Source: Solirubrobacterales bacterium
GTDB lineage: Bacteria; Actinomycetota; Thermoleophilia; Solirubrobacterales; Solirubrobacteraceae
DNA: 58,412 bases
Assembly (NCBI GenBank): GCA_027449125.1
Contig: DAIDME010000012.1
Span: 1-58,412 of the forward strand
Direction: 5' to 3'
The notes beneath the pieces were generated by a model. That model worked only from the letters and a program-made list of their open reading frames with translations, searched no databases and was not told the origin of the DNA. Each line of letters opens with the position of its first letter. Position 1 is the first letter of the stretch. Position numbers and translations under genes: made by a program. Below, piece after piece: positions 1 through 58,412 of this stretch.

Positions 1-507
1 GGTCTGCTCGCTTGAGAGCAGATACCCGATCCAGTATCTCGTGACGACATCAACGATCGCGTAGGCGACGCGCTTGGCGCGGGTGAAGTGGGTCGCGTCC
101 CAGATCCAGATCCGGTTTTTCTCCCACGGGATCTGGGGAAAGGTGGACACTACCGGCCGGGCGCGGACCGGCTCGCCCGGCAGCACAACCTGGTGTTTGA
201 GCGCCACCCGCAGCACCGTGGAGGGACTGACGAACACCTGGCCGGTGTAGGACCCGCGGTGCGCGAGCTTGCGATGCGAACGATCAACCAGGCCCCACTG
301 CTCGATCAGTGACAGGATCGCGTGCTCCTCCCACGCCAAGATGCCGTGCACCGCACCGCCGCCAGGCTGCTCGTCCTCGAGGCTGCCGGTCTCCCGCAAC
401 CTCGCCCGCCAGCGGTGCACCCGCACATCCTGGACCTGCAGGATCCGGCACGCCCGAGCGTGCGACCACCCCTCGCCGAGCGCACCGTCGATCAGCCCCA
501 GAAGCAC
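1..507 (-). CDS. IS3-family transposase OrfB (integrase core), runs off the window
   Basis: Reading the minus strand from a GTG at 507 gives an open frame to the window edge. It begins VLLGLIDGALGEGWSHARAC, a helix-turn-helix-like segment, and continues to WEKNRIWIWDATHFTRAKRV, where WDATHF carries the first Asp of the DDE catalytic triad of rve-type integrase cores. The remaining D and E would lie beyond base 1. IS3-family OrfB normally joins OrfA by a programmed frameshift. Here OrfB lies in the same frame as OrfA but after a stop codon, separated by 18 bases, so either OrfB starts independently or the element is degenerate. The IS3 assignment comes from the OrfA/OrfB pairing and the motif; IS481-like transposases are the alternative. 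Confidence 0.7.
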   Translation of the reverse strand, partial: MLLGLIDGALGEGWSHARACRILQVQDVRVHRWRARLRETGSLEDEQPGGGAVHGILAWEEHAILSLIEQWGLVDRSHRKLAHRGSYTGQVFVSPSTVLRVALKHQVVLPGEPVRARPVVSTFPQIPWEKNRIWIWDATHFTRAKRVAYAIVDVVTRYWIGYLLSSEQT

Positions 508-525
508 AGGGCTTGACCCCCGCGC

Positions 526-876
526 TCACACGCGCGGGGACCGGGCCAGTAAGCCCGAGCGCTGCTTTCCCCTGTGCAACGAAAGCTCGATCGCCTGCTC
601 CTTGATCGTCTCGGTCAGCTGCGCGTTCTCGGACCGTAACGCCTCCAGCTCCAGCTGCTCGGGCGATGAGACCCGCCCCGGCTTCGCGGAGGCGAACGCC
701 ACCAACGCCGCGTCCTTCGCAAGCGCTCGCAACCGGATGATCACCGACACATCCACCCCATACTTCCGGGCCGCGTCCGCCTGCGAGATCTCCTTCGAGG
801 CGACCTCCAAAAACAGCTCCCACTTCTCCTCCGGCGACAGCTGCCGGCGAGCTTTGCGCTTGCCGTTCTCCATCAT
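526..876 (-). CDS. IS3-family transposase OrfA (HTH DNA-binding subunit)
   Basis: The product (116 aa from ATG 876) reads MMENGKRKARRQLSPEEKWE, then a helix-turn-helix around ISQADAARKYGVDVSVIIRL, then a leucine-rich coiled segment LELEALRSENAQLTETIKEQ. This is the usual OrfA layout: HTH for the inverted repeats plus a leucine zipper for multimerisation. I chose 876 over the longer 903 start because AGGAGG lies just upstream of it on the minus strand. It is followed by OrfB and forms the left element of the mobile region; the IS end should lie around 930-940, close to the 5' end of the group II intron. Confidence 0.75.
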   Translation of the reverse strand: MMENGKRKARRQLSPEEKWELFLEVASKEISQADAARKYGVDVSVIIRLRALAKDAALVAFASAKPGRVSSPEQLELEALRSENAQLTETIKEQAIELSLHRGKQRSGLLARSPRV

Positions 877-1533
877 CTGGACCTCCTGGATCAAGGCCCC
901 CAAAACTACCCAGCTTAAGGTTGAAAAACGACCCTACCTCTATCGCGAAGCCAGAGTGCGCCCAGGGTTGGAGGTAGCCATTGTTGAGTAGGTGATTCCA
1001 ACATAAGCTCGTCGTTGCCAGCGGGTGTGAGTCCCGTCCGGGTAGCTGTCAGGAGGCCCGGTAGCAGGCTGGCGGCTTGGCCGGGAAACTGGTCGGGTCG
1101 AAGCCCAGCGTCAAAAGCCATTTTGGGGGAGCGACTGAGCGGTCCGCAGCATTACGCGAAGCCTGCCGCGCCGTTAGGTGAGCCTGCTTTCGGGTGGGAT
1201 GAGGGAGAGCCGAGCCGCGTCTGTCACGGCGAAGGCCATGGAAGGGGTGAAGATCCTGGATGTGCAGCCCTGAGGAACTCCCCGGCGTATGGGGGCGTGG
1301 AACGTTCAGAAGGTAACGGCGGGAACTGGGGAGGCCCTCCCCGGCCCGGCGCTCTGCGGTGATCGCCGGAGAATCGCGCCCTATAACCGGTGATGAGCCG
1401 GGAAGTGGGTTGCGTGCCGGAAGGGAGTCGGAGGCGGCCATACGTACCGCTTGAGCGCACGGGACAACAAAACCCGGCGTGAGGGAAGGGCCGCTGCTTC
1501 GTTCATGCGTCACGTACAGGGAAGGGCTGGTGA

Positions 1534-2868
1534 GTGCCAGAGATGGCTAGGACCACCAAGCAGGACAACGTCCGAGAACTACAACGAACGCTTTACCGGG
1601 CGGCCAAAGCCGATCCCGGACGACGGTTCCATGCGCTCTATGACAAGGTTCACCGCAGGGACGTTCTGGAGCGGGCGTGGGGGCTGGTGCGCGCCAACGG
1701 TGGCGCGGCTGGCATTGACAGGCAAACCATCGCTGATGTCGAGGAGTATGGCGTTGCCCGGCTTCTTGACGGGCTGGCCACGGATTTGCGGGAGGGGAGC
1801 TGGCGGCCGCTGCCCGCACGACGGGTGTTCATACCGAAGCCCGGTCGTGACGAGCTCAGGCCGCTCTCGATCCCTGCTGTGCGCGACCGGATCGTTCAGG
1901 CTGCCACAAAGATCATCATTGAGCCGATCTTTGAGGCGGACTTTCTGCCGTGCTCGTTTGGGTTTCGGCCCAAGCGCTCACAGCATGACGCGCTTCAGGT
2001 GTTGATCGATGAAGCGTGGGATGGCAGGCGATGGGTTGTTGAGTCCGACGTCTCAAACTGTTTTGAGGCGATCCCGCACTCAAAGTTGATGTCAGCGATC
2101 GAGGAACGGATCATTGACCGTCAGGTCTTGAAGCTTCTGCGCGCGATGTTGCGCGCCGGGGTGATGGAGGACCAGGCGGTCACGCGCAGCGACGCCGGAA
2201 CCCCGCAGGGCGGGGTGATCTCACCATGTCTTTGTAACGTCTATCTGCATCGGCTTGACCGGCAGTGGACACAGCGCGGGCATGGTGAACTGGTGCGCTT
2301 CGCCGACGACATGGTCGTGATGTGCCGCACCGAACGGGAGGCCCAGTGCGCGCTGGTTGCGCTGCGGAAGATCCTGGGAGAGATGGGACTCACGCTCAAG
2401 GATGCCAAGACAAGGATCGTGGAACTGCGCGAAGGTGGGGAGGGCCTCGACTTTCTGGGGTTCCATCACCGCTGGGTGCGAGGCAACACCCCGGCGTCAA
2501 GGCATCTAACGTTCCTGGCCCGCTGGCCCTCACAGCAGGCAATGGCACGCGCCCGCCAGCGGGTTCGCGAGATCGCGGACCGCCGCCGGGCACACGACCC
2601 GTTAGACGTGGTCGTGCAGGACCTCAACCGGTTCCTGCAAGGCTGGGCAGCGTATTTCCGTTACGGAAACTCTGCGCAGGCGTTTGACAAGATCAGCCTC
2701 CACGCGTTCGCGCGGCTGGCGGCGCTGCTGGCTAAACGCCACGGGCGTCGCGTCCGCTACGGCTGGGGCATGCTGTGCGCCTCCCCGGACCGGATGGGGC
2801 TGATCACGCTCACTGGAACTGTCATCGCGCCCCGGCCCTCACGGCCCAGGCGCACGGGACGACGCTGA
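1534..2868 (+). CDS. ltrA: Group II intron reverse transcriptase/maturase
   Basis: The 444-aa protein copies the intron RNA into DNA and helps it splice. Visible landmarks are the RT-0/1 region (AWGLVRANGGAAGIDRQTIA), fingers motif RRVFIPKPGRDELRPLSIPA, KIIIEPIFEADFLPCSFGFR, TPQGGVISPCLCNVYLHRLD, and the catalytic FADDMVVM (the YADD equivalent). A maturase X domain follows (RFLQGWAAYFRYGNSAQAFD, GII intron maturase-specific). The protein ends soon after that domain, so it lacks the HNH endonuclease of many intron proteins, as in endonuclease-minus classes. GTG 1534 is preferred because GAAGGG lies about 8 bases upstream; ATG 1543 is the alternative. Confidence 0.95.
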   Translation: MPEMARTTKQDNVRELQRTLYRAAKADPGRRFHALYDKVHRRDVLERAWGLVRANGGAAGIDRQTIADVEEYGVARLLDGLATDLREGSWRPLPARRVFIPKPGRDELRPLSIPAVRDRIVQAATKIIIEPIFEADFLPCSFGFRPKRSQHDALQVLIDEAWDGRRWVVESDVSNCFEAIPHSKLMSAIEERIIDRQVLKLLRAMLRAGVMEDQAVTRSDAGTPQGGVISPCLCNVYLHRLDRQWTQRGHGELVRFADDMVVMCRTEREAQCALVALRKILGEMGLTLKDAKTRIVELREGGEGLDFLGFHHRWVRGNTPASRHLTFLARWPSQQAMARARQRVREIADRRRAHDPLDVVVQDLNRFLQGWAAYFRYGNSAQAFDKISLHAFARLAALLAKRHGRRVRYGWGMLCASPDRMGLITLTGTVIAPRPSRPRRTGRR

Positions 2869-2892
2869 ATGCCGACGGTGAAGAACGTCGGA

Positions 2893-2925
2893 GAGCCGTG
2901 TGCGGGAAAACCGCATGCACGGATC
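2893..2925 (+). ncRNA. Group II intron domain V hairpin
   Basis: GAGCCGTGTGCGGGAAAACC followed by GCATGCACGGATC folds as a GAGCCGUGUGCGG / CCGCAUGCACGGAUC stem with a GAAA-type tetraloop. This matches the catalytic domain V of bacterial group II introns, including the AGC-type triad near the base. Domain VI would follow in 2926-3001, where GGCGGGAGG (2935) can pair with CCTCTCGCC (2985) with one G-U pair. Confidence 0.85.
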
Positions 2926-3001
2926 GAGGTGGCGGCGGGAGGAAACCAGGCCAGTCGGGCCAGCACGTGCCGCGCAGCCGGGCGCCTCTCGCCGACCCTA
3001 C

Positions 3002-3321
3002 CGCAAACCAGGACGAAGCTGATCCTGTCAGGGATCGCTGACACCAAAACCTTGGAGGCGGTGTCGATGACGCTTGGGGAATATGACCGCCAGGTGGTCT
3101 CCCACACCCGCACCCGGGTTCCCGGCCATGGGGTGCAGAGAGCAAAAACGCGCAGCACGCTGCGCACCCCGGTGATGTCACCGGGTGAGATCGCCGGGAT
3201 CCCGGCCGGCCGAGCGTTGCACCTGGACGGGGTCAGCTCGGAGGTTTTGACGCTCACCCCCGCGCACCGCTCAGAACCATGGCGCACCCTCACCACACCC
3301 GGCGCGGCAGCAGCCAGCTGA
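3002..3321 (+). pseudogene. 3' part of a TraG/VirD4-like coupling protein gene, interrupted by the intron
   Basis: Immediately after the predicted intron end the frame reads RTKLILSGIADTKTLEAVSM, typical of the C-terminal TraM-recognition region of type IV coupling ATPases, and continues to PGEIAGIPAGRALHLDGVSS before a TGA at 3321. The Walker A region and membrane segments should lie in the 5' exon, which is absent from the window. The gene is therefore intron-split with its upstream part displaced or lost. It precedes the relaxase, the usual neighbour in conjugative elements. Confidence 0.65.
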
Positions 3322-3334
3322 AAGGGCGCCGGGC

Positions 3335-3673
3335 GTGCTGACGACAAGCTCGCAGGTCACCGGAAGCATCGAAAGAGCGCCAACCAAAGCGCGTTTCGCA
3401 GCAGCGGCCGGGACCGGGCAGGCAGCGTCCGGGACCGGGCAGGCGGCGCCCAGCACCGGGCGGACAGCACTCTGGACCGGGTCGGTCGCGATGATCGTCG
3501 AAGAGCTCACGACCAGCTTGGGACCGGGCCGGTTCAGTCGCGAGCAGGCCGGACATCTAGGACAACTTGCGGGCCGAGCACCGAGTGCGTGGAGTGTATG
3601 TCTGGACGTCCTGGGCACAGGGCCGTCCCACGAGCCTTCCGGGATGATCGTGTTGGGTGGTGTGGGGTGTTGA
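3335..3673 (+). CDS. Hypothetical protein with 7-residue repeats between traG remnant and relaxase
   Basis: This GTG-started frame (112 aa) overlaps the relaxase start by 7 bases and carries four imperfect 21-bp units at 3410, 3431, 3452 and 3473 (GTGQAAS, GTGQAAP, STGRTAL, WTGSVAM). The 21-bp period and the translational overlap favour coding, but the minus strand is also open here and nothing is recognisable. It could instead be part of a transfer origin, which commonly lies beside the relaxase gene. Confidence 0.35.
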   Translation: MLTTSSQVTGSIERAPTKARFAAAAGTGQAASGTGQAAPSTGRTALWTGSVAMIVEELTTSLGPGRFSREQAGHLGQLAGRAPSAWSVCLDVLGTGPSHEPSGMIVLGGVGC

Positions 3674-6633
3674 TCCTGGCGAAGATCACGCAGGGCTCAG
3701 CGGGCGGGTACGCACAGTATCTGGAGGGCAAGACAACCGCCACGGAGCTTGGGGACTACTACCTCAAGGACGGTGAGCGGGTCGAGGCACCAGGCCGCTG
3801 GGCTCAAGGCGCGGAACGCTTCAGCCTCGACGGATCAGGACCGGTGACCGGGGAGCAGCTCAGAACGCTGATGGCGGTCAGACGCCCGGACAACGGCGAG
3901 CAGCTCAGACGCACTGGCGGCAGTGGTGAGGCGGTCGCGGCCGTGGACGCGACGTTCTCAGCCCCGAAGTCGGTGAGTGCCGCCTGGGCGATCTCGGGAC
4001 CCGAGATTCGTTCACAGATCGAGCGGGCGCACGAGGTGGCCGTGGATCGTGCCCTCTCCTACGCCACAGGGCAGGTGCCGATGTTGCGCCGGCGGGTCAG
4101 CGCAACCAAGGTGATCCACGAGAAAGCCACGGGGCTTGTTGCGACGAGCTGGCGGCACACCACCGCCCGTGCGGTCGCCGATCAGCTCCCGGACCCGCAA
4201 CTTCACTCCCATGTCCTGTTGCACGCCGCCGTCAGAAGGGACGGCCGGTTGGTGGCGATCGACTCTCGTTCCTGGCTTGTTCACCAGCGGGAGGTTGGTG
4301 CCGCGTATCGGACAGAGCTTGCGCGTGAGCTGCAGGCCCTCGGGTTTCAGATTGTGCGTGGCACGGGGCGTGGCGGCCGCTACTTCGAAATAGACGCCAT
4401 CCCGCAAGCGCTGCTTGACCGCTGGTCCAGTCGTCACCACCAGGTGAAGGCCGCGATCCGTGAGCGGCTCACCGCCCAGGAACGCGCGCTTCAGACGCTG
4501 ATCAGCAAGGGTGGCCCAGAAGCAGAGCAGGCGATCGTTGAGCTTGAGCGCTTGCAAGCCACCGGGCAGCTGCCGCCGAAACAGGATCGGCTGATGGGCA
4601 CCCTGACCCGTAGCGTGAAAGGGCCGGCCAGCACCCAGGACCTCGACAGCGAATGGCAGCGGGAAGCGATCCGGCAGCGGATCAGCCGTGAGCGCCTCGA
4701 GCTCCTACGCCACACACCCAAAACGATCCTTGATGCCGCAAGCCCACAGGAGGTGCTGGTCGCGCTCACCGAGTTCGATTCCACGTTCGCCGCCCGTGAA
4801 GCGAGAGCAGCTGCTTTGGAGCAGTCCGCCGGCACCCCGATCCTCGTAGCGCTCGATCAGCTGCGGGCGCTCAGAGCGAGCGGTGAGATTCTGCTGTTGG
4901 CGGACGGGAGCGGCACCACCAAAGACCACCGTGGGTATGAGCGGGCAGTCGTAGCGATCACCCAACGCCTCACCACCACCACGATCACGCCCATCCCGCA
5001 CGAGACCACGACACGGGAGACGGGGCGCCTTGACCAAGAGCTCGCCACCCACGGCGGACGCCTCTCCGACGAGCAGCGCCAGGCGATTGCCCTTGCGTGT
5101 GGTGAGCATCCGCTGGTGGTCATTGTGGGGCATGCCGGGACGGGGAAGAGCACCACCCTGACCGGCATCGCACGCGCACACCAGAACGCCGGCCGCCAGA
5201 TCGTTGTGACAAGCACCGCCGCCGCCGCCGCTGAACGACTCGCCAACGAGTTGCAACAGCACGGTGTTGCGTGTATGGCGTTCTCGACCGCGGGGTTGCA
5301 CGCCGCGATCAGCCACGGCCGTGTTGAGCTCGGGCCGGACACGACGGTGATCCATGATGAGGCCGCCCTCGCGTCAACCCGTGAGCAGCTCAGACTGCTG
5401 CATGCGGTGGAGGTCGCCGGTGCGCGGTTGATTGCGGTTGGGGACCCGCAACAGAACCAGCCGGTCGGTGCCGGCGGGCTATGGGACCGGATCGAGACCA
5501 TGACCCGGCAAACCGAGGCACTGGTGGCGTTGACGGTCAACCAGCGCTCCCAAGACCCTGGTGACCGCCACAGCCAAACCCTGTTTCGCAAAGGCGAGAC
5601 CGAGCTGGCGATCCGCACCTACGCCGCCCGCGACCGGATCCACCAAGCAGAGAACCAGCGGCGGGTAGAGGATCAGGCACTCGAAGCCGCCCACCAAGAC
5701 CGGGAACAGGAGAAGACGACGCTCGTGATCGCGCAGACCTCGAACGAGCATCTGGATGAGCTGAACGCCCGTGCGCAGGCGATCCGCAAACAACACAGCC
5801 AGCTCGGCGAGCACGGGCTTGAGATCCCCGGCAGGCCGTATGAGCTGCACGAGGGCGACGAAGTCCAGGTCCGGCACACGATCAACCACCCCGACCACGG
5901 GCCGCTACGCAACGGCACAAACGCAACCGTCACCGCGGTTGACGCTGAGCGGCGTGAGGTTGAGCTGCGGCTTGCTGACGGGACCCGCGTGAAGCTCGAC
6001 CAAGAACAGGTCGAGCAAGCGGATCTGCGGCTGGCGTATGTGCAGCACCCGTTCCCCGCCCAAGGGCACACCACCGACACCACACACGTGATCATCACCC
6101 ACCAGGCAACCCGGGAAGGGACCTATGTCGCGCTCACCCGCGCACGAGAGCAAACACACATCTACCACGGTGTCGACAACCACGAGCCCTCAGCGGCCGC
6201 GGATCCGCTGGCGCGGCTTGCTGAACGGGTCAGCCAGGCAGAGCCGGAGGTCCCATCGATCAACACCCCCGTCGCACACGAAACCACGGTCAGAACAATC
6301 GCCGAGCTTGAAGCCACCGGTCCGCGGGCCGTGCCCGCCAGGCGCAACGAGATCGAACACGAACCCGACCGGACATGGCCGAGGCACGCGAGACGGAAGA
6401 CACTGCCACCGACAGGGGACGACCACGAGCGCGATCCCGCTGTGCTGAACCATGACCCGCAAGAGCACAGCAGTGAGCGCGCCTCCGACCGCGCGATCAA
6501 CACCGACCAGGACGACGGGCGGAAGGGTGCTGGACGACGTGTCTGGCCTGGGAGAGCCGTCGTCGAGCCTGACGGACCGGAGCGGGAAGCGGAGTTGCGC
6601 ACACGGGGTCGGACACCCGGCCGCAAGCTATGA
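3667..6633 (+). CDS. MobF-type conjugative relaxase with C-terminal RecD-like helicase (TraA/TrwC-like)
   Basis: The 988-aa protein from GTG 3667 has an N-terminal TrwC relaxase domain: early tyrosines (YAQYL, YYLKDG), AVDATFSAPKSVSAAWAISG around residue 100, and the metal-binding histidines in DPQLHSHVLLH near residues 176-186. A superfamily 1 helicase follows, with Walker A GHAGTGKS near 487-494, Walker B VIHDEAAL near 561-568, and a late motif REGTYVALTRAREQTH. It would nick and unwind DNA for conjugative transfer. The upstream in-frame ATG at 3589 adds 26 residues unlike the family. The gene is uninterrupted and could act in trans even though the adjacent coupling-protein gene is broken. 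Confidence 0.9.
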   Translation: MLILAKITQGSAGGYAQYLEGKTTATELGDYYLKDGERVEAPGRWAQGAERFSLDGSGPVTGEQLRTLMAVRRPDNGEQLRRTGGSGEAVAAVDATFSAPKSVSAAWAISGPEIRSQIERAHEVAVDRALSYATGQVPMLRRRVSATKVIHEKATGLVATSWRHTTARAVADQLPDPQLHSHVLLHAAVRRDGRLVAIDSRSWLVHQREVGAAYRTELARELQALGFQIVRGTGRGGRYFEIDAIPQALLDRWSSRHHQVKAAIRERLTAQERALQTLISKGGPEAEQAIVELERLQATGQLPPKQDRLMGTLTRSVKGPASTQDLDSEWQREAIRQRISRERLELLRHTPKTILDAASPQEVLVALTEFDSTFAAREARAAALEQSAGTPILVALDQLRALRASGEILLLADGSGTTKDHRGYERAVVAITQRLTTTTITPIPHETTTRETGRLDQELATHGGRLSDEQRQAIALACGEHPLVVIVGHAGTGKSTTLTGIARAHQNAGRQIVVTSTAAAAAERLANELQQHGVACMAFSTAGLHAAISHGRVELGPDTTVIHDEAALASTREQLRLLHAVEVAGARLIAVGDPQQNQPVGAGGLWDRIETMTRQTEALVALTVNQRSQDPGDRHSQTLFRKGETELAIRTYAARDRIHQAENQRRVEDQALEAAHQDREQEKTTLVIAQTSNEHLDELNARAQAIRKQHSQLGEHGLEIPGRPYELHEGDEVQVRHTINHPDHGPLRNGTNATVTAVDAERREVELRLADGTRVKLDQEQVEQADLRLAYVQHPFPAQGHTTDTTHVIITHQATREGTYVALTRAREQTHIYHGVDNHEPSAAADPLARLAERVSQAEPEVPSINTPVAHETTVRTIAELEATGPRAVPARRNEIEHEPDRTWPRHARRKTLPPTGDDHERDPAVLNHDPQEHSSERASDRAINTDQDDGRKGAGRRVWPGRAVVEPDGPEREAELRTRGRTPGRKL

Positions 6634-7055
6634 GCACGAGACGGCCCTCCGCCACAAACCACGGCTACCCCAAGGACACTGGCGTGTTGTGCGACCGACA
6701 CCAGCCTCTGCCCCGGCAGGTGCCGACCTTGGACGCAAGTCCTCTGCCCGCCGTGAGATGCCAAGGGTAGGATCACCGCGATGTGCAACTCGAACACGAG
6801 CGCCCGATGGCGCTCCACGGGCTGGGGGGAGGGTCAGCAGACGCGACTGGGTTCTCTCGATGTGGGCATCGGGTGCAGGCTCACCGATGGGGACTTCCCC
6901 CTTCCACACCCGCGCGGACTGCGCGACGCTCGGTGAGTCCGGGAAGCGGGAGACCGTCGCCGCCAAAACTGAATAGTCGGTCACAGATTCTCGGCTCGAA
7001 CGCTTTAGCTTCCTACATATGCAATTGCAACTACTGGCTCACTACTAGGGGTACC
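6634..7055. other. Intergenic stretch with no supported gene
   Basis: About 420 bases separate the relaxase from the next gene. Open frames cross it on both strands, but they read as low-complexity Arg/Gly/Ser translations without a motif or ribosome site. The final 60 bases turn AT-rich and should hold the promoter of the following gene. Confidence 0.5.
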
Positions 7056-7622
7056 ATGGCTGACCATGTTCGCAAGACCATCTTGCGTATCCAGTCGCAC
7101 AGGCGCCTGAGCTGCCTGATGCTCACCGCGCTCACACCGCTCTGTCTGGCACTTGCGCCATCCGCACTCGCGGCCACGACCAACCCGGATCAGATGTGCT
7201 CGACGACATCATCGTACTCGGTTAACTCGGTCGTCGGACAGCTGATTAACCGCATGGGCAACGTATACACCAATTACAACGGCACCCCTAACGATGCGAC
7301 CGCTGAGTTCACGGCACAGACGGCGGGAACATCGACTGTGGCGATCTCTGCCAGTGGCACCTTCAGCATCGATGCCATCATCGCCGGCGCGCAGGCCAGC
7401 ACCTCGATCACGCTCACGCAGTCGTGGTACGTGGGAACTGGTACGAGTATCAGCATAACTGTGCCGCCCTACCACTACGGGAACGGTGAATATGGGAACT
7501 GGCGCTGGGTTACCAATGGTACCTACTACACATACGGCGCGTATTGTCAGGTGACGTCTAGTACCAACATGCGCACCAGCGTCCCCACGAACCACGACGG
7601 CTGGGACACGTGGATCTCGTGA
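7056..7622 (+). CDS. Secreted protein of unknown function
   Basis: Starting at ATG 7056 (AGGGG just upstream) the 188-aa product has a classical signal peptide: basic MADHVRKTILRIQSHRR, hydrophobic LMLTALTPLCLALAPSALA, with cleavage expected after ALA. The mature part is rich in Thr, Ser, Tyr and Asn (TNYNGTPNDATAEFTAQTAG; YHYGNGEYGNWRWVTNGTYY), has three cysteines, and looks like a beta-rich extracellular domain. I do not recognise the family. The gene overlaps the next by GTGA, so the two are probably translated together. It is cargo between the conjugation genes and decayed sequence; the AT-rich codon use around its start differs from its neighbours. Confidence 0.75.
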   Translation: MADHVRKTILRIQSHRRLSCLMLTALTPLCLALAPSALAATTNPDQMCSTTSSYSVNSVVGQLINRMGNVYTNYNGTPNDATAEFTAQTAGTSTVAISASGTFSIDAIIAGAQASTSITLTQSWYVGTGTSISITVPPYHYGNGEYGNWRWVTNGTYYTYGAYCQVTSSTNMRTSVPTNHDGWDTWIS

Positions 7623-8170
7623 GACGCATGGTGCTGGGCGCGCGCCCGGCTGCGGGCTTCCTCGCAGTTGCGGGCTTGCTCGCAGTCGCGGCCGTGATCG
7701 CGTTCTTCCTACTGCTTAACCCTGGGGTTGGGGGCGCCAGAACACACGACACCGCGGCCGCGAGACCCGGCCGCACTGCGTATCCCTTGCTATCGATTGT
7801 TCGAGCCCGCGACGGGCAGTTCTACATCCGCACGTTCGCCGGCATGACAAACACCAAGAGGCCGACGTATTTCGTGACCGGGCCTGGACGTCTTCTCATG
7901 CCGATAACGACGGGCAGGGGAGATGGCTACGTCCGCGTTCTCCACCCCAAGGGCCGCTGGATCCACATCGAGGTCACATGCGTTGGTGGCGGCCTGCTGG
8001 CGGTGTGGCACGACAAATTGGAGGTGTTTGCGGTCAAGCCGTGCAACGGCACCGGCACATGGCAAGACACGTACCCTTCCAGCGTCCTGCGCGGTCACGG
8101 GCGCTGGCGAATCGAGGTGCGACCGCGCACGACGTGGGTGATTGCGGGGATAGCCGACTCACGGCAGTAG
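7619..8170 (+). CDS. Membrane-anchored protein of unknown function, coupled to the preceding secreted protein
   Basis: GTG 7619 overlaps the upstream stop (GTGA), giving 183 aa. One N-terminal membrane segment (FLAVAGLLAVAAVIAFFLLL) is followed by an outside domain with two cysteines (IEVTCVGGG, VKPCNGTG) and a basic, aromatic pattern (WRIEVRPRTTWVIAGIADSR). No known domain is evident. The pairing of a secreted and a membrane-anchored product suggests an envelope or surface function carried by the mobile element, but this is inference from architecture only. Confidence 0.65.
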   Translation: MRRMVLGARPAAGFLAVAGLLAVAAVIAFFLLLNPGVGGARTHDTAAARPGRTAYPLLSIVRARDGQFYIRTFAGMTNTKRPTYFVTGPGRLLMPITTGRGDGYVRVLHPKGRWIHIEVTCVGGGLLAVWHDKLEVFAVKPCNGTGTWQDTYPSSVLRGHGRWRIEVRPRTTWVIAGIADSRQ

Positions 8171-8269
8171 GTGCGAACAACACCCACACCACCTAACGCC
8201 AATGGGGAAGCGCGTGACACGAAGTCAAGGCAAAGGTGGTAACAGGAACCAGTCAGTCCTCAGGGACGC

Positions 8270-8470
8270 CGAGCAGGCGGCGGCGTCCCTGAGGCTTCAG
8301 GCGCTGGCGAACAGAGCGTGGACCTGCGCCGCGATCAGGCCAAGTGACTGCTCCCAGTGGCCCGGCGCCGGGTTCACGTGGGCGAGCGTGGCAAGCCGCA
8401 CTTGCGGCGCACCCACTCAAGCGGCCCCCTAACACAGATTCCCAGGCACTCCTGCCAGACCTCGATCCCC
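8270..8470 (-). pseudogene. Fragment of a second copy of the Cys-rich protein gene found at 44099-44683
   Basis: On the minus strand this stretch matches the 3' half of the intact gene at 44099-44683. The segment ACCCACTCAAGCGGCC with the next 40 bases resembles the reverse complement of 44445-44508, and CTCCCAGTGGCCCGG with its flank resembles the reverse complement of about 44600-44640, with an internal deletion between the two. The fragment has no start and is out of frame in places. It abuts a GMC oxidoreductase fragment, whose intact partner is also the neighbour at 44 kb, so both came from one duplicated locus. Confidence 0.6.
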
Positions 8471-8477
8471 CGGAACC

Positions 8478-8843
8478 CTCACCCAGCCCGCCTTTGACCC
8501 CTTCAACGCCGGCGAGCTCTCGCCGGGCGCCGCTGTCGCAAGCGACGAGCAGATCCTCGACTGGGTCGCGCGCGACGCCGAGACGGCGCTTCACCCCTCC
8601 TGCAGCTGCCGCATGGGCACCGGCCGGCTTGACGTGCTCGACCCCGACACCCTGAAGGTGCATGGCACCGAGGGTCTGCGCGTGGTCGACGCCTCGTCGA
8701 TGCGCTACGTCACCAACGGCAACATCTACGCGCCGGTGGTGATGCTCGCCGAGAAGGCGGCCGACCTGATCCGCGGCAATACGCCGGTTGAGCCGCTCGA
8801 CGACGTGCCGTTCTACCGCCACAGCGCCGTGCCCGTCGCCTGA
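8478..8843 (+). pseudogene. C-terminal fragment of a GMC-family (choline dehydrogenase-like) oxidoreductase
   Basis: The frame ending at TGA 8843 reads [18 protein letters not shown] and later [13 protein letters not shown] and [20 protein letters not shown]. It aligns almost residue for residue with the last 120 residues of the intact enzyme at 44688-46385. It keeps the C-terminal GMC signature with the catalytic His ([11 protein letters not shown]) and the Asn of TNGNIY, but the FAD-binding domain and start are missing, so it cannot be functional. It is joined head-to-head with the fragment of the neighbouring gene. Confidence 0.85.
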
Positions 8844-8962
8844 ACCAGCCGTCAAGCGCGCGTCGCGACAGACGCCGCGCGATTCAGCCATGGGACTCGT
8901 CACGCCCCCCCCACTATTCTGCTCGCCGGCTCCATCCCACTAGGCGTAAAACAAGCGATCCG

Positions 8963-9050
8963 AAGGCGGTAGGGTCGGCGGGAGGCGCCTGGACCGCGCG
9001 GCTCGGCCGACTGGTCTGGTTTCCTCCCGCCGACCCTACCGATCCCGTAC
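8963..9050 (-). repeat. Relic of a group II intron 3' end (domain VI-like hairpin)
   Basis: Read on the minus strand this stretch resembles the 3' end of the intron at 2915-3003: ACGGGATCGG, GGCGGGAGGAAACCAGACCA, GGCGCCTCCCGCCGACCCTA. It contains a near-perfect outer stem (GGTAGGGTCGGCGGGAGG against CCTCCCGCCGACCCTACC), more symmetric than in the full intron. No reverse transcriptase or clear domain V accompanies it. I read it as a truncated related intron end. A stand-alone palindromic repeat or a terminator hairpin that resembles it is the alternative. Confidence 0.6.
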
Positions 9051-9177
9051 TTGCCCCCGTGAACTGTCATGAATCAATCCCGGGCGACCTGCTCACACTC
9101 ACGGCGGGGCACGTATTTCAAGGATGTCCTGATGAGATGCCTCACCAGCCATTTCCTGAGAGACTTGAAGAGGCCCG

Positions 9178-9714
9178 TTATCGGATGGTGAAGGAGGTGC
9201 CTGTGACGAGCGAGCCGCCAAATGTCACGTATGTGTTTGGGCCAACCCAGTCTGCGGAGCATGCGCTCGTCCAACATACGTATGCGGTGTAGCTACCACT
9301 GTCCCAGGCGTTACGCTTGGGCCAGTTGCCCGTAAACGTTCCGGCGCCACCGTAGAAGCTGCGGTCGTGGTAGGTGTCGTTCACGGTCGGCGTGTAGTAG
9401 CAGCCATCGCCGGTCGCGCAATCCGTCCCGCTGGAGATGGCGGGGCTGATCCCGAGATCATCCGGAGTGGCAGCGCCGGTGGCGATGCCCGAAGGCTCCC
9501 CGCTAGTGACCGATACCACCGCGCCAGTCAAGGGGTTCAGCACGACCGTCTTAGGTGTGCTGGACGCGAGCAGGCCGGTTGGTGCTGATGGGCCCGATGC
9601 CACCACGGGCGAAGCGCTACCCGAGGACGCGGCCTGCGTTATCGCGGGCATGGCAACGCTGCAGGCCAGCGACGCGGCCGTTCCTATGCCCAGCACAACG
9701 TGCTTTCGTTTCAT
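9178..9714 (-). CDS. Secreted protein of unknown function
   Basis: The 178-aa product starts at ATG 9714, with a strong AAGGAGGGAAAG ribosome site directly upstream; a longer open frame to 9852 lacks this. It has a signal peptide (MKRKHVVLGIGTAASLACSV, cleavage near ITQAAS), a Ser/Thr/Pro-rich linker, and a C-terminal domain with four cysteines (DCATGDGCYYTPTVNDTYHD; YVCWTSACSADWVG) rich in Gly, Trp and Tyr. No family is recognised. It follows the sigma/anti-sigma pair on the same strand with a 206-base gap, so it could be a target of that sigma factor. Confidence 0.75.
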   Translation of the reverse strand: MKRKHVVLGIGTAASLACSVAMPAITQAASSGSASPVVASGPSAPTGLLASSTPKTVVLNPLTGAVVSVTSGEPSGIATGAATPDDLGISPAISSGTDCATGDGCYYTPTVNDTYHDRSFYGGAGTFTGNWPKRNAWDSGSYTAYVCWTSACSADWVGPNTYVTFGGSLVTGTSFTIR

Positions 9715-9920
9715 CTTTCCCTCCTTGGATTGACTATGGCTGTGACTCCGTCGGCCGGCAAACCGGCGTCCAACCAGCGAACACAAATGCTTAAGCGAAG
9801 GTGCGCGTGATTTGTGACCGCTCAGGTCGCCCAGCTCAACGTTGCGGCGCACTGGGACGGCGCCAGTTTTCCCTCAGACGCAGAGCGCTGCGCACCAGGG
9901 ATGACTCTCGGCGCGTCGCG

Positions 9921-11009
9921 CTATACCTTTGCTGTGAGGTCTCTGAGCAGAGACAGCGCAACGTTCGTCGGGGCGGACGTTCGCACGACCAACCATGCGT
10001 CTCTGACCCGCTCAGCGATCAGCCGACCAGCCGAGGCTCCCACCGAGCCTTCCGCGCCCGCGGGCAACTGCTGCACGCGCGCAGCACCGCGCAGCGTTGT
10101 CGTTCCTGGAAGATTCCCGGGGCGACGGCCCGGATGCTCGGAATCGACCAGGAGCGCGACACTACTCGCCCGACCTAGGTAAGCGACGGTCAGCGAATAG
10201 CACGACAGAAAGCCCGGTGGTGCCGAGATGGATTTCGGCAGAGGGCCGATCACCGCGCGAGCGGCCAATAGTTGCACCCCCGGCAGGCGGCGTGTGGTTA
10301 TGCGACATCCGGTCGAAGGGGGATTCCGAGCGTTCACCGGCCGGTTGGGGACGAGAACCGGTTTCGCGGCCGGCGTCGGAATGACCCTGCCGCCAGCATC
10401 GATCGGAGTCAGCGTCGCGACAGTGGCACGACCCGTCCGTAGCGATGGACCACCGGCGATGGTGACCGCCGCTCTCCAGTTCGACGGAAGCGACGGACTC
10501 GCGATCGGCAATATCCGCGTCCCGCCCGGCGCCTTCAGCGCGGCTACTTCCTGATCGACGATCGCGAACAGCAACCAGCCAGCGACGCCGCCCGTAGCCG
10601 GCGAGAGTATCTCAATCCCTCCTCGAGCTATCAGCGGATCGTGCCCCTGTGAAACGCAGGTAGATGGGGTCGGCAGCACTGAAGTGCCCGTCCGAATATC
10701 CAGTAGCGATATGCACCAACCAACATCACCAGCTCGCAGACTCGGCGTCACCGTCAGCGTGTAACGCGATCCCAATAATTGCTTAGGCAAAGCGCCCTCG
10801 AGCGGGGCAGAACGACGCGTCACAATGAGGATCCCCGCGACAGCCGACGTTGAGATGACCAGCGTGATCGCGGAAACAACGACGACGGTTCGCCCGAGGC
10901 GGCGGGGGGTCGCTTTCGACGCACTTTCGGGGGTGCCGCCGCTTTGTAGACGGTCGTGAGCTTCAAGCAGCTCGTCGAGCAACTGCTCGAGTGGGTCATC
11001 GTTGTGCAT
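9921..11009 (-). CDS. Membrane protein, probable anti-sigma factor partner of the ECF sigma factor
   Basis: The 362-aa protein has a short acidic cytoplasmic N-terminus (MHNDDPLEQLLDELLEAHDR), a single membrane segment near residues 40-62 (VVVVSAITLVISTSAVAGIL) and a long extracytoplasmic C-terminal region of unknown fold. That topology, and a 14-base overlap with the upstream ECF sigma gene, is the usual layout of sigma/anti-sigma pairs. I see no zinc-binding HxxxCxxC anti-sigma motif, so the role is inferred from position and topology. Confidence 0.65.
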   Translation of the reverse strand: MHNDDPLEQLLDELLEAHDRLQSGGTPESASKATPRRLGRTVVVVSAITLVISTSAVAGILIVTRRSAPLEGALPKQLLGSRYTLTVTPSLRAGDVGWCISLLDIRTGTSVLPTPSTCVSQGHDPLIARGGIEILSPATGGVAGWLLFAIVDQEVAALKAPGGTRILPIASPSLPSNWRAAVTIAGGPSLRTGRATVATLTPIDAGGRVIPTPAAKPVLVPNRPVNARNPPSTGCRITTRRLPGVQLLAARAVIGPLPKSISAPPGFLSCYSLTVAYLGRASSVALLVDSEHPGRRPGNLPGTTTLRGAARVQQLPAGAEGSVGASAGRLIAERVRDAWLVVRTSAPTNVALSLLRDLTAKV

Positions 11010-11574
11010 CAGACTGACGCGCCATACGTAACCGTAACGCTGTCAGCCCGCGGCTAACGCGCTTGCGCACGACCTGCTCGCTGCAATGCAGCTCCGCGGC
11101 GATCTCACCGTAACCCTGATCCTTGACGAACCGCGCGTTTATCGCTTCCCGCTGCTCGCCGGGCAACTCTTCCACGAGCTCGAGGACGGAGCGCGCGTCG
11201 ATGTGAGCGATTAGCTGCTCGATCATTGCCTCCCCGTCGTCGGTTAGCCGAAGCGCCTGCATCCCGAGCTGCTCTCGCGCTCGCGCTTCGATCTTGCCTT
11301 GACGCACCGCATCGATCAGCCGGTTGTGGGCGATCGTGTACAACCACGATTTGCCGGGAGCTGCGGTAGGTTGATAGCGCCGCACAGCGAGCAACGCCGC
11401 CGCAAACGTCTCGGCAGTCAAATCCAACGCGAGATCGGAGCGGCCAAGGGCACGCGAGAAGTACGCGAGCACACCGGGAGCGTGCCTTCGATACAGCTCA
11501 GCAAACGCGTCCCGATCGGTCTTCGCGAGCGCAAGAAGGTCGCGGTCATCCAAAGCGCTCAAGTCTCGTAGCAC
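10996..11574 (-). CDS. ECF-family RNA polymerase sigma factor
   Basis: The 192-aa protein has sigma region 2 near residues 22-90 (FAELYRRHAPGVLAYFSRAL, then LTAETFAAALLAVRRY and WLYTIAHNRLIDAVRQ) and sigma region 4 near 130-180 (ELPGEQREAINARFVKDQGY, then a helix-turn-helix ELHCSEQVVRKRVSRGLTAL). It would direct RNA polymerase to a small regulon, probably in response to an envelope signal sensed by the overlapping membrane protein. Sigma-70-like ECF genes often autoregulate, but I cannot assign a promoter in 11575-11650 with confidence. Confidence 0.92.
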   Translation of the reverse strand: MLRDLSALDDRDLLALAKTDRDAFAELYRRHAPGVLAYFSRALGRSDLALDLTAETFAAALLAVRRYQPTAAPGKSWLYTIAHNRLIDAVRQGKIEARAREQLGMQALRLTDDGEAMIEQLIAHIDARSVLELVEELPGEQREAINARFVKDQGYGEIAAELHCSEQVVRKRVSRGLTALRLRMARQSDAQR

Positions 11575-12017
11575 CGCAAACCGCCCAAACGCCTACCGTG
11601 TCGCCGTCATAGCCGAAGCGAGAAATCGCGTCCGCCGAAATAGCGTCTACATCGCCCCACAACCAAACAATACCGAGGTTCGACGCGCGCATACGAGTTC
11701 CTCATCTCCCCGGGCACCGATGGGGCGAGACTGCGCCACGGGCCACAGCGACTTGTGTTGTGAGTTGAGCGTGAACCTCCCGCCGCAGAGCATCACCCAC
11801 GCCAACGCAGCGCCGACCGTGTCGAGCTGTCGAATCCGTAGGGCGCCCCGAACCCTGGACGCCGAGAGGGTGAGCTGATCAACGACGCCTGCAACCAATC
11901 TGCGATCGGCCCCTTGGTCAAGGACAGACCCCGGTCCATGCCGTTGCTTGACCTGGCCAGTGCCCAAGGTGCTGGTGGCGCTCGCGCCGTGCTCGTGCAG
12001 CGTGTCTGCGCTGCGCT

Positions 12018-12051
12018 CGGTAGCCATGGGTGGTAGCCATATCGGTAGACC
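12018..12051 (-). repeat. GGTAGCCA direct repeats, possible integrase arm-type sites
   Basis: CGGTAGCCAT (12018), TGGTAGCCAT (12031) and a degenerate TCGGTAGAC (12042) are spaced about 11-13 bases, one helical turn. They lie about 60 bases beyond the acceptor end of the tRNA-Val fragment. The same relative arrangement occurs at 14185-14210 beside the tRNA-Val fragment within the integrase gene, which suggests arm-binding sites for a tyrosine integrase. Confidence 0.45.
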
Positions 12052-12111
12052 GAGCGCCAACCCGTCACGCTGATCCGTCACACATACGAAACACCAGGCA
12101 TTTCGAAGATT

Positions 12112-12152
12112 GGCGGTGAGGGGCTCGAACCCCCGACATCCTGCGTGTAAAG
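12112..12152 (-). repeat. 3' half of tRNA-Val(TAC), candidate attachment site
   Basis: On the minus strand the sequence gives a loop TTTACAC (anticodon TAC), then a T arm (GGGGGTTCGAGCCCC) and a 3' acceptor strand TCACCGCC. The 5' acceptor strand, D arm and correct 5' side of the anticodon stem are missing, so this is not a tRNA gene. The 31 bases 12112-12142 are identical to 14281-14311, forming direct repeats 2.2 kb apart. This is the pattern left by an element that integrates in a tRNA 3' end. Confidence 0.75.
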
Positions 12153-12492
12153 CATTCAAAGTGACCAGGAGGAGGCTAACGAGTGCGGTCGGGTTCAAGA
12201 CATGGCCACGCGAAGCGCCGGGGCCTGAACGGGTCCCGCTGTGACGGCGACTACCGGGGCGTCGCTATCGGGGCGCTTTGCCGCTCGGCCAGCTCCAAGG
12301 CCGGTTAGGAGCGCTGTCACGTCACCTGGCGGCGGAAACGCGGATCGAGGCTTGTAGCTGGGCTCGACGTCTCAGCGCTGGCGTCGAAGGTAAGCCTCGG
12401 TTGAAGACCAACGATGCGAACCCGGCGTGGTCTTGAGCCTGGGGACACGATGTCTGAACGCGAACGTCGCGGATGGAACCGACCGAAGGTGG

Positions 12493-13749
12493 TCAGTTGT
12501 CGGCGAGGATCGCGTCCAGGTCTGGAAGGCCGAAGCGGGCGAGCGCCCACGGCAGCCAGTCGGCCTCGGTGTCGGCCAGTGCCTGCCATGCGCCCGCCAC
12601 CTCCCACGCGCTGGGTTCAAGCGGGATGATGAAGGTCTCGCGGGCGCGGTGCGGGCTGATCGCGCGGCGGAGCGCGACGCCGGACTGGCTTTGCACCGTC
12701 TCCTCCTTCACCGTGCTGTGAGCCAGGCCGGCACCGGATGAGATGACCACGCCGGCTGGGTGCGTGTCCGCAGCGCCTGAGTCACCCGTGTACGTCAGCC
12801 GGCTCAGGTTGTTTGCCAACGCCCCGAGCTTGTCGGCGAGCTGGAGCTGCGCCCAGGCGGTCTCGAGGAACAGGAAGTTATGCGGGACCAGGCGCAGCCA
12901 TCGCGCGCCGGAGCCAGACATCTGCTTGACAGCCTTCTCGATGATCTCGCTGCCCATGCGTGGCCAGAGGTCACGTCGGCGCCCGCGTGCGCTGAGCCGT
13001 GCGCGGTCGTCCTCGATCCGGACCAGCCTCACGCTCGCCGAGCCGACTCGGATCTCCGGCTTGTGGCCAGCACGCGCCGCGAGCGCCTCGACGGGAATAC
13101 GCCGCTCAAGTTCACGCACCGTCGCCTCGTCCAGGATCTCGCCGAGGTCGCCCTCAAGCCAGACACGGTGCGCTGTGGCGCGCGACTGAAGGCGATGAAG
13201 GGCACGGTCGAGAAAGTCGCGGCGGCGGCGATCATAGTCGGCTTCGCCCAACGCGAACGCCTCGATAACGAGCGGCCCACGATCAGTGGAGATCTCCAGG
13301 TCGGCTGGCCTACGCGCTCCCGTAACGAGAGGCTCGAGCCGGAAGCTCCAGCCAAGGCGCGCCGCCGCGCCCGCTAACTGAAGCTGCAGGTCGGTGTGAC
13401 GGATCCGCGCTTCCGTCACATCGCTCGCAAGTGGCCTACGCGCATCCGCTGAGCCGGGCACCCCGTCGATCAGCTGCAGCCGAGCCGCCCACTCCACGAC
13501 ATCAGCCAGCGCGAGCACGTCGTGGCTCAACAGCACCAGCGAGATGCGCAGGGGCAGCGCGCACTGATCGCGCTGGCTCCTCTTCAAGGCCACTGCCGGC
13601 CACCGCTCATCGAGCCGCTCGGCAAGAACGTCAACCGCCCACAAGCCGGCGCGCGACCACGCCTGACCACGCCCAGAAGCACTGAGAAGATCACGATAGG
13701 TCTGCCAGGACTCCCCGGCGCTCTCACGCTCGACGTCACGCACGATCAC
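12493..13749 (-). CDS. Hypothetical protein, cargo of a tRNA-flanked islet
   Basis: The 418-aa soluble protein starts MIVRDVERESAGESWQTYRD and has no membrane segments. I recognise no family. A central segment (RRPADLEIST, then PLVIEAFALGEADYDRRRRD, about residues 147-178) loosely recalls a PD-(D/E)xK nuclease core, with D/E followed by a beta-strand ending in E, but the lysine is not in the usual place, so this is only a hint. An Arg/Asp-rich coiled region follows. It is the only gene between the two identical 31-bp tRNA-Val fragments, so it is probably cargo of the element that created them; an accessory role such as defence is possible but unproven. Confidence 0.65.
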   Translation of the reverse strand: MIVRDVERESAGESWQTYRDLLSASGRGQAWSRAGLWAVDVLAERLDERWPAVALKRSQRDQCALPLRISLVLLSHDVLALADVVEWAARLQLIDGVPGSADARRPLASDVTEARIRHTDLQLQLAGAAARLGWSFRLEPLVTGARRPADLEISTDRGPLVIEAFALGEADYDRRRRDFLDRALHRLQSRATAHRVWLEGDLGEILDEATVRELERRIPVEALAARAGHKPEIRVGSASVRLVRIEDDRARLSARGRRRDLWPRMGSEIIEKAVKQMSGSGARWLRLVPHNFLFLETAWAQLQLADKLGALANNLSRLTYTGDSGAADTHPAGVVISSGAGLAHSTVKEETVQSQSGVALRRAISPHRARETFIIPLEPSAWEVAGAWQALADTEADWLPWALARFGLPDLDAILADN

Positions 13750-14042
13750 ATCGTCTCATCACAGAGCAGTCCTGAGCGCGGTCAGGTGCAGCACACCCCG
13801 GCGCAAGCGACAAAACACGAACGCGACCGCGGGCGACTGGCTACCCAACCAGTCGCCGCCGGCCGGCTCGCCGCCCCGTCAGCTCGCGGCTCAGTCGGGA
13901 GCGCCGTCACCGGCCGACCGGCGGCAGAAAGTACGCCCAAGCCCCAGAACCGGACTCAAACGCCGGACTCAAACTGTCACCGCCGACCCGGCATCCAACC
14001 CTTATCGTAAGAAAAGCCCGGGATTAGCAGAGCTTTTGTGAG

Positions 14043-14086
14043 TGGGCCGTGCAGGAATCGAACCTGCAACCTTGGGATTAAGAGCC
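14043..14086 (-). repeat. 3' half of tRNA-Lys(CTT), candidate attachment site
   Basis: On the minus strand CTCTTAATCCC (anticodon CTT) is followed by a T arm (GCAGGTTCGATTCCTGC) and the acceptor strand ACGGCCCA. No 5' acceptor strand (GGGCCGT) or D arm precedes it; the upstream sequence is unrelated. It marks a boundary of a different element from the tRNA-Val-type one. Confidence 0.7.
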
Positions 14087-14184
14087 CGACGAGCTTGCCG
14101 ACGGAAGGCCAGCCTCGATACGGACGACTGTGTGCCGCACTCATAAGGAGCCCCGGCCGTGGGCCTATGACGATTGCGAGACCG

Positions 14185-14210
14185 TTTGGTAGCCAAGGTT
14201 GGTAGCCAAA
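14185..14210 (-). repeat. Paired TTGGTAGCCAA repeats, possible integrase arm sites
   Basis: TTTGGTAGCCAA (14185-14196) and TTGGTAGCCAAA (14199-14210) are near-palindromic repeats 14 bases apart, about 70 bases beyond the tRNA-Val core inside the integrase 3' end. Their match in sequence and spacing to the set at 12018-12051 supports a shared role as integrase-binding arms. Confidence 0.45.
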
Positions 14211-14252
14211 CCTGGCTGAGGACTGCGAAATGAGACCCAAGCGGCTAGTTAA

Positions 14253-15653
14253 TCAGCGATTTCCAGAGCTTTCTTGAGTGGGCGGTGAGGGGCTCGAACC
14301 CCCGACATCCTCCTTGGTTGACCGCTGGCTACCTCTTTGGCCTCTCGCCGCGAAGGCCCTGTCCAGCCGCTCGAGCTCCTCGGGCCGGGCCTTCGCGCTG
14401 ACGTACCGATCGGTCGTCGATAGCTTTGCGTGGCCGAGGAAGTCTCGGACGAAGACTGGGTCTGAGGTTCGAGCGACCAGACTGCCAGCGGCGTGACGTA
14501 GTCCGTGAAGCTTGATGGGTCGAAGCCCCGCCGCATTGCGTGCTCGCTTGTAACGCCGCCGGACCGCAGACGGATCGAGGCGACGACCGAAGCGGTTAGC
14601 GAGAACGTAGTCACCCGGCTGCACGAAGTCCTTACGGTCACGGAGGCGTTCGAGCGTGGCGACAGCAGCTGACGGGAGAGGCACGACGCGCGAGCGCCCG
14701 CCCTTCGGCAACCGCTCCTCACCAGCAGACAGACCGCGCCGTACAAAGAGAAGTCGGCCGTCGAGCTGAACGTCCTCCCAGCGGAGCGTGAGCAACTCGC
14801 CCAACCTGATTCCCGTGTAGAAGAGCAGCCGGAATGCGTCAGCATCTCGGCAGTCCTCTTGACGCCGAGCCGCGATCTCCGCTTCGTCCTTCATCGACCG
14901 TGGCGACCGATGAGACCCGCTCTCGCACACGGCAGCGAGCTTTTCGACCTCCTCGACCTCGTAGTAATCCAGCGCCACAGGCGGCGGCTGACGGCGCTTG
15001 TCGGTCCCGTCGACCGGATTGGCGACGAGACCCAGCGAGTCCACCCGGGTTCCGTAGTTGAACATCGACGCAAGTACTTCTCGGTGCTTGTTGACGTTGC
15101 GCGCCGTCAGACCCTCCTTATCGAGAGAGCGGAGGAAACCGCTGATCTCAGCCGTGGTGACACTCGCCGCTTGCCGGTCTCCGAAAGCCGCCATGATGCG
15201 CCCAGCGCTTACGCCCTCGCCACGCTTGTGAGGGATCCCTGGCTCGCGCAGAAGGAACCGGTAGTCCTTCACGGTCGACGGCTTCGCACCCCAAACCTCT
15301 TCAAGCCAGATCAGCCATTCAGTCGCGAGCGCACGCACGGTCTTCTCGGCTGCACTCGCACGAGCCTCCGCGTCGGCCGCACTGACAAGCTGCTCCACCT
15401 GTGCCTCCATCACCGCGACTGCCGCAACGTTGGCAGCGCGTTCATCGAGCCAACCGTCTGCGCATCGACCCCGCCGCTTTCGCCAACCGCCGGTGCCATC
15501 AGGCTCAAGCCAAGCCAAGCCAAGCCGGCGCTTGGTCTGCTTCCACGGAGAGTGGGGTCCTGGCCGGTAGCGCCAGTACGCATCCCAGTAGACCCGATCT
15601 CCGGCACCGCCACGAATTAGGACTGCGAGATTCGCTTGTTCGACCTGACCCAT
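14253..15653 (-). CDS. int: Tyrosine recombinase/integrase of a tRNA-Val-specific element
   Basis: The protein (466 aa from ATG 15653; a TTG at 15695 would add 14) has an N-terminal arm-binding-like region, a core-binding SAM-like domain (VRALATEWLIWLEEVWGAKP) and a catalytic domain with Arg in FYTGIRLGELLTLRWEDV (about residue 281), HGLRH (about 383), LGHAKLSTTDRY and the nucleophile Tyr (about 416). Its last residues DVGGSSPSPPT are encoded by a tRNA-Val 3' half at 14281-14311, the common arrangement in which attP overlaps the end of int. GGGTAGCA repeats lie upstream. The rest of the element is almost gone, so the integrase may be stranded. Confidence 0.92.
   Translation of the reverse strand: MGQVEQANLAVLIRGGAGDRVYWDAYWRYRPGPHSPWKQTKRRLGLAWLEPDGTGGWRKRRGRCADGWLDERAANVAAVAVMEAQVEQLVSAADAEARASAAEKTVRALATEWLIWLEEVWGAKPSTVKDYRFLLREPGIPHKRGEGVSAGRIMAAFGDRQAASVTTAEISGFLRSLDKEGLTARNVNKHREVLASMFNYGTRVDSLGLVANPVDGTDKRRQPPPVALDYYEVEEVEKLAAVCESGSHRSPRSMKDEAEIAARRQEDCRDADAFRLLFYTGIRLGELLTLRWEDVQLDGRLLFVRRGLSAGEERLPKGGRSRVVPLPSAAVATLERLRDRKDFVQPGDYVLANRFGRRLDPSAVRRRYKRARNAAGLRPIKLHGLRHAAGSLVARTSDPVFVRDFLGHAKLSTTDRYVSAKARPEELERLDRAFAARGQRGSQRSTKEDVGGSSPSPPTQESSGNR
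14281..14311 (-). repeat. tRNA-Val 3' end embedded in the integrase gene (attachment core)
   Basis: These 31 bases are identical to 12112-12142 and spell the T arm and 3' acceptor strand of tRNA-Val on the minus strand, with GGAGGATGTC before it as in the variable region of actinobacterial tRNA-Val. They sit within the last 20 codons of the integrase. With the 12-kb copy they form the direct repeats expected from attL/attR or from two successive integrations. Confidence 0.8.
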
Positions 15654-15680
15654 ATCGGTGATCGTAACAGTCTCACCGGA

Positions 15681-15740
15681 TTGGGTAGCAGCCAATTGCC
15701 ATTGGGTAGCAGGTGCCGCTGGGTAGCAACTTGGGTAGCA
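15681..15740 (-). repeat. Four TTGGGTAGCA repeats upstream of the integrase
   Basis: TTGGGTAGCA occurs at 15681, 15702 and 15731, and CTGGGTAGCA at 15719. They lie between 28 and 90 bases upstream of the integrase ATG at 15653. Spacings of about 12-21 bases suit arm-type binding by the integrase or autoregulation of int. If translation began at TTG 15695 the first copy would be coding, which argues for the ATG. Confidence 0.5.
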
Positions 15741-15818
15741 AACTGGCCGCAGACCCTACGGTAATAGCCTTTTTCGGCGCCTCGACTCCGCGTATCTAGG
15801 TCCGCTGCGCTCGTGCCG

Positions 15819-15865
15819 CCTGGATCGCACCCAGGAGGTCGCCGGTTCGATTCCGGCTAGCTCCA
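15819..15865 (+). repeat. 3' half of tRNA-Ala(CGC), candidate attachment site
   Basis: A complete anticodon arm (CCTGG-ATCGCAC-CCAGG, anticodon CGC), variable region, T arm (GCCGGTTCGATTCCGGC) and 3' acceptor strand TAGCTCC are present. The 5' acceptor strand GGAGCTA and a D arm are not found in the 80 bases upstream, and no CCA is encoded. It is on the opposite strand to the Val and Lys halves. I read it as an element boundary and not a working tRNA; a highly diverged 5' half cannot be fully excluded. Confidence 0.65.
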
Positions 15866-16221
15866 CTCCACCTCGACTTTCGCGGAGTTCCTACTAATGC
15901 GTCGGTTAGTTCGCGGCCCAATCCTCGCCGACAGGTCGCGCGTGACATGTCCGACGACGAATCCTGGGGCGGCGCAGGGCGTGGCGCGAACTGGGCCGCG
16001 AACCCACACCCGATCGGTGCGTTGCGCTCGTCGCGCCGAGCAGGCCTCTGGGCTTGCACGCCGAAATGCGTGTCCGGCTGTCAAAGCCGGTCTGGCCGTG
16101 GGCCGTTCGTGCGGCGTGGGACACTCGTGCAGCGCCGACGGTTGGCAGGGCTCAGGGATCGCTGGTGCGCTGCTGAGGTCCGGGATCGGCGCGGGGGAGC
16201 GGTATCGCGCCGGCGCGGGCG
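15866..16221. other. Intergenic stretch, nothing recognised
   Basis: About 350 bases separate the tRNA-Ala half from the TetR gene stop. Open frames cross on both strands without motifs, ribosome sites or similarity that I can name. It marks the change from the mobile region to ordinary chromosomal genes. Confidence 0.5.
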
Positions 16222-16815
16222 CTAGGTGCTGGCGGGAGGCGGTCGTAGGCCGTCCACGAGCAGGTTGAGCATTCGGGCTGCCTGGTCTCGTTGTTCGTCT
16301 GCTCCTGCGACGCTCAAGATGCCAGCGAGCGTTGCGGCGACTGTTTCAGCGTCGGCGTCTGGACGAATGTCGCCGGCGCGTGCACCGGCGTCCAGGAACG
16401 TGCCGACGACGGCGACTAGGCCGCCCCGCATCTGATCGGACTCGATGCGTCCGCAAGAGATGATCGCGCGCAGAGTGTCGATCATGCCGTGTTTGGTGGC
16501 TGCCCAGTCAACGAACAGGTCCATCCACAAGCGCAAAGCGCGAATAGGGGGATGGTTGGCCAAGAGCTCCTGCGAGCCGGTCCGCAGACGGTCCACTTGA
16601 TCGCGGTAAACCGCCTCGACCAGGGCCTCGCGAGTTGGGAAATGGCGGTAGAGCGTGCCGATGCCGACCCCCGCCTGCTTGGCTATTTCCTCCAGCGGGA
16701 CGCGGTTTTGGCCCGCCGCCGCAAAGGCCTGTGTCGCGACGGCGATCAAGTTCTGCCGGTTGCGCCGCGCTTCGGCGACCCGGGCGCGTGGTGGGGGTAG
16801 ATGAGCCGGCGACAT
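16222..16815 (-). CDS. TetR-family transcriptional regulator
   Basis: From ATG 16815 (MSPAHLPPPRARVAEARRNR) the 197-aa protein has an N-terminal helix-turn-helix: LIAVATQAFAAAGQNRVPLE, then EIAKQAGVGIGTLYRHFPTR, the TetR signature. A C-terminal ligand domain follows with the pattern of the SbtR-type C-terminal region (LRLWMDLFVDWAATKHGMID, MRGGLVAVVGTFLDAGARAG). The frame opens further to 16890, but that extension would run through a perfect palindrome (16848-16875), so I prefer 16815. It probably represses itself and the divergent SDR gene. Confidence 0.9.
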   Translation of the reverse strand: MSPAHLPPPRARVAEARRNRQNLIAVATQAFAAAGQNRVPLEEIAKQAGVGIGTLYRHFPTREALVEAVYRDQVDRLRTGSQELLANHPPIRALRLWMDLFVDWAATKHGMIDTLRAIISCGRIESDQMRGGLVAVVGTFLDAGARAGDIRPDADAETVAATLAGILSVAGADEQRDQAARMLNLLVDGLRPPPAST

Positions 16816-16847
16816 CGGTGCGAACTCTATTGGTGTGATAGGTTCCC

Positions 16848-16875
16848 ACTCAATCGGAGCCGCCTCCGATTGAGT
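16848..16875. promoter_or_regulatory. Perfect palindrome, probable TetR operator
   Basis: ACTCAATCGGAG and CTCCGATTGAGT form a perfect 12-bp inverted repeat around CCGC. It lies between divergent TetR and SDR genes, 33 bases upstream of the chosen TetR start. TetR dimers bind such sites; the assignment rests on symmetry and position. Confidence 0.75.
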
Positions 16876-16966
16876 CCACGCCGGCAACACAGACCCACAG
16901 CTCGTGATGCCCGCCCGCCGGCATCCTCTCTGCCCATCGCAACATCTCGGAGGTAGCAGTCAGATC

Positions 16967-17668
16967 ATGGGAGTCCTCATTGTCTTTGGCTATGGCCCTG
17001 GAATCTCGCATGCGACCGCACAACGATTCGCGCGGGAGGGCTACAGCCTGGCTCTCGTCGCTCGGGACGCGGATGGGCTCGCCAATGGGGTTGCCCGCTT
17101 GGCAGCCGAAGGCATCAAAGCGACGGCCTACCCGTCCGACGCGAGGGATCCGGCGAAGATCCGGGCCACCATCGCGTCAATCCGAGAGGAGCTCGGAACT
17201 GTGTCCGCCGTTCTCTGGACCGCTTTCAGAGGCGGCGTCGTGACAGATGTGCTCGCGACCGAGCCCGAGGACGTCGAAGCAGCGTTCGACGTCGGGGTCA
17301 AGGGCCTGCTGGCGTGCGTACAGGCTGTCCTCGAGGACCTCAAGGCCAGTCCAGCCGCCGCGATCCTGGTCGCCAACGGTGCCCTCGGTGAGCACACCTC
17401 CCAAGCCGACGCGTTCTCGAAGCTGCTCGACAACGACGGAGTCGCGCTTGAGAACGCGGCGAAGTCAAAGCTGGTCGGGCTCATCGCTGAGCGCCTCCGC
17501 GAATTCGAGATCTACGTCGGAGAAGTGACGATCGCCGGATCCATCAAGGGAACAGCGACAGCCACGCCAAACGCGATCGAGCCGGCGACAGTCGCCGACA
17601 CCTTCTGGGCACTCGCGCACAATCGCGACAAAACCCGAACCAGGATCGTGCAGCCCGGCTTCGCATGA
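16967..17668 (+). CDS. SDR-like NAD(P)-binding protein lacking the usual catalytic Tyr
   Basis: The 233-aa protein starts at ATG 16967, preceded by GGAGG at a slightly long distance; the 16904 start lacks a site. It has an N-terminal Rossmann motif (VLIVFGYGPGIS) and LALVARDADG for the cofactor. In the catalytic region, where SDRs carry YxxxK, it reads ALENAAKSKLVGLIAERL, so the Lys is present but the Tyr position is Glu; the Ser strand reads ILVANGALG. It may be a non-classical SDR or a binding protein. It is divergent from a TetR regulator and probably under its control. Confidence 0.8.
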   Translation: MGVLIVFGYGPGISHATAQRFAREGYSLALVARDADGLANGVARLAAEGIKATAYPSDARDPAKIRATIASIREELGTVSAVLWTAFRGGVVTDVLATEPEDVEAAFDVGVKGLLACVQAVLEDLKASPAAAILVANGALGEHTSQADAFSKLLDNDGVALENAAKSKLVGLIAERLREFEIYVGEVTIAGSIKGTATATPNAIEPATVADTFWALAHNRDKTRTRIVQPGFA

Positions 17669-17827
17669 CTCCACAGCCACCATCGCTGGCCCCCGCGCCG
17701 TCGCGAGAGCAGGACAGACTCGCACCGAGGAACCACGTTCTGCGATTCGCCAGAAGTGCGCATCGCTGCGCTCAACGTGCCGGCCCGTCGGGCGAGCTCC
17801 ATTCGCGCCGCGACAGACGGCTGGTTG

Positions 17828-18322
17828 CTACGGGGCGCGGCGCACCGCGACGATCGCGGCGGCGGCCGGTGCGGTCTGGATCTCGCAGGCGACGAGCAGC
17901 GGGTTGCCGAGCAGCGCCTCGCGCACAGGATCGCCGTCCCGCGAGCGACCGGGCGTTAGGTCATCCTTTACGAGGATGCCGCCGGGAGCGAGCATCGAGA
18001 TCGCAAGCGCGGCGGATTGGGCCGCGTCACCGGCGTCGAGAAAGAGGAGGTCGAACGGGCCACGTTCGGGCAGCAGCTCGCGCCAGTCACCGAGCACCAT
18101 CTCCGCGCGCGTGCCCGCGAGTCTCTGCGCCGCCAGCTGGAAGCGCTCGGGGTCGTTCTCGACGGTGATGAAGGTGGCCTCCGGTGGAAGCGCTGCCACC
18201 ATCGCGCTCGCACCATCGCCGTAAGCGGTCCCGAGCTCAGCGATCCGGCCGCGTGGCTTGGCTGCCACCAGCGTGGCCAGCAGCCGGCGCACAGCCTCGA
18301 TCGACGATCCGCCATCGGTCAC
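17828..18322 (-). CDS. Class I SAM-dependent O-methyltransferase-like protein
   Basis: From GTG 18322 the 164-aa product has the SAM-binding glycine-rich loop in IAELGTAYGDGASAMVAALP, an acidic end of strand 2 (FITVENDPER), and FDLLFLDAGDAAQSA followed by LAPGGILVKDDLTPG, matching the catechol O-methyltransferase-like fold (Methyltransf_24). It is shorter than caffeoyl-CoA O-methyltransferases, which are about 220 aa. The frame is open much further upstream, but that part is antisense to the next gene. Substrate unknown. Confidence 0.8.
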   Translation of the reverse strand: MTDGGSSIEAVRRLLATLVAAKPRGRIAELGTAYGDGASAMVAALPPEATFITVENDPERFQLAAQRLAGTRAEMVLGDWRELLPERGPFDLLFLDAGDAAQSAALAISMLAPGGILVKDDLTPGRSRDGDPVREALLGNPLLVACEIQTAPAAAAIVAVRRAP

Positions 18323-18400
18323 GGGCGCGAACGTTACCGAGCGTGACCACGACCGGGATAGACTCGGCGCGGAGCCCGGAGACGGCCGGGACGACGGGCC

Positions 18401-19174
18401 GTGCACCGCACCATGAACGACGAACGACCAGAGCTCAGCGCGGAGCCGACCCAGCCGGGGTTGCGCGGTCGCGTCACCGGCAGCCTGAGGCAGGGGGCTG
18501 CCGCCGCGGCCTCCATCGGCGGACACGGCGCGGCGGAGCTCGGGCAGGCGACGCTGGCGCTCGCGCTCCAGGTCGCACAGACCGGGCTGGGCGGCGAGCG
18601 CGCGCTCGTCGGGCACGTGCTCGGCCTGCATCAGCTGATCCCGGCGAGCCATCTCCACGGCCCGCGGCAGGAGCCGGTGCTCATCTACCTGTTCGCCGAC
18701 GCGATCGCCGTGCGCCCGACGCGCGACGCGCCGATGTCGGCGATCCCGCTGCCCGGGCTGCACATGCTGCTGCCGCCGGTGGCGGTGGCCCGCTGGGTGT
18801 ACAAGGCCGGCCGGGTCGAGCACGCCAACCTGGATCTGGTCAAGGACGCCCAGCGCTTCGCGGACTCACTCGCTCAGTGGACCGTAGACGACTTCGCGCA
18901 GGCCGACTCGGAGCTGGACGTCCACCGCGCTGCGGATCTGCCAGGACCGCTGCGCGTCTACGGACACCTGACCTACGCCCGCGTATCCGTGCCCGTCGAC
19001 GGGCCGCGCCCGCTGCGGCTGAGGAGCGACCTGCCCGCGCCGCCGGGCGCGCTCGAGAAGTTGACCGACCTGTTCTCGCTTGTGACCTGGCCCCACGGCA
19101 TGAGCACGCAGGCGCCGCCAGACGGCCCCGGGGACGCGGCGGGCGAGCCCGCGCCCACCGTCGGCACGGGCTGA
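18401..19174 (+). CDS. Hypothetical protein
   Basis: The 257-aa protein (ATG 18401; ATG 18413 is equally possible) is divergent from the O-methyltransferase with 78 bases between them. It has an Ala/Gly-rich amphipathic N-terminal half (GAAAAASIGGHGAAELGQAT), a central beta-like region (EPVLIYLFADAIAVRPTRDA) and an acidic low-complexity tail (PPDGPGDAAGEPAPTVGTG). No domain is recognised. Codon use and length support a real gene; the role is unknown. Confidence 0.65.
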   Translation: MHRTMNDERPELSAEPTQPGLRGRVTGSLRQGAAAAASIGGHGAAELGQATLALALQVAQTGLGGERALVGHVLGLHQLIPASHLHGPRQEPVLIYLFADAIAVRPTRDAPMSAIPLPGLHMLLPPVAVARWVYKAGRVEHANLDLVKDAQRFADSLAQWTVDDFAQADSELDVHRAADLPGPLRVYGHLTYARVSVPVDGPRPLRLRSDLPAPPGALEKLTDLFSLVTWPHGMSTQAPPDGPGDAAGEPAPTVGTG

Positions 19175-19273
19175 GACCGGCCGGCCGCGAGCACTTCCGC
19201 GTCCGCTTCGCAAGCGGGCGTGCAAGCGGTCAGGATTAAGCGATCACACACGTGGGTATCGCATACTGCGATC

Positions 19274-20533
19274 GTGCCCGACTACCTGAAGCTCGACAAC
19301 AGCCGCACGTCTAGCGGATGGGCGCCGCGCGTGCTGCTGGGCGTCCTCGGGATCGTGCTCGTGATCGTGATACTGGTAGCGGTGCAGCTGGTGCGGGGCA
19401 CGCCCCCGATCAAGGCGAGCGTGGTCATCCCCAACGCCGTCACGGTTCCCGGCACGCCGCCGGCCCTGCCCTGGCCCAAGCACGCGACGGCGGCGGTCGC
19501 GATCGAGGGGGTCGGGACGCTCGGCGGCGTGCGAACCGGCGAATCGAGGTCGCTGGCCAGCGTCGCGAAGCTTTTCACAGCGATGGTGGTGCTCAAGCAG
19601 CACCCGCTGACGCTCGGTCAGAGCGGACCGACGATCACGATCACGCCGGCCGATGCGACGAAGTACCAGGTTGACGTGCGCGACCACGACTCAGTCGTCA
19701 AGGTGGTCGCCGGCGAGCACCTGACCGAGCTGCAGGCGCTGGAGGCGCTGCTGATCCCGTCGGCCGACAACATCGCCCGGCTGCTGGCGAACTGGTCGGA
19801 CACCAGTCATAGCGCGTTCGTGCAGGCGATGAACAGCGAAGCGGCCTCTCTCGGACTGACGCACACGCACCTGGCCGGCCCGTCGGGCCTGAACCCCAAC
19901 AGCGTCAGCACCGCGACCGACCTGGTGAAGGCGGGCGAGGCGGTGATGGCAAACCCGGTGCTGCGCCAGATCGTTGGTATGGCCCAGGTGACACTGCCGG
20001 TCGCGGGCACGCTGTACAACGTGGATGACATGCTCGGCCGCGACGGCATCGTCGGAATCAAGACCGGGTCGACGCCGGCCGCCGGTGGAAACTTCGTGTT
20101 CGCCGCGAACAGCAACGTGAACGGCAACAGGGTGACTGTGGTCGGCGCGATCCTCGGTGCGACCGGGGTACAGGCGCTGCAGAACGCGCTCGACACCGGC
20201 GCGAAGCTGGCGAGCGCCGCCGCGAGGGCGGTGCGCGAGGTCTCCGCGGTGCCGGCCGGCGAGGCGGTCGTGAGCCTGCACGCCCCGTGGGGCCAGACGG
20301 TCGTAGGCCGCACCAGCGGCTCGGCGCCGATCCTCGCCGTCCCGGGCCAGCAGGTGAGCGCGCACGTCGTGCTCGAGCCCGCCGTGGCCGGCGGCAAGCT
20401 TCACCAGATCAAGTCCGGGCAGAGGCTCGGTACGCTCGAACTGCAGGTGCGGGGTCACACCACCAGCCTGCCGATCACCGCCTCGGGCTCGATCTCCGCG
20501 CCCTCACTGACCTACAAGCTCGAGCGTTTCTGA
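19274..20533 (+). CDS. D-alanyl-D-alanine carboxypeptidase (serine peptidase S11)
   Basis: The 419-aa protein from GTG 19274 has a cytoplasmic start, a single membrane anchor near residues 14-38 (VLLGVLGIVLVIVILVAVQL) and an S11 penicillin-binding domain. The active-site motifs are SVAK (near 94-97), SADN and KTGST (near 262). It trims the terminal D-Ala of peptidoglycan stem peptides outside the membrane. The usual upstream part of the family is shorter; here a leader anchor replaces the C-terminal amphipathic helix. It ends 2 bases before the stop of the convergent Clp-N gene. Confidence 0.88.
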   Translation: MPDYLKLDNSRTSSGWAPRVLLGVLGIVLVIVILVAVQLVRGTPPIKASVVIPNAVTVPGTPPALPWPKHATAAVAIEGVGTLGGVRTGESRSLASVAKLFTAMVVLKQHPLTLGQSGPTITITPADATKYQVDVRDHDSVVKVVAGEHLTELQALEALLIPSADNIARLLANWSDTSHSAFVQAMNSEAASLGLTHTHLAGPSGLNPNSVSTATDLVKAGEAVMANPVLRQIVGMAQVTLPVAGTLYNVDDMLGRDGIVGIKTGSTPAAGGNFVFAANSNVNGNRVTVVGAILGATGVQALQNALDTGAKLASAAARAVREVSAVPAGEAVVSLHAPWGQTVVGRTSGSAPILAVPGQQVSAHVVLEPAVAGGKLHQIKSGQRLGTLELQVRGHTTSLPITASGSISAPSLTYKLERF

Positions 20534-20535
20534 GC

Positions 20536-21207
20536 TCAGGCGGCGTCCTGTGCGGTCCCGCTGCCCGACTCCCCGGAGGGGCTCACGTCAGCCTCCACCG
20601 CCGCGAGCAGGTCGCTGAGGCCAAACTCCTCGCGCTGGTCTGCCAGGGCCCGGCCGGCGGCCGCCATCAGCAGCCGGCGCAGGTCGCGATCGGGCCGCGC
20701 GCTGAACTCGGCGGCGGCCATCAATGTGGCCGCCCGGGCTGCCGCTGCAGCCCGGGCCCCTCGGTCACTGCCGGGTGGCGGCAGCACTCGCAGGACCTCG
20801 GCTCTGAGCTGCGCCTGCGTGACGCCAAACTGCGCCAGAACCTCGATCGCCGGCCCGTCGCTCTCGCGCAGCAGGCCGAGCAGGATGTGCTCCGTACCGA
20901 TGTAGTTGTCTCCCAGCGCGAGCGCCTCGCGCAGGGCAAGCTCGAGCACCTTCTTGGCGCGCGGGGTGAACGGGATCTGGTCGCCGGAAGCCGCGGTGGC
21001 GTGCTGACCCACGAGCTCGACCACTTTCGCCCGCGCCTGTTCCAGCGACAGCCCAACGGAGCGGAGCGCGTCCGCGGCCAGCCCGTCAGCCCCGGCCAAG
21101 CCGAGCAGCAGGTGCTCGGTCCCGATGTAGGTGTGTCCAAGCTCCCGTGCCTGCACCTGTGCCAGCACCACCACCTGACGGGCCGGTTCGGTGAAGCGCT
21201 CGAACAC
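20536..21207 (-). CDS. Clp N-terminal domain protein (ClpC-like N domain without ATPase)
   Basis: The 223-aa protein contains two Clp_N repeats: FERFTEPARQVVVLAQVQAR with THYIGTEHLLLGL-like sequence (residues 3-70) and FTPRAKKVLELALREALALG with YIGTEHILLGLLRESDG (79-145). There are no AAA+ modules; a helical tail follows with a third weak repeat (EEFGLSDLLAAVEAD). Such proteins resemble ClpC adaptors or substrate-binding domains and may act in protein quality control. Its promoter should lie in the 50 bases shared with the divergent kinase gene. Confidence 0.88.
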   Translation of the reverse strand: MFERFTEPARQVVVLAQVQARELGHTYIGTEHLLLGLAGADGLAADALRSVGLSLEQARAKVVELVGQHATAASGDQIPFTPRAKKVLELALREALALGDNYIGTEHILLGLLRESDGPAIEVLAQFGVTQAQLRAEVLRVLPPPGSDRGARAAAAARAATLMAAAEFSARPDRDLRRLLMAAAGRALADQREEFGLSDLLAAVEADVSPSGESGSGTAQDAA

Positions 21208-21257
21208 ACAACTAGTATCCCACCGCCTGCAAGGGTGACCGCTAAAGTCGGCCCGGG

Positions 21258-22280
21258 ATGGAGCTGACGCTGCCGGAGAACCTGGTGGCCTATGCCAAGC
21301 CGCGCGGGCGCACGGCGTGGCTCGAGGCGTTGCCGGAGTACGTCGCCGACGCGCGCGTCGGGCTCGGCCTGGACTGGATCGGGGAGCCGTTCCAGCCGGG
21401 CGGGATGACCGCCTGGGTGGCGCCCGTGCGCAGCGCCACCCACGGCTACGCGGTGCTGAAGCTCGCCTGCCGCCACGAGGAGGCCGAGGATGAGGCCGCC
21501 GGGCTCGAGTGCTGGGCTGGCAGCGGCGCCGTGGCGCTGCTGCACGCCGAACAGGTCGACGAGCGCACCGTACTCCTGCTGCTGGAGCGCCTGGTCCCTG
21601 GTGAGTGGCTGCTCCACGAGCCGCCGGCGCGCCAGGATGAGGTGATCGCGGGGCTGCTCACGCGGCTCTGGATCGAGCCACCCGCGCAGCCGTCGTTCCG
21701 GTCGCTCACGACTCTTTGCGACTTCTGGGCAGAGCGCTGCGAGCGCTGGGCGCAGCGCCTGGGGCAAGAGCAGGACGCCGGACGCGCGCCGGGCGGGCCG
21801 GCCGATCCCGGCCTGATCCGCGCCGGCATCGAGCTCTTCAGATCACTGCCACGCGAGCCGGCCGAGCAGCGTCTGCTGTGCACCGACCTGCACGCCGAGA
21901 ACGTCCTCTCCGCACGTCGCGAGCCGTGGCTGATGGTCGACCCCAAGCCCTACGTGGGCGACCCGAGCTTCGACCTGCTGCAGCACATCCTCAATGGCGC
22001 CGCCCGTTTCGGCCGCGAGCCGCGGGCGCTGTGTCGGCGGATGGCGGCGCTGACCGGCCAGGACCCGCGTCGGGTCGAGCTCTGGCTCTTTGCCCGCTGT
22101 GTCGCGGGCGCGCCGCACTGGCCGGAGCTGCTCGAGGTGGCCGCAGCGGTGGCGCCCGCTCAGCGCCGCTCGCCTACCGGTGTCGGCTCGATCGCCTCGG
22201 CCAGCAGCGTCGCCACGTCCGCCACCCGCAGGCCGGCGCCCGTTGACTGCACGCCGTCGTCGAGCATCACCGTGCAGTAG
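21258..22280 (+). CDS. Aminoglycoside/hydroxyurea phosphotransferase-family kinase
   Basis: The 340-aa protein matches the APH(6)/hydroxyurea kinase pattern: MTAWVAPVRSATHGYAVLKL as nucleotide-binding strands, a catalytic loop LLCTDLHAENVLSA (HxDxxxxN-like, Asp near residue 212) and the metal-binding MVDPKPYVGDPSFDLLQHIL. It would phosphorylate a small molecule; resistance should not be assumed from the family alone. The last 120 bases overlap antisense the end of the Fe-S oxidoreductase gene, and the C-terminal tail (SIASASSVATSATRRPAPVD) is low complexity, so its natural stop may have been lost by run-on. Confidence 0.85.
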   Translation: MELTLPENLVAYAKPRGRTAWLEALPEYVADARVGLGLDWIGEPFQPGGMTAWVAPVRSATHGYAVLKLACRHEEAEDEAAGLECWAGSGAVALLHAEQVDERTVLLLLERLVPGEWLLHEPPARQDEVIAGLLTRLWIEPPAQPSFRSLTTLCDFWAERCERWAQRLGQEQDAGRAPGGPADPGLIRAGIELFRSLPREPAEQRLLCTDLHAENVLSARREPWLMVDPKPYVGDPSFDLLQHILNGAARFGREPRALCRRMAALTGQDPRRVELWLFARCVAGAPHWPELLEVAAAVAPAQRRSPTGVGSIASASSVATSATRRPAPVDCTPSSSITVQ

Positions 22281-23977
22281 GGGCAGGCGACCGCCAGCGT
22301 GCCGGCGCCGGTCGCGGCGGCCTCGCGCACGCGCTCTGAGTTGATCGGGCTGGCGCGCTCCTCCATCCACATGTGCGCGCCGCCGGCGCCGCAGCAGAAG
22401 GTCTCTCGGCCCGATCGCGCCATCGGCAGCGCGGTGCCGACCGCGCCGACCAGCGTCCGCGGCGCCTCGAGCACGTCGTTGTGGCGCGCCAGGTAGCAGG
22501 AGTCGTGGTAGGTCACCATCAGCTGCTCGTCGCGCACAGGCAGCAGGCGTCCCTCGGCGACCAGGCGCGCCAGGAGCTCTGAGTGGTGCACGACCTCGTA
22601 GTCGCCGCCGAAGTCGGGGTACTCGTTGGCCAGCGTGTTGAAGCAGTGCGGGCAGTTGGCGATGATCTTGCGCACCCCCGCGCCGTTCAGCGTCTCGATG
22701 TTCTGCTCGGCCAGGGCCTGAAAGACGTATTCGTTACCCATGCGCCGGGCCGGGTCGCCGGTGCAGGACTCGCGCGGGCCGAGGATCGCGAAGTCGACCC
22801 CGGCGGCGCTGAGCAGCCTGGCGGTGGCCTGCGCGCTGATGCGGGCGCGCTCGTCAAAGGAGGAGGCGCAGCCGACCCAGTAGAGGTACTCGGGCGCGGG
22901 CTCCCCGGGCTCGAGCACACGCACGTCGAGGCCCTCGGCCCAGTCGGCGCGCTGGGATTGCTGGCGCCCCCAGGGGTTGCCGGCGCGCTCGACGTCGCGC
23001 AGCATCGGCTCGGCCTCCGCCGGGAAGCGCGACTCCACCATCACGAGGTGGCGGCGCAGGTCGACGATGTGGTCGACGTGCTCGATCGAGACGGGGCACG
23101 CCTGGATGCAGGCGCCGCAGGTGACGCAGTCCCAGACCGACTCCTCGGGTACCGCGCCCGGCACCAGCGCGGCCTCGCGGGCGCCATCCGAGCTGTCGAA
23201 GAGCTGGTCGCGCAGCCCCATGATCACGAGTTTGGGCGAGAGCAGCTTGCCGGTCTGGTTGGCCGGGCAGGCGTCCTGGCAGCGGCCACATTCGGTGCAG
23301 GAGAAGGCGTCCAGGACCTGCTTCCAGGTGAGGTCGGCGGCGCTGCCGGCGCCGAAGCGCAGGTCCTCCTCGCGCTCACCCTCGCCGGGCTCGAAGCGCA
23401 GCGGCTCGAGGCGACCGCGCCGCGCCGTGCGGCCGAACCAGACGTTGATCGCGGCGGTGGCGATGTGCAGGTGCTTCGTGTACGGCAGGTAGGCGAGGAA
23501 GGCGAGGATCGTGCCGACGTGCACCCAGACGAACACGCGCTCCAGCACACGCGCGGTCTGGCCGTGGTCGAAGAGGCGCGAGAGCAGGCGCGAGACCGGC
23601 GACCACGCCGCCGGCCACTCGTTGAGCCCCAGGGCGATCCGGGCTGCGTGCCAGCAGAGCAGCGAGATCACGATCGTCGCGATCATCAGGAGAATCAGGT
23701 CGGCCTCACCGCTGTGGCTGCCCTCGAAGCGCTTGGGTCGCACGACCTTGCGCACGTAGAACGCCGAGGCCACGCCCAGCAGCACCAGCACGCAGAAGGC
23801 GTCGACCATCAGCGCGTACCAGCCCTGCGCCCCCAGCCACGGGAGCGTCTGGTGCCGATCGACGATCCCGATCATCGCGATCAGGATCGTCGGCGCCAGG
23901 ACCAGGAAGCCCCAGAAGACGAAGGCGTGCATCAGCCCCGGCCAGAAGCGCTCAAGCAGCTTGCGCTGGCCGAGCAC
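22160..23977 (-). CDS. Membrane-bound Fe-S oxidoreductase (DgcB/HdrD-like), ETF partner
   Basis: The 605-aa frame has several N-terminal membrane segments (AFVFWGFLVLAPTILIAMIG; ALMVDAFCVLVLLGVASAFY; ILLMIATIVISLLCWHAARI), two [4Fe-4S] motifs (CTECGRCQDACP near residue 225 and CVTCGACIQACP near 280) and two CCG domains (including CCGAGGAHMWMEERA) of heterodisulfide-reductase type. In dimethylglycine catabolism such proteins (DgcB) are thought to pass electrons from ETF to quinone. It follows EtfA on the same strand. The frame stays open to about 24145 with an N-terminus like YEALALAAALAASG, but no ATG/GTG/TTG lies in that extension above the GTG at 23977, so the true start is unresolved. Confidence 0.88.
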   Translation of the reverse strand: MLGQRKLLERFWPGLMHAFVFWGFLVLAPTILIAMIGIVDRHQTLPWLGAQGWYALMVDAFCVLVLLGVASAFYVRKVVRPKRFEGSHSGEADLILLMIATIVISLLCWHAARIALGLNEWPAAWSPVSRLLSRLFDHGQTARVLERVFVWVHVGTILAFLAYLPYTKHLHIATAAINVWFGRTARRGRLEPLRFEPGEGEREEDLRFGAGSAADLTWKQVLDAFSCTECGRCQDACPANQTGKLLSPKLVIMGLRDQLFDSSDGAREAALVPGAVPEESVWDCVTCGACIQACPVSIEHVDHIVDLRRHLVMVESRFPAEAEPMLRDVERAGNPWGRQQSQRADWAEGLDVRVLEPGEPAPEYLYWVGCASSFDERARISAQATARLLSAAGVDFAILGPRESCTGDPARRMGNEYVFQALAEQNIETLNGAGVRKIIANCPHCFNTLANEYPDFGGDYEVVHHSELLARLVAEGRLLPVRDEQLMVTYHDSCYLARHNDVLEAPRTLVGAVGTALPMARSGRETFCCGAGGAHMWMEERASPINSERVREAAATGAGTLAVACPYCTVMLDDGVQSTGAGLRVADVATLLAEAIEPTPVGERR

Positions 23978-24135
23978 GATCGTCAGCTCGTTGCGCGCCC
24001 GGGCGGCGTCGTTCCCGGAACGGTCGGTCGGCTTGGCGGCGCGTACGAGCGCGGTCAGCCGCGCGGCGCGTCGGCCCGCGAGCGTCCCGCTGGCCGCGAG
24101 CGCCGCGGCCAGCGCCAGCGCCTCATACGGCGAGA

Positions 24136-25014
24136 CTATGCGCCCCTCACCTTCCGGATCTCCGCGGAGATCGCCGGGAGCACCGCGTGCACGTCGCCGA
24201 TCACGCCGTAATCGGCGTGGGCGAAGATCGATGCCTCGCCGTCGGAGTTGATCGCGAGCAGCTTCTTCGCGCCCTTGCAGCCGGCCATGTGCTGGGTGGC
24301 GCCGCTGATTCCGCAGGCGATGTAGATCTCCGGCGCGACCTTGGTCCCGGTCTGGCCGACCTGATCGGTGTGCGGCCGCCAGCCGGCGGAGGTCACCGCG
24401 CGCGAGCAGCCGACGGCGCCGCCGAGCAGCCCGGCGAGCTCCTCGACCACCGCGAAGCCCTCGGCCGAGCCGACGCCGCGGCCCCCGGAGACCACGACGC
24501 TCGCCTCCTCCAGCGTGACGCCGCCGCTGCTCGCGCCGACCCGCTCGGTCGGCGCGAGCGCCAGAGCGTGGTGGGAGGCCGGCACTACCTCGGGCGTGAC
24601 GCCGGCCGGCGCGGCGCCGACGGCGTGCGGCGCGACCGTGATGAGCAGCGTGCCGCCGCGCAAGAGCGCCTGCTCGAGCAGGCTGCCGCCCCAGCGCACG
24701 CGCGTCACCGTGGGCGGGTCGCCGGGTGTGAAGGCGGTGGTGTTGGCCGACAGCGGCTCGTCGAGGATCGCGGCCGCGTGGGCCATAACCTCGTTGCCGC
24801 GCTCGGTTCCGGGCGCGATCACGGCCCGGGGCGAGCGGGCGGTGACGAGGTCTGCGACCGTCTGGCCCCAGGAGGCCGGGGCGTAGGGCCCGTCGATCGT
24901 GAAGGCGGTGGGCTCCGCGTCCGCGCCGGTCGCCTGCCCTAGCGAGCGCGCGAAGGCGAGCGCCTGCAGCGAGAGCTCGTCGCCGGCATCCCGCATCAGC
25001 ACGAGCACGCTCAT
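24136..25014 (-). CDS. etfA: Electron transfer flavoprotein alpha subunit
   Basis: The 292-aa protein carries the FAD-binding ETF alpha C-terminal domain: VVSGGRGVGS, then VGQTGTKVAPEIYIACGISG and ATQHMAGCKGAKKLLAINSD, the signature of the family, and ends GVIGDVHAVLPAISAEIRKV. The N-terminal domain is the nucleotide-binding-like fold (VLVLMRDAGDELSLQALAFA). With EtfB it would accept electrons from the dimethylglycine dehydrogenase-like flavoprotein upstream. Its start lies directly beside the EtfB stop. Confidence 0.95.
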   Translation of the reverse strand: MSVLVLMRDAGDELSLQALAFARSLGQATGADAEPTAFTIDGPYAPASWGQTVADLVTARSPRAVIAPGTERGNEVMAHAAAILDEPLSANTTAFTPGDPPTVTRVRWGGSLLEQALLRGGTLLITVAPHAVGAAPAGVTPEVVPASHHALALAPTERVGASSGGVTLEEASVVVSGGRGVGSAEGFAVVEELAGLLGGAVGCSRAVTSAGWRPHTDQVGQTGTKVAPEIYIACGISGATQHMAGCKGAKKLLAINSDGEASIFAHADYGVIGDVHAVLPAISAEIRKVRGA

Positions 25015-25770
25015 CTAGAGCACCCCCAGCTCGGCCAGGACCTCGACCACCGCGGGTGCGGCCTCGGGCCCCCGGCCGAGGATCTTCACCTGCTTGCCGG
25101 AGTCGGGCGGCAGCTCAAGCCTGGTCATCTCCAGTCGGGCGGCCGGGCGCTCCGGGCTCGACGCCTCGAGTGGCTTGCGCTTGGCGCGCAGCCGGCCCGG
25201 CACCGACGGGTAGCGCGGCAGGTTGATGCCCTCCTTGACCGCGACCACGGACGGCAGCGGCGCGTCGTAGACGTCGCGGCCACCGGGGACCTCCTGCTCG
25301 CAGCGGGCACGCCCGCCGGCGATCGTGATCGCCTTCACGCCGGTCACGCACGGCAGGCCGAGCGCGTGCGCCACGCGGACCGCCACCTGGTAGTTGCCGG
25401 CGTCGGCGGACTCGTTGCCGAACAGGATCAGGTCGGGCGGCTGCGCGTCTGCGCGGATCGCCGTGACGATCGCGGCCGCGGTGGCCTGCGGGTCCCACTC
25501 CTCACCGTCGGTGAGCAGGTGCAGCGCCCGGTCGGCGCCGATCGCCATCATGTCGCGCAGCTGCTCCTCGGACTCAGACGGACCGAGCGTCAGCACTGTC
25601 ACCGAGCCGCCCTCACGCTCGACGATCTGCACCGCCTCCTCGACCGCGCACTCCTCGTGCGGGCTGACGGTGAAGCCGAGGTGCCGGGTGGAGATCGCGC
25701 GCTGGTCGTCGGTCAGCGTGATCCGCCCGCCGGTCATAGGCACGCGCTTGACACATGCGTACACATGCAT
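25015..25770 (-). CDS. etfB: Electron transfer flavoprotein beta subunit
   Basis: The 251-aa protein begins MHVYACVKRVPMTGGRITLT and has the ETF beta pattern: FTVSPHEECAVEEAVQIVER, LGPSESEEQLRDMMAIGADR and PDLILFGNESADAGNYQVAV, with a central GLPCVTGVKAITI. It binds AMP or FAD and docks with EtfA. The start lies 6 bases after the dehydrogenase stop, so the four genes from 28305 to 22160 form one operon. Confidence 0.95.
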   Translation of the reverse strand: MHVYACVKRVPMTGGRITLTDDQRAISTRHLGFTVSPHEECAVEEAVQIVEREGGSVTVLTLGPSESEEQLRDMMAIGADRALHLLTDGEEWDPQATAAAIVTAIRADAQPPDLILFGNESADAGNYQVAVRVAHALGLPCVTGVKAITIAGGRARCEQEVPGGRDVYDAPLPSVVAVKEGINLPRYPSVPGRLRAKRKPLEASSPERPAARLEMTRLELPPDSGKQVKILGRGPEAAPAVVEVLAELGVL

Positions 25771-25776
25771 GCGCGG

Positions 25777-28305
25777 CTAGCTCCGGATGCGGCTGTTGTA
25801 GGGGTCGAAGAGCGCGGTGGCGTCGATGCTCTCCACGGTCACCGGGTAGCGCTCGCCCATGTACTGGACGAGCAGGTGCTCGCCGAGCCTGGCGTGCTCC
25901 GGCGGCAGGTAGCTCATCAGGATGTACTTGCCGAGCGACGGCGCCGAGCCGGCGCTCGTCACGTAGGAGCGCCGGCCCTTGCGGTCGGTGATCGGGCTGC
26001 CGTCGGGCGTGAGGATCGGCTCCTTGCCGAGCATGTAGCGCTTGACGCCGCCCGCGGAGGCGTGGTCGTCGACGGTGAGCGTGCACATCAGCGCCGCGGG
26101 CTGCTCCTCGCGGTGGGCGATGTGCGCCTGCCTGCCGATGAAGTCCTGCTCCTTCACGGAGCCCCAGGCCATCCCGGCCTCGACCACGTTGTACTCCCCG
26201 TCGAGCTCGGCGCCGTAGGCTCGGTAGCCCTTCTCCAGGCGGCCGGTGGTGCCGTAGACGCCGCTGCCGGCGGCGATCAGGCCGTGCTCCCGGCCGGCCT
26301 CGAACAGCAGATCCCAGAGCCGCTGGCCCTGCTCCATCGGCACGTACAGCTCCCAGCCGAGGTCACCGACGTAGGAGATACGCGAGGCGATCACCTCCGT
26401 CGGGCCAACCTCCAGCGCGCGCCAGTTGGCGAACGGGAAGCCCTCGTGCGAGACCTCGCCGCGGGCGACGCTCGCGAGGATGTCGCGCGCGCGCGGACCC
26501 CAGAGCCCGAGCGTGGTGATCGCGCTGGTCTGGTCGTGCACCTGCGCGGAGCCGTCCTCGGGCAGGTGGTCCACAAACCACTTGAGGTCCGACATCCCGT
26601 AGGCGCCGCCGGTCACGACCCGGAAGACGTCGTGGGCCATGCGCATGATCGTCAGGTCCTGCTTGAAGGTGCCGCTCGGGGTCAGCAGCGGCGTGTAGAC
26701 CACGCGGCCGACGGGCACGTCCATCTGGCGCATCGCCAGGCGCTGCACCACGCCGAGCGCGCCCGGGCCGGTCACGTCGAAGATCGCAAACGCGGTCAGG
26801 TCGACGACGGCCGCGCGGTCGCGCATCGCCAGGTGTTCGGCGTTGATGATCGGCGACCACCAGCGCGACTCCCATTCGGACTCGCGGCGGGTGACGCGGT
26901 CGCCGTACTCGTCCAGGAGGCCCGCGTTTGACTGATACCAGGCGGGGCGCTCCCAGCCGGCGGCCTCGTAGAAGACGGCGCCGAGCGCGCGCTCGCGCTC
27001 GTAGTAGGGCGAGACGCGCACGCCGCGGTCGGTCTCCCACTGCTCGCTGGGGTGGACGATCCCGTACATCTTGTTGAAGCCCTCCCCGGCGCGCGCAAAG
27101 ACGTGCGTGCGGGTCTTCATCGACGGGTAGGCGCGCGCGATGTTTGACTCGAAGACGTCGATCTCCGACTCGCCGTGGACCATCAGCTCGGCGACCGTCT
27201 TGCCGGCCCCTGGGCCCTCCTTGATCCAGATCGCCGCCGCCGACCAGAGGCCCTTGACCTCGGGCGTCTCGCCGAGCAGGGGCAGACCGTCGTAGGTCAC
27301 CGACAGCAGGCCGTTGATCGCGTACTTGACGCCCACGGACTCGTCGCCGACGATCTCCGGCATCAGCTCGAGCGCGATCTCCATCTGCGGGTCGAAGTCG
27401 GCTTGAGTGAAGGGCAGCTCGGTCGGCGATAGCGCCGATGCCTCGATCGACGGGATCTCCTCGGCCTCCATCATGATCGGGCGGTGGGCGTAGGAGCCGA
27501 TCTCGAGCCCCGTCCCCTCCTGGCGCTCGTACATGTTGGTGTCGACGTCGCGCACGATCGGGAACTCGATCATGCCCTTGGCGTTTGCGAAGCGCGGCAC
27601 GGGGCCGATGTCGATCATCTGGTGGACCGAGGGCGCGATCGGGATCGCGGCGCCGGCCATGCGCGCGAGTGCCGGGCTCCAGCAGCCGGTGGCGATCACC
27701 ACGCGCTCGGCCTCGATGTCGCCGCGCGTGGTGTGCACCCGGCGGATGCGCCCGTGCTCCACGTCGAAGCCTGTGACCTCTGTGTTGGCGGAGACCGTGA
27801 GCCCGGCCGCCTGGGCGCGCTCGCGCATGATCGTCGCCGCGCGCAGCGAGTCCACGACGCCCGCGCCGGGCGTGTAGAAGCCGCCGAGGATGAGCTGCTC
27901 GTTGATGAACGGCACGAGCTCCTTGATCTCCTGCGGGGTGATGATGGACACCGGCTCGATCCCCCAGGAGATCGCGGAGGAGACGCGGCGCTGGAGCTCC
28001 TGCATGCGCTCGGGGGTGCGCGCGACCTCGATCCCGCCGCTCTGGATGAAGACGTCGAGCTCCTTGTACTGGCGCAGGCTCTCGAGCGTGAGCTGCGTCA
28101 TCTCCTTGGAGTGGTCCACGGGGAAGATGAAGTTCGAGGCGTGGCCGGTGGAGCCGCCGGGGTTGGGCAGCGGCCCCTTGTCGATCAGGGTGATGTCGTG
28201 CTCGCCCAGGCGGGTGAGGTGGTAGGCGAGGCTGTTGCCGACGATCCCGGCGCCGATGATGACGACGCGCTGGGAGGCGGGCAGGGGCGTGCTAGGGCTG
28301 CTCAT
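25777..28305 (-). CDS. Dimethylglycine/sarcosine dehydrogenase-like flavoprotein with folate-binding GcvT domain
   Basis: The 842-aa protein has a DAO-type FAD domain (RVVIIGAGIVGNSLAYHL near residues 13-30; GSTGHASNF with His55 as a likely covalent FAD site), an FAO_M linker near 390-450, and a GcvT/aminomethyltransferase region from about 480 (DRAAVVDLTAFAIFDVTGPG; RISYVGDLGWELYVPMEQG; GCV_T_C near 740-835). This is the architecture of dimethylglycine dehydrogenase and oxidase: oxidative N-demethylation with transfer of the methylene group to THF. ETF and Fe-S genes follow at once, so it is probably an ETF-linked dehydrogenase and not an oxidase. Dimethylglycine versus sarcosine cannot be told from sequence alone. 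Confidence 0.92.
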   Translation of the reverse strand: MSSPSTPLPASQRVVIIGAGIVGNSLAYHLTRLGEHDITLIDKGPLPNPGGSTGHASNFIFPVDHSKEMTQLTLESLRQYKELDVFIQSGGIEVARTPERMQELQRRVSSAISWGIEPVSIITPQEIKELVPFINEQLILGGFYTPGAGVVDSLRAATIMRERAQAAGLTVSANTEVTGFDVEHGRIRRVHTTRGDIEAERVVIATGCWSPALARMAGAAIPIAPSVHQMIDIGPVPRFANAKGMIEFPIVRDVDTNMYERQEGTGLEIGSYAHRPIMMEAEEIPSIEASALSPTELPFTQADFDPQMEIALELMPEIVGDESVGVKYAINGLLSVTYDGLPLLGETPEVKGLWSAAAIWIKEGPGAGKTVAELMVHGESEIDVFESNIARAYPSMKTRTHVFARAGEGFNKMYGIVHPSEQWETDRGVRVSPYYERERALGAVFYEAAGWERPAWYQSNAGLLDEYGDRVTRRESEWESRWWSPIINAEHLAMRDRAAVVDLTAFAIFDVTGPGALGVVQRLAMRQMDVPVGRVVYTPLLTPSGTFKQDLTIMRMAHDVFRVVTGGAYGMSDLKWFVDHLPEDGSAQVHDQTSAITTLGLWGPRARDILASVARGEVSHEGFPFANWRALEVGPTEVIASRISYVGDLGWELYVPMEQGQRLWDLLFEAGREHGLIAAGSGVYGTTGRLEKGYRAYGAELDGEYNVVEAGMAWGSVKEQDFIGRQAHIAHREEQPAALMCTLTVDDHASAGGVKRYMLGKEPILTPDGSPITDRKGRRSYVTSAGSAPSLGKYILMSYLPPEHARLGEHLLVQYMGERYPVTVESIDATALFDPYNSRIRS

Positions 28306-28320
28306 ATAACTTATATATCA
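28301..28320. promoter_or_regulatory. AT-rich candidate GntR operator overlapping the dehydrogenase start
   Basis: CTCATATAACTTATATATCA spans the start codon and the 15 bases upstream of the dehydrogenase gene in an otherwise GC-rich region. The TATATCA core and the nearby CTCATA recur at 35783-35796 and at 47051-47066 in front of the GntR gene. Binding here would block translation start or promoter escape. This is inferred from recurrence. Confidence 0.5.
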
Positions 28321-28377
28321 GAGCCGGGAGTGCGGGCGTTGGGAGCGTGCATGAGTACCCGCCTAATCTCGGATGAT

Positions 28378-28747
28378 GAGGCGAGTGCTGCGTCTGGCGC
28401 TTGTGGTCGTGGTGGCCTTCCCGGAAGCTGCGCTACCCATGGTCACACGCGCGCACGTGGCCGCAGCGAGTCGTCACCGTGATCCGGTATGCCCGGCCAA
28501 GTACTTCATGACCCACGTGCCCCAGGAGAGGGGGCGAGCGGGCGTTTTGTTCTCAGCGTCAGAGGCCAGGCGCACCGACCACATGGACAGGGCCAGCGGG
28601 TGGATTCGGCGTCTGGTACCTGTGGCATGCGTGACCCTGCCCCGATCGTCGCGGTGCTCGTCCACCGGGTCCGCGCTTGCCGGTCTGCATGCGCTGCGTG
28701 AGCAGGGACCGCCGTCAGGGCTTGCACGTGGGCCCTCGACGCGGTGA
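28378..28747 (+). CDS. Possible small exported protein
   Basis: This ATG frame encodes MRRVLRLALVVVVAFPEAAL, a plausible signal peptide, then about 100 residues without recognisable features and a Ser/Arg-rich tail. The minus strand is also open through much of it. It fills the gap between the dehydrogenase operon and a toxin-antitoxin pair. I list it because of the N-terminus, but it may not be a gene. Confidence 0.25.
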
Positions 28748-28800
28748 TAGCCGCTCGGCGCGACGCATACAACCCCTCGGCGCAGCAGTATGATGACAGT

Positions 28801-29184
28801 ATGAGCCACACCTCTTCAAAGGTCACCGGCTCCCCGTCTGGCCGCCATCCCAGCCTAAGTCGCGCCCGCGCGAGCGAGGCCGGGGATGGTCTCGGCCAAG
28901 CCCGCGCCGCCGGGGGCAAGCAGCTGGGCGCGCTGGCTGCGGGGGCGACGCCCACGTCGCCGCTACCGAAGGTGCGTCGCACGCTTACGCTGGACGCCGC
29001 TGTGGTGGCAGCGTTCGAGGACACGCCGAGCCTGTCCGCCGAAGTCAACAGGGTCCTCTGCGAGGAACTGCGTCGCCGTGTCGCGCGCGCCGAGCTCGAG
29101 TCCCTCGTCGGCTACCTGGACGCCGAGTTCGGTGCCCCCGACGCGGCGGAGGTCGCTTACTTCACCAGCCTCCTGAGCGAGTAG
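28801..29184 (+). CDS. Probable VapB-type antitoxin
   Basis: The 127-aa product starts at ATG 28801. A long disordered Ser/Gly/Ala-rich N-terminus precedes a segment (VRRTLTLDAAVVAAFEDTPS, then LSAEVNRVLCEELRRRVARA) with the spacing of a ribbon-helix-helix DNA-binding fold, and a C-terminal part that could wrap the toxin. It is followed 3 bases later by a PIN-domain gene. The N-terminal extension is long for VapB, so an internal start is possible. Confidence 0.7.
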   Translation: MSHTSSKVTGSPSGRHPSLSRARASEAGDGLGQARAAGGKQLGALAAGATPTSPLPKVRRTLTLDAAVVAAFEDTPSLSAEVNRVLCEELRRRVARAELESLVGYLDAEFGAPDAAEVAYFTSLLSE

Positions 29185-29187
29185 AGC

Positions 29188-29607
29188 TTGCGAGCGCTGG
29201 TGCTCGACTGCGCGGCGCTGGACCAGCTCGCCCGCTCACGCGGCCCCCAGCGCAGCCGTCCCGGCCGCGTCCACGCCGCCTTGCGGGGCGCCCTGAATGC
29301 CGACGCCCAGGTGATCGTCCCCGCGGCCGTGCTCGCGGAGCTCTACCGCGGCTCCACTCACGACCAAGCCGTCGACGCGTGTCTTGGCCGCAATGGCCAG
29401 ATCGCTGTCGCGGATACCACCAGGCAACTCGCCCGCCAGATCGGGCATCTGCTCGCACATGCCAACTGCGATTCTGCGCACCACGTCGACGCGGCGGTGG
29501 TGGCCACCGCCCTCGCCTCCGGCGGTGGTCTGATCCTGACCGGAGACCCCGGCGACCTCAAGGCTCTGGCCGCGGGCCAACCCCGCATCCGCGTCGAGGG
29601 GCTCTGA
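29188..29607 (+). CDS. vapC: PIN-domain toxin (VapC-like)
   Basis: The 139-aa protein from TTG 29188 shows the PIN catalytic acid pattern: LDCAALDQL (D), VLAELYRG (E), HHVDAAVVATAL (D) and ILTGDPGDLKALAA (D). VapC toxins cut tRNA or rRNA unless bound by the antitoxin made from the preceding gene. Spacing of 3 bases and the weak start codon indicate co-translation with the antitoxin. Confidence 0.85.
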   Translation: MRALVLDCAALDQLARSRGPQRSRPGRVHAALRGALNADAQVIVPAAVLAELYRGSTHDQAVDACLGRNGQIAVADTTRQLARQIGHLLAHANCDSAHHVDAAVVATALASGGGLILTGDPGDLKALAAGQPRIRVEGL

Positions 29608-29638
29608 CCGGCAGACGCGCGCGCCAGCCGCCGGCTCC

Positions 29639-30940
29639 TCAGGCGGCCAGCGTGCCCGGCGCGACCCTGCTGCAGCCGCTCGTGTAGAGCATCGCCGAGA
29701 TGTCGGCCGTGGTGAACGCGCGGGCGCCGTGCGGGGAGAGGCCCGACTGCGGCAGGGTGCTCGATTCGATCCCCTGACCGAGCGCGATCAGGCGGCGGAT
29801 CGCGAGTCCCAGGCCGGCCGGGTGCCGTGCGAGAGCGCCGGTGTAGAGCGTGGCGCCGAGGCTCGTGAGCACGACGGCGCGCCCGCCCGGCAGCGTGCGC
29901 GTCCGGCGCCTGATCGAGATCAGCTGGCCGCTCGAGCCGCGCCGTGGCGCGGCGGCGGCACCGATTGCGACCGTCACGGCCCCGGGTTGCGCCGCGGTGG
30001 TGACCTCGAGGCCCCGGGCGCGGGCGGCGGCAACCACCGCGGAGACCCGCCGGGCGACCGCCGGCGGCAGGGACCGCGACGGCACGAAGCGGACCGCCTG
30101 GCAGGCCCGGCCCCACGGGCGCCCGAGCGCGGCCGGCAGCTCGCCGGCGCCGAGGAAGGCGAGGTAGCCGGGGGCCTTGGGGATCGTCATCGCGGCCAGG
30201 CGCCGCGCGAGCGCGGCGAGCCCGGTGACGGCGACGGGACGTGACGGCGGTCTGACCGTCAGGCGCTCACCCCAGGCGGAGGTGAGGATCGTGCCTGAGG
30301 CGACCACGCGCCCGCCCTTGCGCAGCTGGGTCGAGACCCGCACGGGCAGCGGCTCGGTGCCGCGTGTCACATACAGCGTCTGGGTGCCTGAGACCCCCTT
30401 GGGAGTGCCCGGCATGGCGCCCTCGATCGCTGTCAGCCGGCGCCCGGAGATGTTCACGTCGGTCCGCACGCGCAGCGGGCCGAGGGGGACGAGCTCAGCC
30501 AGGGCCGAGGTGGCGGTCACGTCGACGGCCACGCTGCCGTAACCGGCGTCGGCGTGCGTGAAGCTCACCCAGCGCCCGCCGACCGCCGTGGCGACCTCCG
30601 CGGGGAAGCCGAAGTAGCGGGCCAGCGCCGCGTAGTTGCCCGACAGGTAGGCACCGCCCGCCGCGACGATCACCTGCGCGCGCACGCCCTTGGAGGTGGT
30701 GATCAGCTGCCTGCCCGAGCTCTGGCCGATGTCGGCTGAGAACATGACGCGCGTGCCGCTCTCGAGCTGCGAGATCTGCTCGTGGAAGGTTCCGCGCGCC
30801 CGCGCGTCGGCCAGGGTGCGGGCGAGCAGCGCGGTGGCGGCGCTCGGGCTCGCCGCCCGGGCGCCGCCGGCCGCAAGCAGCATCGCGGCGAAGGCGCCGA
30901 TGACGGCGCGGCGAAGCGCGGAACGGCCCCCGCTCAGCAC
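29639..30940 (-). CDS. Secreted hypothetical protein
   Basis: The 433-aa protein has a signal peptide (LRRAVIGAFAAMLLAAGGAR, cleavage near ARAAS). Its first 230 residues alternate beta-strands (GTFHEQISQLESGTRVMFSA; VSGTQTLYVTRGTEPLPVRV), recalling LolA/LppX-like lipid-binding folds by texture only. A second part carries FVPSRSLPPAVARRVSAVVA and a conserved-looking C-terminus (GLSPHGARAFTTADISAMLY). No firm family match. It overlaps the serine ammonia-lyase stop by 7 bases and so is probably transcribed after it. Confidence 0.7.
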   Translation of the reverse strand: MLSGGRSALRRAVIGAFAAMLLAAGGARAASPSAATALLARTLADARARGTFHEQISQLESGTRVMFSADIGQSSGRQLITTSKGVRAQVIVAAGGAYLSGNYAALARYFGFPAEVATAVGGRWVSFTHADAGYGSVAVDVTATSALAELVPLGPLRVRTDVNISGRRLTAIEGAMPGTPKGVSGTQTLYVTRGTEPLPVRVSTQLRKGGRVVASGTILTSAWGERLTVRPPSRPVAVTGLAALARRLAAMTIPKAPGYLAFLGAGELPAALGRPWGRACQAVRFVPSRSLPPAVARRVSAVVAAARARGLEVTTAAQPGAVTVAIGAAAAPRRGSSGQLISIRRRTRTLPGGRAVVLTSLGATLYTGALARHPAGLGLAIRRLIALGQGIESSTLPQSGLSPHGARAFTTADISAMLYTSGCSRVAPGTLAA

Positions 30941-32298
30941 TCGACCACGTTGACGGCCAGGCCGCCGAGCGAGGTCTCTTTGTAGCGGTCGCTCATGTCT
31001 TTGCCGGTGGCGTACATCGTGCGGATCACGGCGTCCAGGGACACATAGTGGCTGCCGTCGCCGCGCAATGCAAGCTGGCAGGCGTTGATCGCCTTGACGG
31101 CGGCGATCGCGTTGCGCTCGATGCAGGGCACCTGCACCAGGCCGCCGATCGGGTCGCAGGTCAGGCCGAGGTTGTGCTCCATCGCGATCTCGGCGGCGTT
31201 CTCCACCTGGCGGGGGGTGCCGCCCAGCACTTCGCAGAGGCCGGCAGCGGCCATCGAGCAGGCCGAGCCGATCTCACCCTGGCAGCCGACGTCAGCCCCC
31301 GAGATGGACGCGTTCTCCTTGACGATCGAGCCGATCGCCGCGGCCGCGAGCAGGAAGCGGTGCACACCCTCCTCGTCGGCGCCCGGCACGAAGCGGGCGT
31401 AGTAATGAAGGACTGCCGGCACGACGCCGGCGGCGCCGTTCGTCGGCGCTGTCACCACGCGGCCGCCGGCCGCATTCTCCTCGTTGACCGACAGCGCGAA
31501 GAGGTTGACCCACTCGAGCTGACCCAGCGGCACGCCCTGGTCGCAGGTGGCCAGCTGGGCGTGCAGCTTGGCGGCGCGGCGCGGGACGTGCAGCCCGCCG
31601 GGGAGCTCGCCCTCCTGGGTCAGGCCACGCGCCACGCACTCCTGCATCGTCTGCCAGATCAGCGACAGGCCCGCCTGCATCTCCTCGTGGCCGCGCAGCG
31701 CCAGCTCGTTGGCGCGTGCCAGCTCGCCGATCGTGAGCTCCGCCGACTCGGCCGCCGCGACCAGCTCGGCGGCGCTGCTGAACGGGTGTGGCAGCGCCGG
31801 CGCCGGTGGCGGCCCGGCCGCAAGCTCCGCCTCGCTGAGGATGAAGCCGCCGCCGATCGAGAAGAAGGTCTCGCCGGCGAGCGGCTCGCCGCCGCCATCG
31901 AACGCGCTCAGGGTGAGCGCGTTCGAGTACTCCGGGCGGCGCTCGCCCCGGCGCCGGAGGATGTCCGCGCCCGGGTCAAAAGCGATGCGCCTGCGGCCGA
32001 GCAGGTGTAGGGCGCGCTCCCGTTCGATCGACTCCACACGCGCTGGCACCGACTCGACCGCGATCGTCTCCGGGTGCTCGCCGCAGAGCCCCATCAGGAC
32101 CGCCGTGTGCGTGCCGTGCGCGTGGCCGGTCAGCGCCAGCGAGCCGTAGAGCTCGACCCGCACGCCCGCGACCGCTTCGAGCCCGGGCCCCCGGTCGAGT
32201 CCCTGGGCGAAGCGCAGCGCTGCGCGCATCGGCCCGACCGTGTGCGAGCTGGACGGGCCGATGCCGACCGAGAAGAGCTCAAAGACGCTGACTGTCAT
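30934..32298 (-). CDS. sdaA: L-serine ammonia-lyase, iron-sulfur dependent, single chain
   Basis: The 454-aa protein starts at ATG 32298 ([20 protein letters not shown]), the family's conserved N-terminus. It carries the beta domain ([30 protein letters not shown]-like sequence) and the alpha domain with cysteine ligands for the [4Fe-4S] cluster ([40 protein letters not shown]). The frame opens upstream to 32658, but that part is antisense to the permease gene. It converts serine to pyruvate and ammonia, a logical exit for glycine-derived serine from betaine breakdown. Confidence 0.95.
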
Positions 32299-32326
32299 GG
32301 CGGCGCCGGCCTCGACGCTCTGGTCT

Positions 32327-32354
32327 CGCCCGCCGTCCAGCGGGACGGCGGGCG
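32327..32354 (-). terminator. Strong GC hairpin between permease and serine ammonia-lyase
   Basis: CGCCCGCCGTCC and GGACGGCGGGCG form a perfect 12-bp stem with a 4-base loop AGCG, 29 bases before the sdaA start on the transcribed minus strand. No T-tract follows, so it may be a Rho-independent-like terminator of GC-rich type, an mRNA-stabilising hairpin, or an attenuator that lowers sdaA relative to the permease. Confidence 0.45.
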
Positions 32355-32375
32355 GGGTGAAGCGCTTGCCGGTGG

Positions 32376-33998
32376 CTACTCGGCCGGGATCTCCCCGTAG
32401 ACCAGGCTGAGGTCGATCCCCTGGCGTTTGCGGACGATCTGCGAGCCGGCGTAGATCGCGATCGCCAGCACGTACATGCCGCCCATCAGGTAGTAGGAGT
32501 CGGTGTTGTTGACCCCGTAGGCGGCGTCGGAGAACCACTTGACGAGCGCCCAGATCAGGATGATCGCGAACATGATCGCGGCGGCGGTGATCAGCGGCAG
32601 GCCGAGCACCCTGTACTTGGCGATCGGCGAGGCGTTGTAGATCTCCGGCTTGCGCCACGGCAGGATCGCCGCCGAGACGGTCGTGCCCAGGAACGTGATC
32701 GCGATCACGAGCGTCGCGTCCAGGGTGTAGGACTCAAACGACTTGCTCCAGGCGTACAGCGCCGCCAGCGGGATCGACGGCACGAGCATCAGCGCCAGCG
32801 CCCAGAACGGCACGCCGTTGCGCGAGACGCTCGCGACCTTCTCCGGCAGGATGCGGTCGAAGGAGGCCGCGAACACGACGCGGGTCGAGGAGAGGAACAC
32901 CGAGCCGACCCAGCCGAAGAACCACAGCGACATCACGCCGATCAGGATGAACTGCAGGACGGGGCTTGAGAAGATCATCGCCGCCAGCGTCGCCGGGTAG
33001 GGGAAGACGCCGATCGGCAGCGTGCCCGCGTAGTAGGCGTTGTTGCCGCCCATGTAGAAGTTCCAGCCGAACGTCTTTGAGAACAGCAGGAAGAAGATGC
33101 CGGCGACGATCGTGGTGGCGATCAGGGCGCCGCCCATCGCGTAGATGTTCTTGCGGAAGTCGGAGGCGCCGCGCACCTCGCCGTACAGGGTCGCGCCCCA
33201 GTTGGACCAGAGGTTGAAGAACAGGAGCATCGGGATCAGCACCAGCACGCCGCTGAAGTTGAAGGAGCCGACCGACGCCGGGGTGTAGCCCTTGGTGCCG
33301 GCCTTCAGGGTGGCCGCGTAAGCGTTGCCGGTGGTGCCGTAGAGCTTGTGTGCCTCGCGGTTGAAGTCGCTGATGAACGCCGCGTGCGAGGTCACGAGCA
33401 GCATGATCGCCATCACCGCCAGGCCGATGAGGCCGCCGTAGAAGCAGATCTTCTGGATGCGCCCGTAGGTGCGGATGCCCAGCGCGATGAACAGCGAGGC
33501 CAGGCCCGCGGTGATCATCGAGGCGACGAACACGCCCGCGTGGCCGGACCAGAAGGTCACGCCGCCGTGCCAGCCGACGATCGCCGAAAGCGGCCCCAGC
33601 ACCTCGATGTTCAAGATGTTGGCGTAGATCGGGACCCAGTACCAGAGGATGAACCACCAGCCGGCCACGGCGAGCACGAAGCCGATGCCGCCGCCGAGCA
33701 CGCGGCTCATCCACACATAGTCCCCGCCGGCGCGCGGCATCACCGAGATCAGGCCGGCGTACGTGATCGCCTGGAAGATCAGGAACGCGCCGGAGACGAT
33801 CACCGACCACAACAGGCCCCCGTTCGGGATGAACGGCGCCGAGGCGAAGATGAACCAGCCCAAAGTCACCAGGTTGATCGCGAAGGTCGCGTAGATGAAC
33901 GCGTCGCGCACCGACCAGCCGCGCACCAGGCCCGTGGCCTTGCGCACGAATACGGCACGCTCCTCGAACTCACCGCCACCGGTTGCGGTAGCCGCCAT
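32376..33998 (-). CDS. APC-superfamily amino acid/amine permease
   Basis: The 540-aa protein has about 12 hydrophobic segments, such as FAINLVTLGWFIFASAPFIP, FVLAVAGWWFILWYWVPIYA, IGLAVMAIMLLVTSHAAF and VLAIAIYAGSQIVRKRQG, and lies in the inner membrane. The motif FNLWSNWGATLYGEVRGASD replaces the common FxGFE region of amino acid-polyamine-organocation carriers. Position between sdaA and the methylamine genes makes an amine or amino acid (glycine betaine, sarcosine, serine) the likely substrate, but this cannot be read from sequence. Confidence 0.9.
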   Translation of the reverse strand: MAATATGGGEFEERAVFVRKATGLVRGWSVRDAFIYATFAINLVTLGWFIFASAPFIPNGGLLWSVIVSGAFLIFQAITYAGLISVMPRAGGDYVWMSRVLGGGIGFVLAVAGWWFILWYWVPIYANILNIEVLGPLSAIVGWHGGVTFWSGHAGVFVASMITAGLASLFIALGIRTYGRIQKICFYGGLIGLAVMAIMLLVTSHAAFISDFNREAHKLYGTTGNAYAATLKAGTKGYTPASVGSFNFSGVLVLIPMLLFFNLWSNWGATLYGEVRGASDFRKNIYAMGGALIATTIVAGIFFLLFSKTFGWNFYMGGNNAYYAGTLPIGVFPYPATLAAMIFSSPVLQFILIGVMSLWFFGWVGSVFLSSTRVVFAASFDRILPEKVASVSRNGVPFWALALMLVPSIPLAALYAWSKSFESYTLDATLVIAITFLGTTVSAAILPWRKPEIYNASPIAKYRVLGLPLITAAAIMFAIILIWALVKWFSDAAYGVNNTDSYYLMGGMYVLAIAIYAGSQIVRKRQGIDLSLVYGEIPAE

Positions 33999-34011
33999 CA
34001 GAATTGCCTCC

Positions 34012-34953
34012 TCATCCGCTTGTCAGGACGAACTTCTTGACCTGCTTGCCGTTCTCGACATCGATCACGGCGCCCAGCAGCTGCCCCTGTTCGTAGGAGC
34101 TGCCGGGGTTGACGCACAACGTCTTGCCGAGCCTGCGCGTGCCGCGCGACTCGTGGATGTGGCCGTGCAGCGACAGCGCCGGGCCGAAGCGCTCGATCGC
34201 CTCACGCACCGCCGTCGAGCCGACCGGCTTGACCGCGTGGCCGGCGTCCTTCAGATCCATCTCCGCGGTCAGCTCCGGGGCGTCGTCCAGGCCGGTGCCG
34301 TAGGGCGGGCAGTGGAGGCTGAAGATGGTGCGCTCCGGCGGGTTTGTCACCTGCGCGACCATCGCCTCGATCCGCTTGGCGAGCTCCGGCTCGTCCTCCT
34401 CGCGGTAGGTGTCCCACGGGGTGCGGTTGGCCCAGCCGCTCGAGACCATCTGGTAGCCGCCGAACTCGACCACGCGGCCCTCGCCGAGCTCGACCGTCTT
34501 GGCGTCGAGCACGACCTCATCGACCTCGAGCTGGTCGTCGTTGCCGGGGCAGACAAAGCAGCGGATGCCGGTTCCCGCAAGGCGCTCGTCGGCCAGCTCC
34601 ATCCACTCGCGCACGGTGCTCAGCATGTGCTCGTCAAAGAGCGCGTGCCAGCGGCGCTCATCAGCGCTGAGCTCGGCCAGCTCGTCGGGGTCGGTGCGGA
34701 AGGGGTAGTAACCGCGGCGCTTGACGGCCTGCTCGAAGGCGGCGAGCTCCTCCTCACCGGAGAGCACCTCACGGTTCTCCAGCAGAGTCGCGTGCCAGCT
34801 GTCGCCGCCGTCCGAGATGATCGGCACGAGCGCCTTGCCGGTCATGTCGCCGCCGAGGATGATCACGTCGGCCTTGTAGTGCTTGCCGGAGTTCAGGAAC
34901 TTGCGCCAGCAGGTCTCCGATCCGTGAACGTCGGTGGCGAAGAAGATCCTCAC
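34012..34953 (-). CDS. Calcineurin-like metallophosphoesterase
   Basis: The 313-aa protein has the metallophosphoesterase motifs in order: FATDVHGSE (Asp and His, residues 7-10), ILGGDMTG, VCPGNDDQ, HCPPYGTG and LHGHIHESRG, followed by CVNPGSSYEQGQLLG as in YfcE-like enzymes. It binds two metals and would hydrolyse a phosphodiester or phosphomonoester. Its start is 16 bases after the end of the nucleotidyltransferase-like gene, so the two are probably co-transcribed. Substrate unknown. Confidence 0.9.
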   Translation of the reverse strand: MRIFFATDVHGSETCWRKFLNSGKHYKADVIILGGDMTGKALVPIISDGGDSWHATLLENREVLSGEEELAAFEQAVKRRGYYPFRTDPDELAELSADERRWHALFDEHMLSTVREWMELADERLAGTGIRCFVCPGNDDQLEVDEVVLDAKTVELGEGRVVEFGGYQMVSSGWANRTPWDTYREEDEPELAKRIEAMVAQVTNPPERTIFSLHCPPYGTGLDDAPELTAEMDLKDAGHAVKPVGSTAVREAIERFGPALSLHGHIHESRGTRRLGKTLCVNPGSSYEQGQLLGAVIDVENGKQVKKFVLTSG

Positions 34954-34969
34954 CGTGTCAGCCCCTCGC

Positions 34970-35719
34970 TCACCGCTGGACCTCCTCGGGCAGGTCGTAC
35001 CAGCGCTTGCGCTCGCCGATCTTGGCCCGCAGCTTCCAGGAGCGGCCCTTGGGGGCGTCCTCGATGTGCCCGAGCAGCGCCTTCAGCCGGTCGCGAACGC
35101 GTATGCGGTCCTGCTCCTGCAGCTCGTAACCGTCGACCTCGGTGGCGCAGCGCTCGAGGTTGGCGGTGATGGTGCGCCACAGCCCCCAGTCCTCGGCGCA
35201 GAGCCGGGCGACGTGGGCGCCGTTGACGGCGTCATCGTCGTGATCTGCGACGTCGTGTCCGTGCAGCAGCAGCACGGTGTCGCGGATGTCCTTCTCGTTG
35301 AGCTCGACGATCTGCAGCTTGGTGAGCAGCAGCTCGGCCAGGGGCACGGTGGGCGCGCCCGCCTGGAGGCGGTCTGAGAGCGGGATCTCGTGGCACATGC
35401 GAAAGGAGCCGACGAAGACGTCCACCTGGCGGCCGTGCTCGGTGTCGTGGAAGAGCAGCCGCTCCTTGCCGTTCATCGCGTTGAAGACGACCTGCGGCTC
35501 GTAGCCGGCGTCGGTCAGCAGCTGGCCGGCGACCCGCCCGCCGCCGCGCGGCACCGCGAAGTCCAGGTCCTTGTACTCGCGGTCCAGCGCCGCCGGGACC
35601 TCCTGAGCGTGAATCCGGACGGCGACACCGCCGAGCAGTGCGAAGGTGGCCCCGCGCTCGCGCCCGAGCGCGAGCAGCCTTTCGCCCTCATCAACCAGGT
35701 CGGGGAGAATCTCGCTCAC
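34970..35719 (-). CDS. Nucleotidyltransferase-fold protein
   Basis: The 249-aa protein shows the polymerase-beta/MNT signature: FALLGGVAVRIHAQEVPAAL followed by KDLDFAVPRGGG (hG[GS] then DhDh), with a further RQVDVFVGS. This resembles AbiEii/MNT-type nucleotidyltransferases that transfer nucleotides to proteins or RNA. A helical tail ends KLRAKIGERKRWYDLPEEVQ. It precedes the phosphoesterase gene. A paired add/remove-nucleotide activity is possible but speculative. Confidence 0.8.
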   Translation of the reverse strand: MSEILPDLVDEGERLLALGRERGATFALLGGVAVRIHAQEVPAALDREYKDLDFAVPRGGGRVAGQLLTDAGYEPQVVFNAMNGKERLLFHDTEHGRQVDVFVGSFRMCHEIPLSDRLQAGAPTVPLAELLLTKLQIVELNEKDIRDTVLLLHGHDVADHDDDAVNGAHVARLCAEDWGLWRTITANLERCATEVDGYELQEQDRIRVRDRLKALLGHIEDAPKGRSWKLRAKIGERKRWYDLPEEVQR

Positions 35720-35782
35720 CTGTGGGCCTCCCGCAAGGCGGCCGAAGCTCTAGATATCGTCACGCCACATCACTGTTATTAG

Positions 35783-35796
35783 ACTCATATATCACC
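35783..35796. promoter_or_regulatory. Candidate GntR operator upstream of the aldehyde dehydrogenase
   Basis: ACTCATATATCACC lies in the 133-base gap between the nucleotidyltransferase and aldehyde dehydrogenase genes, within an AT-rich island (35770-35800). It shares TATATCA and CTCATA with the sites at 28301-28320 and 47051-47066. It could regulate either divergent gene. Confidence 0.5.
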
Positions 35797-35852
35797 GTTT
35801 CGGTCGGTAAGTCAACAGGGAGCCTGGATGATTCGAGCTGGGGCCGCGCAAG

Positions 35853-37286
35853 ATGGCAACTGAGATGCTGATAGGTGGTGGCTGGCAGCCGCCGGTGAGC
35901 GGAGAGACCTTCGCCGCGACGAGCCCCGCCACGGGCGAGGAGATCGAGCAAGTCGCTCAGGGTACGCGCGAGGACGCGCGGGCGGCGGTGGCCGCCGCCG
36001 CCACGGCGTTCCGGGGTTGGGCGGGCGAGACGGCGTTCGCGCGGGCGCGCGCGCTTCACCGGGTTGCGGAGGTGTGCGCCGCGCGGCGCGACGAGCTCGC
36101 GCGGGCGGCCACGCTCGACCAGGGCAAGCCGCTCGCCGAGGCCTACGACGAGGTGGACGAGCTGGTCGCGATGTGGCATGGCGCGGCCGAGGACGGCGTC
36201 CGGCTCGAGGGCTCGATCCCGCCCAGCATGGGCCCCGGCAAGCGGGTGCTGGTGATGCGCCGCGCCGTCGGCCCGGTGGCGGTCATCACGCCCTGGAACT
36301 GGCCCTACACGATGCCCGCGGAGATCGTCGCCCCCGCGCTCGCGGCCGGCAACACGGTGGTCTGGACGCCGGCGCCGAGCACCGCGTACTGCTCGGCGCT
36401 GCTGGCGCGCGCGATCGCCGAAGCGGACCTGCCGCCGGGCGTGTTCAACTTCGTCACCGGGCCCGGGCCGGTGGTCGGCGACGAGCTCGTCGGCCACCCG
36501 GACGTGGCCGCGGTCGGGTTCATCGGCTCGACCGCGACCGGCCTTCAGATCGCGCGCCGCGCCGCCGGCAAGCGGCTGCTGCTCGAGATGGGCGGCAACG
36601 GGCCGCTGGTGGTGATGGAGGACGCCGATCTGGACGCTGCGGCGCGCGCGGCGGTGGTCGGCTGCTTCCTCTGTGCCGGGCAGAGCTGCACCGCCGGCGA
36701 GCGGATCCTCGTGCACGAGGCTGTGCGGGAGGAGTTCGTCGCACGGCTGGCGGCGCTGGCCGGCAGCGAGGCGGCGCTGGGCGACCCTTTCGCCGCCGGA
36801 ACGCAGCTGGGCCCACTCAACAACGAGGGTGTGGCGGCGAAGATGGACGCGCACGTGGCCGACGCGGTCGCGCGCGGCGCAAGGGTGGTCGCCGGCGGCC
36901 AGCGGGCCGCCGGCTTCCCCACCGGCCTCTACTGGCCCGCGACCGTGCTCGACGGCGTGCCGGCCGATGCGCTGGCCGCGACCGAGGAGACCTTCGGGCC
37001 GATCGCGCCGGTCGTTGGGATCGACTCGCTGGAGGAGGCGATCGCGCTCACCAACGCCTCGCCCTACGGGCTGCTCGCGGCTATCTTCACGGCCGATCTG
37101 GCGCGGGGGCTGCGGTTCGCGGACGAGGCGCGCACCGGGCTGGTGAACATCAACGAGACGACCAACTACTGGGAGAACCACCTGCCGTTCGGCGGGCGCG
37201 CGGGGAGCTTGAGCGGTGTGGGTCGCGTCGGCGGGCGCCATGCCTTCGACGCGCTCACGGATCTGCAGACGGTGGTCATCGGCTGA
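35853..37286 (+). CDS. NAD(P)-dependent aldehyde dehydrogenase
   Basis: The 477-aa enzyme has the ALDH motifs: ITPWNWPYTMPAEIVAPALA (NWP, cofactor), FIGSTATGLQIARRA (Rossmann), LEMGGNGPLVVMEDAD (general-base Glu) and CAGQSCTAGERI with catalytic Cys near residue 279, then ETFGPIAPVVGIDSLEEAIA. It oxidises an aldehyde to its acid. Given the choline-dehydrogenase-like and betaine genes nearby, betaine aldehyde is a candidate, but lactaldehyde or semialdehyde dehydrogenases look similar. Its last 39 codons are duplicated at 39564-39681. Confidence 0.93.
   Translation: MATEMLIGGGWQPPVSGETFAATSPATGEEIEQVAQGTREDARAAVAAAATAFRGWAGETAFARARALHRVAEVCAARRDELARAATLDQGKPLAEAYDEVDELVAMWHGAAEDGVRLEGSIPPSMGPGKRVLVMRRAVGPVAVITPWNWPYTMPAEIVAPALAAGNTVVWTPAPSTAYCSALLARAIAEADLPPGVFNFVTGPGPVVGDELVGHPDVAAVGFIGSTATGLQIARRAAGKRLLLEMGGNGPLVVMEDADLDAAARAAVVGCFLCAGQSCTAGERILVHEAVREEFVARLAALAGSEAALGDPFAAGTQLGPLNNEGVAAKMDAHVADAVARGARVVAGGQRAAGFPTGLYWPATVLDGVPADALAATEETFGPIAPVVGIDSLEEAIALTNASPYGLLAAIFTADLARGLRFADEARTGLVNINETTNYWENHLPFGGRAGSLSGVGRVGGRHAFDALTDLQTVVIG
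37169..37286 (+). repeat. 118-bp direct repeat, copy 1 (aldehyde dehydrogenase 3' end)
   Basis: This segment is repeated at 39564-39681 in the same orientation with two differences seen by eye (CATGCC/CAGGCC and GGCTGA/GGATGA). The repeats bound a 2.3-kb block holding a broken toxin-antitoxin pair, two small genes and an IS66 remnant. Confidence 0.9.
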
Positions 37287-37348
37287 GCAGCGGTGCCGCC
37301 CAGCGTCCCGTGTGGGGGCCGCACGGAGGAGCGCTTGACCACGCAACC

Positions 37349-37366
37349 ACACCTCCGCGGAGGTGT
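37349..37366. promoter_or_regulatory. Perfect palindrome ACACCTCCGCGGAGGTGT
   Basis: An 18-bp perfect inverted repeat lies 63 bases after the aldehyde dehydrogenase stop and 75 bases before the Phd-like antitoxin gene. The same CTCCGCGGAG core occurs in a perfect 22-bp palindrome at 48139-48160. It could be an operator or part of a terminator. Confidence 0.45.
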
Positions 37367-37440
37367 TGGCGTGGGGATCAGCGCGGAGTGTCGTGGCGGA
37401 GTGCCGCCTCGGTAGCACGTGCTGTGCCACGTTCTGTGTC

Positions 37441-37725
37441 GTGCAGCGTATCGGCATCAGAGAGCTGCGCCAGAACGCATCGCGGTACCTGGCGTTGGTC
37501 CGGCGCGGTGAGGTCGTGGAGGTCACCGACGGCGGCGCGCTCGTGGCGCTGCCGGTGCCCCCAGGGCCTGCCGTGCGGGCGCGGGACAGCCTGATCGCGA
37601 GCGGCCTTCTGATCCCGGCTTCCAGTCCCACCGGACGGGCGCGCTCCCCGCGACCCGTGCGACCTGCGTCCGGTGAGCCCACCGATCAAGCGCTCCTCGA
37701 CGCCGAGCGCGAGGAACGGCTCTGA
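37441..37725 (+). CDS. Phd/YefM-type antitoxin
   Basis: From GTG 37441 the 94-aa protein begins MQRIGIRELRQNASRYLALV and continues RRGEVVEVTDGGALVALPVP, the classic Phd fold that binds DNA, then a flexible Pro/Ser/Arg-rich tail ending in an acidic helix (TDQALLDAEREERL) that would wrap the toxin. Its stop overlaps the start of a PIN-toxin frame that is truncated. Confidence 0.88.
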   Translation: MQRIGIRELRQNASRYLALVRRGEVVEVTDGGALVALPVPPGPAVRARDSLIASGLLIPASSPTGRARSPRPVRPASGEPTDQALLDAEREERL

Positions 37726-37892
37726 TCTACCTCGACTCCTCCGCGCCGATGAAGCTGGTGCGCGAAGAGGCCGAGACCCAGGCGCTGCGCGATTGGTTCG
37801 CGCTGGCACCGGCCGAGCCGCTGGTTACCAGCGAGCTCGGACGGGTGGAGCTGCCGCGGGCGGCCCGGCGTGCAGGCGCCGAGGCACTCTGA
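37722..37892 (+). pseudogene. Truncated VapC/PIN toxin
   Basis: Overlapping the antitoxin stop, the frame LIYLDSSAPMKLVREEAETQ continues to VTSELGRVELPRAARRAGAE and stops at TGA 37892 after about 56 residues. It keeps the first Asp and the Glu of the PIN active site but lacks the C-terminal two acids, and no standard start codon is present (CTG or ATC). The remaining half is not found downstream, so the toxin is dead and the antitoxin is an orphan. Confidence 0.75.
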
Positions 37893-38088
37893 GCGAGCCT
37901 CCGCCGACACACGCAACGCCGATATGGGTCCACCGGCCTTTGGCACCGAAAGGCGGACGAGTAAGCGTGCGATCCTCCAAAGCCCGGGATCACGAACTTC
38001 GATCCACCCGCATTATCCACGCTCAGCCGGACGTGTTCGCGCCCAGGCCAGCCGGGGGCGCGACTAAAGGCAAGATCGAGATCAGCCC

Positions 38089-38331
38089 TCAACAGGTCTT
38101 GCGCGAATGATCCCGGCCGTGGCGTTCTTTGCGCAGCAGAACCTCAGCACTCACAAACAATGTGACCGCGTACAAGACCATGAGGATGTAGATGACTGTG
38201 TACCACGCGGGCAGCTTCGCCAGCAGGCCAGTGAGTACCCCTCCCAGTCCGAGCAAGAGCCAGATAACAGCATTTCGCTCCATCCGTCTCAGCCTGGGTC
38301 GAGTGTTCGGCATCCATCGAAGCGCTTTCAT
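38089..38331 (-). CDS. Small membrane protein
   Basis: The 80-aa protein has a basic N-terminus (MKALRWMPNTRPRLRRMERN) and two membrane segments (AVIWLLLGLGGVLTGLLAKL and VIYILMVLYAVTLFVSAEVL). Its ATG overlaps the stop of the upstream gene by 4 bases (ATGA), which supports it as a real second gene. No family recognised. Confidence 0.6.
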   Translation of the reverse strand: MKALRWMPNTRPRLRRMERNAVIWLLLGLGGVLTGLLAKLPAWYTVIYILMVLYAVTLFVSAEVLLRKERHGRDHSRKTC

Positions 38332-38747
38332 AGCGAGGTTCTCTTGACCGTTCGCTGTGAACTCGCCGAAGTGCTTGATGCCTCGATTGAAGGGCCAAGC
38401 GTATCCAAGCTCCCGATGAAACTCGTTACGTAGCCCCAGACCTCGGACGCAAAGTTACCGATCGGCACGATCTCCGTGCCGATGAAGGCCAGCGCGCCGC
38501 CCGCAGCTAAAGCACACCCGGTTATGCCCGCCACATCGCCTGAGACTGTGGTTGCACACAGAATCACGCTGCCTACGCTGACGGCGCCGCCGACGGCAGC
38601 ACTTACTTGTGTCACGGTCACATAGACGTGACTTGAGCCGTCACTCCGCAGATACCTGACTTGGATCTCGCCGCTGGGGCATGACTCTGGCTCGCCGTTG
38701 ATGATGCATGCTCGCGATAGGCTTGGTATTGCGGGGACGGTTGACAT
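38328..38747 (-). CDS. Hypothetical exported/membrane protein, apparently missing its original start
   Basis: From ATG 38747 the 139-aa product has two hydrophobic stretches (VSAAVGGAVSVGSVILCATT; AGITGCALAAGGALAFIGTE) and two cysteines near the front. The same frame stays open to about 38920 and there encodes a convincing signal peptide (TTYKNVAFGAFAAAIAIAGT, LALTAAPSLAATTPG) with no ATG, GTG or TTG before the IS66 remnant begins. The IS event probably removed the start codon, so the gene may be unexpressed or made without its signal. Confidence 0.55.
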   Translation of the reverse strand: MSTVPAIPSLSRACIINGEPESCPSGEIQVRYLRSDGSSHVYVTVTQVSAAVGGAVSVGSVILCATTVSGDVAGITGCALAAGGALAFIGTEIVPIGNFASEVWGYVTSFIGSLDTLGPSIEASSTSASSQRTVKRTSL

Positions 38748-38939
38748 GCCTGGCAGCTCGAGCAGGCCGGCGGCTGGGCTTGTGATGCTCGTTGTGGCCG
38801 CTGCTGTTGTGCTGCCCGGTGTGGTCGCCGCAAGGCTCGGTGCTGCCGTTAGGGCTAGCGTGCCGGCTATCGCGATGGCGGCGGCGAATGCTCCGAATGC
38901 GACGTTCTTGTAGGTCGTGCAAAATAGTGTATCGATCGG

Positions 38940-39465
38940 TCGTTCAGCCGGCGGGCTTCGCTGATCGAGAGGATCCGCTCGACGAACCGGTCGCCGGCCT
39001 GTGACTGGATGCCAGGGTCGTTTTGCGCCACAAGACCGCGTGCCTCATCCGCGCCGGGGTGCTCGGCGAAGTTCCACAGGGCCGGCCAGGGGCCGATGAA
39101 GTCATAGACGGCGTAGCGGTCGCAGATAGCGCCGCCCCCTGGATCGCGGCCCACGGGGACGCGAGCAGATCTCCGGCCTGCTTGCGGATGTTGTCGACCG
39201 AGCCGACGCTGAGCTTCGCGCCGAACATGTCGCGCAGCATTGGGCCGAACGCGCCCGCTCGATGCCGGCCGGCAGCTCGGGACGAGTGTGCGTACCGCAA
39301 CCAGGGCACACGACCCGCAGGAACTGGCGGCAGGCTGCTGTGAGGGGAGTTCTGCCCCAACCTGCGCTCAAGCTTCTCGATCCGCCTTGCATGCTCGGCG
39401 ATCAAGTCGAACATCGACAACGCCTGCGCCTCTGCCGCTTCGCCACTTCGATCGCCGGATCCCCT
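38940..39465 (-). pseudogene. IS66-family transposase remnant, frameshifted
   Basis: Three minus-strand frames together spell parts of an IS66 TnpC: HARRIEKLERRLGQNSPHSS (zipper), VVCPGCGTHTRPELPAGIER (zinc finger), LRDMFGAKLSVGSVDNIRKQ and CDRYAVYDFIGPW (catalytic region). Frame changes occur between them and the 3' half of the transposase is missing. No terminal repeats are evident. It lies between the start-less exported protein gene and the duplicated aldehyde dehydrogenase end. Confidence 0.8.
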
Positions 39466-39563
39466 GCAAACTCGCGAGGAACTGAACGCGTACATGCCGG
39501 TCGCGAACCGCCGGATGCTACTCTGCCAGGAGACTGGCAACGCGCTTTCCGCGGGTTCGCAGG

Positions 39564-39681
39564 CTGGGAGAACCACCTGCCGTTCGGCGGGCGCGCGGGG
39601 AGCTTGAGCGGTGTGGGTCGCGTCGGCGGGCGCCAGGCCTTCGACGCGCTCACGGATCTGCAGACGGTGGTCATCGGATGA
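39564..39681 (+). repeat. 118-bp direct repeat, copy 2 (aldehyde dehydrogenase 3' end)
   Basis: This second copy of the enzyme's last 39 codons ends in GGATGA, where the stop overlaps the ATG of the GFA-family gene (ATGA). That overlap suggests this is the original 3' end of an aldehyde dehydrogenase-GFA operon, and that copy 1 or the inserted block arrived later. Confidence 0.9.
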
Positions 39682-40166
39682 AGGCGCGCGTAGTGCTGGA
39701 GAAGGGACAGCGGCTGGACGATCCGGGCACCGTGGCTACGGGCCGTTGCCTCTGCGGCGCCGTACGGTATGAAGTGCGCGGGCCGATGCGTGATGTGCTG
39801 ATCTGCCACTGCGTCGAGTGCAGGCGCTCGGGCGGCCACGTCGGCGCGTACACGGCGGTCGATCGCGGCGACCTCGCGCTTGTCGAGCAGCGTGGCCTGC
39901 GGTGGTTCGACAGCCCCGACAGCGACCTCGACGCCAGGCGCGGTTTCTGCGCCGAGTGCGGCTCGAGCCTGTTCTGGGATAGTCCCGGCCGCGCGACGAT
40001 CAGCATCGCTGCCGGAACGCTCGACGGTCCCACCGGCCTGCGCACGGCCGGTCACTGGTACATCTCCCAGGCTGGCGACTACTACCGGCTCGCGGACGAC
40101 GGTCTTCCCCGGCGCTCACGCGGGGGCGGCAACGAGTCAGACGTCACGTCGCTCGAGATGCGGTAG
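39678..40166 (+). CDS. GFA/CENP-V-like zinc protein
   Basis: The 162-aa protein has the GFA cysteine pattern: GRCLCGAVRYEV, ICHCVECRRSGG and GFCAECGSSLFWDS, ending in a DGPTGLRTAGHWYISQAGDY region typical of the family. Members are annotated as glutathione-dependent formaldehyde-activating enzymes, but that activity is disputed. Near demethylation genes that could release formaldehyde, a detoxification role is attractive but unproven. Its ATG overlaps the stop of the aldehyde dehydrogenase fragment; its 3' end overlaps the convergent gene by 23 bases. Confidence 0.88.
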   Translation: MKARVVLEKGQRLDDPGTVATGRCLCGAVRYEVRGPMRDVLICHCVECRRSGGHVGAYTAVDRGDLALVEQRGLRWFDSPDSDLDARRGFCAECGSSLFWDSPGRATISIAAGTLDGPTGLRTAGHWYISQAGDYYRLADDGLPRRSRGGGNESDVTSLEMR

Positions 40167-41121
40167 ACGCTCGTCGCGCGGGCCTGGCGTACCTCAGGTC
40201 GGTGCGCCACAGTTTCAGCGCCTGCCCGTAGTCGAGCGCGTACTGCGGCCAGAAGCCGATGTGGTGGGAAAGAGCGGTGGAGCTGAGTGGCAGCTTCTGG
40301 TCGTAGGAGTCGTGCGTGACCCAGCCGCCCTGGTACTCGGTCAGGCGCGTGAAGCGGCCGTGGACCGGGTCGCTCAGGATGATGTCGGCGGTCACGGGCA
40401 TGTCGACGCCGGTCACACAGAATGGGATACAGCTCTGGATCATGCTCGCCCCGATGCCGAGGGCCCGGGTCTTGGTCCAGAGAGCCCAGCGCAGGTTGGT
40501 GACTACGTTGCCGGCGTCGCCGCTGAAGTAGAGCTCGCTCGGCTCGCGGCCGGTCCAGCGATAGTGGGTCGCGACCGGCCGGATCGAGAGCTCGGGCGTG
40601 CCCGCAGGCGCCGGTGGGTTCGCGGGCGGCCTCTGCTGGAGCTCGTAGGTCCGCGAGTCCAAGGGCGACAGCGTGCGCCAGGCCCCGGTCTTGGCAAACG
40701 CGGCGCAGGTGGCCTTGCCGACGCGGCTGTGATCGGCCGGCCCGTCGAGCACGGTCGCGTATGCCCATCCGTTGCGGCCTTGCAGGCGGCAGATCGGCCT
40801 GTCGGTTGCGTAACGGTTCTGGCTGAAGCCGCCCGGCACGTTCGCGGTCCAGAGCGCGCCGCGCGCGGCGCGCTTGATCCAGGCCGCGCAGAACGGCGCT
40901 ACAGGGTGTCCGTCGCCCTGGAAGACGATGATCGCGGTGCCGCTCCTGAGTCCCAGGTTACACCCGCTCGGTGGGCCGGTGCGCGGGAGCTTCAGCGCCG
41001 CGAGCGTCACCCCACCCGGAGCGGCCGACGCCGCGGACCCACAGGCGGCCACCGACAGGGCGATCGCGAGCGCGGCCGCAGCTGCCACCAGCCATCTCTG
41101 TATGCGCAGATCGCGGGTCAT
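40144..41121 (-). CDS. Putative secreted lipoprotein
   Basis: The 325-aa product begins MTRDLRIQRWLVAAAAALAI and carries a lipobox-like LSVAAC at residues 23-28, so it may be lipid-anchored outside the membrane. The mature part has paired cysteines (SGCNLGL, PFCAAWI, PICRLQG, CIPFCV) and many aromatic residues (GFWPQYALDYGQALKLWRTD). No catalytic motif is recognised. Length and codon use support a real gene. Confidence 0.75.
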   Translation of the reverse strand: MTRDLRIQRWLVAAAAALAIALSVAACGSAASAAPGGVTLAALKLPRTGPPSGCNLGLRSGTAIIVFQGDGHPVAPFCAAWIKRAARGALWTANVPGGFSQNRYATDRPICRLQGRNGWAYATVLDGPADHSRVGKATCAAFAKTGAWRTLSPLDSRTYELQQRPPANPPAPAGTPELSIRPVATHYRWTGREPSELYFSGDAGNVVTNLRWALWTKTRALGIGASMIQSCIPFCVTGVDMPVTADIILSDPVHGRFTRLTEYQGGWVTHDSYDQKLPLSSTALSHHIGFWPQYALDYGQALKLWRTDLRYARPARRASTASRAT

Positions 41122-41196
41122 GCCACGGGCTGCTTGCCCGATCCTCTCACACGAAATGGTACGTGCACGCGCAAGTGGCGTGGTCGCCAGCGGGTC

Positions 41197-42078
41197 TCAG
41201 CGGCGCAGGAACCGGGTGGCGGCGTTCGCGAGCCCCCGTGCGATCGCCTGCTGACCGGCAGGCGAGTCGGCGAGCGTCGCCTCCGCTGGGTTGGTGAGAA
41301 ACAGCGGCTCGATCAGCGCCGCGGGCACCAGCGTCGGGGTTCTGAGGTAGCCGCGCTTGGGTGGGCCGAGCAGAGTCAGGTGACCGTAGGCCTGGGCGCC
41401 GGCGGAGGCCAGGTCACCGTAGCCGACGTCGTTGTGGACGCCGAGGTTCGGGACCGTGTGGCCGGCGGCGTGCAGGCTCGCGAGCACGTCGCTCTGCACC
41501 AGCTGGGCGAGGCGCAGGTTGGCCGCGTGGTAGGGGCGCTGGGCATCGTAGAGCGTGACGCTGCCGGCCGCGTCAGGCGAAGCGGCGGCGTCCTCATCGA
41601 TTCCGAGCACGATGTTCGCGTGCGACAGGTCGGCGCAGAGGTTGCGTGCGACGAGCTCGCGCCGCTCACCCAGGACCGTGTAGAGGCCCCCGGAGAAGTC
41701 GCCGGGCTGTGGCCGTGCGACCGGGTTCGGGCCGGTTCGCGAGAGCACCACGGCGAAGCCGCGCCGGCGCAGGATCACGGCCGCGTCCCTGGCGACCAGC
41801 ACGTTCAGGGGCGCCTCGCTGACCGGCTTGCCGCTGCTCGTGGTGCCGGTCCCGCCCGGGTCGATGCCGCCGTGGCCGGCGTCGATGAAGACGCGCAGGT
41901 GACGGTTGCCGTCCGTGGGCTTGAAGAGGACGCACGAGCCGGGGTTGAAGCGGGCGGGGGCGACCGGGTAGCCGGCGGCCCGTGCGGGTGTACAGGCCAG
42001 GAGCGTCAGGCCCGTGGCGGCACCGGTTGCCAAGGCGACGCGGGCCTTCGCCGTCAGGCCACTCGGCAGCGGCCTCAA
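41197..42078 (-). CDS. N-acetylmuramoyl-L-alanine amidase-like protein (Amidase_3)
   Basis: The 293-aa protein has a signal peptide (MRPLPSGLTAKARVALATGA, then ATGLTLLACTPARAAG) and an Amidase_3 domain: VFIDAGHGGIDPGG (Zn His), VSEAPLNVLVARD (Zn Glu), VVLSRTGPN and LVPAALIEPLFLTNPAEATL with the catalytic Glu. At the third zinc position the usual SIHAN reads LGIDEDAAAS, so His is replaced by Asp. It should act on cell wall peptide-glycan bonds if active. It overlaps the GntR gene by 4 bases. Confidence 0.85.
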   Translation of the reverse strand: MRPLPSGLTAKARVALATGAATGLTLLACTPARAAGYPVAPARFNPGSCVLFKPTDGNRHLRVFIDAGHGGIDPGGTGTTSSGKPVSEAPLNVLVARDAAVILRRRGFAVVLSRTGPNPVARPQPGDFSGGLYTVLGERRELVARNLCADLSHANIVLGIDEDAAASPDAAGSVTLYDAQRPYHAANLRLAQLVQSDVLASLHAAGHTVPNLGVHNDVGYGDLASAGAQAYGHLTLLGPPKRGYLRTPTLVPAALIEPLFLTNPAEATLADSPAGQQAIARGLANAATRFLRR

Positions 42079-42425
42079 CCCTCGGTCGCCTCGATCATCG
42101 CGATCAGCTCGCTCTTGCGGTAGCCGCTGCGGCGGGCGGCCCTCACCAGCTCGTGCACCTGGGTGAGCAGGTCGCTCTGCTCGCGGGTGCCGGTGACGGT
42201 GATCCCGCGGCCGCGACGGAACTCGAGCAGACCCTCGTCGCGCAGCAGATGCAGCGCACGCAGGACGGTGTTGCGGTTCACGCCGAGCACGGCCGCCAGG
42301 TCGCGCGCCAACGGCAGCCTGTCACCCGGGCCGGCCTCACCGTCAGCGATCGCGCGGCGAATCTGGGCGGCGACCTGCTCGTGCAGCGCCAGCGGGTCGC
42401 TCTTGTCGACGGCGCCGATCGGCAT
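42075..42425 (-). CDS. GntR-family regulator, YtrA-like
   Basis: The 116-aa protein is a winged helix-turn-helix with a short tail: DPLALHEQVAAQIRRAIADG, LPLARDLAAVLGVNRNTVLR and EFRRGRGITVTGTREQSDLL. The short C-terminal helix without a ligand domain is typical of the YtrA subfamily, which usually controls transporters or envelope genes. The amidase ORF starts 4 bases inside its end, so both are one operon. Confidence 0.9.
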   Translation of the reverse strand: MPIGAVDKSDPLALHEQVAAQIRRAIADGEAGPGDRLPLARDLAAVLGVNRNTVLRALHLLRDEGLLEFRRGRGITVTGTREQSDLLTQVHELVRAARRSGYRKSELIAMIEATEG

Positions 42426-42543
42426 GGTCTCACAAAGAGTAGTACCAATTTCTCTGCACCGAGGGCCGGTGAGGGGCCAGCGTAAACTGGCATCGAGTGA
42501 TCCAGCTGGCGCCGATGTCCGAGGCCGACGCCCGTGTGAGCGC

Positions 42544-43005
42544 TCACGGTTTGAAGCACATCAGCGCGATGATCGCGACCATCAGCGCCAGCGAGGTGTA
42601 GTTGGCCGCCAGTGAGGTGCGGTCGTCGAGCAGCGCGCGCAGCTCGGGGGTTGCCGGCGCGGCGTCCTGCGCGAGCCGGGCGGCCAGCAGCCGCGCCCGC
42701 TTCGGCCGTTGGCCGCCGAAGCCGCCGAGCGCGAGCGCGACGAGGTAGAGCGCGATGGAGGCATCCACCCAGCCGGTGCCGTAGCCCCACTTGCCGAGGT
42801 GCACGAGCCACAGGCCAAAGCCGCCGGCGAGGATCGAGCCGGCCGCGACCAGCACCACCCCGGCGCGCGTGAGTGAGAGCAAGAGCGCGATCTCGCCCGG
42901 GGACTCGCGCCGCCGCGCTGTCTCAAACGCGACGCCGGCCACGACGACGCCCGCGATCAGCAGTACGGCGCCGATGATGTGGAAGAAGAACGCGACGTCG
43001 TACAT
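42544..43005 (-). CDS. DUF2269-like integral membrane protein
   Basis: From ATG 43005 the 153-aa protein has four hydrophobic segments (VAFFFHIIGAVLLIAGVVVA; VVLVAAGSILAGGFGLWLVH; SIALYLVALALGGFG; YTSLALMVAIIALMCF) and the FFFHIIGA start common to predicted DUF2269 membrane proteins. The frame remains open upstream, but that part overlaps the ferredoxin gene. It starts 12 bases after the ferredoxin stop, so both share one transcript. Confidence 0.75.
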   Translation of the reverse strand: MYDVAFFFHIIGAVLLIAGVVVAGVAFETARRRESPGEIALLLSLTRAGVVLVAAGSILAGGFGLWLVHLGKWGYGTGWVDASIALYLVALALGGFGGQRPKRARLLAARLAQDAAPATPELRALLDDRTSLAANYTSLALMVAIIALMCFKP

Positions 43006-43016
43006 CGCCAGATGCG

Positions 43017-43295
43017 TCAGCCTACCCGGGGCGGGTCGGTGCGGTAGTAGTCGGCGTTGATCGCGATGAAGCGCTGCCACCGCTCGGGCACCTGGTCCTC
43101 GGGGAAGATCGCGTCGACCGGGCACGCCTCGACGCAGGCGTCGCAGTCGATGCACTCCTCGGGATCGATGTACAGCATCTCGGCGGCGGCGAACTCCGGC
43201 TCGTCGGGCGTTGGATGGATGCAGTCGACCGGGCAGACGGTGACACAAGAGCTGTCCTTGGTGCCGATGCACGGTTCGGTGATTACGTAGGCCAC
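43017..43295 (-). CDS. fdxA: 7Fe/8Fe-type ferredoxin
   Basis: From GTG 43295, preceded by GGAGGAG, the 92-aa protein reads VAYVITEPCIGTKDSSCVTV with CPVDCIHP, then CIDCDACVEACPVDAIF, the FdxA pattern with one cluster bound by spread cysteines and one by CxxCxxCxxxCP. It would carry electrons for a cytosolic oxidoreductase. A perfect palindrome in front of it (43311-43333) and a divergent Fe-S-type regulator suggest control by that regulator. Confidence 0.93.
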   Translation of the reverse strand: MAYVITEPCIGTKDSSCVTVCPVDCIHPTPDEPEFAAAEMLYIDPEECIDCDACVEACPVDAIFPEDQVPERWQRFIAINADYYRTDPPRVG

Positions 43296-43310
43296 GGGGC
43301 TCCTCCAGAC

Positions 43311-43333
43311 TTTTACGAGTAACACTCGTAAAA
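43311..43333. promoter_or_regulatory. Perfect palindrome TTTTACGAGT-N3-ACTCGTAAAA
   Basis: A 10-bp perfect inverted repeat around AAC, AT-rich at its ends, lies between the ferredoxin gene and the divergent HTH regulator gene. It is the only such palindrome in this gap and is a likely operator for that regulator. Confidence 0.75.
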
Positions 43334-43379
43334 CTAGCGCACAGCTTGAGCCTTTGTGTGGCTGTGGGAGACTGGGAGC

Positions 43380-44102
43380 GTGTCCGGAGCCGCCCCCGAG
43401 CATGCCAGCGACGTGCTGGCACAGCGCACCCGCGCGCGCCTCTTCGCGTCGCTGAGCGAGCTGGCGCGCCCGGCGCAGACAGGCGAGCTGGCCGCCGTGG
43501 TCGGGCTGCACGCGAGCGGGGTGCGCCTGCACCTGGAGCGGCTCGAGCGGGCAGGGCTCGTGCGCCGCGAGCGCATCCCGCAGGCGACCGGGCGGCCACG
43601 GGATGCGTGGACGATCGCGCCCGAGGCGCCGCCGGGCGGTCAACCGCCCGCGGCATACGCGCAGCTCGCGGGCTGGCTTGCGCAGAGCATCTCACCGAGC
43701 CCGTTGCGGCTGCGCGAGCTGGAGCGCGCCGGCCGCAGGCTGGGAGCGGAGCTGGCGCCTGCGCGCGGCAAGCCGCCCGCGGAGCCGGCGCCCGCGCGCG
43801 GACCAGGCGGCCCGGAGGAGGCGCTCGGGAGAGCGCTGACGGCGCTCGGCTTCGCGCCGGCGCGCGCGCACGAGCGCCCGGGGCACACGGTCTACCGGCT
43901 GGGTGGCTGCCCCTACCGGGAGGCGGTGCGCGCCAACCAGCCGGTGGTGTGCGCGCTGCACAGGGGGATCACGCGCGGGCTGCTAGACGTGATCGAGCCG
44001 GGTGCACGGGTGACGCGTTTCGAGCCCCGCGACCCAGACGCGGCGGGGTGCGTGATCGAGGTCGCAGGCTTCCCGGCGGGTGAGCGAGCCGCGCCTCCAT
44101 GA
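43380..44102 (+). CDS. ArsR/SufR-like HTH regulator with cysteine motif
   Basis: The 240-aa protein from GTG 43380 has an N-terminal winged helix (LAQRTRARLFASLSELARPA; LAAVVGLHASGVRLHLERLE; GLVRRERIPQATGRPRDAWT), a helical Ala-rich middle and a C-terminal part with CPYREAVRANQPVVCALHRG, resembling the cysteine region of SufR-like iron-sulfur sensors. It probably senses iron-sulfur state or redox and controls the divergent ferredoxin through the palindrome between them. It overlaps the next gene by 4 bases (ATGA). Confidence 0.85.
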   Translation: MSGAAPEHASDVLAQRTRARLFASLSELARPAQTGELAAVVGLHASGVRLHLERLERAGLVRRERIPQATGRPRDAWTIAPEAPPGGQPPAAYAQLAGWLAQSISPSPLRLRELERAGRRLGAELAPARGKPPAEPAPARGPGGPEEALGRALTALGFAPARAHERPGHTVYRLGGCPYREAVRANQPVVCALHRGITRGLLDVIEPGARVTRFEPRDPDAAGCVIEVAGFPAGERAAPP

Positions 44103-44683
44103 AACCTCCCGAGCGTCTGACCGTCCCGACCTGCATCGGCTGCTGGTCGATGCGCCTGCTGGCCGACTGCCAGCCGGACTGCGTCGAGCAGAAGCTGGAG
44201 CTGGTCCACACCGAGGCCCACGACGAGCTCGTCCGGGAGGCCGCCGAAGCGCAGGCGCTGCTGGCCGCCCTGGCCGAGGTGGCGCGGTGGCTGGATACGG
44301 CGAGCACCGGACAGAGCGAGCCGGCCTACCGGGCCGCGCAGGCGATCGCCCGCGCGGCGCTGCGTGCCCACCCCGCGCGCGCGGCCGAGGAGACCGCGGA
44401 GAGTGAGCCACCGCTGGTGAGGACCGCCTGGTGGTGTCCCGAGTGCGGCTCGGTCGAGTCCAGTGAGGAGTGCCTGGGCATCTGTGTCTGGCGGCCGCTT
44501 GAGTGGGTAAGCCTCAGTGTCCACCGCGAGCTCGAGCAGCAGGTGAGCGGCCAGCGGGAGCGCGTCGCACGGGCGCGTGCGCTGCTTGCGCAGCTCGCCC
44601 ACACCACTCCGCGCCCGGGTCACTGGGAAGAGTCGCGCGCGCTGCTAGGGGCGCACGCAGGTGCGCTGCTCGCAGACGGCTGA
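44099..44683 (+). CDS. Cys-rich hypothetical protein
   Basis: The 194-aa protein begins MKPPERLTVPTCIGCWSMRL and contains two possible metal sites (CIGCW with CQPDC; WWCPECGSVESSEECLGIC). A helical central part and an acidic, Ala-rich tail complete it. No family is recognised; the zinc-ribbon-like motif could bind zinc or iron. It is coupled to the SufR-like regulator by an ATGA overlap. A decayed copy of its 3' half exists at 8270-8470. Confidence 0.75.
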   Translation: MKPPERLTVPTCIGCWSMRLLADCQPDCVEQKLELVHTEAHDELVREAAEAQALLAALAEVARWLDTASTGQSEPAYRAAQAIARAALRAHPARAAEETAESEPPLVRTAWWCPECGSVESSEECLGICVWRPLEWVSLSVHRELEQQVSGQRERVARARALLAQLAHTTPRPGHWEESRALLGAHAGALLADG

Positions 44684-44687
44684 CGGC

Positions 44688-46385
44688 TCAGGCGCCGGCC
44701 GTGACGCCGTGACGGTAGAACGGGACGTCCGCGAGCGGTGCGAGCGGCGTGTCGCCGCGGATCAGGTCGGAGGCCTTCTCCGCGAGCATCACGACCGGCG
44801 CGTAGATGTTGCCGTTGGTGACGTAGCGCATCGCCGAGGCGTCCACCACTCGCAGACCCTCGGTGCCACGCACCTGCAGCGTGTCGGGGTCGAGCACGTC
44901 CAGCTCGCCGGTTCCCATCCGGCAGCTGCAGGAGGGGTGAAGCGCCGTCTCGGCGTCGCGCGCGACCCAGGCGAGAATCTCGTCGTCACTCGCCACGCCG
45001 GCACCCGGCGAGAGCTCGCCGGCGTTGAACGGGTCAAAGGCGGGCTGAGTGAGGATCTTGCGCGCCGTGTGGACGGCCTCGAGCCACTCGCGGCGGTCCT
45101 GCTCGGTGGAGAGGTAGTTGAAGCGCAGCTGCGGGTGCTTGAGCGGGTTGACAGAGACGATCTTCACCGATCCGCGCGCGTCGGAGTACATCGGGCCGAC
45201 GTGCACCTGGTAGCCGTGACCCTGCGGGGCGCTGCCGTCGTAGCGGATCGCCAGCGGCAGGAAGTGGAACATCAGGTTCGGGTAGGCGACCTCATCGTCG
45301 CCGCGCACGAAGCCGCCGGCCTCGAAGTGGTTTGTCGCGCCGGGGCCGGAGCGGAACAGCAGCCACTGCAGGCCGACCTTCGGGCGGTTCTTGTATTTGA
45401 GCGCCGGCGCCACCGAGACCGGTTGCTTGGAGGCGTACTGGACGTAGACCTCCAGGTGATCCTGGAGGTTCTCGCCCACACCGGGCGCGTCGACAACCAC
45501 GCCGATCCCGAGCCGCTCGAGCTCGTGCGCGTTGCCCACACCGGAGAGCTGCAGCACCTGGGGTGAGTTGATCGCGCCACCGCAGAGGATCACCTCGCCG
45601 GCGGTGACCTTCTGCGGGGTGGCGGAGCCTCGGATCAGGCCGCCGGCCAGCGGGCCGGCGGCCGTGAACTCGACGCCCGTCGCACGGCTCTTGTCAAAGA
45701 CGATGCGCTGCACCATTGCGTGGCAGCGCACGTCGAGGTTTGGGCGCGACATGGCCGGGTGCAGGTAGGCGCGCGCGGCGCTCAGGCGCCGGCCGCGGTG
45801 GATCGTGCGGTCAAAGGCGGCAAAGCCCTCCTGGCGGTAGCCGTTGACGTCGGTGGTGAGCTCGTAGCCTGCCTGCTTCACGGCCTCGAAGAAGGCTTTG
45901 AAGAGCGGGTTGGTGGCCGGGCCGCGCTCGAGCTTGAGCGGCCCGTCGCCTCCGCGCCACTCGTCGGCGCCCGCCAGGCAGGTCTCCATGCGCTTGAAGT
46001 AGGGCAGGCAGTGGGCGTAGTCCCAGCGCTCCATGCCGGGGTCCGCGCCCCAGCGCTCGTAGTCCAGGGGGTTCCCGCGCTGGAAGATCATGCCGTTGAT
46101 CGAGCTCGAGCCGCCGAGCACCTTGCCGCGGGCGTGGTAGATGCGCCGGCCGTCCATGAAGGGCTCTGGCTCCGACTGGTAGCGCCAGTCGTAGAGGCGG
46201 TTGCCGATCGGGAAGGAGAGCGCGGCCGGCATGTGGATGTAGAGGTCCCAGAGGTAGTCGGGGCGGCCAGCCTCGAGCACCAGCACGGTCGTTGACGGGT
46301 CCTCGGTCAGGCGCGCGGCGAGCACGCTGCCGGCGGAGCCGCCGCCGACGATCACGTAGTCGTAGGTGGATCGCAGGTCGCTCAC
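44688..46385 (-). CDS. GMC-family oxidoreductase, choline dehydrogenase-like
   Basis: The 565-aa flavoprotein starts [20 protein letters not shown] (FAD-binding GxGxxG), carries the GMC signature [15 protein letters not shown]-like sequence near residue 85, the second signature [16 protein letters not shown], and the catalytic His in [17 protein letters not shown] with [20 protein letters not shown] near the end. BetA-type choline dehydrogenases have this layout, but other alcohols are possible. Its GTG start overlaps the stop of the GntR gene by 4 bases, so it is the second gene of the regulator's transcript. Confidence 0.92.
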
Positions 46386-47065
46386 AGCACACTCCTGATC
46401 TCGCGTTCGAAGGTGTCAACGTGGTCGGCTGCGATCTGGGCGGCGTGCTCGGGCTCGCGGGCGGCGATCGCCTCGAGCATCGTCTCGTGCTCGTGCACGC
46501 GCTGGAAGAGGTGCGGCAGCCGGTCTATCACGAGGTACCAGATGCGCAGCGAGAGGTTGAAGTAGCGCTGCAGCGTCTCGGCCAGGAAGGGGTTGTCGCA
46601 GGCCCGGTAGATGAAGCGGTGGATGCGGGTGTCGAGCGCCATCAGCGCCGCCATGTCCTCGCCGCCGCGGCTCGCGCGCAGCTCTGCGATCAGGGCGTCG
46701 AGCTCCGCGCGGGTTGCCGCCGTCAGGCGTACGGCGGCCAGCGCGGCGGCCCGCGCCTCGAGCACCATGCGCACCTCGGTGATGTGGGCGAGGTCCTTGA
46801 TGTTGATCTCGGCGGCAAAGGTGCCGCGGCGCGGGAAGACGGTGACCAGGTTCTCGAGCGCCAGGCGCTTGATCGCCTCGCGGATCGGGGTGCGGCCCAT
46901 GGCCAGCTCCTGCCCCAGCCGCTCCTCGTCGATCGGCTCACCCGGCCGGATGCGCAGCGTCACCAGGCGGTCGCGCAGCTCCTCGTAGGCCTGCTCGGCG
47001 AGCAGCGCGGGCGGGTTCGGCGCGTGCGTGGCACGCTGGTCGCCGAGCGCTGATATATCACTCAT
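46382..47065 (-). CDS. GntR-family regulator with FCD domain
   Basis: The 227-aa protein has an N-terminal winged helix ([60 protein letters not shown]) and a C-terminal helical FCD ligand domain with the expected Asp/His metal ligands ([40 protein letters not shown]). FCD regulators respond to carboxylic or amine metabolites. Its start codon lies within the palindrome TGATATATCA (47051-47060), so it likely represses itself and the choline-type oxidoreductase. Confidence 0.92.
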
Positions 47066-47066
47066 A
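47051..47066. promoter_or_regulatory. Palindrome TGATATATCA with adjacent CTCATA, candidate GntR operator
   Basis: The 10-bp perfect palindrome TGATATATCA (47051-47060) is followed by CTCATA and includes the regulator's own first codons. Related AT-rich sites occur upstream of the dimethylglycine dehydrogenase and aldehyde dehydrogenase genes. This is the strongest of the three and fits autoregulation. Confidence 0.6.
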
Positions 47067-47169
47067 GATCTGGAGACTACCGGTCGGCGGCGCGGGCGTG
47101 AAGGGCGACCGTGTCAAGGTGTGCCTGCCGCGGTTCGCGAGGCGGGCTGCCCACTCGGAGGAGGAACGC

Positions 47170-47473
47170 ATGGATCAGAAGGTCAACCTGGCGGAGAAGC
47201 TCGCGCTGCTGGACGCCCCCACCGGCCCGGGATCGTCTGCACCGGCACGAGTAGACCGACGGCTTCTTTCTGGCGCTCAGCGGTCGGCTGACGATTCATC
47301 TGCGCGACCGGGACATCGAGCCTGGCGCTGGCGAGCTCTACGTCGTCTCGCGTGGGGTTGAGCACTGCCCGGAGGCCACGGAGGAGACGCTCGTGCTGCT
47401 GATCGAGCCGGACGGCACGCCCAACACGGGTGATGCGGGCGGCCCGATGACCGCGGCGCCCCGCGCCCTCTGA
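47170..47473 (+). pseudogene. Cupin-fold protein gene, deleted and frameshifted
   Basis: The frame from ATG 47170 (MDQKVNLAEKLALLDAPTG) is followed, in a different frame, by TDGFFLALSGRLTIHLRDRD and LYVVSRGVEHCPEATEETLV to TGA 47473. Those parts match the two beta-barrel motifs of small cupins, but the middle, including the first metal-binding HxH motif, is deleted around 47240-47260. Its 3' part overlaps the convergent GNAT gene. Confidence 0.75.
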
Positions 47474-48030
47474 CCTGAACGCCATTCGGTCTCGAGCATC
47501 GCGAAGTCGATCTCGTCGCTCCAGCCGCCCTTGAACCACTCGTTTTCGATCAGGTGCGCCTCGCGGCGCATCCCGAGCCGCTCGGCGAGCTGCAGCGACG
47601 GGCCGTTGCGAGCGTCGACCCTCGCGACGATCCGGTGCAGCCCGAGCTCCTGGAAGCCCAGCCGCATCAGCTCAGCGGCCGCCTCGGTCGCGTATCCGCG
47701 GCCCGAGTGTGCGGGATCAAGGATCCAGCCAATCTCCGCAGAACGGTGTAGCTCGCTCTGCAGAAAGAGGGTGATGTCACCAACAAGCCGTGCGCCATCG
47801 GCAAGCTCGACGCCCAGGATGACCCCCGAGTTCTCAGCCGTGAATGCGGTCTGTGCCCAGCGACCCTCGAGCTTATCCATGATCGTCGCGCGGTTCATCG
47901 GCTCAAACGGCACGAACCGGCAGACCTCCTCAAGCGACCGATACGAGAGCAGAGCATCGGTGTCCTCGAACGTCAGCGGACGCAGCAGAAGCCGGGCTGT
48001 GCGCAGCGGGTAGAGCGGTCGGAACTCCAC
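47338..48030 (-). CDS. GNAT-family N-acetyltransferase with run-on C-terminus
   Basis: From GTG 48030 the 230-aa protein has the RimJ/RimL pattern: LRTARLLLRPLTFEDTDALL, GDITLFLQSELHRSAEIGWI, DPAHSGRGYATEAAAELMRL (acetyl-CoA P-loop, R/QxxGxA) and RIVARVDARNGPSLQLAERL, LGMRREAHLIENEWFKGGWS. The natural end should be near EIDFAMLETEW; the next 41 residues (AAVIGPPASPVLGVPSGSIS) are antisense to the cupin pseudogene and look like run-on after loss of the original stop. The acetylated target is unknown. Confidence 0.85.
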   Translation of the reverse strand: MEFRPLYPLRTARLLLRPLTFEDTDALLSYRSLEEVCRFVPFEPMNRATIMDKLEGRWAQTAFTAENSGVILGVELADGARLVGDITLFLQSELHRSAEIGWILDPAHSGRGYATEAAAELMRLGFQELGLHRIVARVDARNGPSLQLAERLGMRREAHLIENEWFKGGWSDEIDFAMLETEWRSGQRARGAAVIGPPASPVLGVPSGSISSTSVSSVASGQCSTPRETT

Positions 48031-48138
48031 TCCGGCGATGCTATCCGGGGGCCGGCGGCGTCTCGCCACTCGCGCAGCTGGATGGCGCGAGCCTCTGCGG
48101 CGCGACACCGTGCGCCGCCGCGCTGGCTGGTGGCAAAG

Positions 48139-48160
48139 GCACAACTCCGCGGAGTTGTGC
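48139..48160. promoter_or_regulatory. Perfect 22-bp palindrome with CTCCGCGGAG core
   Basis: GCACAACTCCG and CGGAGTTGTGC form a perfect inverted repeat 95 bases upstream of the aldo/keto reductase start. The CTCCGCGGAG core is shared with the palindrome at 37349-37366. It may be an operator or a bidirectional terminator; no T-tract is present. Confidence 0.45.
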
Positions 48161-48254
48161 TTGCGTCAGCAACTATCTTTGGCGGAGGGGGACCTCGGCG
48201 TCCGCTCGACCGGGGTTGGTTGCGCAAGGCCATCACCAGAAAGGATCTGTTCTG

Positions 48255-49250
48255 ATGCAGTTCACTCAGCTTGGTCGTTCCGGCTTGTCCGTCTCGCGTT
48301 TGTGCCTGGGCACGATGAACTTCGGGCCGCTGACCAGCGAGGCCGACTCGCACGCGATCATGGACTCAGCGCACGAGCACGGCATCAACTTCTTTGACAC
48401 CGCCAACGTCTACGGGCTGCGCTCAGCTGGGGTCTCCGGCCTCGGGGAGGGCAGGGGCTTTACCGAAGAGATCATCGGCCGCTGGTTTGCCAAGGGTGGC
48501 GGCCGCCGGGAGAAGACAGTGCTGGCGACCAAGGTCTACGGCGCCATGGGCGACTGGCCCAACGACGGGAGGCTCTCGGCACTGAACATCCGTCGGGCGC
48601 TCGACGCGAGCCTTGCGCGCCTGCGGACCGATCACATCGACCTCTACCAGTTTCATCACATCGACCGCGACACCCCGTGGGATGAGATCTGGCAGGCGCT
48701 CGAGGTTGCGATCACGGCCGGCAAGGTCCTGTATGTCGGTTCGAGCAACTTCGCCGGCTGGCATATCGCGCAGGCGCAGGCCGCCGCTGCGGCGCGCAAC
48801 CTGACCGGACTGGTCAGCGAGCAGTCGCTCTACAACCTGTACACCCGCGACATCGAGCTAGAGGTGATCCCGGCGGCGCAGCACTACGGGGTCGGGATCA
48901 TCCCGTGGTCGCCGCTCGAGGGCGGGCTGCTCGGCGGGGTGCTGCGCAAGCAGCGTGACGGCAGGCGACGGCTCGAGGGACGCGCAGCCGAGGCGCTCGA
49001 GGCCAAGCGCGCGCAGATCGAGGCCTACGAGGACTTCGCCGCGCAGCTCGGCCGCGAGCCCGGTGATGTCGCGCTGGCGTGGCTGCTGCACCAGCCCGCG
49101 GTCACAGCGCCGATCATCGGTCCCCGCAACCTGCAGCAGCTCGACGACGCCATCCGCGCCCTGGACGTGCAGCTCGACCAAAGCGCCCTGGCGCGGCTGG
49201 ATGAGATCTTCCCCGGCTACAGGACCGCTCCCGAGCATTACGCCTGGTGA
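48255..49250 (+). CDS. Aldo/keto reductase
   Basis: The 331-aa protein starts at ATG 48255, with AAAGGA upstream, and fits the AKR TIM barrel: catalytic Asp and Tyr in FFDTANVYG, Lys in VLATKVYG and His in YQFHHIDR, with cofactor binding near [15 protein letters not shown] and [20 protein letters not shown]. It would reduce an aldehyde or ketone with NADPH. It is close to the KCNAB/YghZ-type subgroup by look. Substrate unknown. Confidence 0.92.
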
Positions 49251-49293
49251 ACCCGGGCGGGATGACGGATCCAAACTGACCAGAGGACAGCGG

Positions 49294-49975
<682 letters not shown>

Positions 49976-50056
49976 TGACTGGCAAGCTTTGCGCGGACAG
50001 CGATACGGCCGCCGAGACGGTATTACGCATGACATGCACTGTGATACGATGCCGGC

Positions 50057-50299
50057 ATGCGAAGTGTGCGACTCGACCCCGAACTCGACGAGATCGTACG
50101 TCGAGCCGCTGCCCAAGAGGGGGCTTCAGTGTCCGAGTTCATGCGGCGCGCAGTGGCCGACAGGGCGCGACGCACGCTCGGCGCGCGGGACCAGCTCGAG
50201 GACGTGCTCGGGGCCGTGCGTACCGACGGGGGCGTTGCGCGGCGGACCGGAGTCGCGTTTGGTGAGCTGCTGCAAGCACGCCGTGAGCGGCGGCGGTGA
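50057..50299 (+). CDS. vapB: Ribbon-helix-helix antitoxin
   Basis: The 80-aa protein begins MRSVRLDPELDEIVRRAAAQ and EGASVSEFMRRAVADRARRT, a ribbon-helix-helix DNA-binding fold, then a charged tail (GELLQARRERRR). It overlaps the PIN toxin gene by 4 bases (GTGA), so the two are translated together and the antitoxin likely represses the shared promoter in 49990-50050. Confidence 0.88.
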   Translation: MRSVRLDPELDEIVRRAAAQEGASVSEFMRRAVADRARRTLGARDQLEDVLGAVRTDGGVARRTGVAFGELLQARRERRR

Positions 50300-50706
50300 C
50301 GCTCACCGATGCCGGGCCGCTGATCGCGCTGATCGATGCAGGCGAGCCCGATCACGACCGCTGTCGCCAGACGCTGGAGAGGCTGGAGCTCCCACTCCTC
50401 ACGACCTGGCCGGCGTTCACCGAGGCGATGTATCTGCTGGGCCAAGTTGCCGGCTGGCCGGGACAAGACGCTCTCTGGGCGATGATCCGCCGCAGCGCGC
50501 TGACACTTGCTGAGCTTGATCTGCCACTCGCGCTGCGCAGCGCTGAGCTGATGAACCGCTACCGCGATCACCCGATGGACCTCGCCGACGCCACGCTCGT
50601 GGCGCTCGCGGAGAGCCGCGACCTGCGCACGATCTTCACTCTCGACGAGCACTTCGGCACCTATCGGTTGGCCAACCGATGCTACCTGCGTGTGGTGCCC
50701 ACCTAG
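50296..50706 (+). CDS. vapC: PIN-domain toxin (VapC)
   Basis: The 136-aa protein from GTG 50296 has the PIN acids: TLTDAGPLIALIDAGEPDHD (D), TWPAFTEAMYLLG (E), MDLADATLVALAE (D) and TIFTLDEHFGTYRL (D). It is a complete toxin of the metal-dependent RNase type, in the same transcript as its antitoxin. It is one of four PIN or PIN-remnant loci in this window. Confidence 0.88.
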   Translation: MTLTDAGPLIALIDAGEPDHDRCRQTLERLELPLLTTWPAFTEAMYLLGQVAGWPGQDALWAMIRRSALTLAELDLPLALRSAELMNRYRDHPMDLADATLVALAESRDLRTIFTLDEHFGTYRLANRCYLRVVPT

Positions 50707-50969
50707 GGCTCAAGCTCGGTCGGTCAAGGTAGCGGTGCGGGTTGAGAGCCAGTCGCGGACCCTCACTGACCTTGGCATACCGCGACCGACGGTACCGTGT
50801 TGGCCCAGCTGCCTCGAGCCGCCCGCTTTCGGTCCCGTGCGCCTCGCGGCGTATCCCAGGCAACTCGGCGAGCCGGGGCACCACCTCAGCGCGAGCAGGA
50901 AGCGACCGAGCAGTTTGGTCTCGGTGACGTTCCGAAATCCACCAACCGGCCGCCAACCACGGGCGCTAC

Positions 50970-51361
50970 TCATACACGGCGCACGGACAGGCGCGGCTCG
51001 ACCTGTTTGAGCTCGTCGTAATCACCGTCGTGGGTGACCACGGTCAGCTGGTGTGCGAGCGCGGTCGCGGCGAGCAAGCAGTCAAAGGTCTTGGAGCGCC
51101 GCTGTGCCGCCCGTAGCTTTGCGAGCAGCCCGGCAAGCTCCGCGGCGACCGGCTCGCCGACCACGAGCGGAACGAACATGCTCGCCTCCGCGAGTGTCGC
51201 CTCGCGCACTCACGCACGACCCCAGTCGCGCGCAGCACCCCGAGCCGGAGCTCGGCGAGCGTGACCACCGAGACGCGGGCGTCACCCGCCGGGCGCTCCT
51301 TCATCGGGCGCCCGCTCTGGGCGGCGATGACCAAGCTCGTGTCGAGCAGCAGCTCGGCCAT
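50970..51361 (-). pseudogene. PIN-domain toxin gene with a frameshift
   Basis: Frame one reads MAELLLDTSLVIAAQSGRPM and RVSVVTLAELRLGVLRATG; a second frame then reads MREATLAEASMFVPLVVGEP and RSKTFDCLLAATALAHQLTV, THDGDYDEL, covering all PIN acids. A single frameshift near 51200 joins them, so the protein is broken. The antitoxin upstream is also disrupted, so the module is dead unless this is a sequencing error. Confidence 0.75.
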
Positions 51362-51622
51362 CAGCAGTCGTCGCTGGTCAGGCCGGTGTCGTAGTCGCGC
51401 ACGTCGGTCTGGCCGGCTACGTCGAGCGCCTCGGCCAGCTTTCTGATCCTGTCAAGGCTCTGGTAGACGGCCTCCGCTGCACGGCGCTCCCTTCTGGCAC
51501 GGTTGCGAGACGATGTCGGCGACCGGGTGCCCGTGGACGGTCAGCGTCACCTGCGTGCCCGCCTGCATGGCGGCCACCACCGATGCCATCTGGCTGCGGA
51601 GCTGCCGCACTGCCACATCCAT
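51361..51622 (-). pseudogene. Phd-type antitoxin with a frameshift, partner of the broken toxin
   Basis: ATG 51622 begins MDVAVRQLRSQMASVVAAMQ and TQVTLTVHGHPVADIVSQP, the Phd pattern, but stops at 51452. The natural C-terminus is found in another frame (AVYQSLDRIRKLAEALDVAG, TDVRDYDTGLTSDD) ending in TGATG, which overlaps the toxin ATG. So this gene also carries a frameshift near 51480. The original stop-start coupling is still visible. Confidence 0.7.
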
Positions 51623-52145
51623 TGTGTCTACACCGCAGCACGGCATTGATCTCCTGCGCGTAGGTCTGTGCTGAGAAGTCTCGGACCGCCCAGACCGCGC
51701 CGGAGCTGTCATACAGCACGACGTTTGAGTCGGTCTGGACGCTCAGGTACGTTGACCTGCCGCCGATCCCGTAGGTGCCGCTCGCCCACAGCGCCTGGCC
51801 AGAGGAGTTGTACTCGACCAGGTTCCCGTTCGTCTGCATGTCGAGCGCGTAGCTGCCGTCAGAAGAGCAGAGCTCGGCGCCGCTGATCAGCTCCTCGTCA
51901 GCGGTCAGCGTCGAACCGCAACCGCCACCACCACCGACCTTCACCACACCAGGCGAGGGCGACGACGTGCGGTGCCCGCCTTTGCCGGCCCCCTTCGTCA
52001 ACGCGACACGGAACGTTGACGTGCGAGCCCGCGTGTGAGCAACGGCGAATCTCGCCCTGGCTGAAGCAGACGCAGGGGCCGTCGCCACCGCTAAGGCAGC
52101 CGCGACGAGCGCGCCGCTAGCGACGAGCCAGCGGTCCCTTGTCAC
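51417..52145 (-). CDS. Secreted bulb-type (GNA-like) lectin-domain protein
   Basis: The 242-aa frame begins with a signal peptide (MTRDRWLVASGALVAAALAV, cleavage near ASASA). A Gly-rich linker and a B-lectin domain follow: YALDMQTNGNLVEYNSSGQA, LWASGTYGIGGRS and LSVQTDSNVVLYDSSGAVWA, with two QxDxNxVxY-like mannose-binding motifs. Past about 51630 (RCRHNGCGSA) the frame runs out of phase through the broken antitoxin gene, so the C-terminal 70 residues are probably not native. It may bind surface sugars. Confidence 0.75.
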   Translation of the reverse strand: MTRDRWLVASGALVAAALAVATAPASASARARFAVAHTRARTSTFRVALTKGAGKGGHRTSSPSPGVVKVGGGGGCGSTLTADEELISGAELCSSDGSYALDMQTNGNLVEYNSSGQALWASGTYGIGGRSTYLSVQTDSNVVLYDSSGAVWAVRDFSAQTYAQEINAVLRCRHNGCGSAAAPQPDGIGGGRHAGGHAGDADRPRAPGRRHRLATVPEGSAVQRRPSTRALTGSESWPRRST

Positions 52146-52293
52146 AAACCGGACAACCGTGTTCCGGAGCTGTCAACGGTCGGTAGTCCAAGACCGCCTG
52201 GGTCCGCTCCCGGCTGCGCCGTCAGAAGGTCGGAGCGCTTGTGCGGGTGTGCCCAGCCAGCGGGCGGGCGCGCCCGGAGGGAGGCTGGTTCCT

Positions 52294-53736
52294 CTAGTCC
52301 CCGAGCTCGATGCGCCGGCGGTCCACGAACTCGCGCAGCTCCTCGCGGACGGCGTCGTCGAGCGGCGGCGGCTCGTAGGCCGCGAGCTTCTCCCGCCAGA
52401 TCTCCGACGCCCGCGCGGTCGCGTCCTTCGAGCCACGGCGGGTCCAGCGGTCGAAGTTGTCGGTGCTGGAGAGGAGCGGGCGGTAGAAGCAGTCGCGGAA
52501 GCGCTCGAGGGTGTGGGCGGCGCCGAGGAAGTGCCCACCCGGGCCGACCTCGGTGTGCGCGTCGAAGGCCAGCGCCGCGTCGTCAAAGACCACCGGCGTG
52601 AACTCGTGGCGCAGCTCCCGCAAAAGCTCGATATCGACGATGAACTTCTCGTAGCAGGAGACCAGGCCACCCTCGAGCCAGCCGACCGAGTGCATCACGA
52701 AGTTGGTGCCCGCCAGGAAGGTCGGCAGCAGCGTCATCAGCGACTCGTACGCGGCCTGGGCGTCGACCACGGTCGAGGAGTTCAGCCCGCCGCCGCCGCG
52801 CCACGGCAGGTTGAAGTGCCGCGCGATCTGGCCGGTGCAGAGCACGCCGATCCCCGACTCGGGTGTGCCGAACGACGGCGAGCCCGACTGCATGTCGGTG
52901 TTTGACAGGAACGAGCCGAAGACCACCGGCGCGCCCGGGCGGATCGTCTGCGCCAGCGCGATCCCGGCGAGCGCCTCGGCCATCTGCTGGGTGAGCGTCG
53001 CCGGCAGCGAGACCGGTGACATCGCCCCCATCAGAAGAAACGGGGTGATCACGACCGCCTGGCCGGCCTTGACGTACTCCACCATGGCCGAGAGCATGCG
53101 GTCGTCGTAGCGCAGGGGCGAGTTGACGTTGATCAGGCTGATCGAGACGGGCGCGCGCTCGATCGCCTCGCGCCCGCCGAACAGGATCTCCCCCATGCGG
53201 ACCGTGTCGGCGGCGTTGGGGCCGCTGGTCACCGAGCCCATGTACGGCTTGTCGGTCAGCGTCTGCAGCGCGTAGACCATGTCCAGGTGGCGTGAGTCCA
53301 GCGGACGGTCCTCGGGCTCGCAGATCGTGCCGCCGGGAGAGTCGAGCTCGTCGAAGGCCTGCGAGAGCTTCACGAGGTTCTCGAAGTCGGCCATCTTGGC
53401 GTCGCGGCGGACGTCGCCCTCGCGTATGAACGGCGCGCCGTAGACGGGCGCGAAGGCCATGTTGTCGCCGCCGATGGTCAGCGTGTTGGCGGGGTTGCGG
53501 GCCTGCAGCTCGAACTGGCTCGGCGCCTTGGCCACCTGCTCGAGGATGAACTCGGGGTCGAAGCGGACGCGGTTCTCATCCTCCACGATCTGGCCGGCGG
53601 CGCGCAGCGCCTCGACCGCCTCGGGGAGCAGGAACTCGATTCCGATCTCGGAGACGATCCGGCGCCAGCCGCGGTCGAGCACGGCCATCGCCTCCTCGCT
53701 CAGGATCTCGTAACGGGGCATTGAGTTGACGAACAT
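52294..53736 (-). CDS. MttB-family corrinoid methyltransferase without pyrrolysine (MtgB-like)
   Basis: The 480-aa protein has the TIM-barrel pattern of trimethylamine methyltransferase (MttB) homologues: MPRYEILSEEAMAVLDRGWR, LTIGGDNMAFAPVYGAPFI, VVITPFLLMGAMSPVSLPAT and GGGLNSSTVVDAQAAYESLM. The frame has no in-frame amber, so it is a non-pyrrolysine member. Characterised ones (MtgB, MtpB, MtcB, MtyB) demethylate glycine betaine, proline betaine, carnitine or other quaternary amines, passing the methyl to a corrinoid protein. With dimethylglycine genes nearby, glycine betaine is the best guess. It is divergent from the IclR gene with only 24 bases between. Confidence 0.92.
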   Translation of the reverse strand: MFVNSMPRYEILSEEAMAVLDRGWRRIVSEIGIEFLLPEAVEALRAAGQIVEDENRVRFDPEFILEQVAKAPSQFELQARNPANTLTIGGDNMAFAPVYGAPFIREGDVRRDAKMADFENLVKLSQAFDELDSPGGTICEPEDRPLDSRHLDMVYALQTLTDKPYMGSVTSGPNAADTVRMGEILFGGREAIERAPVSISLINVNSPLRYDDRMLSAMVEYVKAGQAVVITPFLLMGAMSPVSLPATLTQQMAEALAGIALAQTIRPGAPVVFGSFLSNTDMQSGSPSFGTPESGIGVLCTGQIARHFNLPWRGGGGLNSSTVVDAQAAYESLMTLLPTFLAGTNFVMHSVGWLEGGLVSCYEKFIVDIELLRELRHEFTPVVFDDAALAFDAHTEVGPGGHFLGAAHTLERFRDCFYRPLLSSTDNFDRWTRRGSKDATARASEIWREKLAAYEPPPLDDAVREELREFVDRRRIELGD

Positions 53737-53760
53737 GGTTGACGTCGTATCCTACACACC

Positions 53761-54540
53761 ATGGAACTAGAGTTTCAAGGAGCGACGGCGATCGACCGCG
53801 GCGCCGACCTGCTGGTGCGCGTGCTCGAGTCCGAGGAGCCGGTCGCGGTGACCGAGCTGGCGAGCGCCGCCGGCCTGCCCAAGAGCACCGCCTCGAGGCT
53901 GCTCTCGGCGCTCGAGCGTCGCGGCCTGGTCGCGCAGGAGGGTGAGCGCGGGCGCCTGCGCCCCGGGCCGGCGATCCTGCGGGTCGCAGAGCGCGGCATG
54001 CTCGAGCGCAACCTGGTGGAGATCGCGCGCCCCGTGCTGGCGGCGCTGTCCGAGCGCACCGGCGAGACGATCAACCTCGGCGTCCCCGGCGCGGGCGGCG
54101 TCGAGCACCTGCTGCAGTCAGACGGCCGCCACTTCCTCGGCAGCGGCCAGTGGGTGGGCCGCACGGTCGACTTCCACGCGAGCGCCAACGGCAAGGTGTT
54201 CCTCGCGTATGGGCGCGCGCTGGCGCCCGCTGGCGCAAGCGCGCTAACTCGGTACGCCCCCGGGACCGTCACCGACCCCGCCGCGCTGCGCGCCGAGGTC
54301 GAGCACGTGCGCCGCGACGGCTACGCGGTGGCGGTTGACGAGCTGGAGGTCGGCCTGGCGGCGGTGGCCGCGCCGGTGCGCGGCGTCAGCGGCGAGGTCG
54401 TGGCGGCGCTCAGCATCACCGGCCCGACCGTGCGCATGACGCCCGAGCGGACCCGCGAGCTGGCGCAGGTGTTGGTCGAGGAGTCCGGTCGCCTGAGTGC
54501 CCGGCTCGGATACATCGAAGGAGGAGCAAGCGCGGCATGA
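53761..54540 (+). CDS. IclR-family transcriptional regulator
   Basis: The 259-aa protein has the IclR winged helix (GADLLVRVLESEEPVAVTEL, ASAAGLPKSTASRLLSALER) and the ligand domain (FDARTGE-like LSERTGETINLGVPGAGG; GRTVDFHASANGKVFLAYGR; GYAVAVDELEVGLAAVAAPV). It likely senses a substrate or methyl-donor-related metabolite and controls the divergent mttB-like gene and its own operon. The next gene starts in its stop (ATGA). Confidence 0.93.
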   Translation: MELEFQGATAIDRGADLLVRVLESEEPVAVTELASAAGLPKSTASRLLSALERRGLVAQEGERGRLRPGPAILRVAERGMLERNLVEIARPVLAALSERTGETINLGVPGAGGVEHLLQSDGRHFLGSGQWVGRTVDFHASANGKVFLAYGRALAPAGASALTRYAPGTVTDPAALRAEVEHVRRDGYAVAVDELEVGLAAVAAPVRGVSGEVVAALSITGPTVRMTPERTRELAQVLVEESGRLSARLGYIEGGASAA

Positions 54541-55202
54541 CCGACGAAGAGATTCTGCAACTGCTGTACGAGGAGACGCTCACCGGCAACGCGCCGGCCG
54601 TGGCCGGCGGTGTCAACGACGGCCTGGCGCAGGGCATGGCGCCCGAGTCGATGCTGTTCGACGCGCTGATCCCGTCGCTGGAGGAGGTCGGCGCCCGCTT
54701 CGAGCGCGGCGATTACTTCGTGCCCGAGATGCTGATCGCGGCGCGGGCGATGCAGGGCGCGCTCGACATCCTGCGCCCGCTGTTGGCCGACAACGAGTCC
54801 GCCCAGATCGGGACCTTCCTGATGGGCACCGTCAAGGGCGACGTGCACGACATCGGCAAGAACCTCTGCAACATCATGCTCGAGGGCGCCGGCTTCAACG
54901 TGATCGACCTGGGCGTCAACGTGGCGCCGGAGAAGTTCATCGAGCAGATCGAGGAGCACAGCCCGGACGTGGTCGGCTTCTCGGCGTTCCTCACGACGAC
55001 GATGCCGATGTTCAAGGCCAACATCAACGCGCTCGAGAAGGCGGGCCTGCGGGACAAGGTGATCGTGATGGTCGGCGGCGCGCCCGTGACGCAGGAGTAC
55101 GCGGACGCTGTGGGCGCCGACGGCTACGCGGCCGATGCCTCGACGGCGGTCCGGAAGGCCAAGGAGCTGATCGAGCGCCGGCGCGAGAGGGTGCTGGTCT
55201 AG
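54537..55202 (+). CDS. Corrinoid (B12-binding) protein of a methyltransferase system
   Basis: The 221-aa protein has an N-terminal helical cap (LLYEETLTGNAPAVAGGVND) and a Rossmann-like B12 domain with DVHDIGKN: His104 is the lower cobalt ligand. Downstream are FNVIDLGVNVAPEKFIEQIE, VVGFSAFLTTTMPMFKANIN and VIVMVGGAPVTQEYADAVGA. It carries the methyl group between the MttB-like and the methyl-THF enzymes. It is overlapped by 4 bases with the IclR gene and abuts the next gene. Confidence 0.95.
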   Translation: MTDEEILQLLYEETLTGNAPAVAGGVNDGLAQGMAPESMLFDALIPSLEEVGARFERGDYFVPEMLIAARAMQGALDILRPLLADNESAQIGTFLMGTVKGDVHDIGKNLCNIMLEGAGFNVIDLGVNVAPEKFIEQIEEHSPDVVGFSAFLTTTMPMFKANINALEKAGLRDKVIVMVGGAPVTQEYADAVGADGYAADASTAVRKAKELIERRRERVLV

Positions 55203-56069
55203 ATGGACACCGTCCTGCGCTCACGCTCGAAGACGGTGGTGATCGGCTCCGACAAGCCGTTCTGCATCATCGGCGAGCGGATCAACCCGACCGGCCGCAA
55301 GGCCTTTGCCCAGGAGCTGCGCGACGGCGACCTGTCCACGGCGCGCGAGGACGCGCTGGCCCAGGTCGCCGCGGGGGCCGACATGCTCGACGTCAACGCC
55401 GGCATCCCACTGGTCGACGAGGCCGAGCTGCTGGTCAAGCTGATCCGGCTCGTGCAGGACACGGTCGACGCGCCGATCTGCATCGACTCCTCGGTTGTGG
55501 AGGCGCTGGAGGCGGGGCTCTCCGCCTACGAGGGCCGCGCCCTGGTGAACTCGGTCACCGCCGAGGACGACCGCCTGGAGGCGGTGCTGCCGCTGGTCGC
55601 CGCCCACGGCGCCGCCGTGATCGGGCTCACGAACGACGAGACCGGCATCCCGATGACGGCTGACGAACGGCTGCGCCACGCGCGCAAGATCGTCTCGGCC
55701 GCGGGGGACTACGGGATCGACGCCTGCGACGTGGTGATCGACCCGCTGGCGATGCCGGTCGGCGCCGACACCGAAGCGGTCGCCAACACGCTCACCGCGA
55801 TGCGGATGATCCGTGACGAGCTGGGGGTGAACATGTGCGTGGGCGCCTCGAACGTCTCGTTCGGGCTGCCGGACCGGCTCACTCTGAACGCGGCCTTCCT
55901 GCCGATGGCGATGGCCGCCGGGCTGACCTCGGCGATCATGTCCACCGCTGAGGTGGTGGTGCGCAGCGCGCGCGCCGCCGACCTGCTGCTCGGCCACGAC
56001 GAGTGGGGGGCGAGCTGGATCGCCGCGCACCGGGCGCGCCAGGCTGTGGTGGAGGCGACCGCTTCGTGA
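55203..56069 (+). CDS. Methyl-THF:corrinoid methyltransferase (pterin-binding; MtvA/MtgA-like)
   Basis: The 288-aa protein has the pterin-binding pattern: IIGERINPTGRKAFAQELRD, ADMLDVNAGIPLVDEAELLV, PICIDSSVVEALEAGL, ALVNSVTAEDDRLEAVLPLV and VVIDPLAMPVGADTEAVANT. Relatives move the methyl group from a methylated corrinoid protein to THF (MtgA, MtvA) or the reverse. No start gap with the corrinoid gene, and the next gene starts in its stop (GTGA). This routes betaine methyl groups into one-carbon metabolism. Confidence 0.93.
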   Translation: MDTVLRSRSKTVVIGSDKPFCIIGERINPTGRKAFAQELRDGDLSTAREDALAQVAAGADMLDVNAGIPLVDEAELLVKLIRLVQDTVDAPICIDSSVVEALEAGLSAYEGRALVNSVTAEDDRLEAVLPLVAAHGAAVIGLTNDETGIPMTADERLRHARKIVSAAGDYGIDACDVVIDPLAMPVGADTEAVANTLTAMRMIRDELGVNMCVGASNVSFGLPDRLTLNAAFLPMAMAAGLTSAIMSTAEVVVRSARAADLLLGHDEWGASWIAAHRARQAVVEATAS

Positions 56070-57979
56070 GCGCCTCCGCGCAGCGGGCAGCACGGCTGCG
56101 GCGGTCGGCACGCGAGGATCGGGACGGGGCGAGCGAGCCCGACGACGGCACCGGGCGCGTGCGCCTGCGCTTCCTGCCCGAGGGCGCCGAGGTGCGTGTG
56201 CCGAGCGGCACGCCGGTCTTTGACGCCGCCACCTGGAACGGGATCGCGATCGACTCCACCTGCGGTGGCTACGGCACCTGCAAGAAGTGCAGGGTGCGCG
56301 TGGTCTCCGGCGAGCTGCCGGTGGGGCCGATCGACCCGCGTGCGTTCAATCCGGCGGAGCTGGCGGAGGGGTGGCGCCTGGCCTGCCGGGCCCTCGCGCG
56401 GGAGGATCTGGTGGTGGAGGTGCCGCCGTTGCAGACGCGGCCCAAGGCCGCCCTGGCCGGGGTCGGGCGCCACGTCATCCTGCGCCCGTCGGTACAGAAG
56501 CGCCACCTGGTGATGGCCGAGCCGACGCTCGAGGACCAGCGTCCGGACCTGCGTCGCGTGCTGGACGCGATCGACGACCTGGAGCCCACCGCGTCCGTGG
56601 GGCTGCTGCGCGAGCTCGGCGGTCTGCTGCGCTCGAGCGGCTTCGACGTGACCGCGGTGGTGGTGGACGAGGAGCTCATCGCGGTCGAGCCGGGCGACAC
56701 GACCGCGCGGCGCTTCGCGATCGCCTTTGACCTGGGGACCACGACGGTCGTGGCGACGCTGCTTGACCTGGACTCCGGCCAGCCGCTGGCGGTGCGTTCG
56801 ATGCTGAACCGCCAGCAGCCGTTCGGCGCCGACGTGATCACGCGCGTCTCGGCGACGATGATGGACCCGGAGGCACTCGGACGGTTGCAGGAGCACGCGC
56901 ACAGCACGCTCGCGACGCTCTGCGAGGAGGTCTGCGAGGAGGCGGAGGTGGAGCCGGTGGAGGTCTACGAGATCACCGTCTGCGGCAACCAGACGATGAT
57001 GCAGCTGGCGCTCGGGATCGACCCGGAGCCGCTCTCGATGGCGCCCTTCGTGGTCGCCGCCAACGCCTTCCCGCAGGCTCGGGCGGCTGACTTCGGCGTC
57101 CCGGTGCACCCACGCGCACACGCCTACGTCTTCCCGTCGCTGGGGGCGTACGTCGGCGGTGACATCGTCGCCGGGATGCTCGCGACGGGCCTGACGCGCG
57201 ACCAGCGGCTGCGGCTGTTCATCGACGTGGGCACCAACTCGGAGATCGCCCTGGGCTCAAACGAGCGGGTGCTGGCGACCGCCGCACCGGCCGGACCCGC
57301 CTTTGAGGCGGCGCAGATCCGCTGCGGCATGCGCGCGGCGGAGGGCGCGATCGAGGGCGTGAAGATCAAGGACGACTCGCTGACGCTCGAGGTGATCGGT
57401 GACGTCGAGCCGGTCGGGCTGTGCGGCTCTGGCGTGGTGGACGTGGTGGCCGAGCTCGTGCACAACGGGCTGCTCGACCACTCCGGTCGCTTTGCCGAGG
57501 CCGATGCTGTGGCCGCCTCCGGCCGGCCAGGGCTGGCTGAGCGCTTTGCGATGATCGGCAAGGAGCGGGTCTTCATCCTGCACCCGCGCGGCCTCGACCC
57601 CGAGGAGTCGGTCTTCATCTCCCAGCGTGACGTGCGCGAGCTGCAGTTCGCCAAGGCCTCGATCGCGACCGGCTGGCAGCTCCTTTTGCGCGACCTGGGG
57701 GTCGAGGCCACAGACATCCAGCAGGTGCTTTTGGCGGGCAGCTTCGGCGCCTACCTGACACCGCTATCGGCGGTGCGGATCGGCCTGGTGCCCAAGCTCG
57801 CGCTGCCGCGCATCATCTCGGCCGGCAACGTCGCCGGGGAGGGCGCGAAGATCGCCGCGCTCTCGGCCCGCGAGCGGGCCGAGGCGGACGCGATCGTGCA
57901 CGAGGTCAAGTACGTCGAGCTCTCCGGGCGCACCGACTTCAACGACCTGTTCATCGACCAGCTGTCGTTCCCGGGATGA
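56066..57979 (+). CDS. RamA-like corrinoid reductive activator (2Fe-2S plus ASKHA, DUF4445)
   Basis: The 637-aa protein from GTG 56066 has an N-terminal [2Fe-2S] domain with Cys66, Cys72, Cys75 and Cys107 (DSTCGGYGTCKKCRV; LACRAL), then an ATP-binding ASKHA region (FAIAFDLGTTTVVATLLDLD; FIDVGTNSEIALGSNERVLA; VLLAGSFGAYLTPLSAVRI). This layout matches the ATP-dependent enzymes that reduce inactive Co(II) corrinoid to the active Co(I) form. The start chosen overlaps the upstream stop by 4 bases; the longer 56003 frame adds an antisense-like extension. Such repair is needed wherever oxygen oxidises the cobalt centre. Confidence 0.93.
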   Translation: MSASAQRAARLRRSAREDRDGASEPDDGTGRVRLRFLPEGAEVRVPSGTPVFDAATWNGIAIDSTCGGYGTCKKCRVRVVSGELPVGPIDPRAFNPAELAEGWRLACRALAREDLVVEVPPLQTRPKAALAGVGRHVILRPSVQKRHLVMAEPTLEDQRPDLRRVLDAIDDLEPTASVGLLRELGGLLRSSGFDVTAVVVDEELIAVEPGDTTARRFAIAFDLGTTTVVATLLDLDSGQPLAVRSMLNRQQPFGADVITRVSATMMDPEALGRLQEHAHSTLATLCEEVCEEAEVEPVEVYEITVCGNQTMMQLALGIDPEPLSMAPFVVAANAFPQARAADFGVPVHPRAHAYVFPSLGAYVGGDIVAGMLATGLTRDQRLRLFIDVGTNSEIALGSNERVLATAAPAGPAFEAAQIRCGMRAAEGAIEGVKIKDDSLTLEVIGDVEPVGLCGSGVVDVVAELVHNGLLDHSGRFAEADAVAASGRPGLAERFAMIGKERVFILHPRGLDPEESVFISQRDVRELQFAKASIATGWQLLLRDLGVEATDIQQVLLAGSFGAYLTPLSAVRIGLVPKLALPRIISAGNVAGEGAKIAALSARERAEADAIVHEVKYVELSGRTDFNDLFIDQLSFPG

Positions 57980-58412
57980 GCCGGGTCGCGGTGATCGCCT
58001 GCGGGGCGCTCGCGCTCGACGTGCGCGCGATCACGCGTGCGCGCGGCTGGCCGGTCGAGATCTACCCGGTGCCGGCGCTCTTGAACAACCGTCCGGCGCA
58101 GATCCCGGACGCGGCGCAAGCCGAGCTCGAGCGGCTCGACGGCGAGTATGACCGCGTGCTGGTCGCCTACGGCGACTGCGGCACCCACGGCGCGCTCGAT
58201 CAGCTGCTCGCCTGCCACGAAGGGCTCGAGCGCCTTGACGGCGACAGCTGCTACGACCTGCTGGCGCGAGAGGAGGTGCGTGCGGCGCTCGCCGAGCAGC
58301 CCGGCACCTACCTGCTGACCGACTTTCTGGCACGCACCTTCGAGCACACGGTCGTGCGCGAGCTGGGGCTCGACCGCCACCCCGAGCTGCTCGGCGACTA
58401 CTTCGGCAACTA
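57976..58412 (+). CDS. DUF1638-family protein, runs off the window
   Basis: The frame starts at ATG 57976, overlapping the activator stop by 4 bases, and encodes MSRVAVIACGALALDVRAIT, AQAELERLDGEYDRVLVAYG, DCGTHGALDQLLACHEG and DSCYDLLAREEVRAALAEQP, FLARTFEHTVVREL. These match the DUF1638 pattern, with conserved Cys residues (GDCGTHG). The family is often found next to MttB-type methyltransferase genes, but I know of no assigned function. The 3' end lies outside the window. Confidence 0.85.
   Translation, partial: MSRVAVIACGALALDVRAITRARGWPVEIYPVPALLNNRPAQIPDAAQAELERLDGEYDRVLVAYGDCGTHGALDQLLACHEGLERLDGDSCYDLLAREEVRAALAEQPGTYLLTDFLARTFEHTVVRELGLDRHPELLGDYFGN

Follow-up and report, generated by a model that had tools for sequence, protein, structure and literature searches.

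A candidate choline and glycine betaine catabolic island with corrinoid and ETF-linked demethylation genes in a soil actinobacterium

Results

Here we report that a contig from a Conexibacter-like soil actinobacterium very probably carries, in its right half, a catabolic island leading from choline through glycine betaine to pyruvate. The window analysed is the whole of this contig (C12 of the assembly; Solirubrobacterales bacterium, DAIDME010000012.1; 58,412 bases). A preliminary description of the sequence had placed a corrinoid betaine demethylase set and an operon for a dimethylglycine dehydrogenase linked to an electron transfer flavoprotein (ETF) in this one window. Both are there, an HMM search of the window recovered every family named in that description at its expected place, and the complete Conexibacter sp. 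S30A1 chromosome keeps the gene order. Family-level gene identity and conserved clustering are direct observations.

The MttB homologue (52294..53736, minus strand) is the single copy found in the assembly and matches PF06253 with 621.7 bits over positions 25-500 of the 500-position profile, i.e. at full length. Its frame has no internal stop and it is therefore not a pyrrolysine enzyme, in line with the preliminary description; a pyrrolysine MttB is also ruled out by a score far below the cut-off of the pyrrolysine equivalog TIGR02369 (276 against 525 bits). The pyrrolysine of 7xcl aligns at about Leu318. The protein is 44.0% identical to the Desulfitobacterium hafniense MtgB chain 2qne; it scores 424 bits with MtgB chains and about 125 bits with pyrrolysine MttB, and of these two groups, which the comparison covered, the former is the nearer. 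Judged by sequence, it is a candidate glycine betaine:corrinoid methyltransferase (MtgB). Identity of just 44% to the verified MtgB counts against this role. It also counts against it that the MttB superfamily, which has widely diverged in substrate (PMC12478193), includes proline betaine, carnitine and gamma-butyrobetaine enzymes, MtpB, MtcB and MtyB being among its enzymes for other betaines.

A cognate corrinoid protein, tetrahydrofolate (THF) methyltransferase and activator are encoded beside the MttB homologue (54537-57979), an arrangement conserved in relatives. The run on the plus strand begins with an IclR regulator divergent from MttB (53761..54540; PF01614, PF09339). It continues with an MtgC-like corrinoid protein (54537..55202; PF02310, PF02607), whose top NCBIfam model, NF047996 MtgC, is matched below its cut-off (201 vs 370), and an MtgA/MtgD-like methylcorrinoid:THF methyltransferase (55203..56069; PF00809), with 322 bits against a PRK07535 cut-off of 259. 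Then follow a RACo-type ATP-dependent corrinoid activator with a 2Fe-2S domain (56003..57979, exact start uncertain; PF14574, PF17651, PF17650, PF00111) and a DUF1638 protein that is truncated where the contig ends (57976..58410; PF07796, 60 bits). The DUF1638 protein is about 199 aa long in S30A1, and three cysteines and a single histidine are invariant in its alignment; a confident AlphaFold2 model (pLDDT 94.7) gave no match in the PDB at E <= 0.001 with Foldseek, and so no convincing structural relative there.

The second module lies on the minus strand. A folate-dependent dimethylglycine, possibly also sarcosine, dehydrogenase (25777..28305) has the DAO, FAO_M, GCV_T and GCV_T_C domains, all above their Pfam cut-offs, and its nearest solved chain is dimethylglycine oxidase 1pj5 (534 bits), human DMGDH 5l46 scoring 311 bits. 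In an alignment read by eye, its residues match His69, His225, Tyr259 and Asp552 of 1pj5 within GGSTGHA, HQMID, TNMYERQ and FKQDLTI stretches; we take these to be the flavinylated histidine, the active-site histidine and tyrosine, and the folate-site aspartate. Next to it are EtfB (25015..25770; PF01012, 109 bits), EtfA (24136..25014; PF00766, 117 bits) and a membrane-type Fe-S oxidoreductase (22160..23977) recognized by PF02754 (two CCG domains), Fer4 families (4Fe-4S) and motifs, which stands beside EtfA in relatives. Because the dehydrogenase adjoins EtfBA and this oxidoreductase, ETF is its likely electron acceptor, and the oxidoreductase in turn likely serves as ETF:quinone electron acceptor. 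For the sarcosine step no separate enzyme can be named, since the genome has a single dimethylglycine-dehydrogenase-like gene at the 1e-60 limit.

Choline oxidation is represented by BetA (44688..46385, minus strand), a GMC-family choline dehydrogenase scoring 816.8 bits against the curated TIGR01810 cut-off of 732.1 (NCBIfam), which bears out the choline-type oxidoreductase described earlier. A GntR/FCD regulator (46382..47065, minus strand; PF07729, PF00392) overlaps betA by 4 bases. The aldehyde dehydrogenase (35853..37286, plus strand; PF00171, 479 bits) is a candidate betaine aldehyde dehydrogenase by gene context, as it adjoins the GMC gene in many relatives; it scores 342.4 bits against the BetB cut-off of 668.6 (TIGR01804) and passed no cut-off among the 25 listed of 44 matched NCBIfam families.

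Serine would be handled by an L-serine ammonia-lyase (30934..32298, minus strand; TIGR00720, 640.6 vs 345.1 bits). Its start is probably at 32298, where codon 121 in the longest frame is an ATG, and not at 32658; the gene therefore does not overlap that of an APC-type amino acid permease (32376..33998, minus strand; PF13520, 41 bits), a candidate importer with no NCBIfam match at 1e-20.

Conservation in relatives

The gene set recurs, whole or in part, in related genomes. In the fetched flanks of 58 related MttB genes, a corrinoid protein occurs in 37, the activator in 35, DUF1638 in 31 and MetF/MetV in 21, while choline-oxidation genes are present at 29 loci and dimethylglycine dehydrogenase/ETF/Fe-S genes at 11. 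These 11 belong to a set of 49 loci spanning 617.7 kb, where chance would give 0.15 at one copy per 4 Mb or 0.8 at five copies, figures whose strength is inflated by kinship of the loci; co-location of the modules is beyond chance. All three modules lie together within about 13-16 kb at three loci (L019, L036, L048). Counting against the proposed route, 24 of the 58 loci show no choline-oxidation or dimethylglycine genes in what was fetched: 15 of them, many short, have the corrinoid set, and 9 have neither module nor corrinoid set. The S30A1 locus is counted among the 15, its genes lying further off.

In a genome of the same genus (G122, contig C308), ALDH, PurU, GntR, MttB, IclR, MtC, MetV, MetF, MtA, activator, DUF1638, Fe-S protein and EtfA genes lie within 16 kb, the GMC gene there being just a distant one (33%). 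On the S30A1 chromosome the order is preserved between the Fe-S gene and DUF1638 and runs on into LigM-PurU-MetVF. Among 28 genomes of the genus, some of them fragmentary assemblies, 14 have MttB with a close dehydrogenase, 2 MttB only, 4 the dehydrogenase only and 8 neither (Fisher p 0.005, uncorrected for phylogeny). On an MttB tree of 53 rows, including 47 of the 58 loci (match over 440 residues), presence labels are scattered with 7 changes each, absences being uninformative owing to contig ends.

Farther afield, three Proteobacterial plasmid loci list no dimethylglycine dehydrogenase within 14 kb. At five 'palsa'-named MAG loci (L012, L026, L029, L032, L055), mttB is near an aldehyde dehydrogenase gene, with a close choline dehydrogenase gene in four; at the fifth, L012, it is near ETF/Fe-S genes.

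Oxygen use and methionine synthesis

An oxygenase route to betaine demethylation was sought through PF00848 (Ring_hydroxyl_A), the Rieske family of the oxygen-dependent demethylase GbcAB, and rejected, with no match in the 92% complete assembly, which also contains one COX1 aerobic oxidase. The MetH activation domain is part of an 880-aa protein that also has the pterin and B12 modules and scores 1194 against the TIGR02082 cut-off of 1011; with the homocysteine module that precedes it, it makes up a split MetH. A second stand-alone PF02574 gene (291 aa) is found on contig C76.

Discussion

The choline-to-pyruvate chain proposed in the preliminary description is well supported, because the clustering is conserved in the window's genus and other Actinomycetota, BetA is an equivalog match and no oxygenase-family match was found; the betaine aldehyde role rests on context, and the sarcosine step has no separate enzyme assigned to it. 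The mix of anaerobe and aerobe chemistry that it pointed out is no longer surprising. Corrinoid betaine demethylation was published in 2025 for the aerobe Ruegeria pomeroyi, and the genes are colocated in other Proteobacteria too; mtgC and mtgD mutants showed that growth on betaine needs the same kind of gene set, and MtgC/MtgD there take over the methionine synthase role of MetH (PMC12478193). The MtgBCD(E) system of R. pomeroyi and other Pseudomonadota shares with the window a pfam06253 MtgB, corrinoid MtgC, pterin MtgD, activator and DUF1638, as well as MetF-type methyl-THF oxidation, predicted dimethylglycine/sarcosine steps, serine ammonia-lyase and aerobic hosts (PMC12478193). In contrast, the window comes from soil Actinomycetota and places these genes in a single island alongside BetA and a dehydrogenase linked to ETF. 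Replacement of MetH as in Ruegeria is not needed here, given a separate methionine synthase, and the split MetH rules it out; this ruling covers replacement, not an additional dual use.

Other known systems match the island in part. MtgBAC of D. hafniense (PDB 2qne, 9yce) belongs to the same non-pyrrolysine MttB family and, according to PMC12478193, works with a corrinoid protein and a THF methyltransferase, but its host is an anaerobe. The pSymB locus of Sinorhizobium meliloti (4yyc protein; L096) has an MttB of 47% identity divergent from corrinoid, DUF1638, MetV, MetF, pterin methyltransferase and ASKHA genes, and differs in that its listed genes include no IclR and, within 14 kb, no dimethylglycine dehydrogenase, and in having bmt close by. 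Arthrobacter N,N-dimethylglycine oxidase (1pj5) and mammalian DMGDH (5l46, 4p9s) resemble the window dehydrogenase over the full length; 1pj5 is an oxidase, whereas the window enzyme adjoins EtfBA and the Fe-S oxidoreductase. Pseudomonas GbcAB-DgcAB takes betaine through dimethylglycine to glycine with ETF and a CCG Fe-S protein, as proposed for the window, but its first step is a Rieske oxygenase that releases formaldehyde, and the window's assembly has no PF00848 match. New here are the occurrence of the system in a soil actinobacterium, the close linkage with BetA and the ETF-linked dehydrogenase, and the separate methionine synthase. The open-licence literature yielded nothing on glycine betaine methyltransferase in Conexibacter, betaine demethylation in Solirubrobacter or Conexibacter sp. 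S30A1, and only PMC12478193 on MtgB and Actinomycetota.

Could the corrinoid set instead work on another quaternary amine (e.g., proline betaine, carnitine or another betaine), its neighbours forming a general methyl-compound island? The wide substrate divergence of the superfamily (PMC12478193) would allow it, actinobacterial homologues of 57-66% identity (L046, L047, L050-L053) lack a corrinoid set within the stretch fetched, and a LigM O-demethylase gene adjoins the set in S30A1, so that the island would handle other methyl donors too. Nevertheless, we consider this unlikely: the dehydrogenase gene directly follows MttB in Pseudonocardia thermophila (L028), the aldehyde dehydrogenase and betA genes come after MttB at many loci, and dimethylglycine is the expected product of glycine betaine, not of the other betaines named.

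Much less probable still is that the modules are independent, the corrinoid genes feeding methyl-THF to methionine synthesis or C1 metabolism while the dehydrogenase operon degrades imported sarcosine or dimethylglycine. They are separate transcription units 24 kb apart in the window and some members of the genus have just one, but tight clustering is conserved in several lineages and the assembly has its dedicated split MetH. Joining of unrelated genes in a composite contig is scarcely credible. Where contig C44 from this assembly overlaps the end of the window (56355-58412), nucleotide identity is only 86.7%, and the assembly may therefore be a mixture of related strains; C44 was rejected as a simple continuation, probably represents a related strain, and was used solely as support for the S30A1 order. 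That order, with two loci (L003, L004) collinear with parts of the region, rules out an artefact of gene order.

For the choline-to-pyruvate route, substrates, electron flow and regulation are those that we infer. BetA and the aldehyde dehydrogenase would convert choline to glycine betaine, the MttB homologue, acting as MtgB, would pass one methyl group to the corrinoid protein in its Co(I) state, from which the pterin methyltransferase would move it on to THF. The RACo-type activator would re-reduce inactive Co(II), with DUF1638 as a putative helper. The flavin/folate dehydrogenase would then remove the next methyl group(s) as methylene-THF, its electrons passing through EtfAB and the membrane Fe-S protein to the quinone pool. 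Glycine and methylene-THF would give serine, which serine ammonia-lyase would split to pyruvate and ammonia, and methyl-THF could be re-oxidised by a MetV-MetF reductase to leave as formate via PurU or FTHFS.

Conclusions

The island would extend aerobic corrinoid betaine demethylation from marine Proteobacteria to soil Actinomycetota, and names Conexibacter sp. S30A1 and Pseudonocardia thermophila as organisms for testing. As a tentative proposal, aerobic soil and permafrost Actinomycetota may possess a self-contained B12-dependent choline-to-pyruvate route that demethylates betaine without oxygen or free formaldehyde, in which MtgBCA would be purely catabolic because MetH is separate, and in which one methyl-THF sink (MetV-MetF, PurU) would be common to betaine and, in S30A1, lignin-type O-demethylation (LigM). 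The finding also bears on how corrinoid methyltransferase genes are read in metagenomes. A permafrost peat study takes such genes as anaerobic methylotrophy and describes methylated-amine demethylation genes expressed in Actinobacteria, which may or may not be of the kind seen in the window (PMC10805028). If the proposed route is true, anaerobic methylotrophy need not lie behind the MttB-type transcripts that Actinobacteria make in peat and permafrost.

Gene content of the window

Open reading frames were predicted from codon-position G+C, and the right half was profiled against Pfam, with ten proteins also compared with NCBIfam. All families listed in the preliminary description, which had proposed a choline-to-pyruvate route joining corrinoid betaine demethylation to an ETF-linked dimethylglycine dehydrogenase, were recovered. 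The strongest single name is that of the GMC protein, a choline dehydrogenase (BetA; it scores 816.8 bits with TIGR01810, whose cut-off is 732.1). Cut-offs are also exceeded by the serine ammonia-lyase (TIGR00720) and the pterin methyltransferase (PRK07535); the aldehyde dehydrogenase falls below the cut-off in all 25 families listed of 44 matched. The MttB homologue, the single PF06253 match in the assembly by profile search, scores far under the pyrrolysine equivalog cut-off, as expected of a non-pyrrolysine enzyme. An aminoglycoside/hydroxyurea phosphotransferase family protein (21258-22280) adjoins the Fe-S gene.

The dehydrogenase is a member of the dimethylglycine oxidase/dehydrogenase family; its highest-scoring relatives of solved structure are the dimethylglycine oxidase of Arthrobacter (534 bits) and human DMGDH (311 bits). 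It keeps residues matching the flavinylated histidine, the active-site histidine and tyrosine and the folate-site aspartate of the Arthrobacter enzyme. EtfBA lies directly downstream, and the Fe-S protein, which presumably resembles ETF:menaquinone oxidoreductases, has hydrophobic N-terminal stretches when read by eye; together these features suggest that electrons pass to ETF and the quinone pool.

In DUF1638, Cys8, Cys67, Cys91 and His36 are invariant across 28 sequences (alignment A1; Conexibacter sp. S30A1 copy at L042:5096-5689), and the cysteines are possible ligands of a metal or cluster. Its fold is confidently predicted, and no convincing PDB relative of that fold was found.

The left end carries a group II intron (element 1019-2868; RF02003 at 1019-1154 in Rfam) with its reverse transcriptase/maturase gene (1534-2868). 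The adjacent lower-G+C part (3589-15695) looks like an integrated mobile element, with a relaxase/helicase of TrwC type encoded at 3589-6633 and a gene of the phage integrase family at 14253-15695. Inside it, at 8477-8853, is a choline dehydrogenase fragment of 116 residues near the C-terminus, 88% identical in protein to the window's BetA; it may be what is left of another betA gene.

Conservation in related genomes

Sought in related genomes, the gene set was found with its order kept in the complete S30A1 chromosome, and clustered in several other loci. Window and S30A1 share the order Fe-S gene, EtfA, EtfB, dehydrogenase, lyase, permease, aldehyde dehydrogenase and betA, followed by MttB, corrinoid protein, pterin methyltransferase, activator and DUF1638. 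Beyond DUF1638, the S30A1 order goes on to LigM, PurU and a MetV-MetF fusion, and the whole run from the Fe-S gene spans about 63 kb. Between the betA group and MttB, some 22 kb of S30A1 contain hardly any match to the window's proteins and include an aldo/keto reductase gene in inverted orientation. A related MAG contig (L003) compresses DUF1638 to lyase into about 15 kb in unchanged order, and in loci L019, L036 and L048 all three kinds of gene (corrinoid, choline and dimethylglycine) fit into about 13-16 kb. In the same genus, about 16 kb of contig G122:C308 carries aldehyde dehydrogenase, PurU, MttB, corrinoid protein, MetV, MetF, pterin methyltransferase, activator, DUF1638, Fe-S protein and EtfA; its GMC gene is distant (33% only).

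MetV-MetF genes sit between the corrinoid protein and pterin methyltransferase genes in many relatives; in S30A1 and on contig C44 of the window's assembly they encode a fusion past DUF1638. A cyclodeaminase-family protein is added in 15 relatives' loci, and FTHFS in two. The S30A1 LigM (L042:3470-4873) is of the vanillate/3-O-methylgallate O-demethylase type (835 bits against a cut-off of 580) and, with PurU and MetVF, is convergent to the corrinoid operon; it may supply methyl-THF from a second source beside the betaine set.

Across 58 loci, with identity thresholds chosen gene by gene and counts confined to the fetched stretch, we found the corrinoid protein in 37, pterin methyltransferase in 32, activator in 35, DUF1638 in 31 and MetF or MetV in 21. 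Choline genes occur in 29 and dimethylglycine/ETF/Fe-S genes in 11 (both in six); 24 have neither within the fetched stretch. In the 617.7 kb covered by the 49 loci that have a corrinoid or choline set, chance predicts about 0.15 dimethylglycine loci at one copy per 4 Mb and 0.8 at five copies; Poisson figures based on this overstate the strength because the loci are related. The 11 are spread over several parts of the MttB tree in differing arrangements: the window's genus contributes four and another actinobacterial group five, and the remaining two are L015 and the Pseudonocardia thermophila locus (L028), in which the dehydrogenase comes immediately after MttB. The combination of corrinoid, choline and dimethylglycine genes is not due to chance.

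The assembly is 3.17 Mb and 92% complete, and the window is one entire 58,412-base contig. The nearest named relative of its MttB is from S30A1 (96% identity), other close relatives being mostly labelled Solirubrobacterales. The window's MttB is matched in four of 121 order genomes (E 1e-30, own genome counted), all in its own genus, one of 46 genera. Within that genus 16 of 28 genomes have MttB. A close dehydrogenase, taken as one of at least 67% identity and including fragments, accompanies it in 14; MttB occurs alone in two, the dehydrogenase alone in four and neither in eight (Fisher p 0.005, phylogeny not corrected). Actinobacterial MttB homologues at L046, L047 and L050-L053 lack a corrinoid set nearby, and some adjoin ABC transporter-like genes, as judged by eye; these are possibly enzymes for other methylated compounds.

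Relation to known systems and proposed route

According to Mausz et al. (2025, PMC12478193), aerobic Ruegeria pomeroyi requires MtgC and MtgD for growth on betaine and induces pfam06253 proteins, RamA, DUF1638, MetF2 and serine ammonia-lyase; in Proteobacteria, genes of this sort frequently lie together with those for the later demethylation steps. Actinomycetota are mentioned there once, as 5% of ocean mtgC reads. The window's MttB matched 141 plasmid records, of which three were inspected: on the Paracoccus and Sinorhizobium meliloti plasmids this corrinoid set recurs and is transcribed divergently from MttB, whereas on the Azoarcus plasmid MttB lies near betA-betB, FolD and ETF-quinone oxidoreductase, with the corrinoid set not among the genes listed nearby. 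Given the Ruegeria and proteobacterial findings and these plasmid loci, the window's gene set belongs to an already known kind of system.

One difference was tested. Mutation of mtgC or mtgD makes Ruegeria auxotrophic for methionine (PMC12478193), whereas the window's assembly has its own MetH, split on contig C33 (L097) into a homocysteine module and an 880-aa pterin/B12/activation protein. Its high-scoring PF02965 type occurs in five of 28 genus genomes; 16 of the other 21 PF02965-matched genomes have open frames of at least 1100 aa. Such coexistence is not new, since the same paper reports MtgBCD in 28 of 239 metH-bearing marine genomes. As to an aerobic setting, the assembly encodes haem-copper oxidase subunit I. 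Ring_hydroxyl_A had zero matches in this 92% complete assembly, which thus showed no candidate of the oxygenase family for demethylating betaine.

With substrates judged from gene context, the set most likely works as follows. BetA and the aldehyde dehydrogenase would convert choline to glycine betaine; the MttB homologue would pass a methyl group to the corrinoid protein, from which the pterin methyltransferase would transfer it to THF, the activator restoring Co(I). Dehydrogenase electrons would reach the quinone pool through ETF, methyl-THF would probably be re-oxidised by MetV-MetF, and glycine would be converted through serine to pyruvate.
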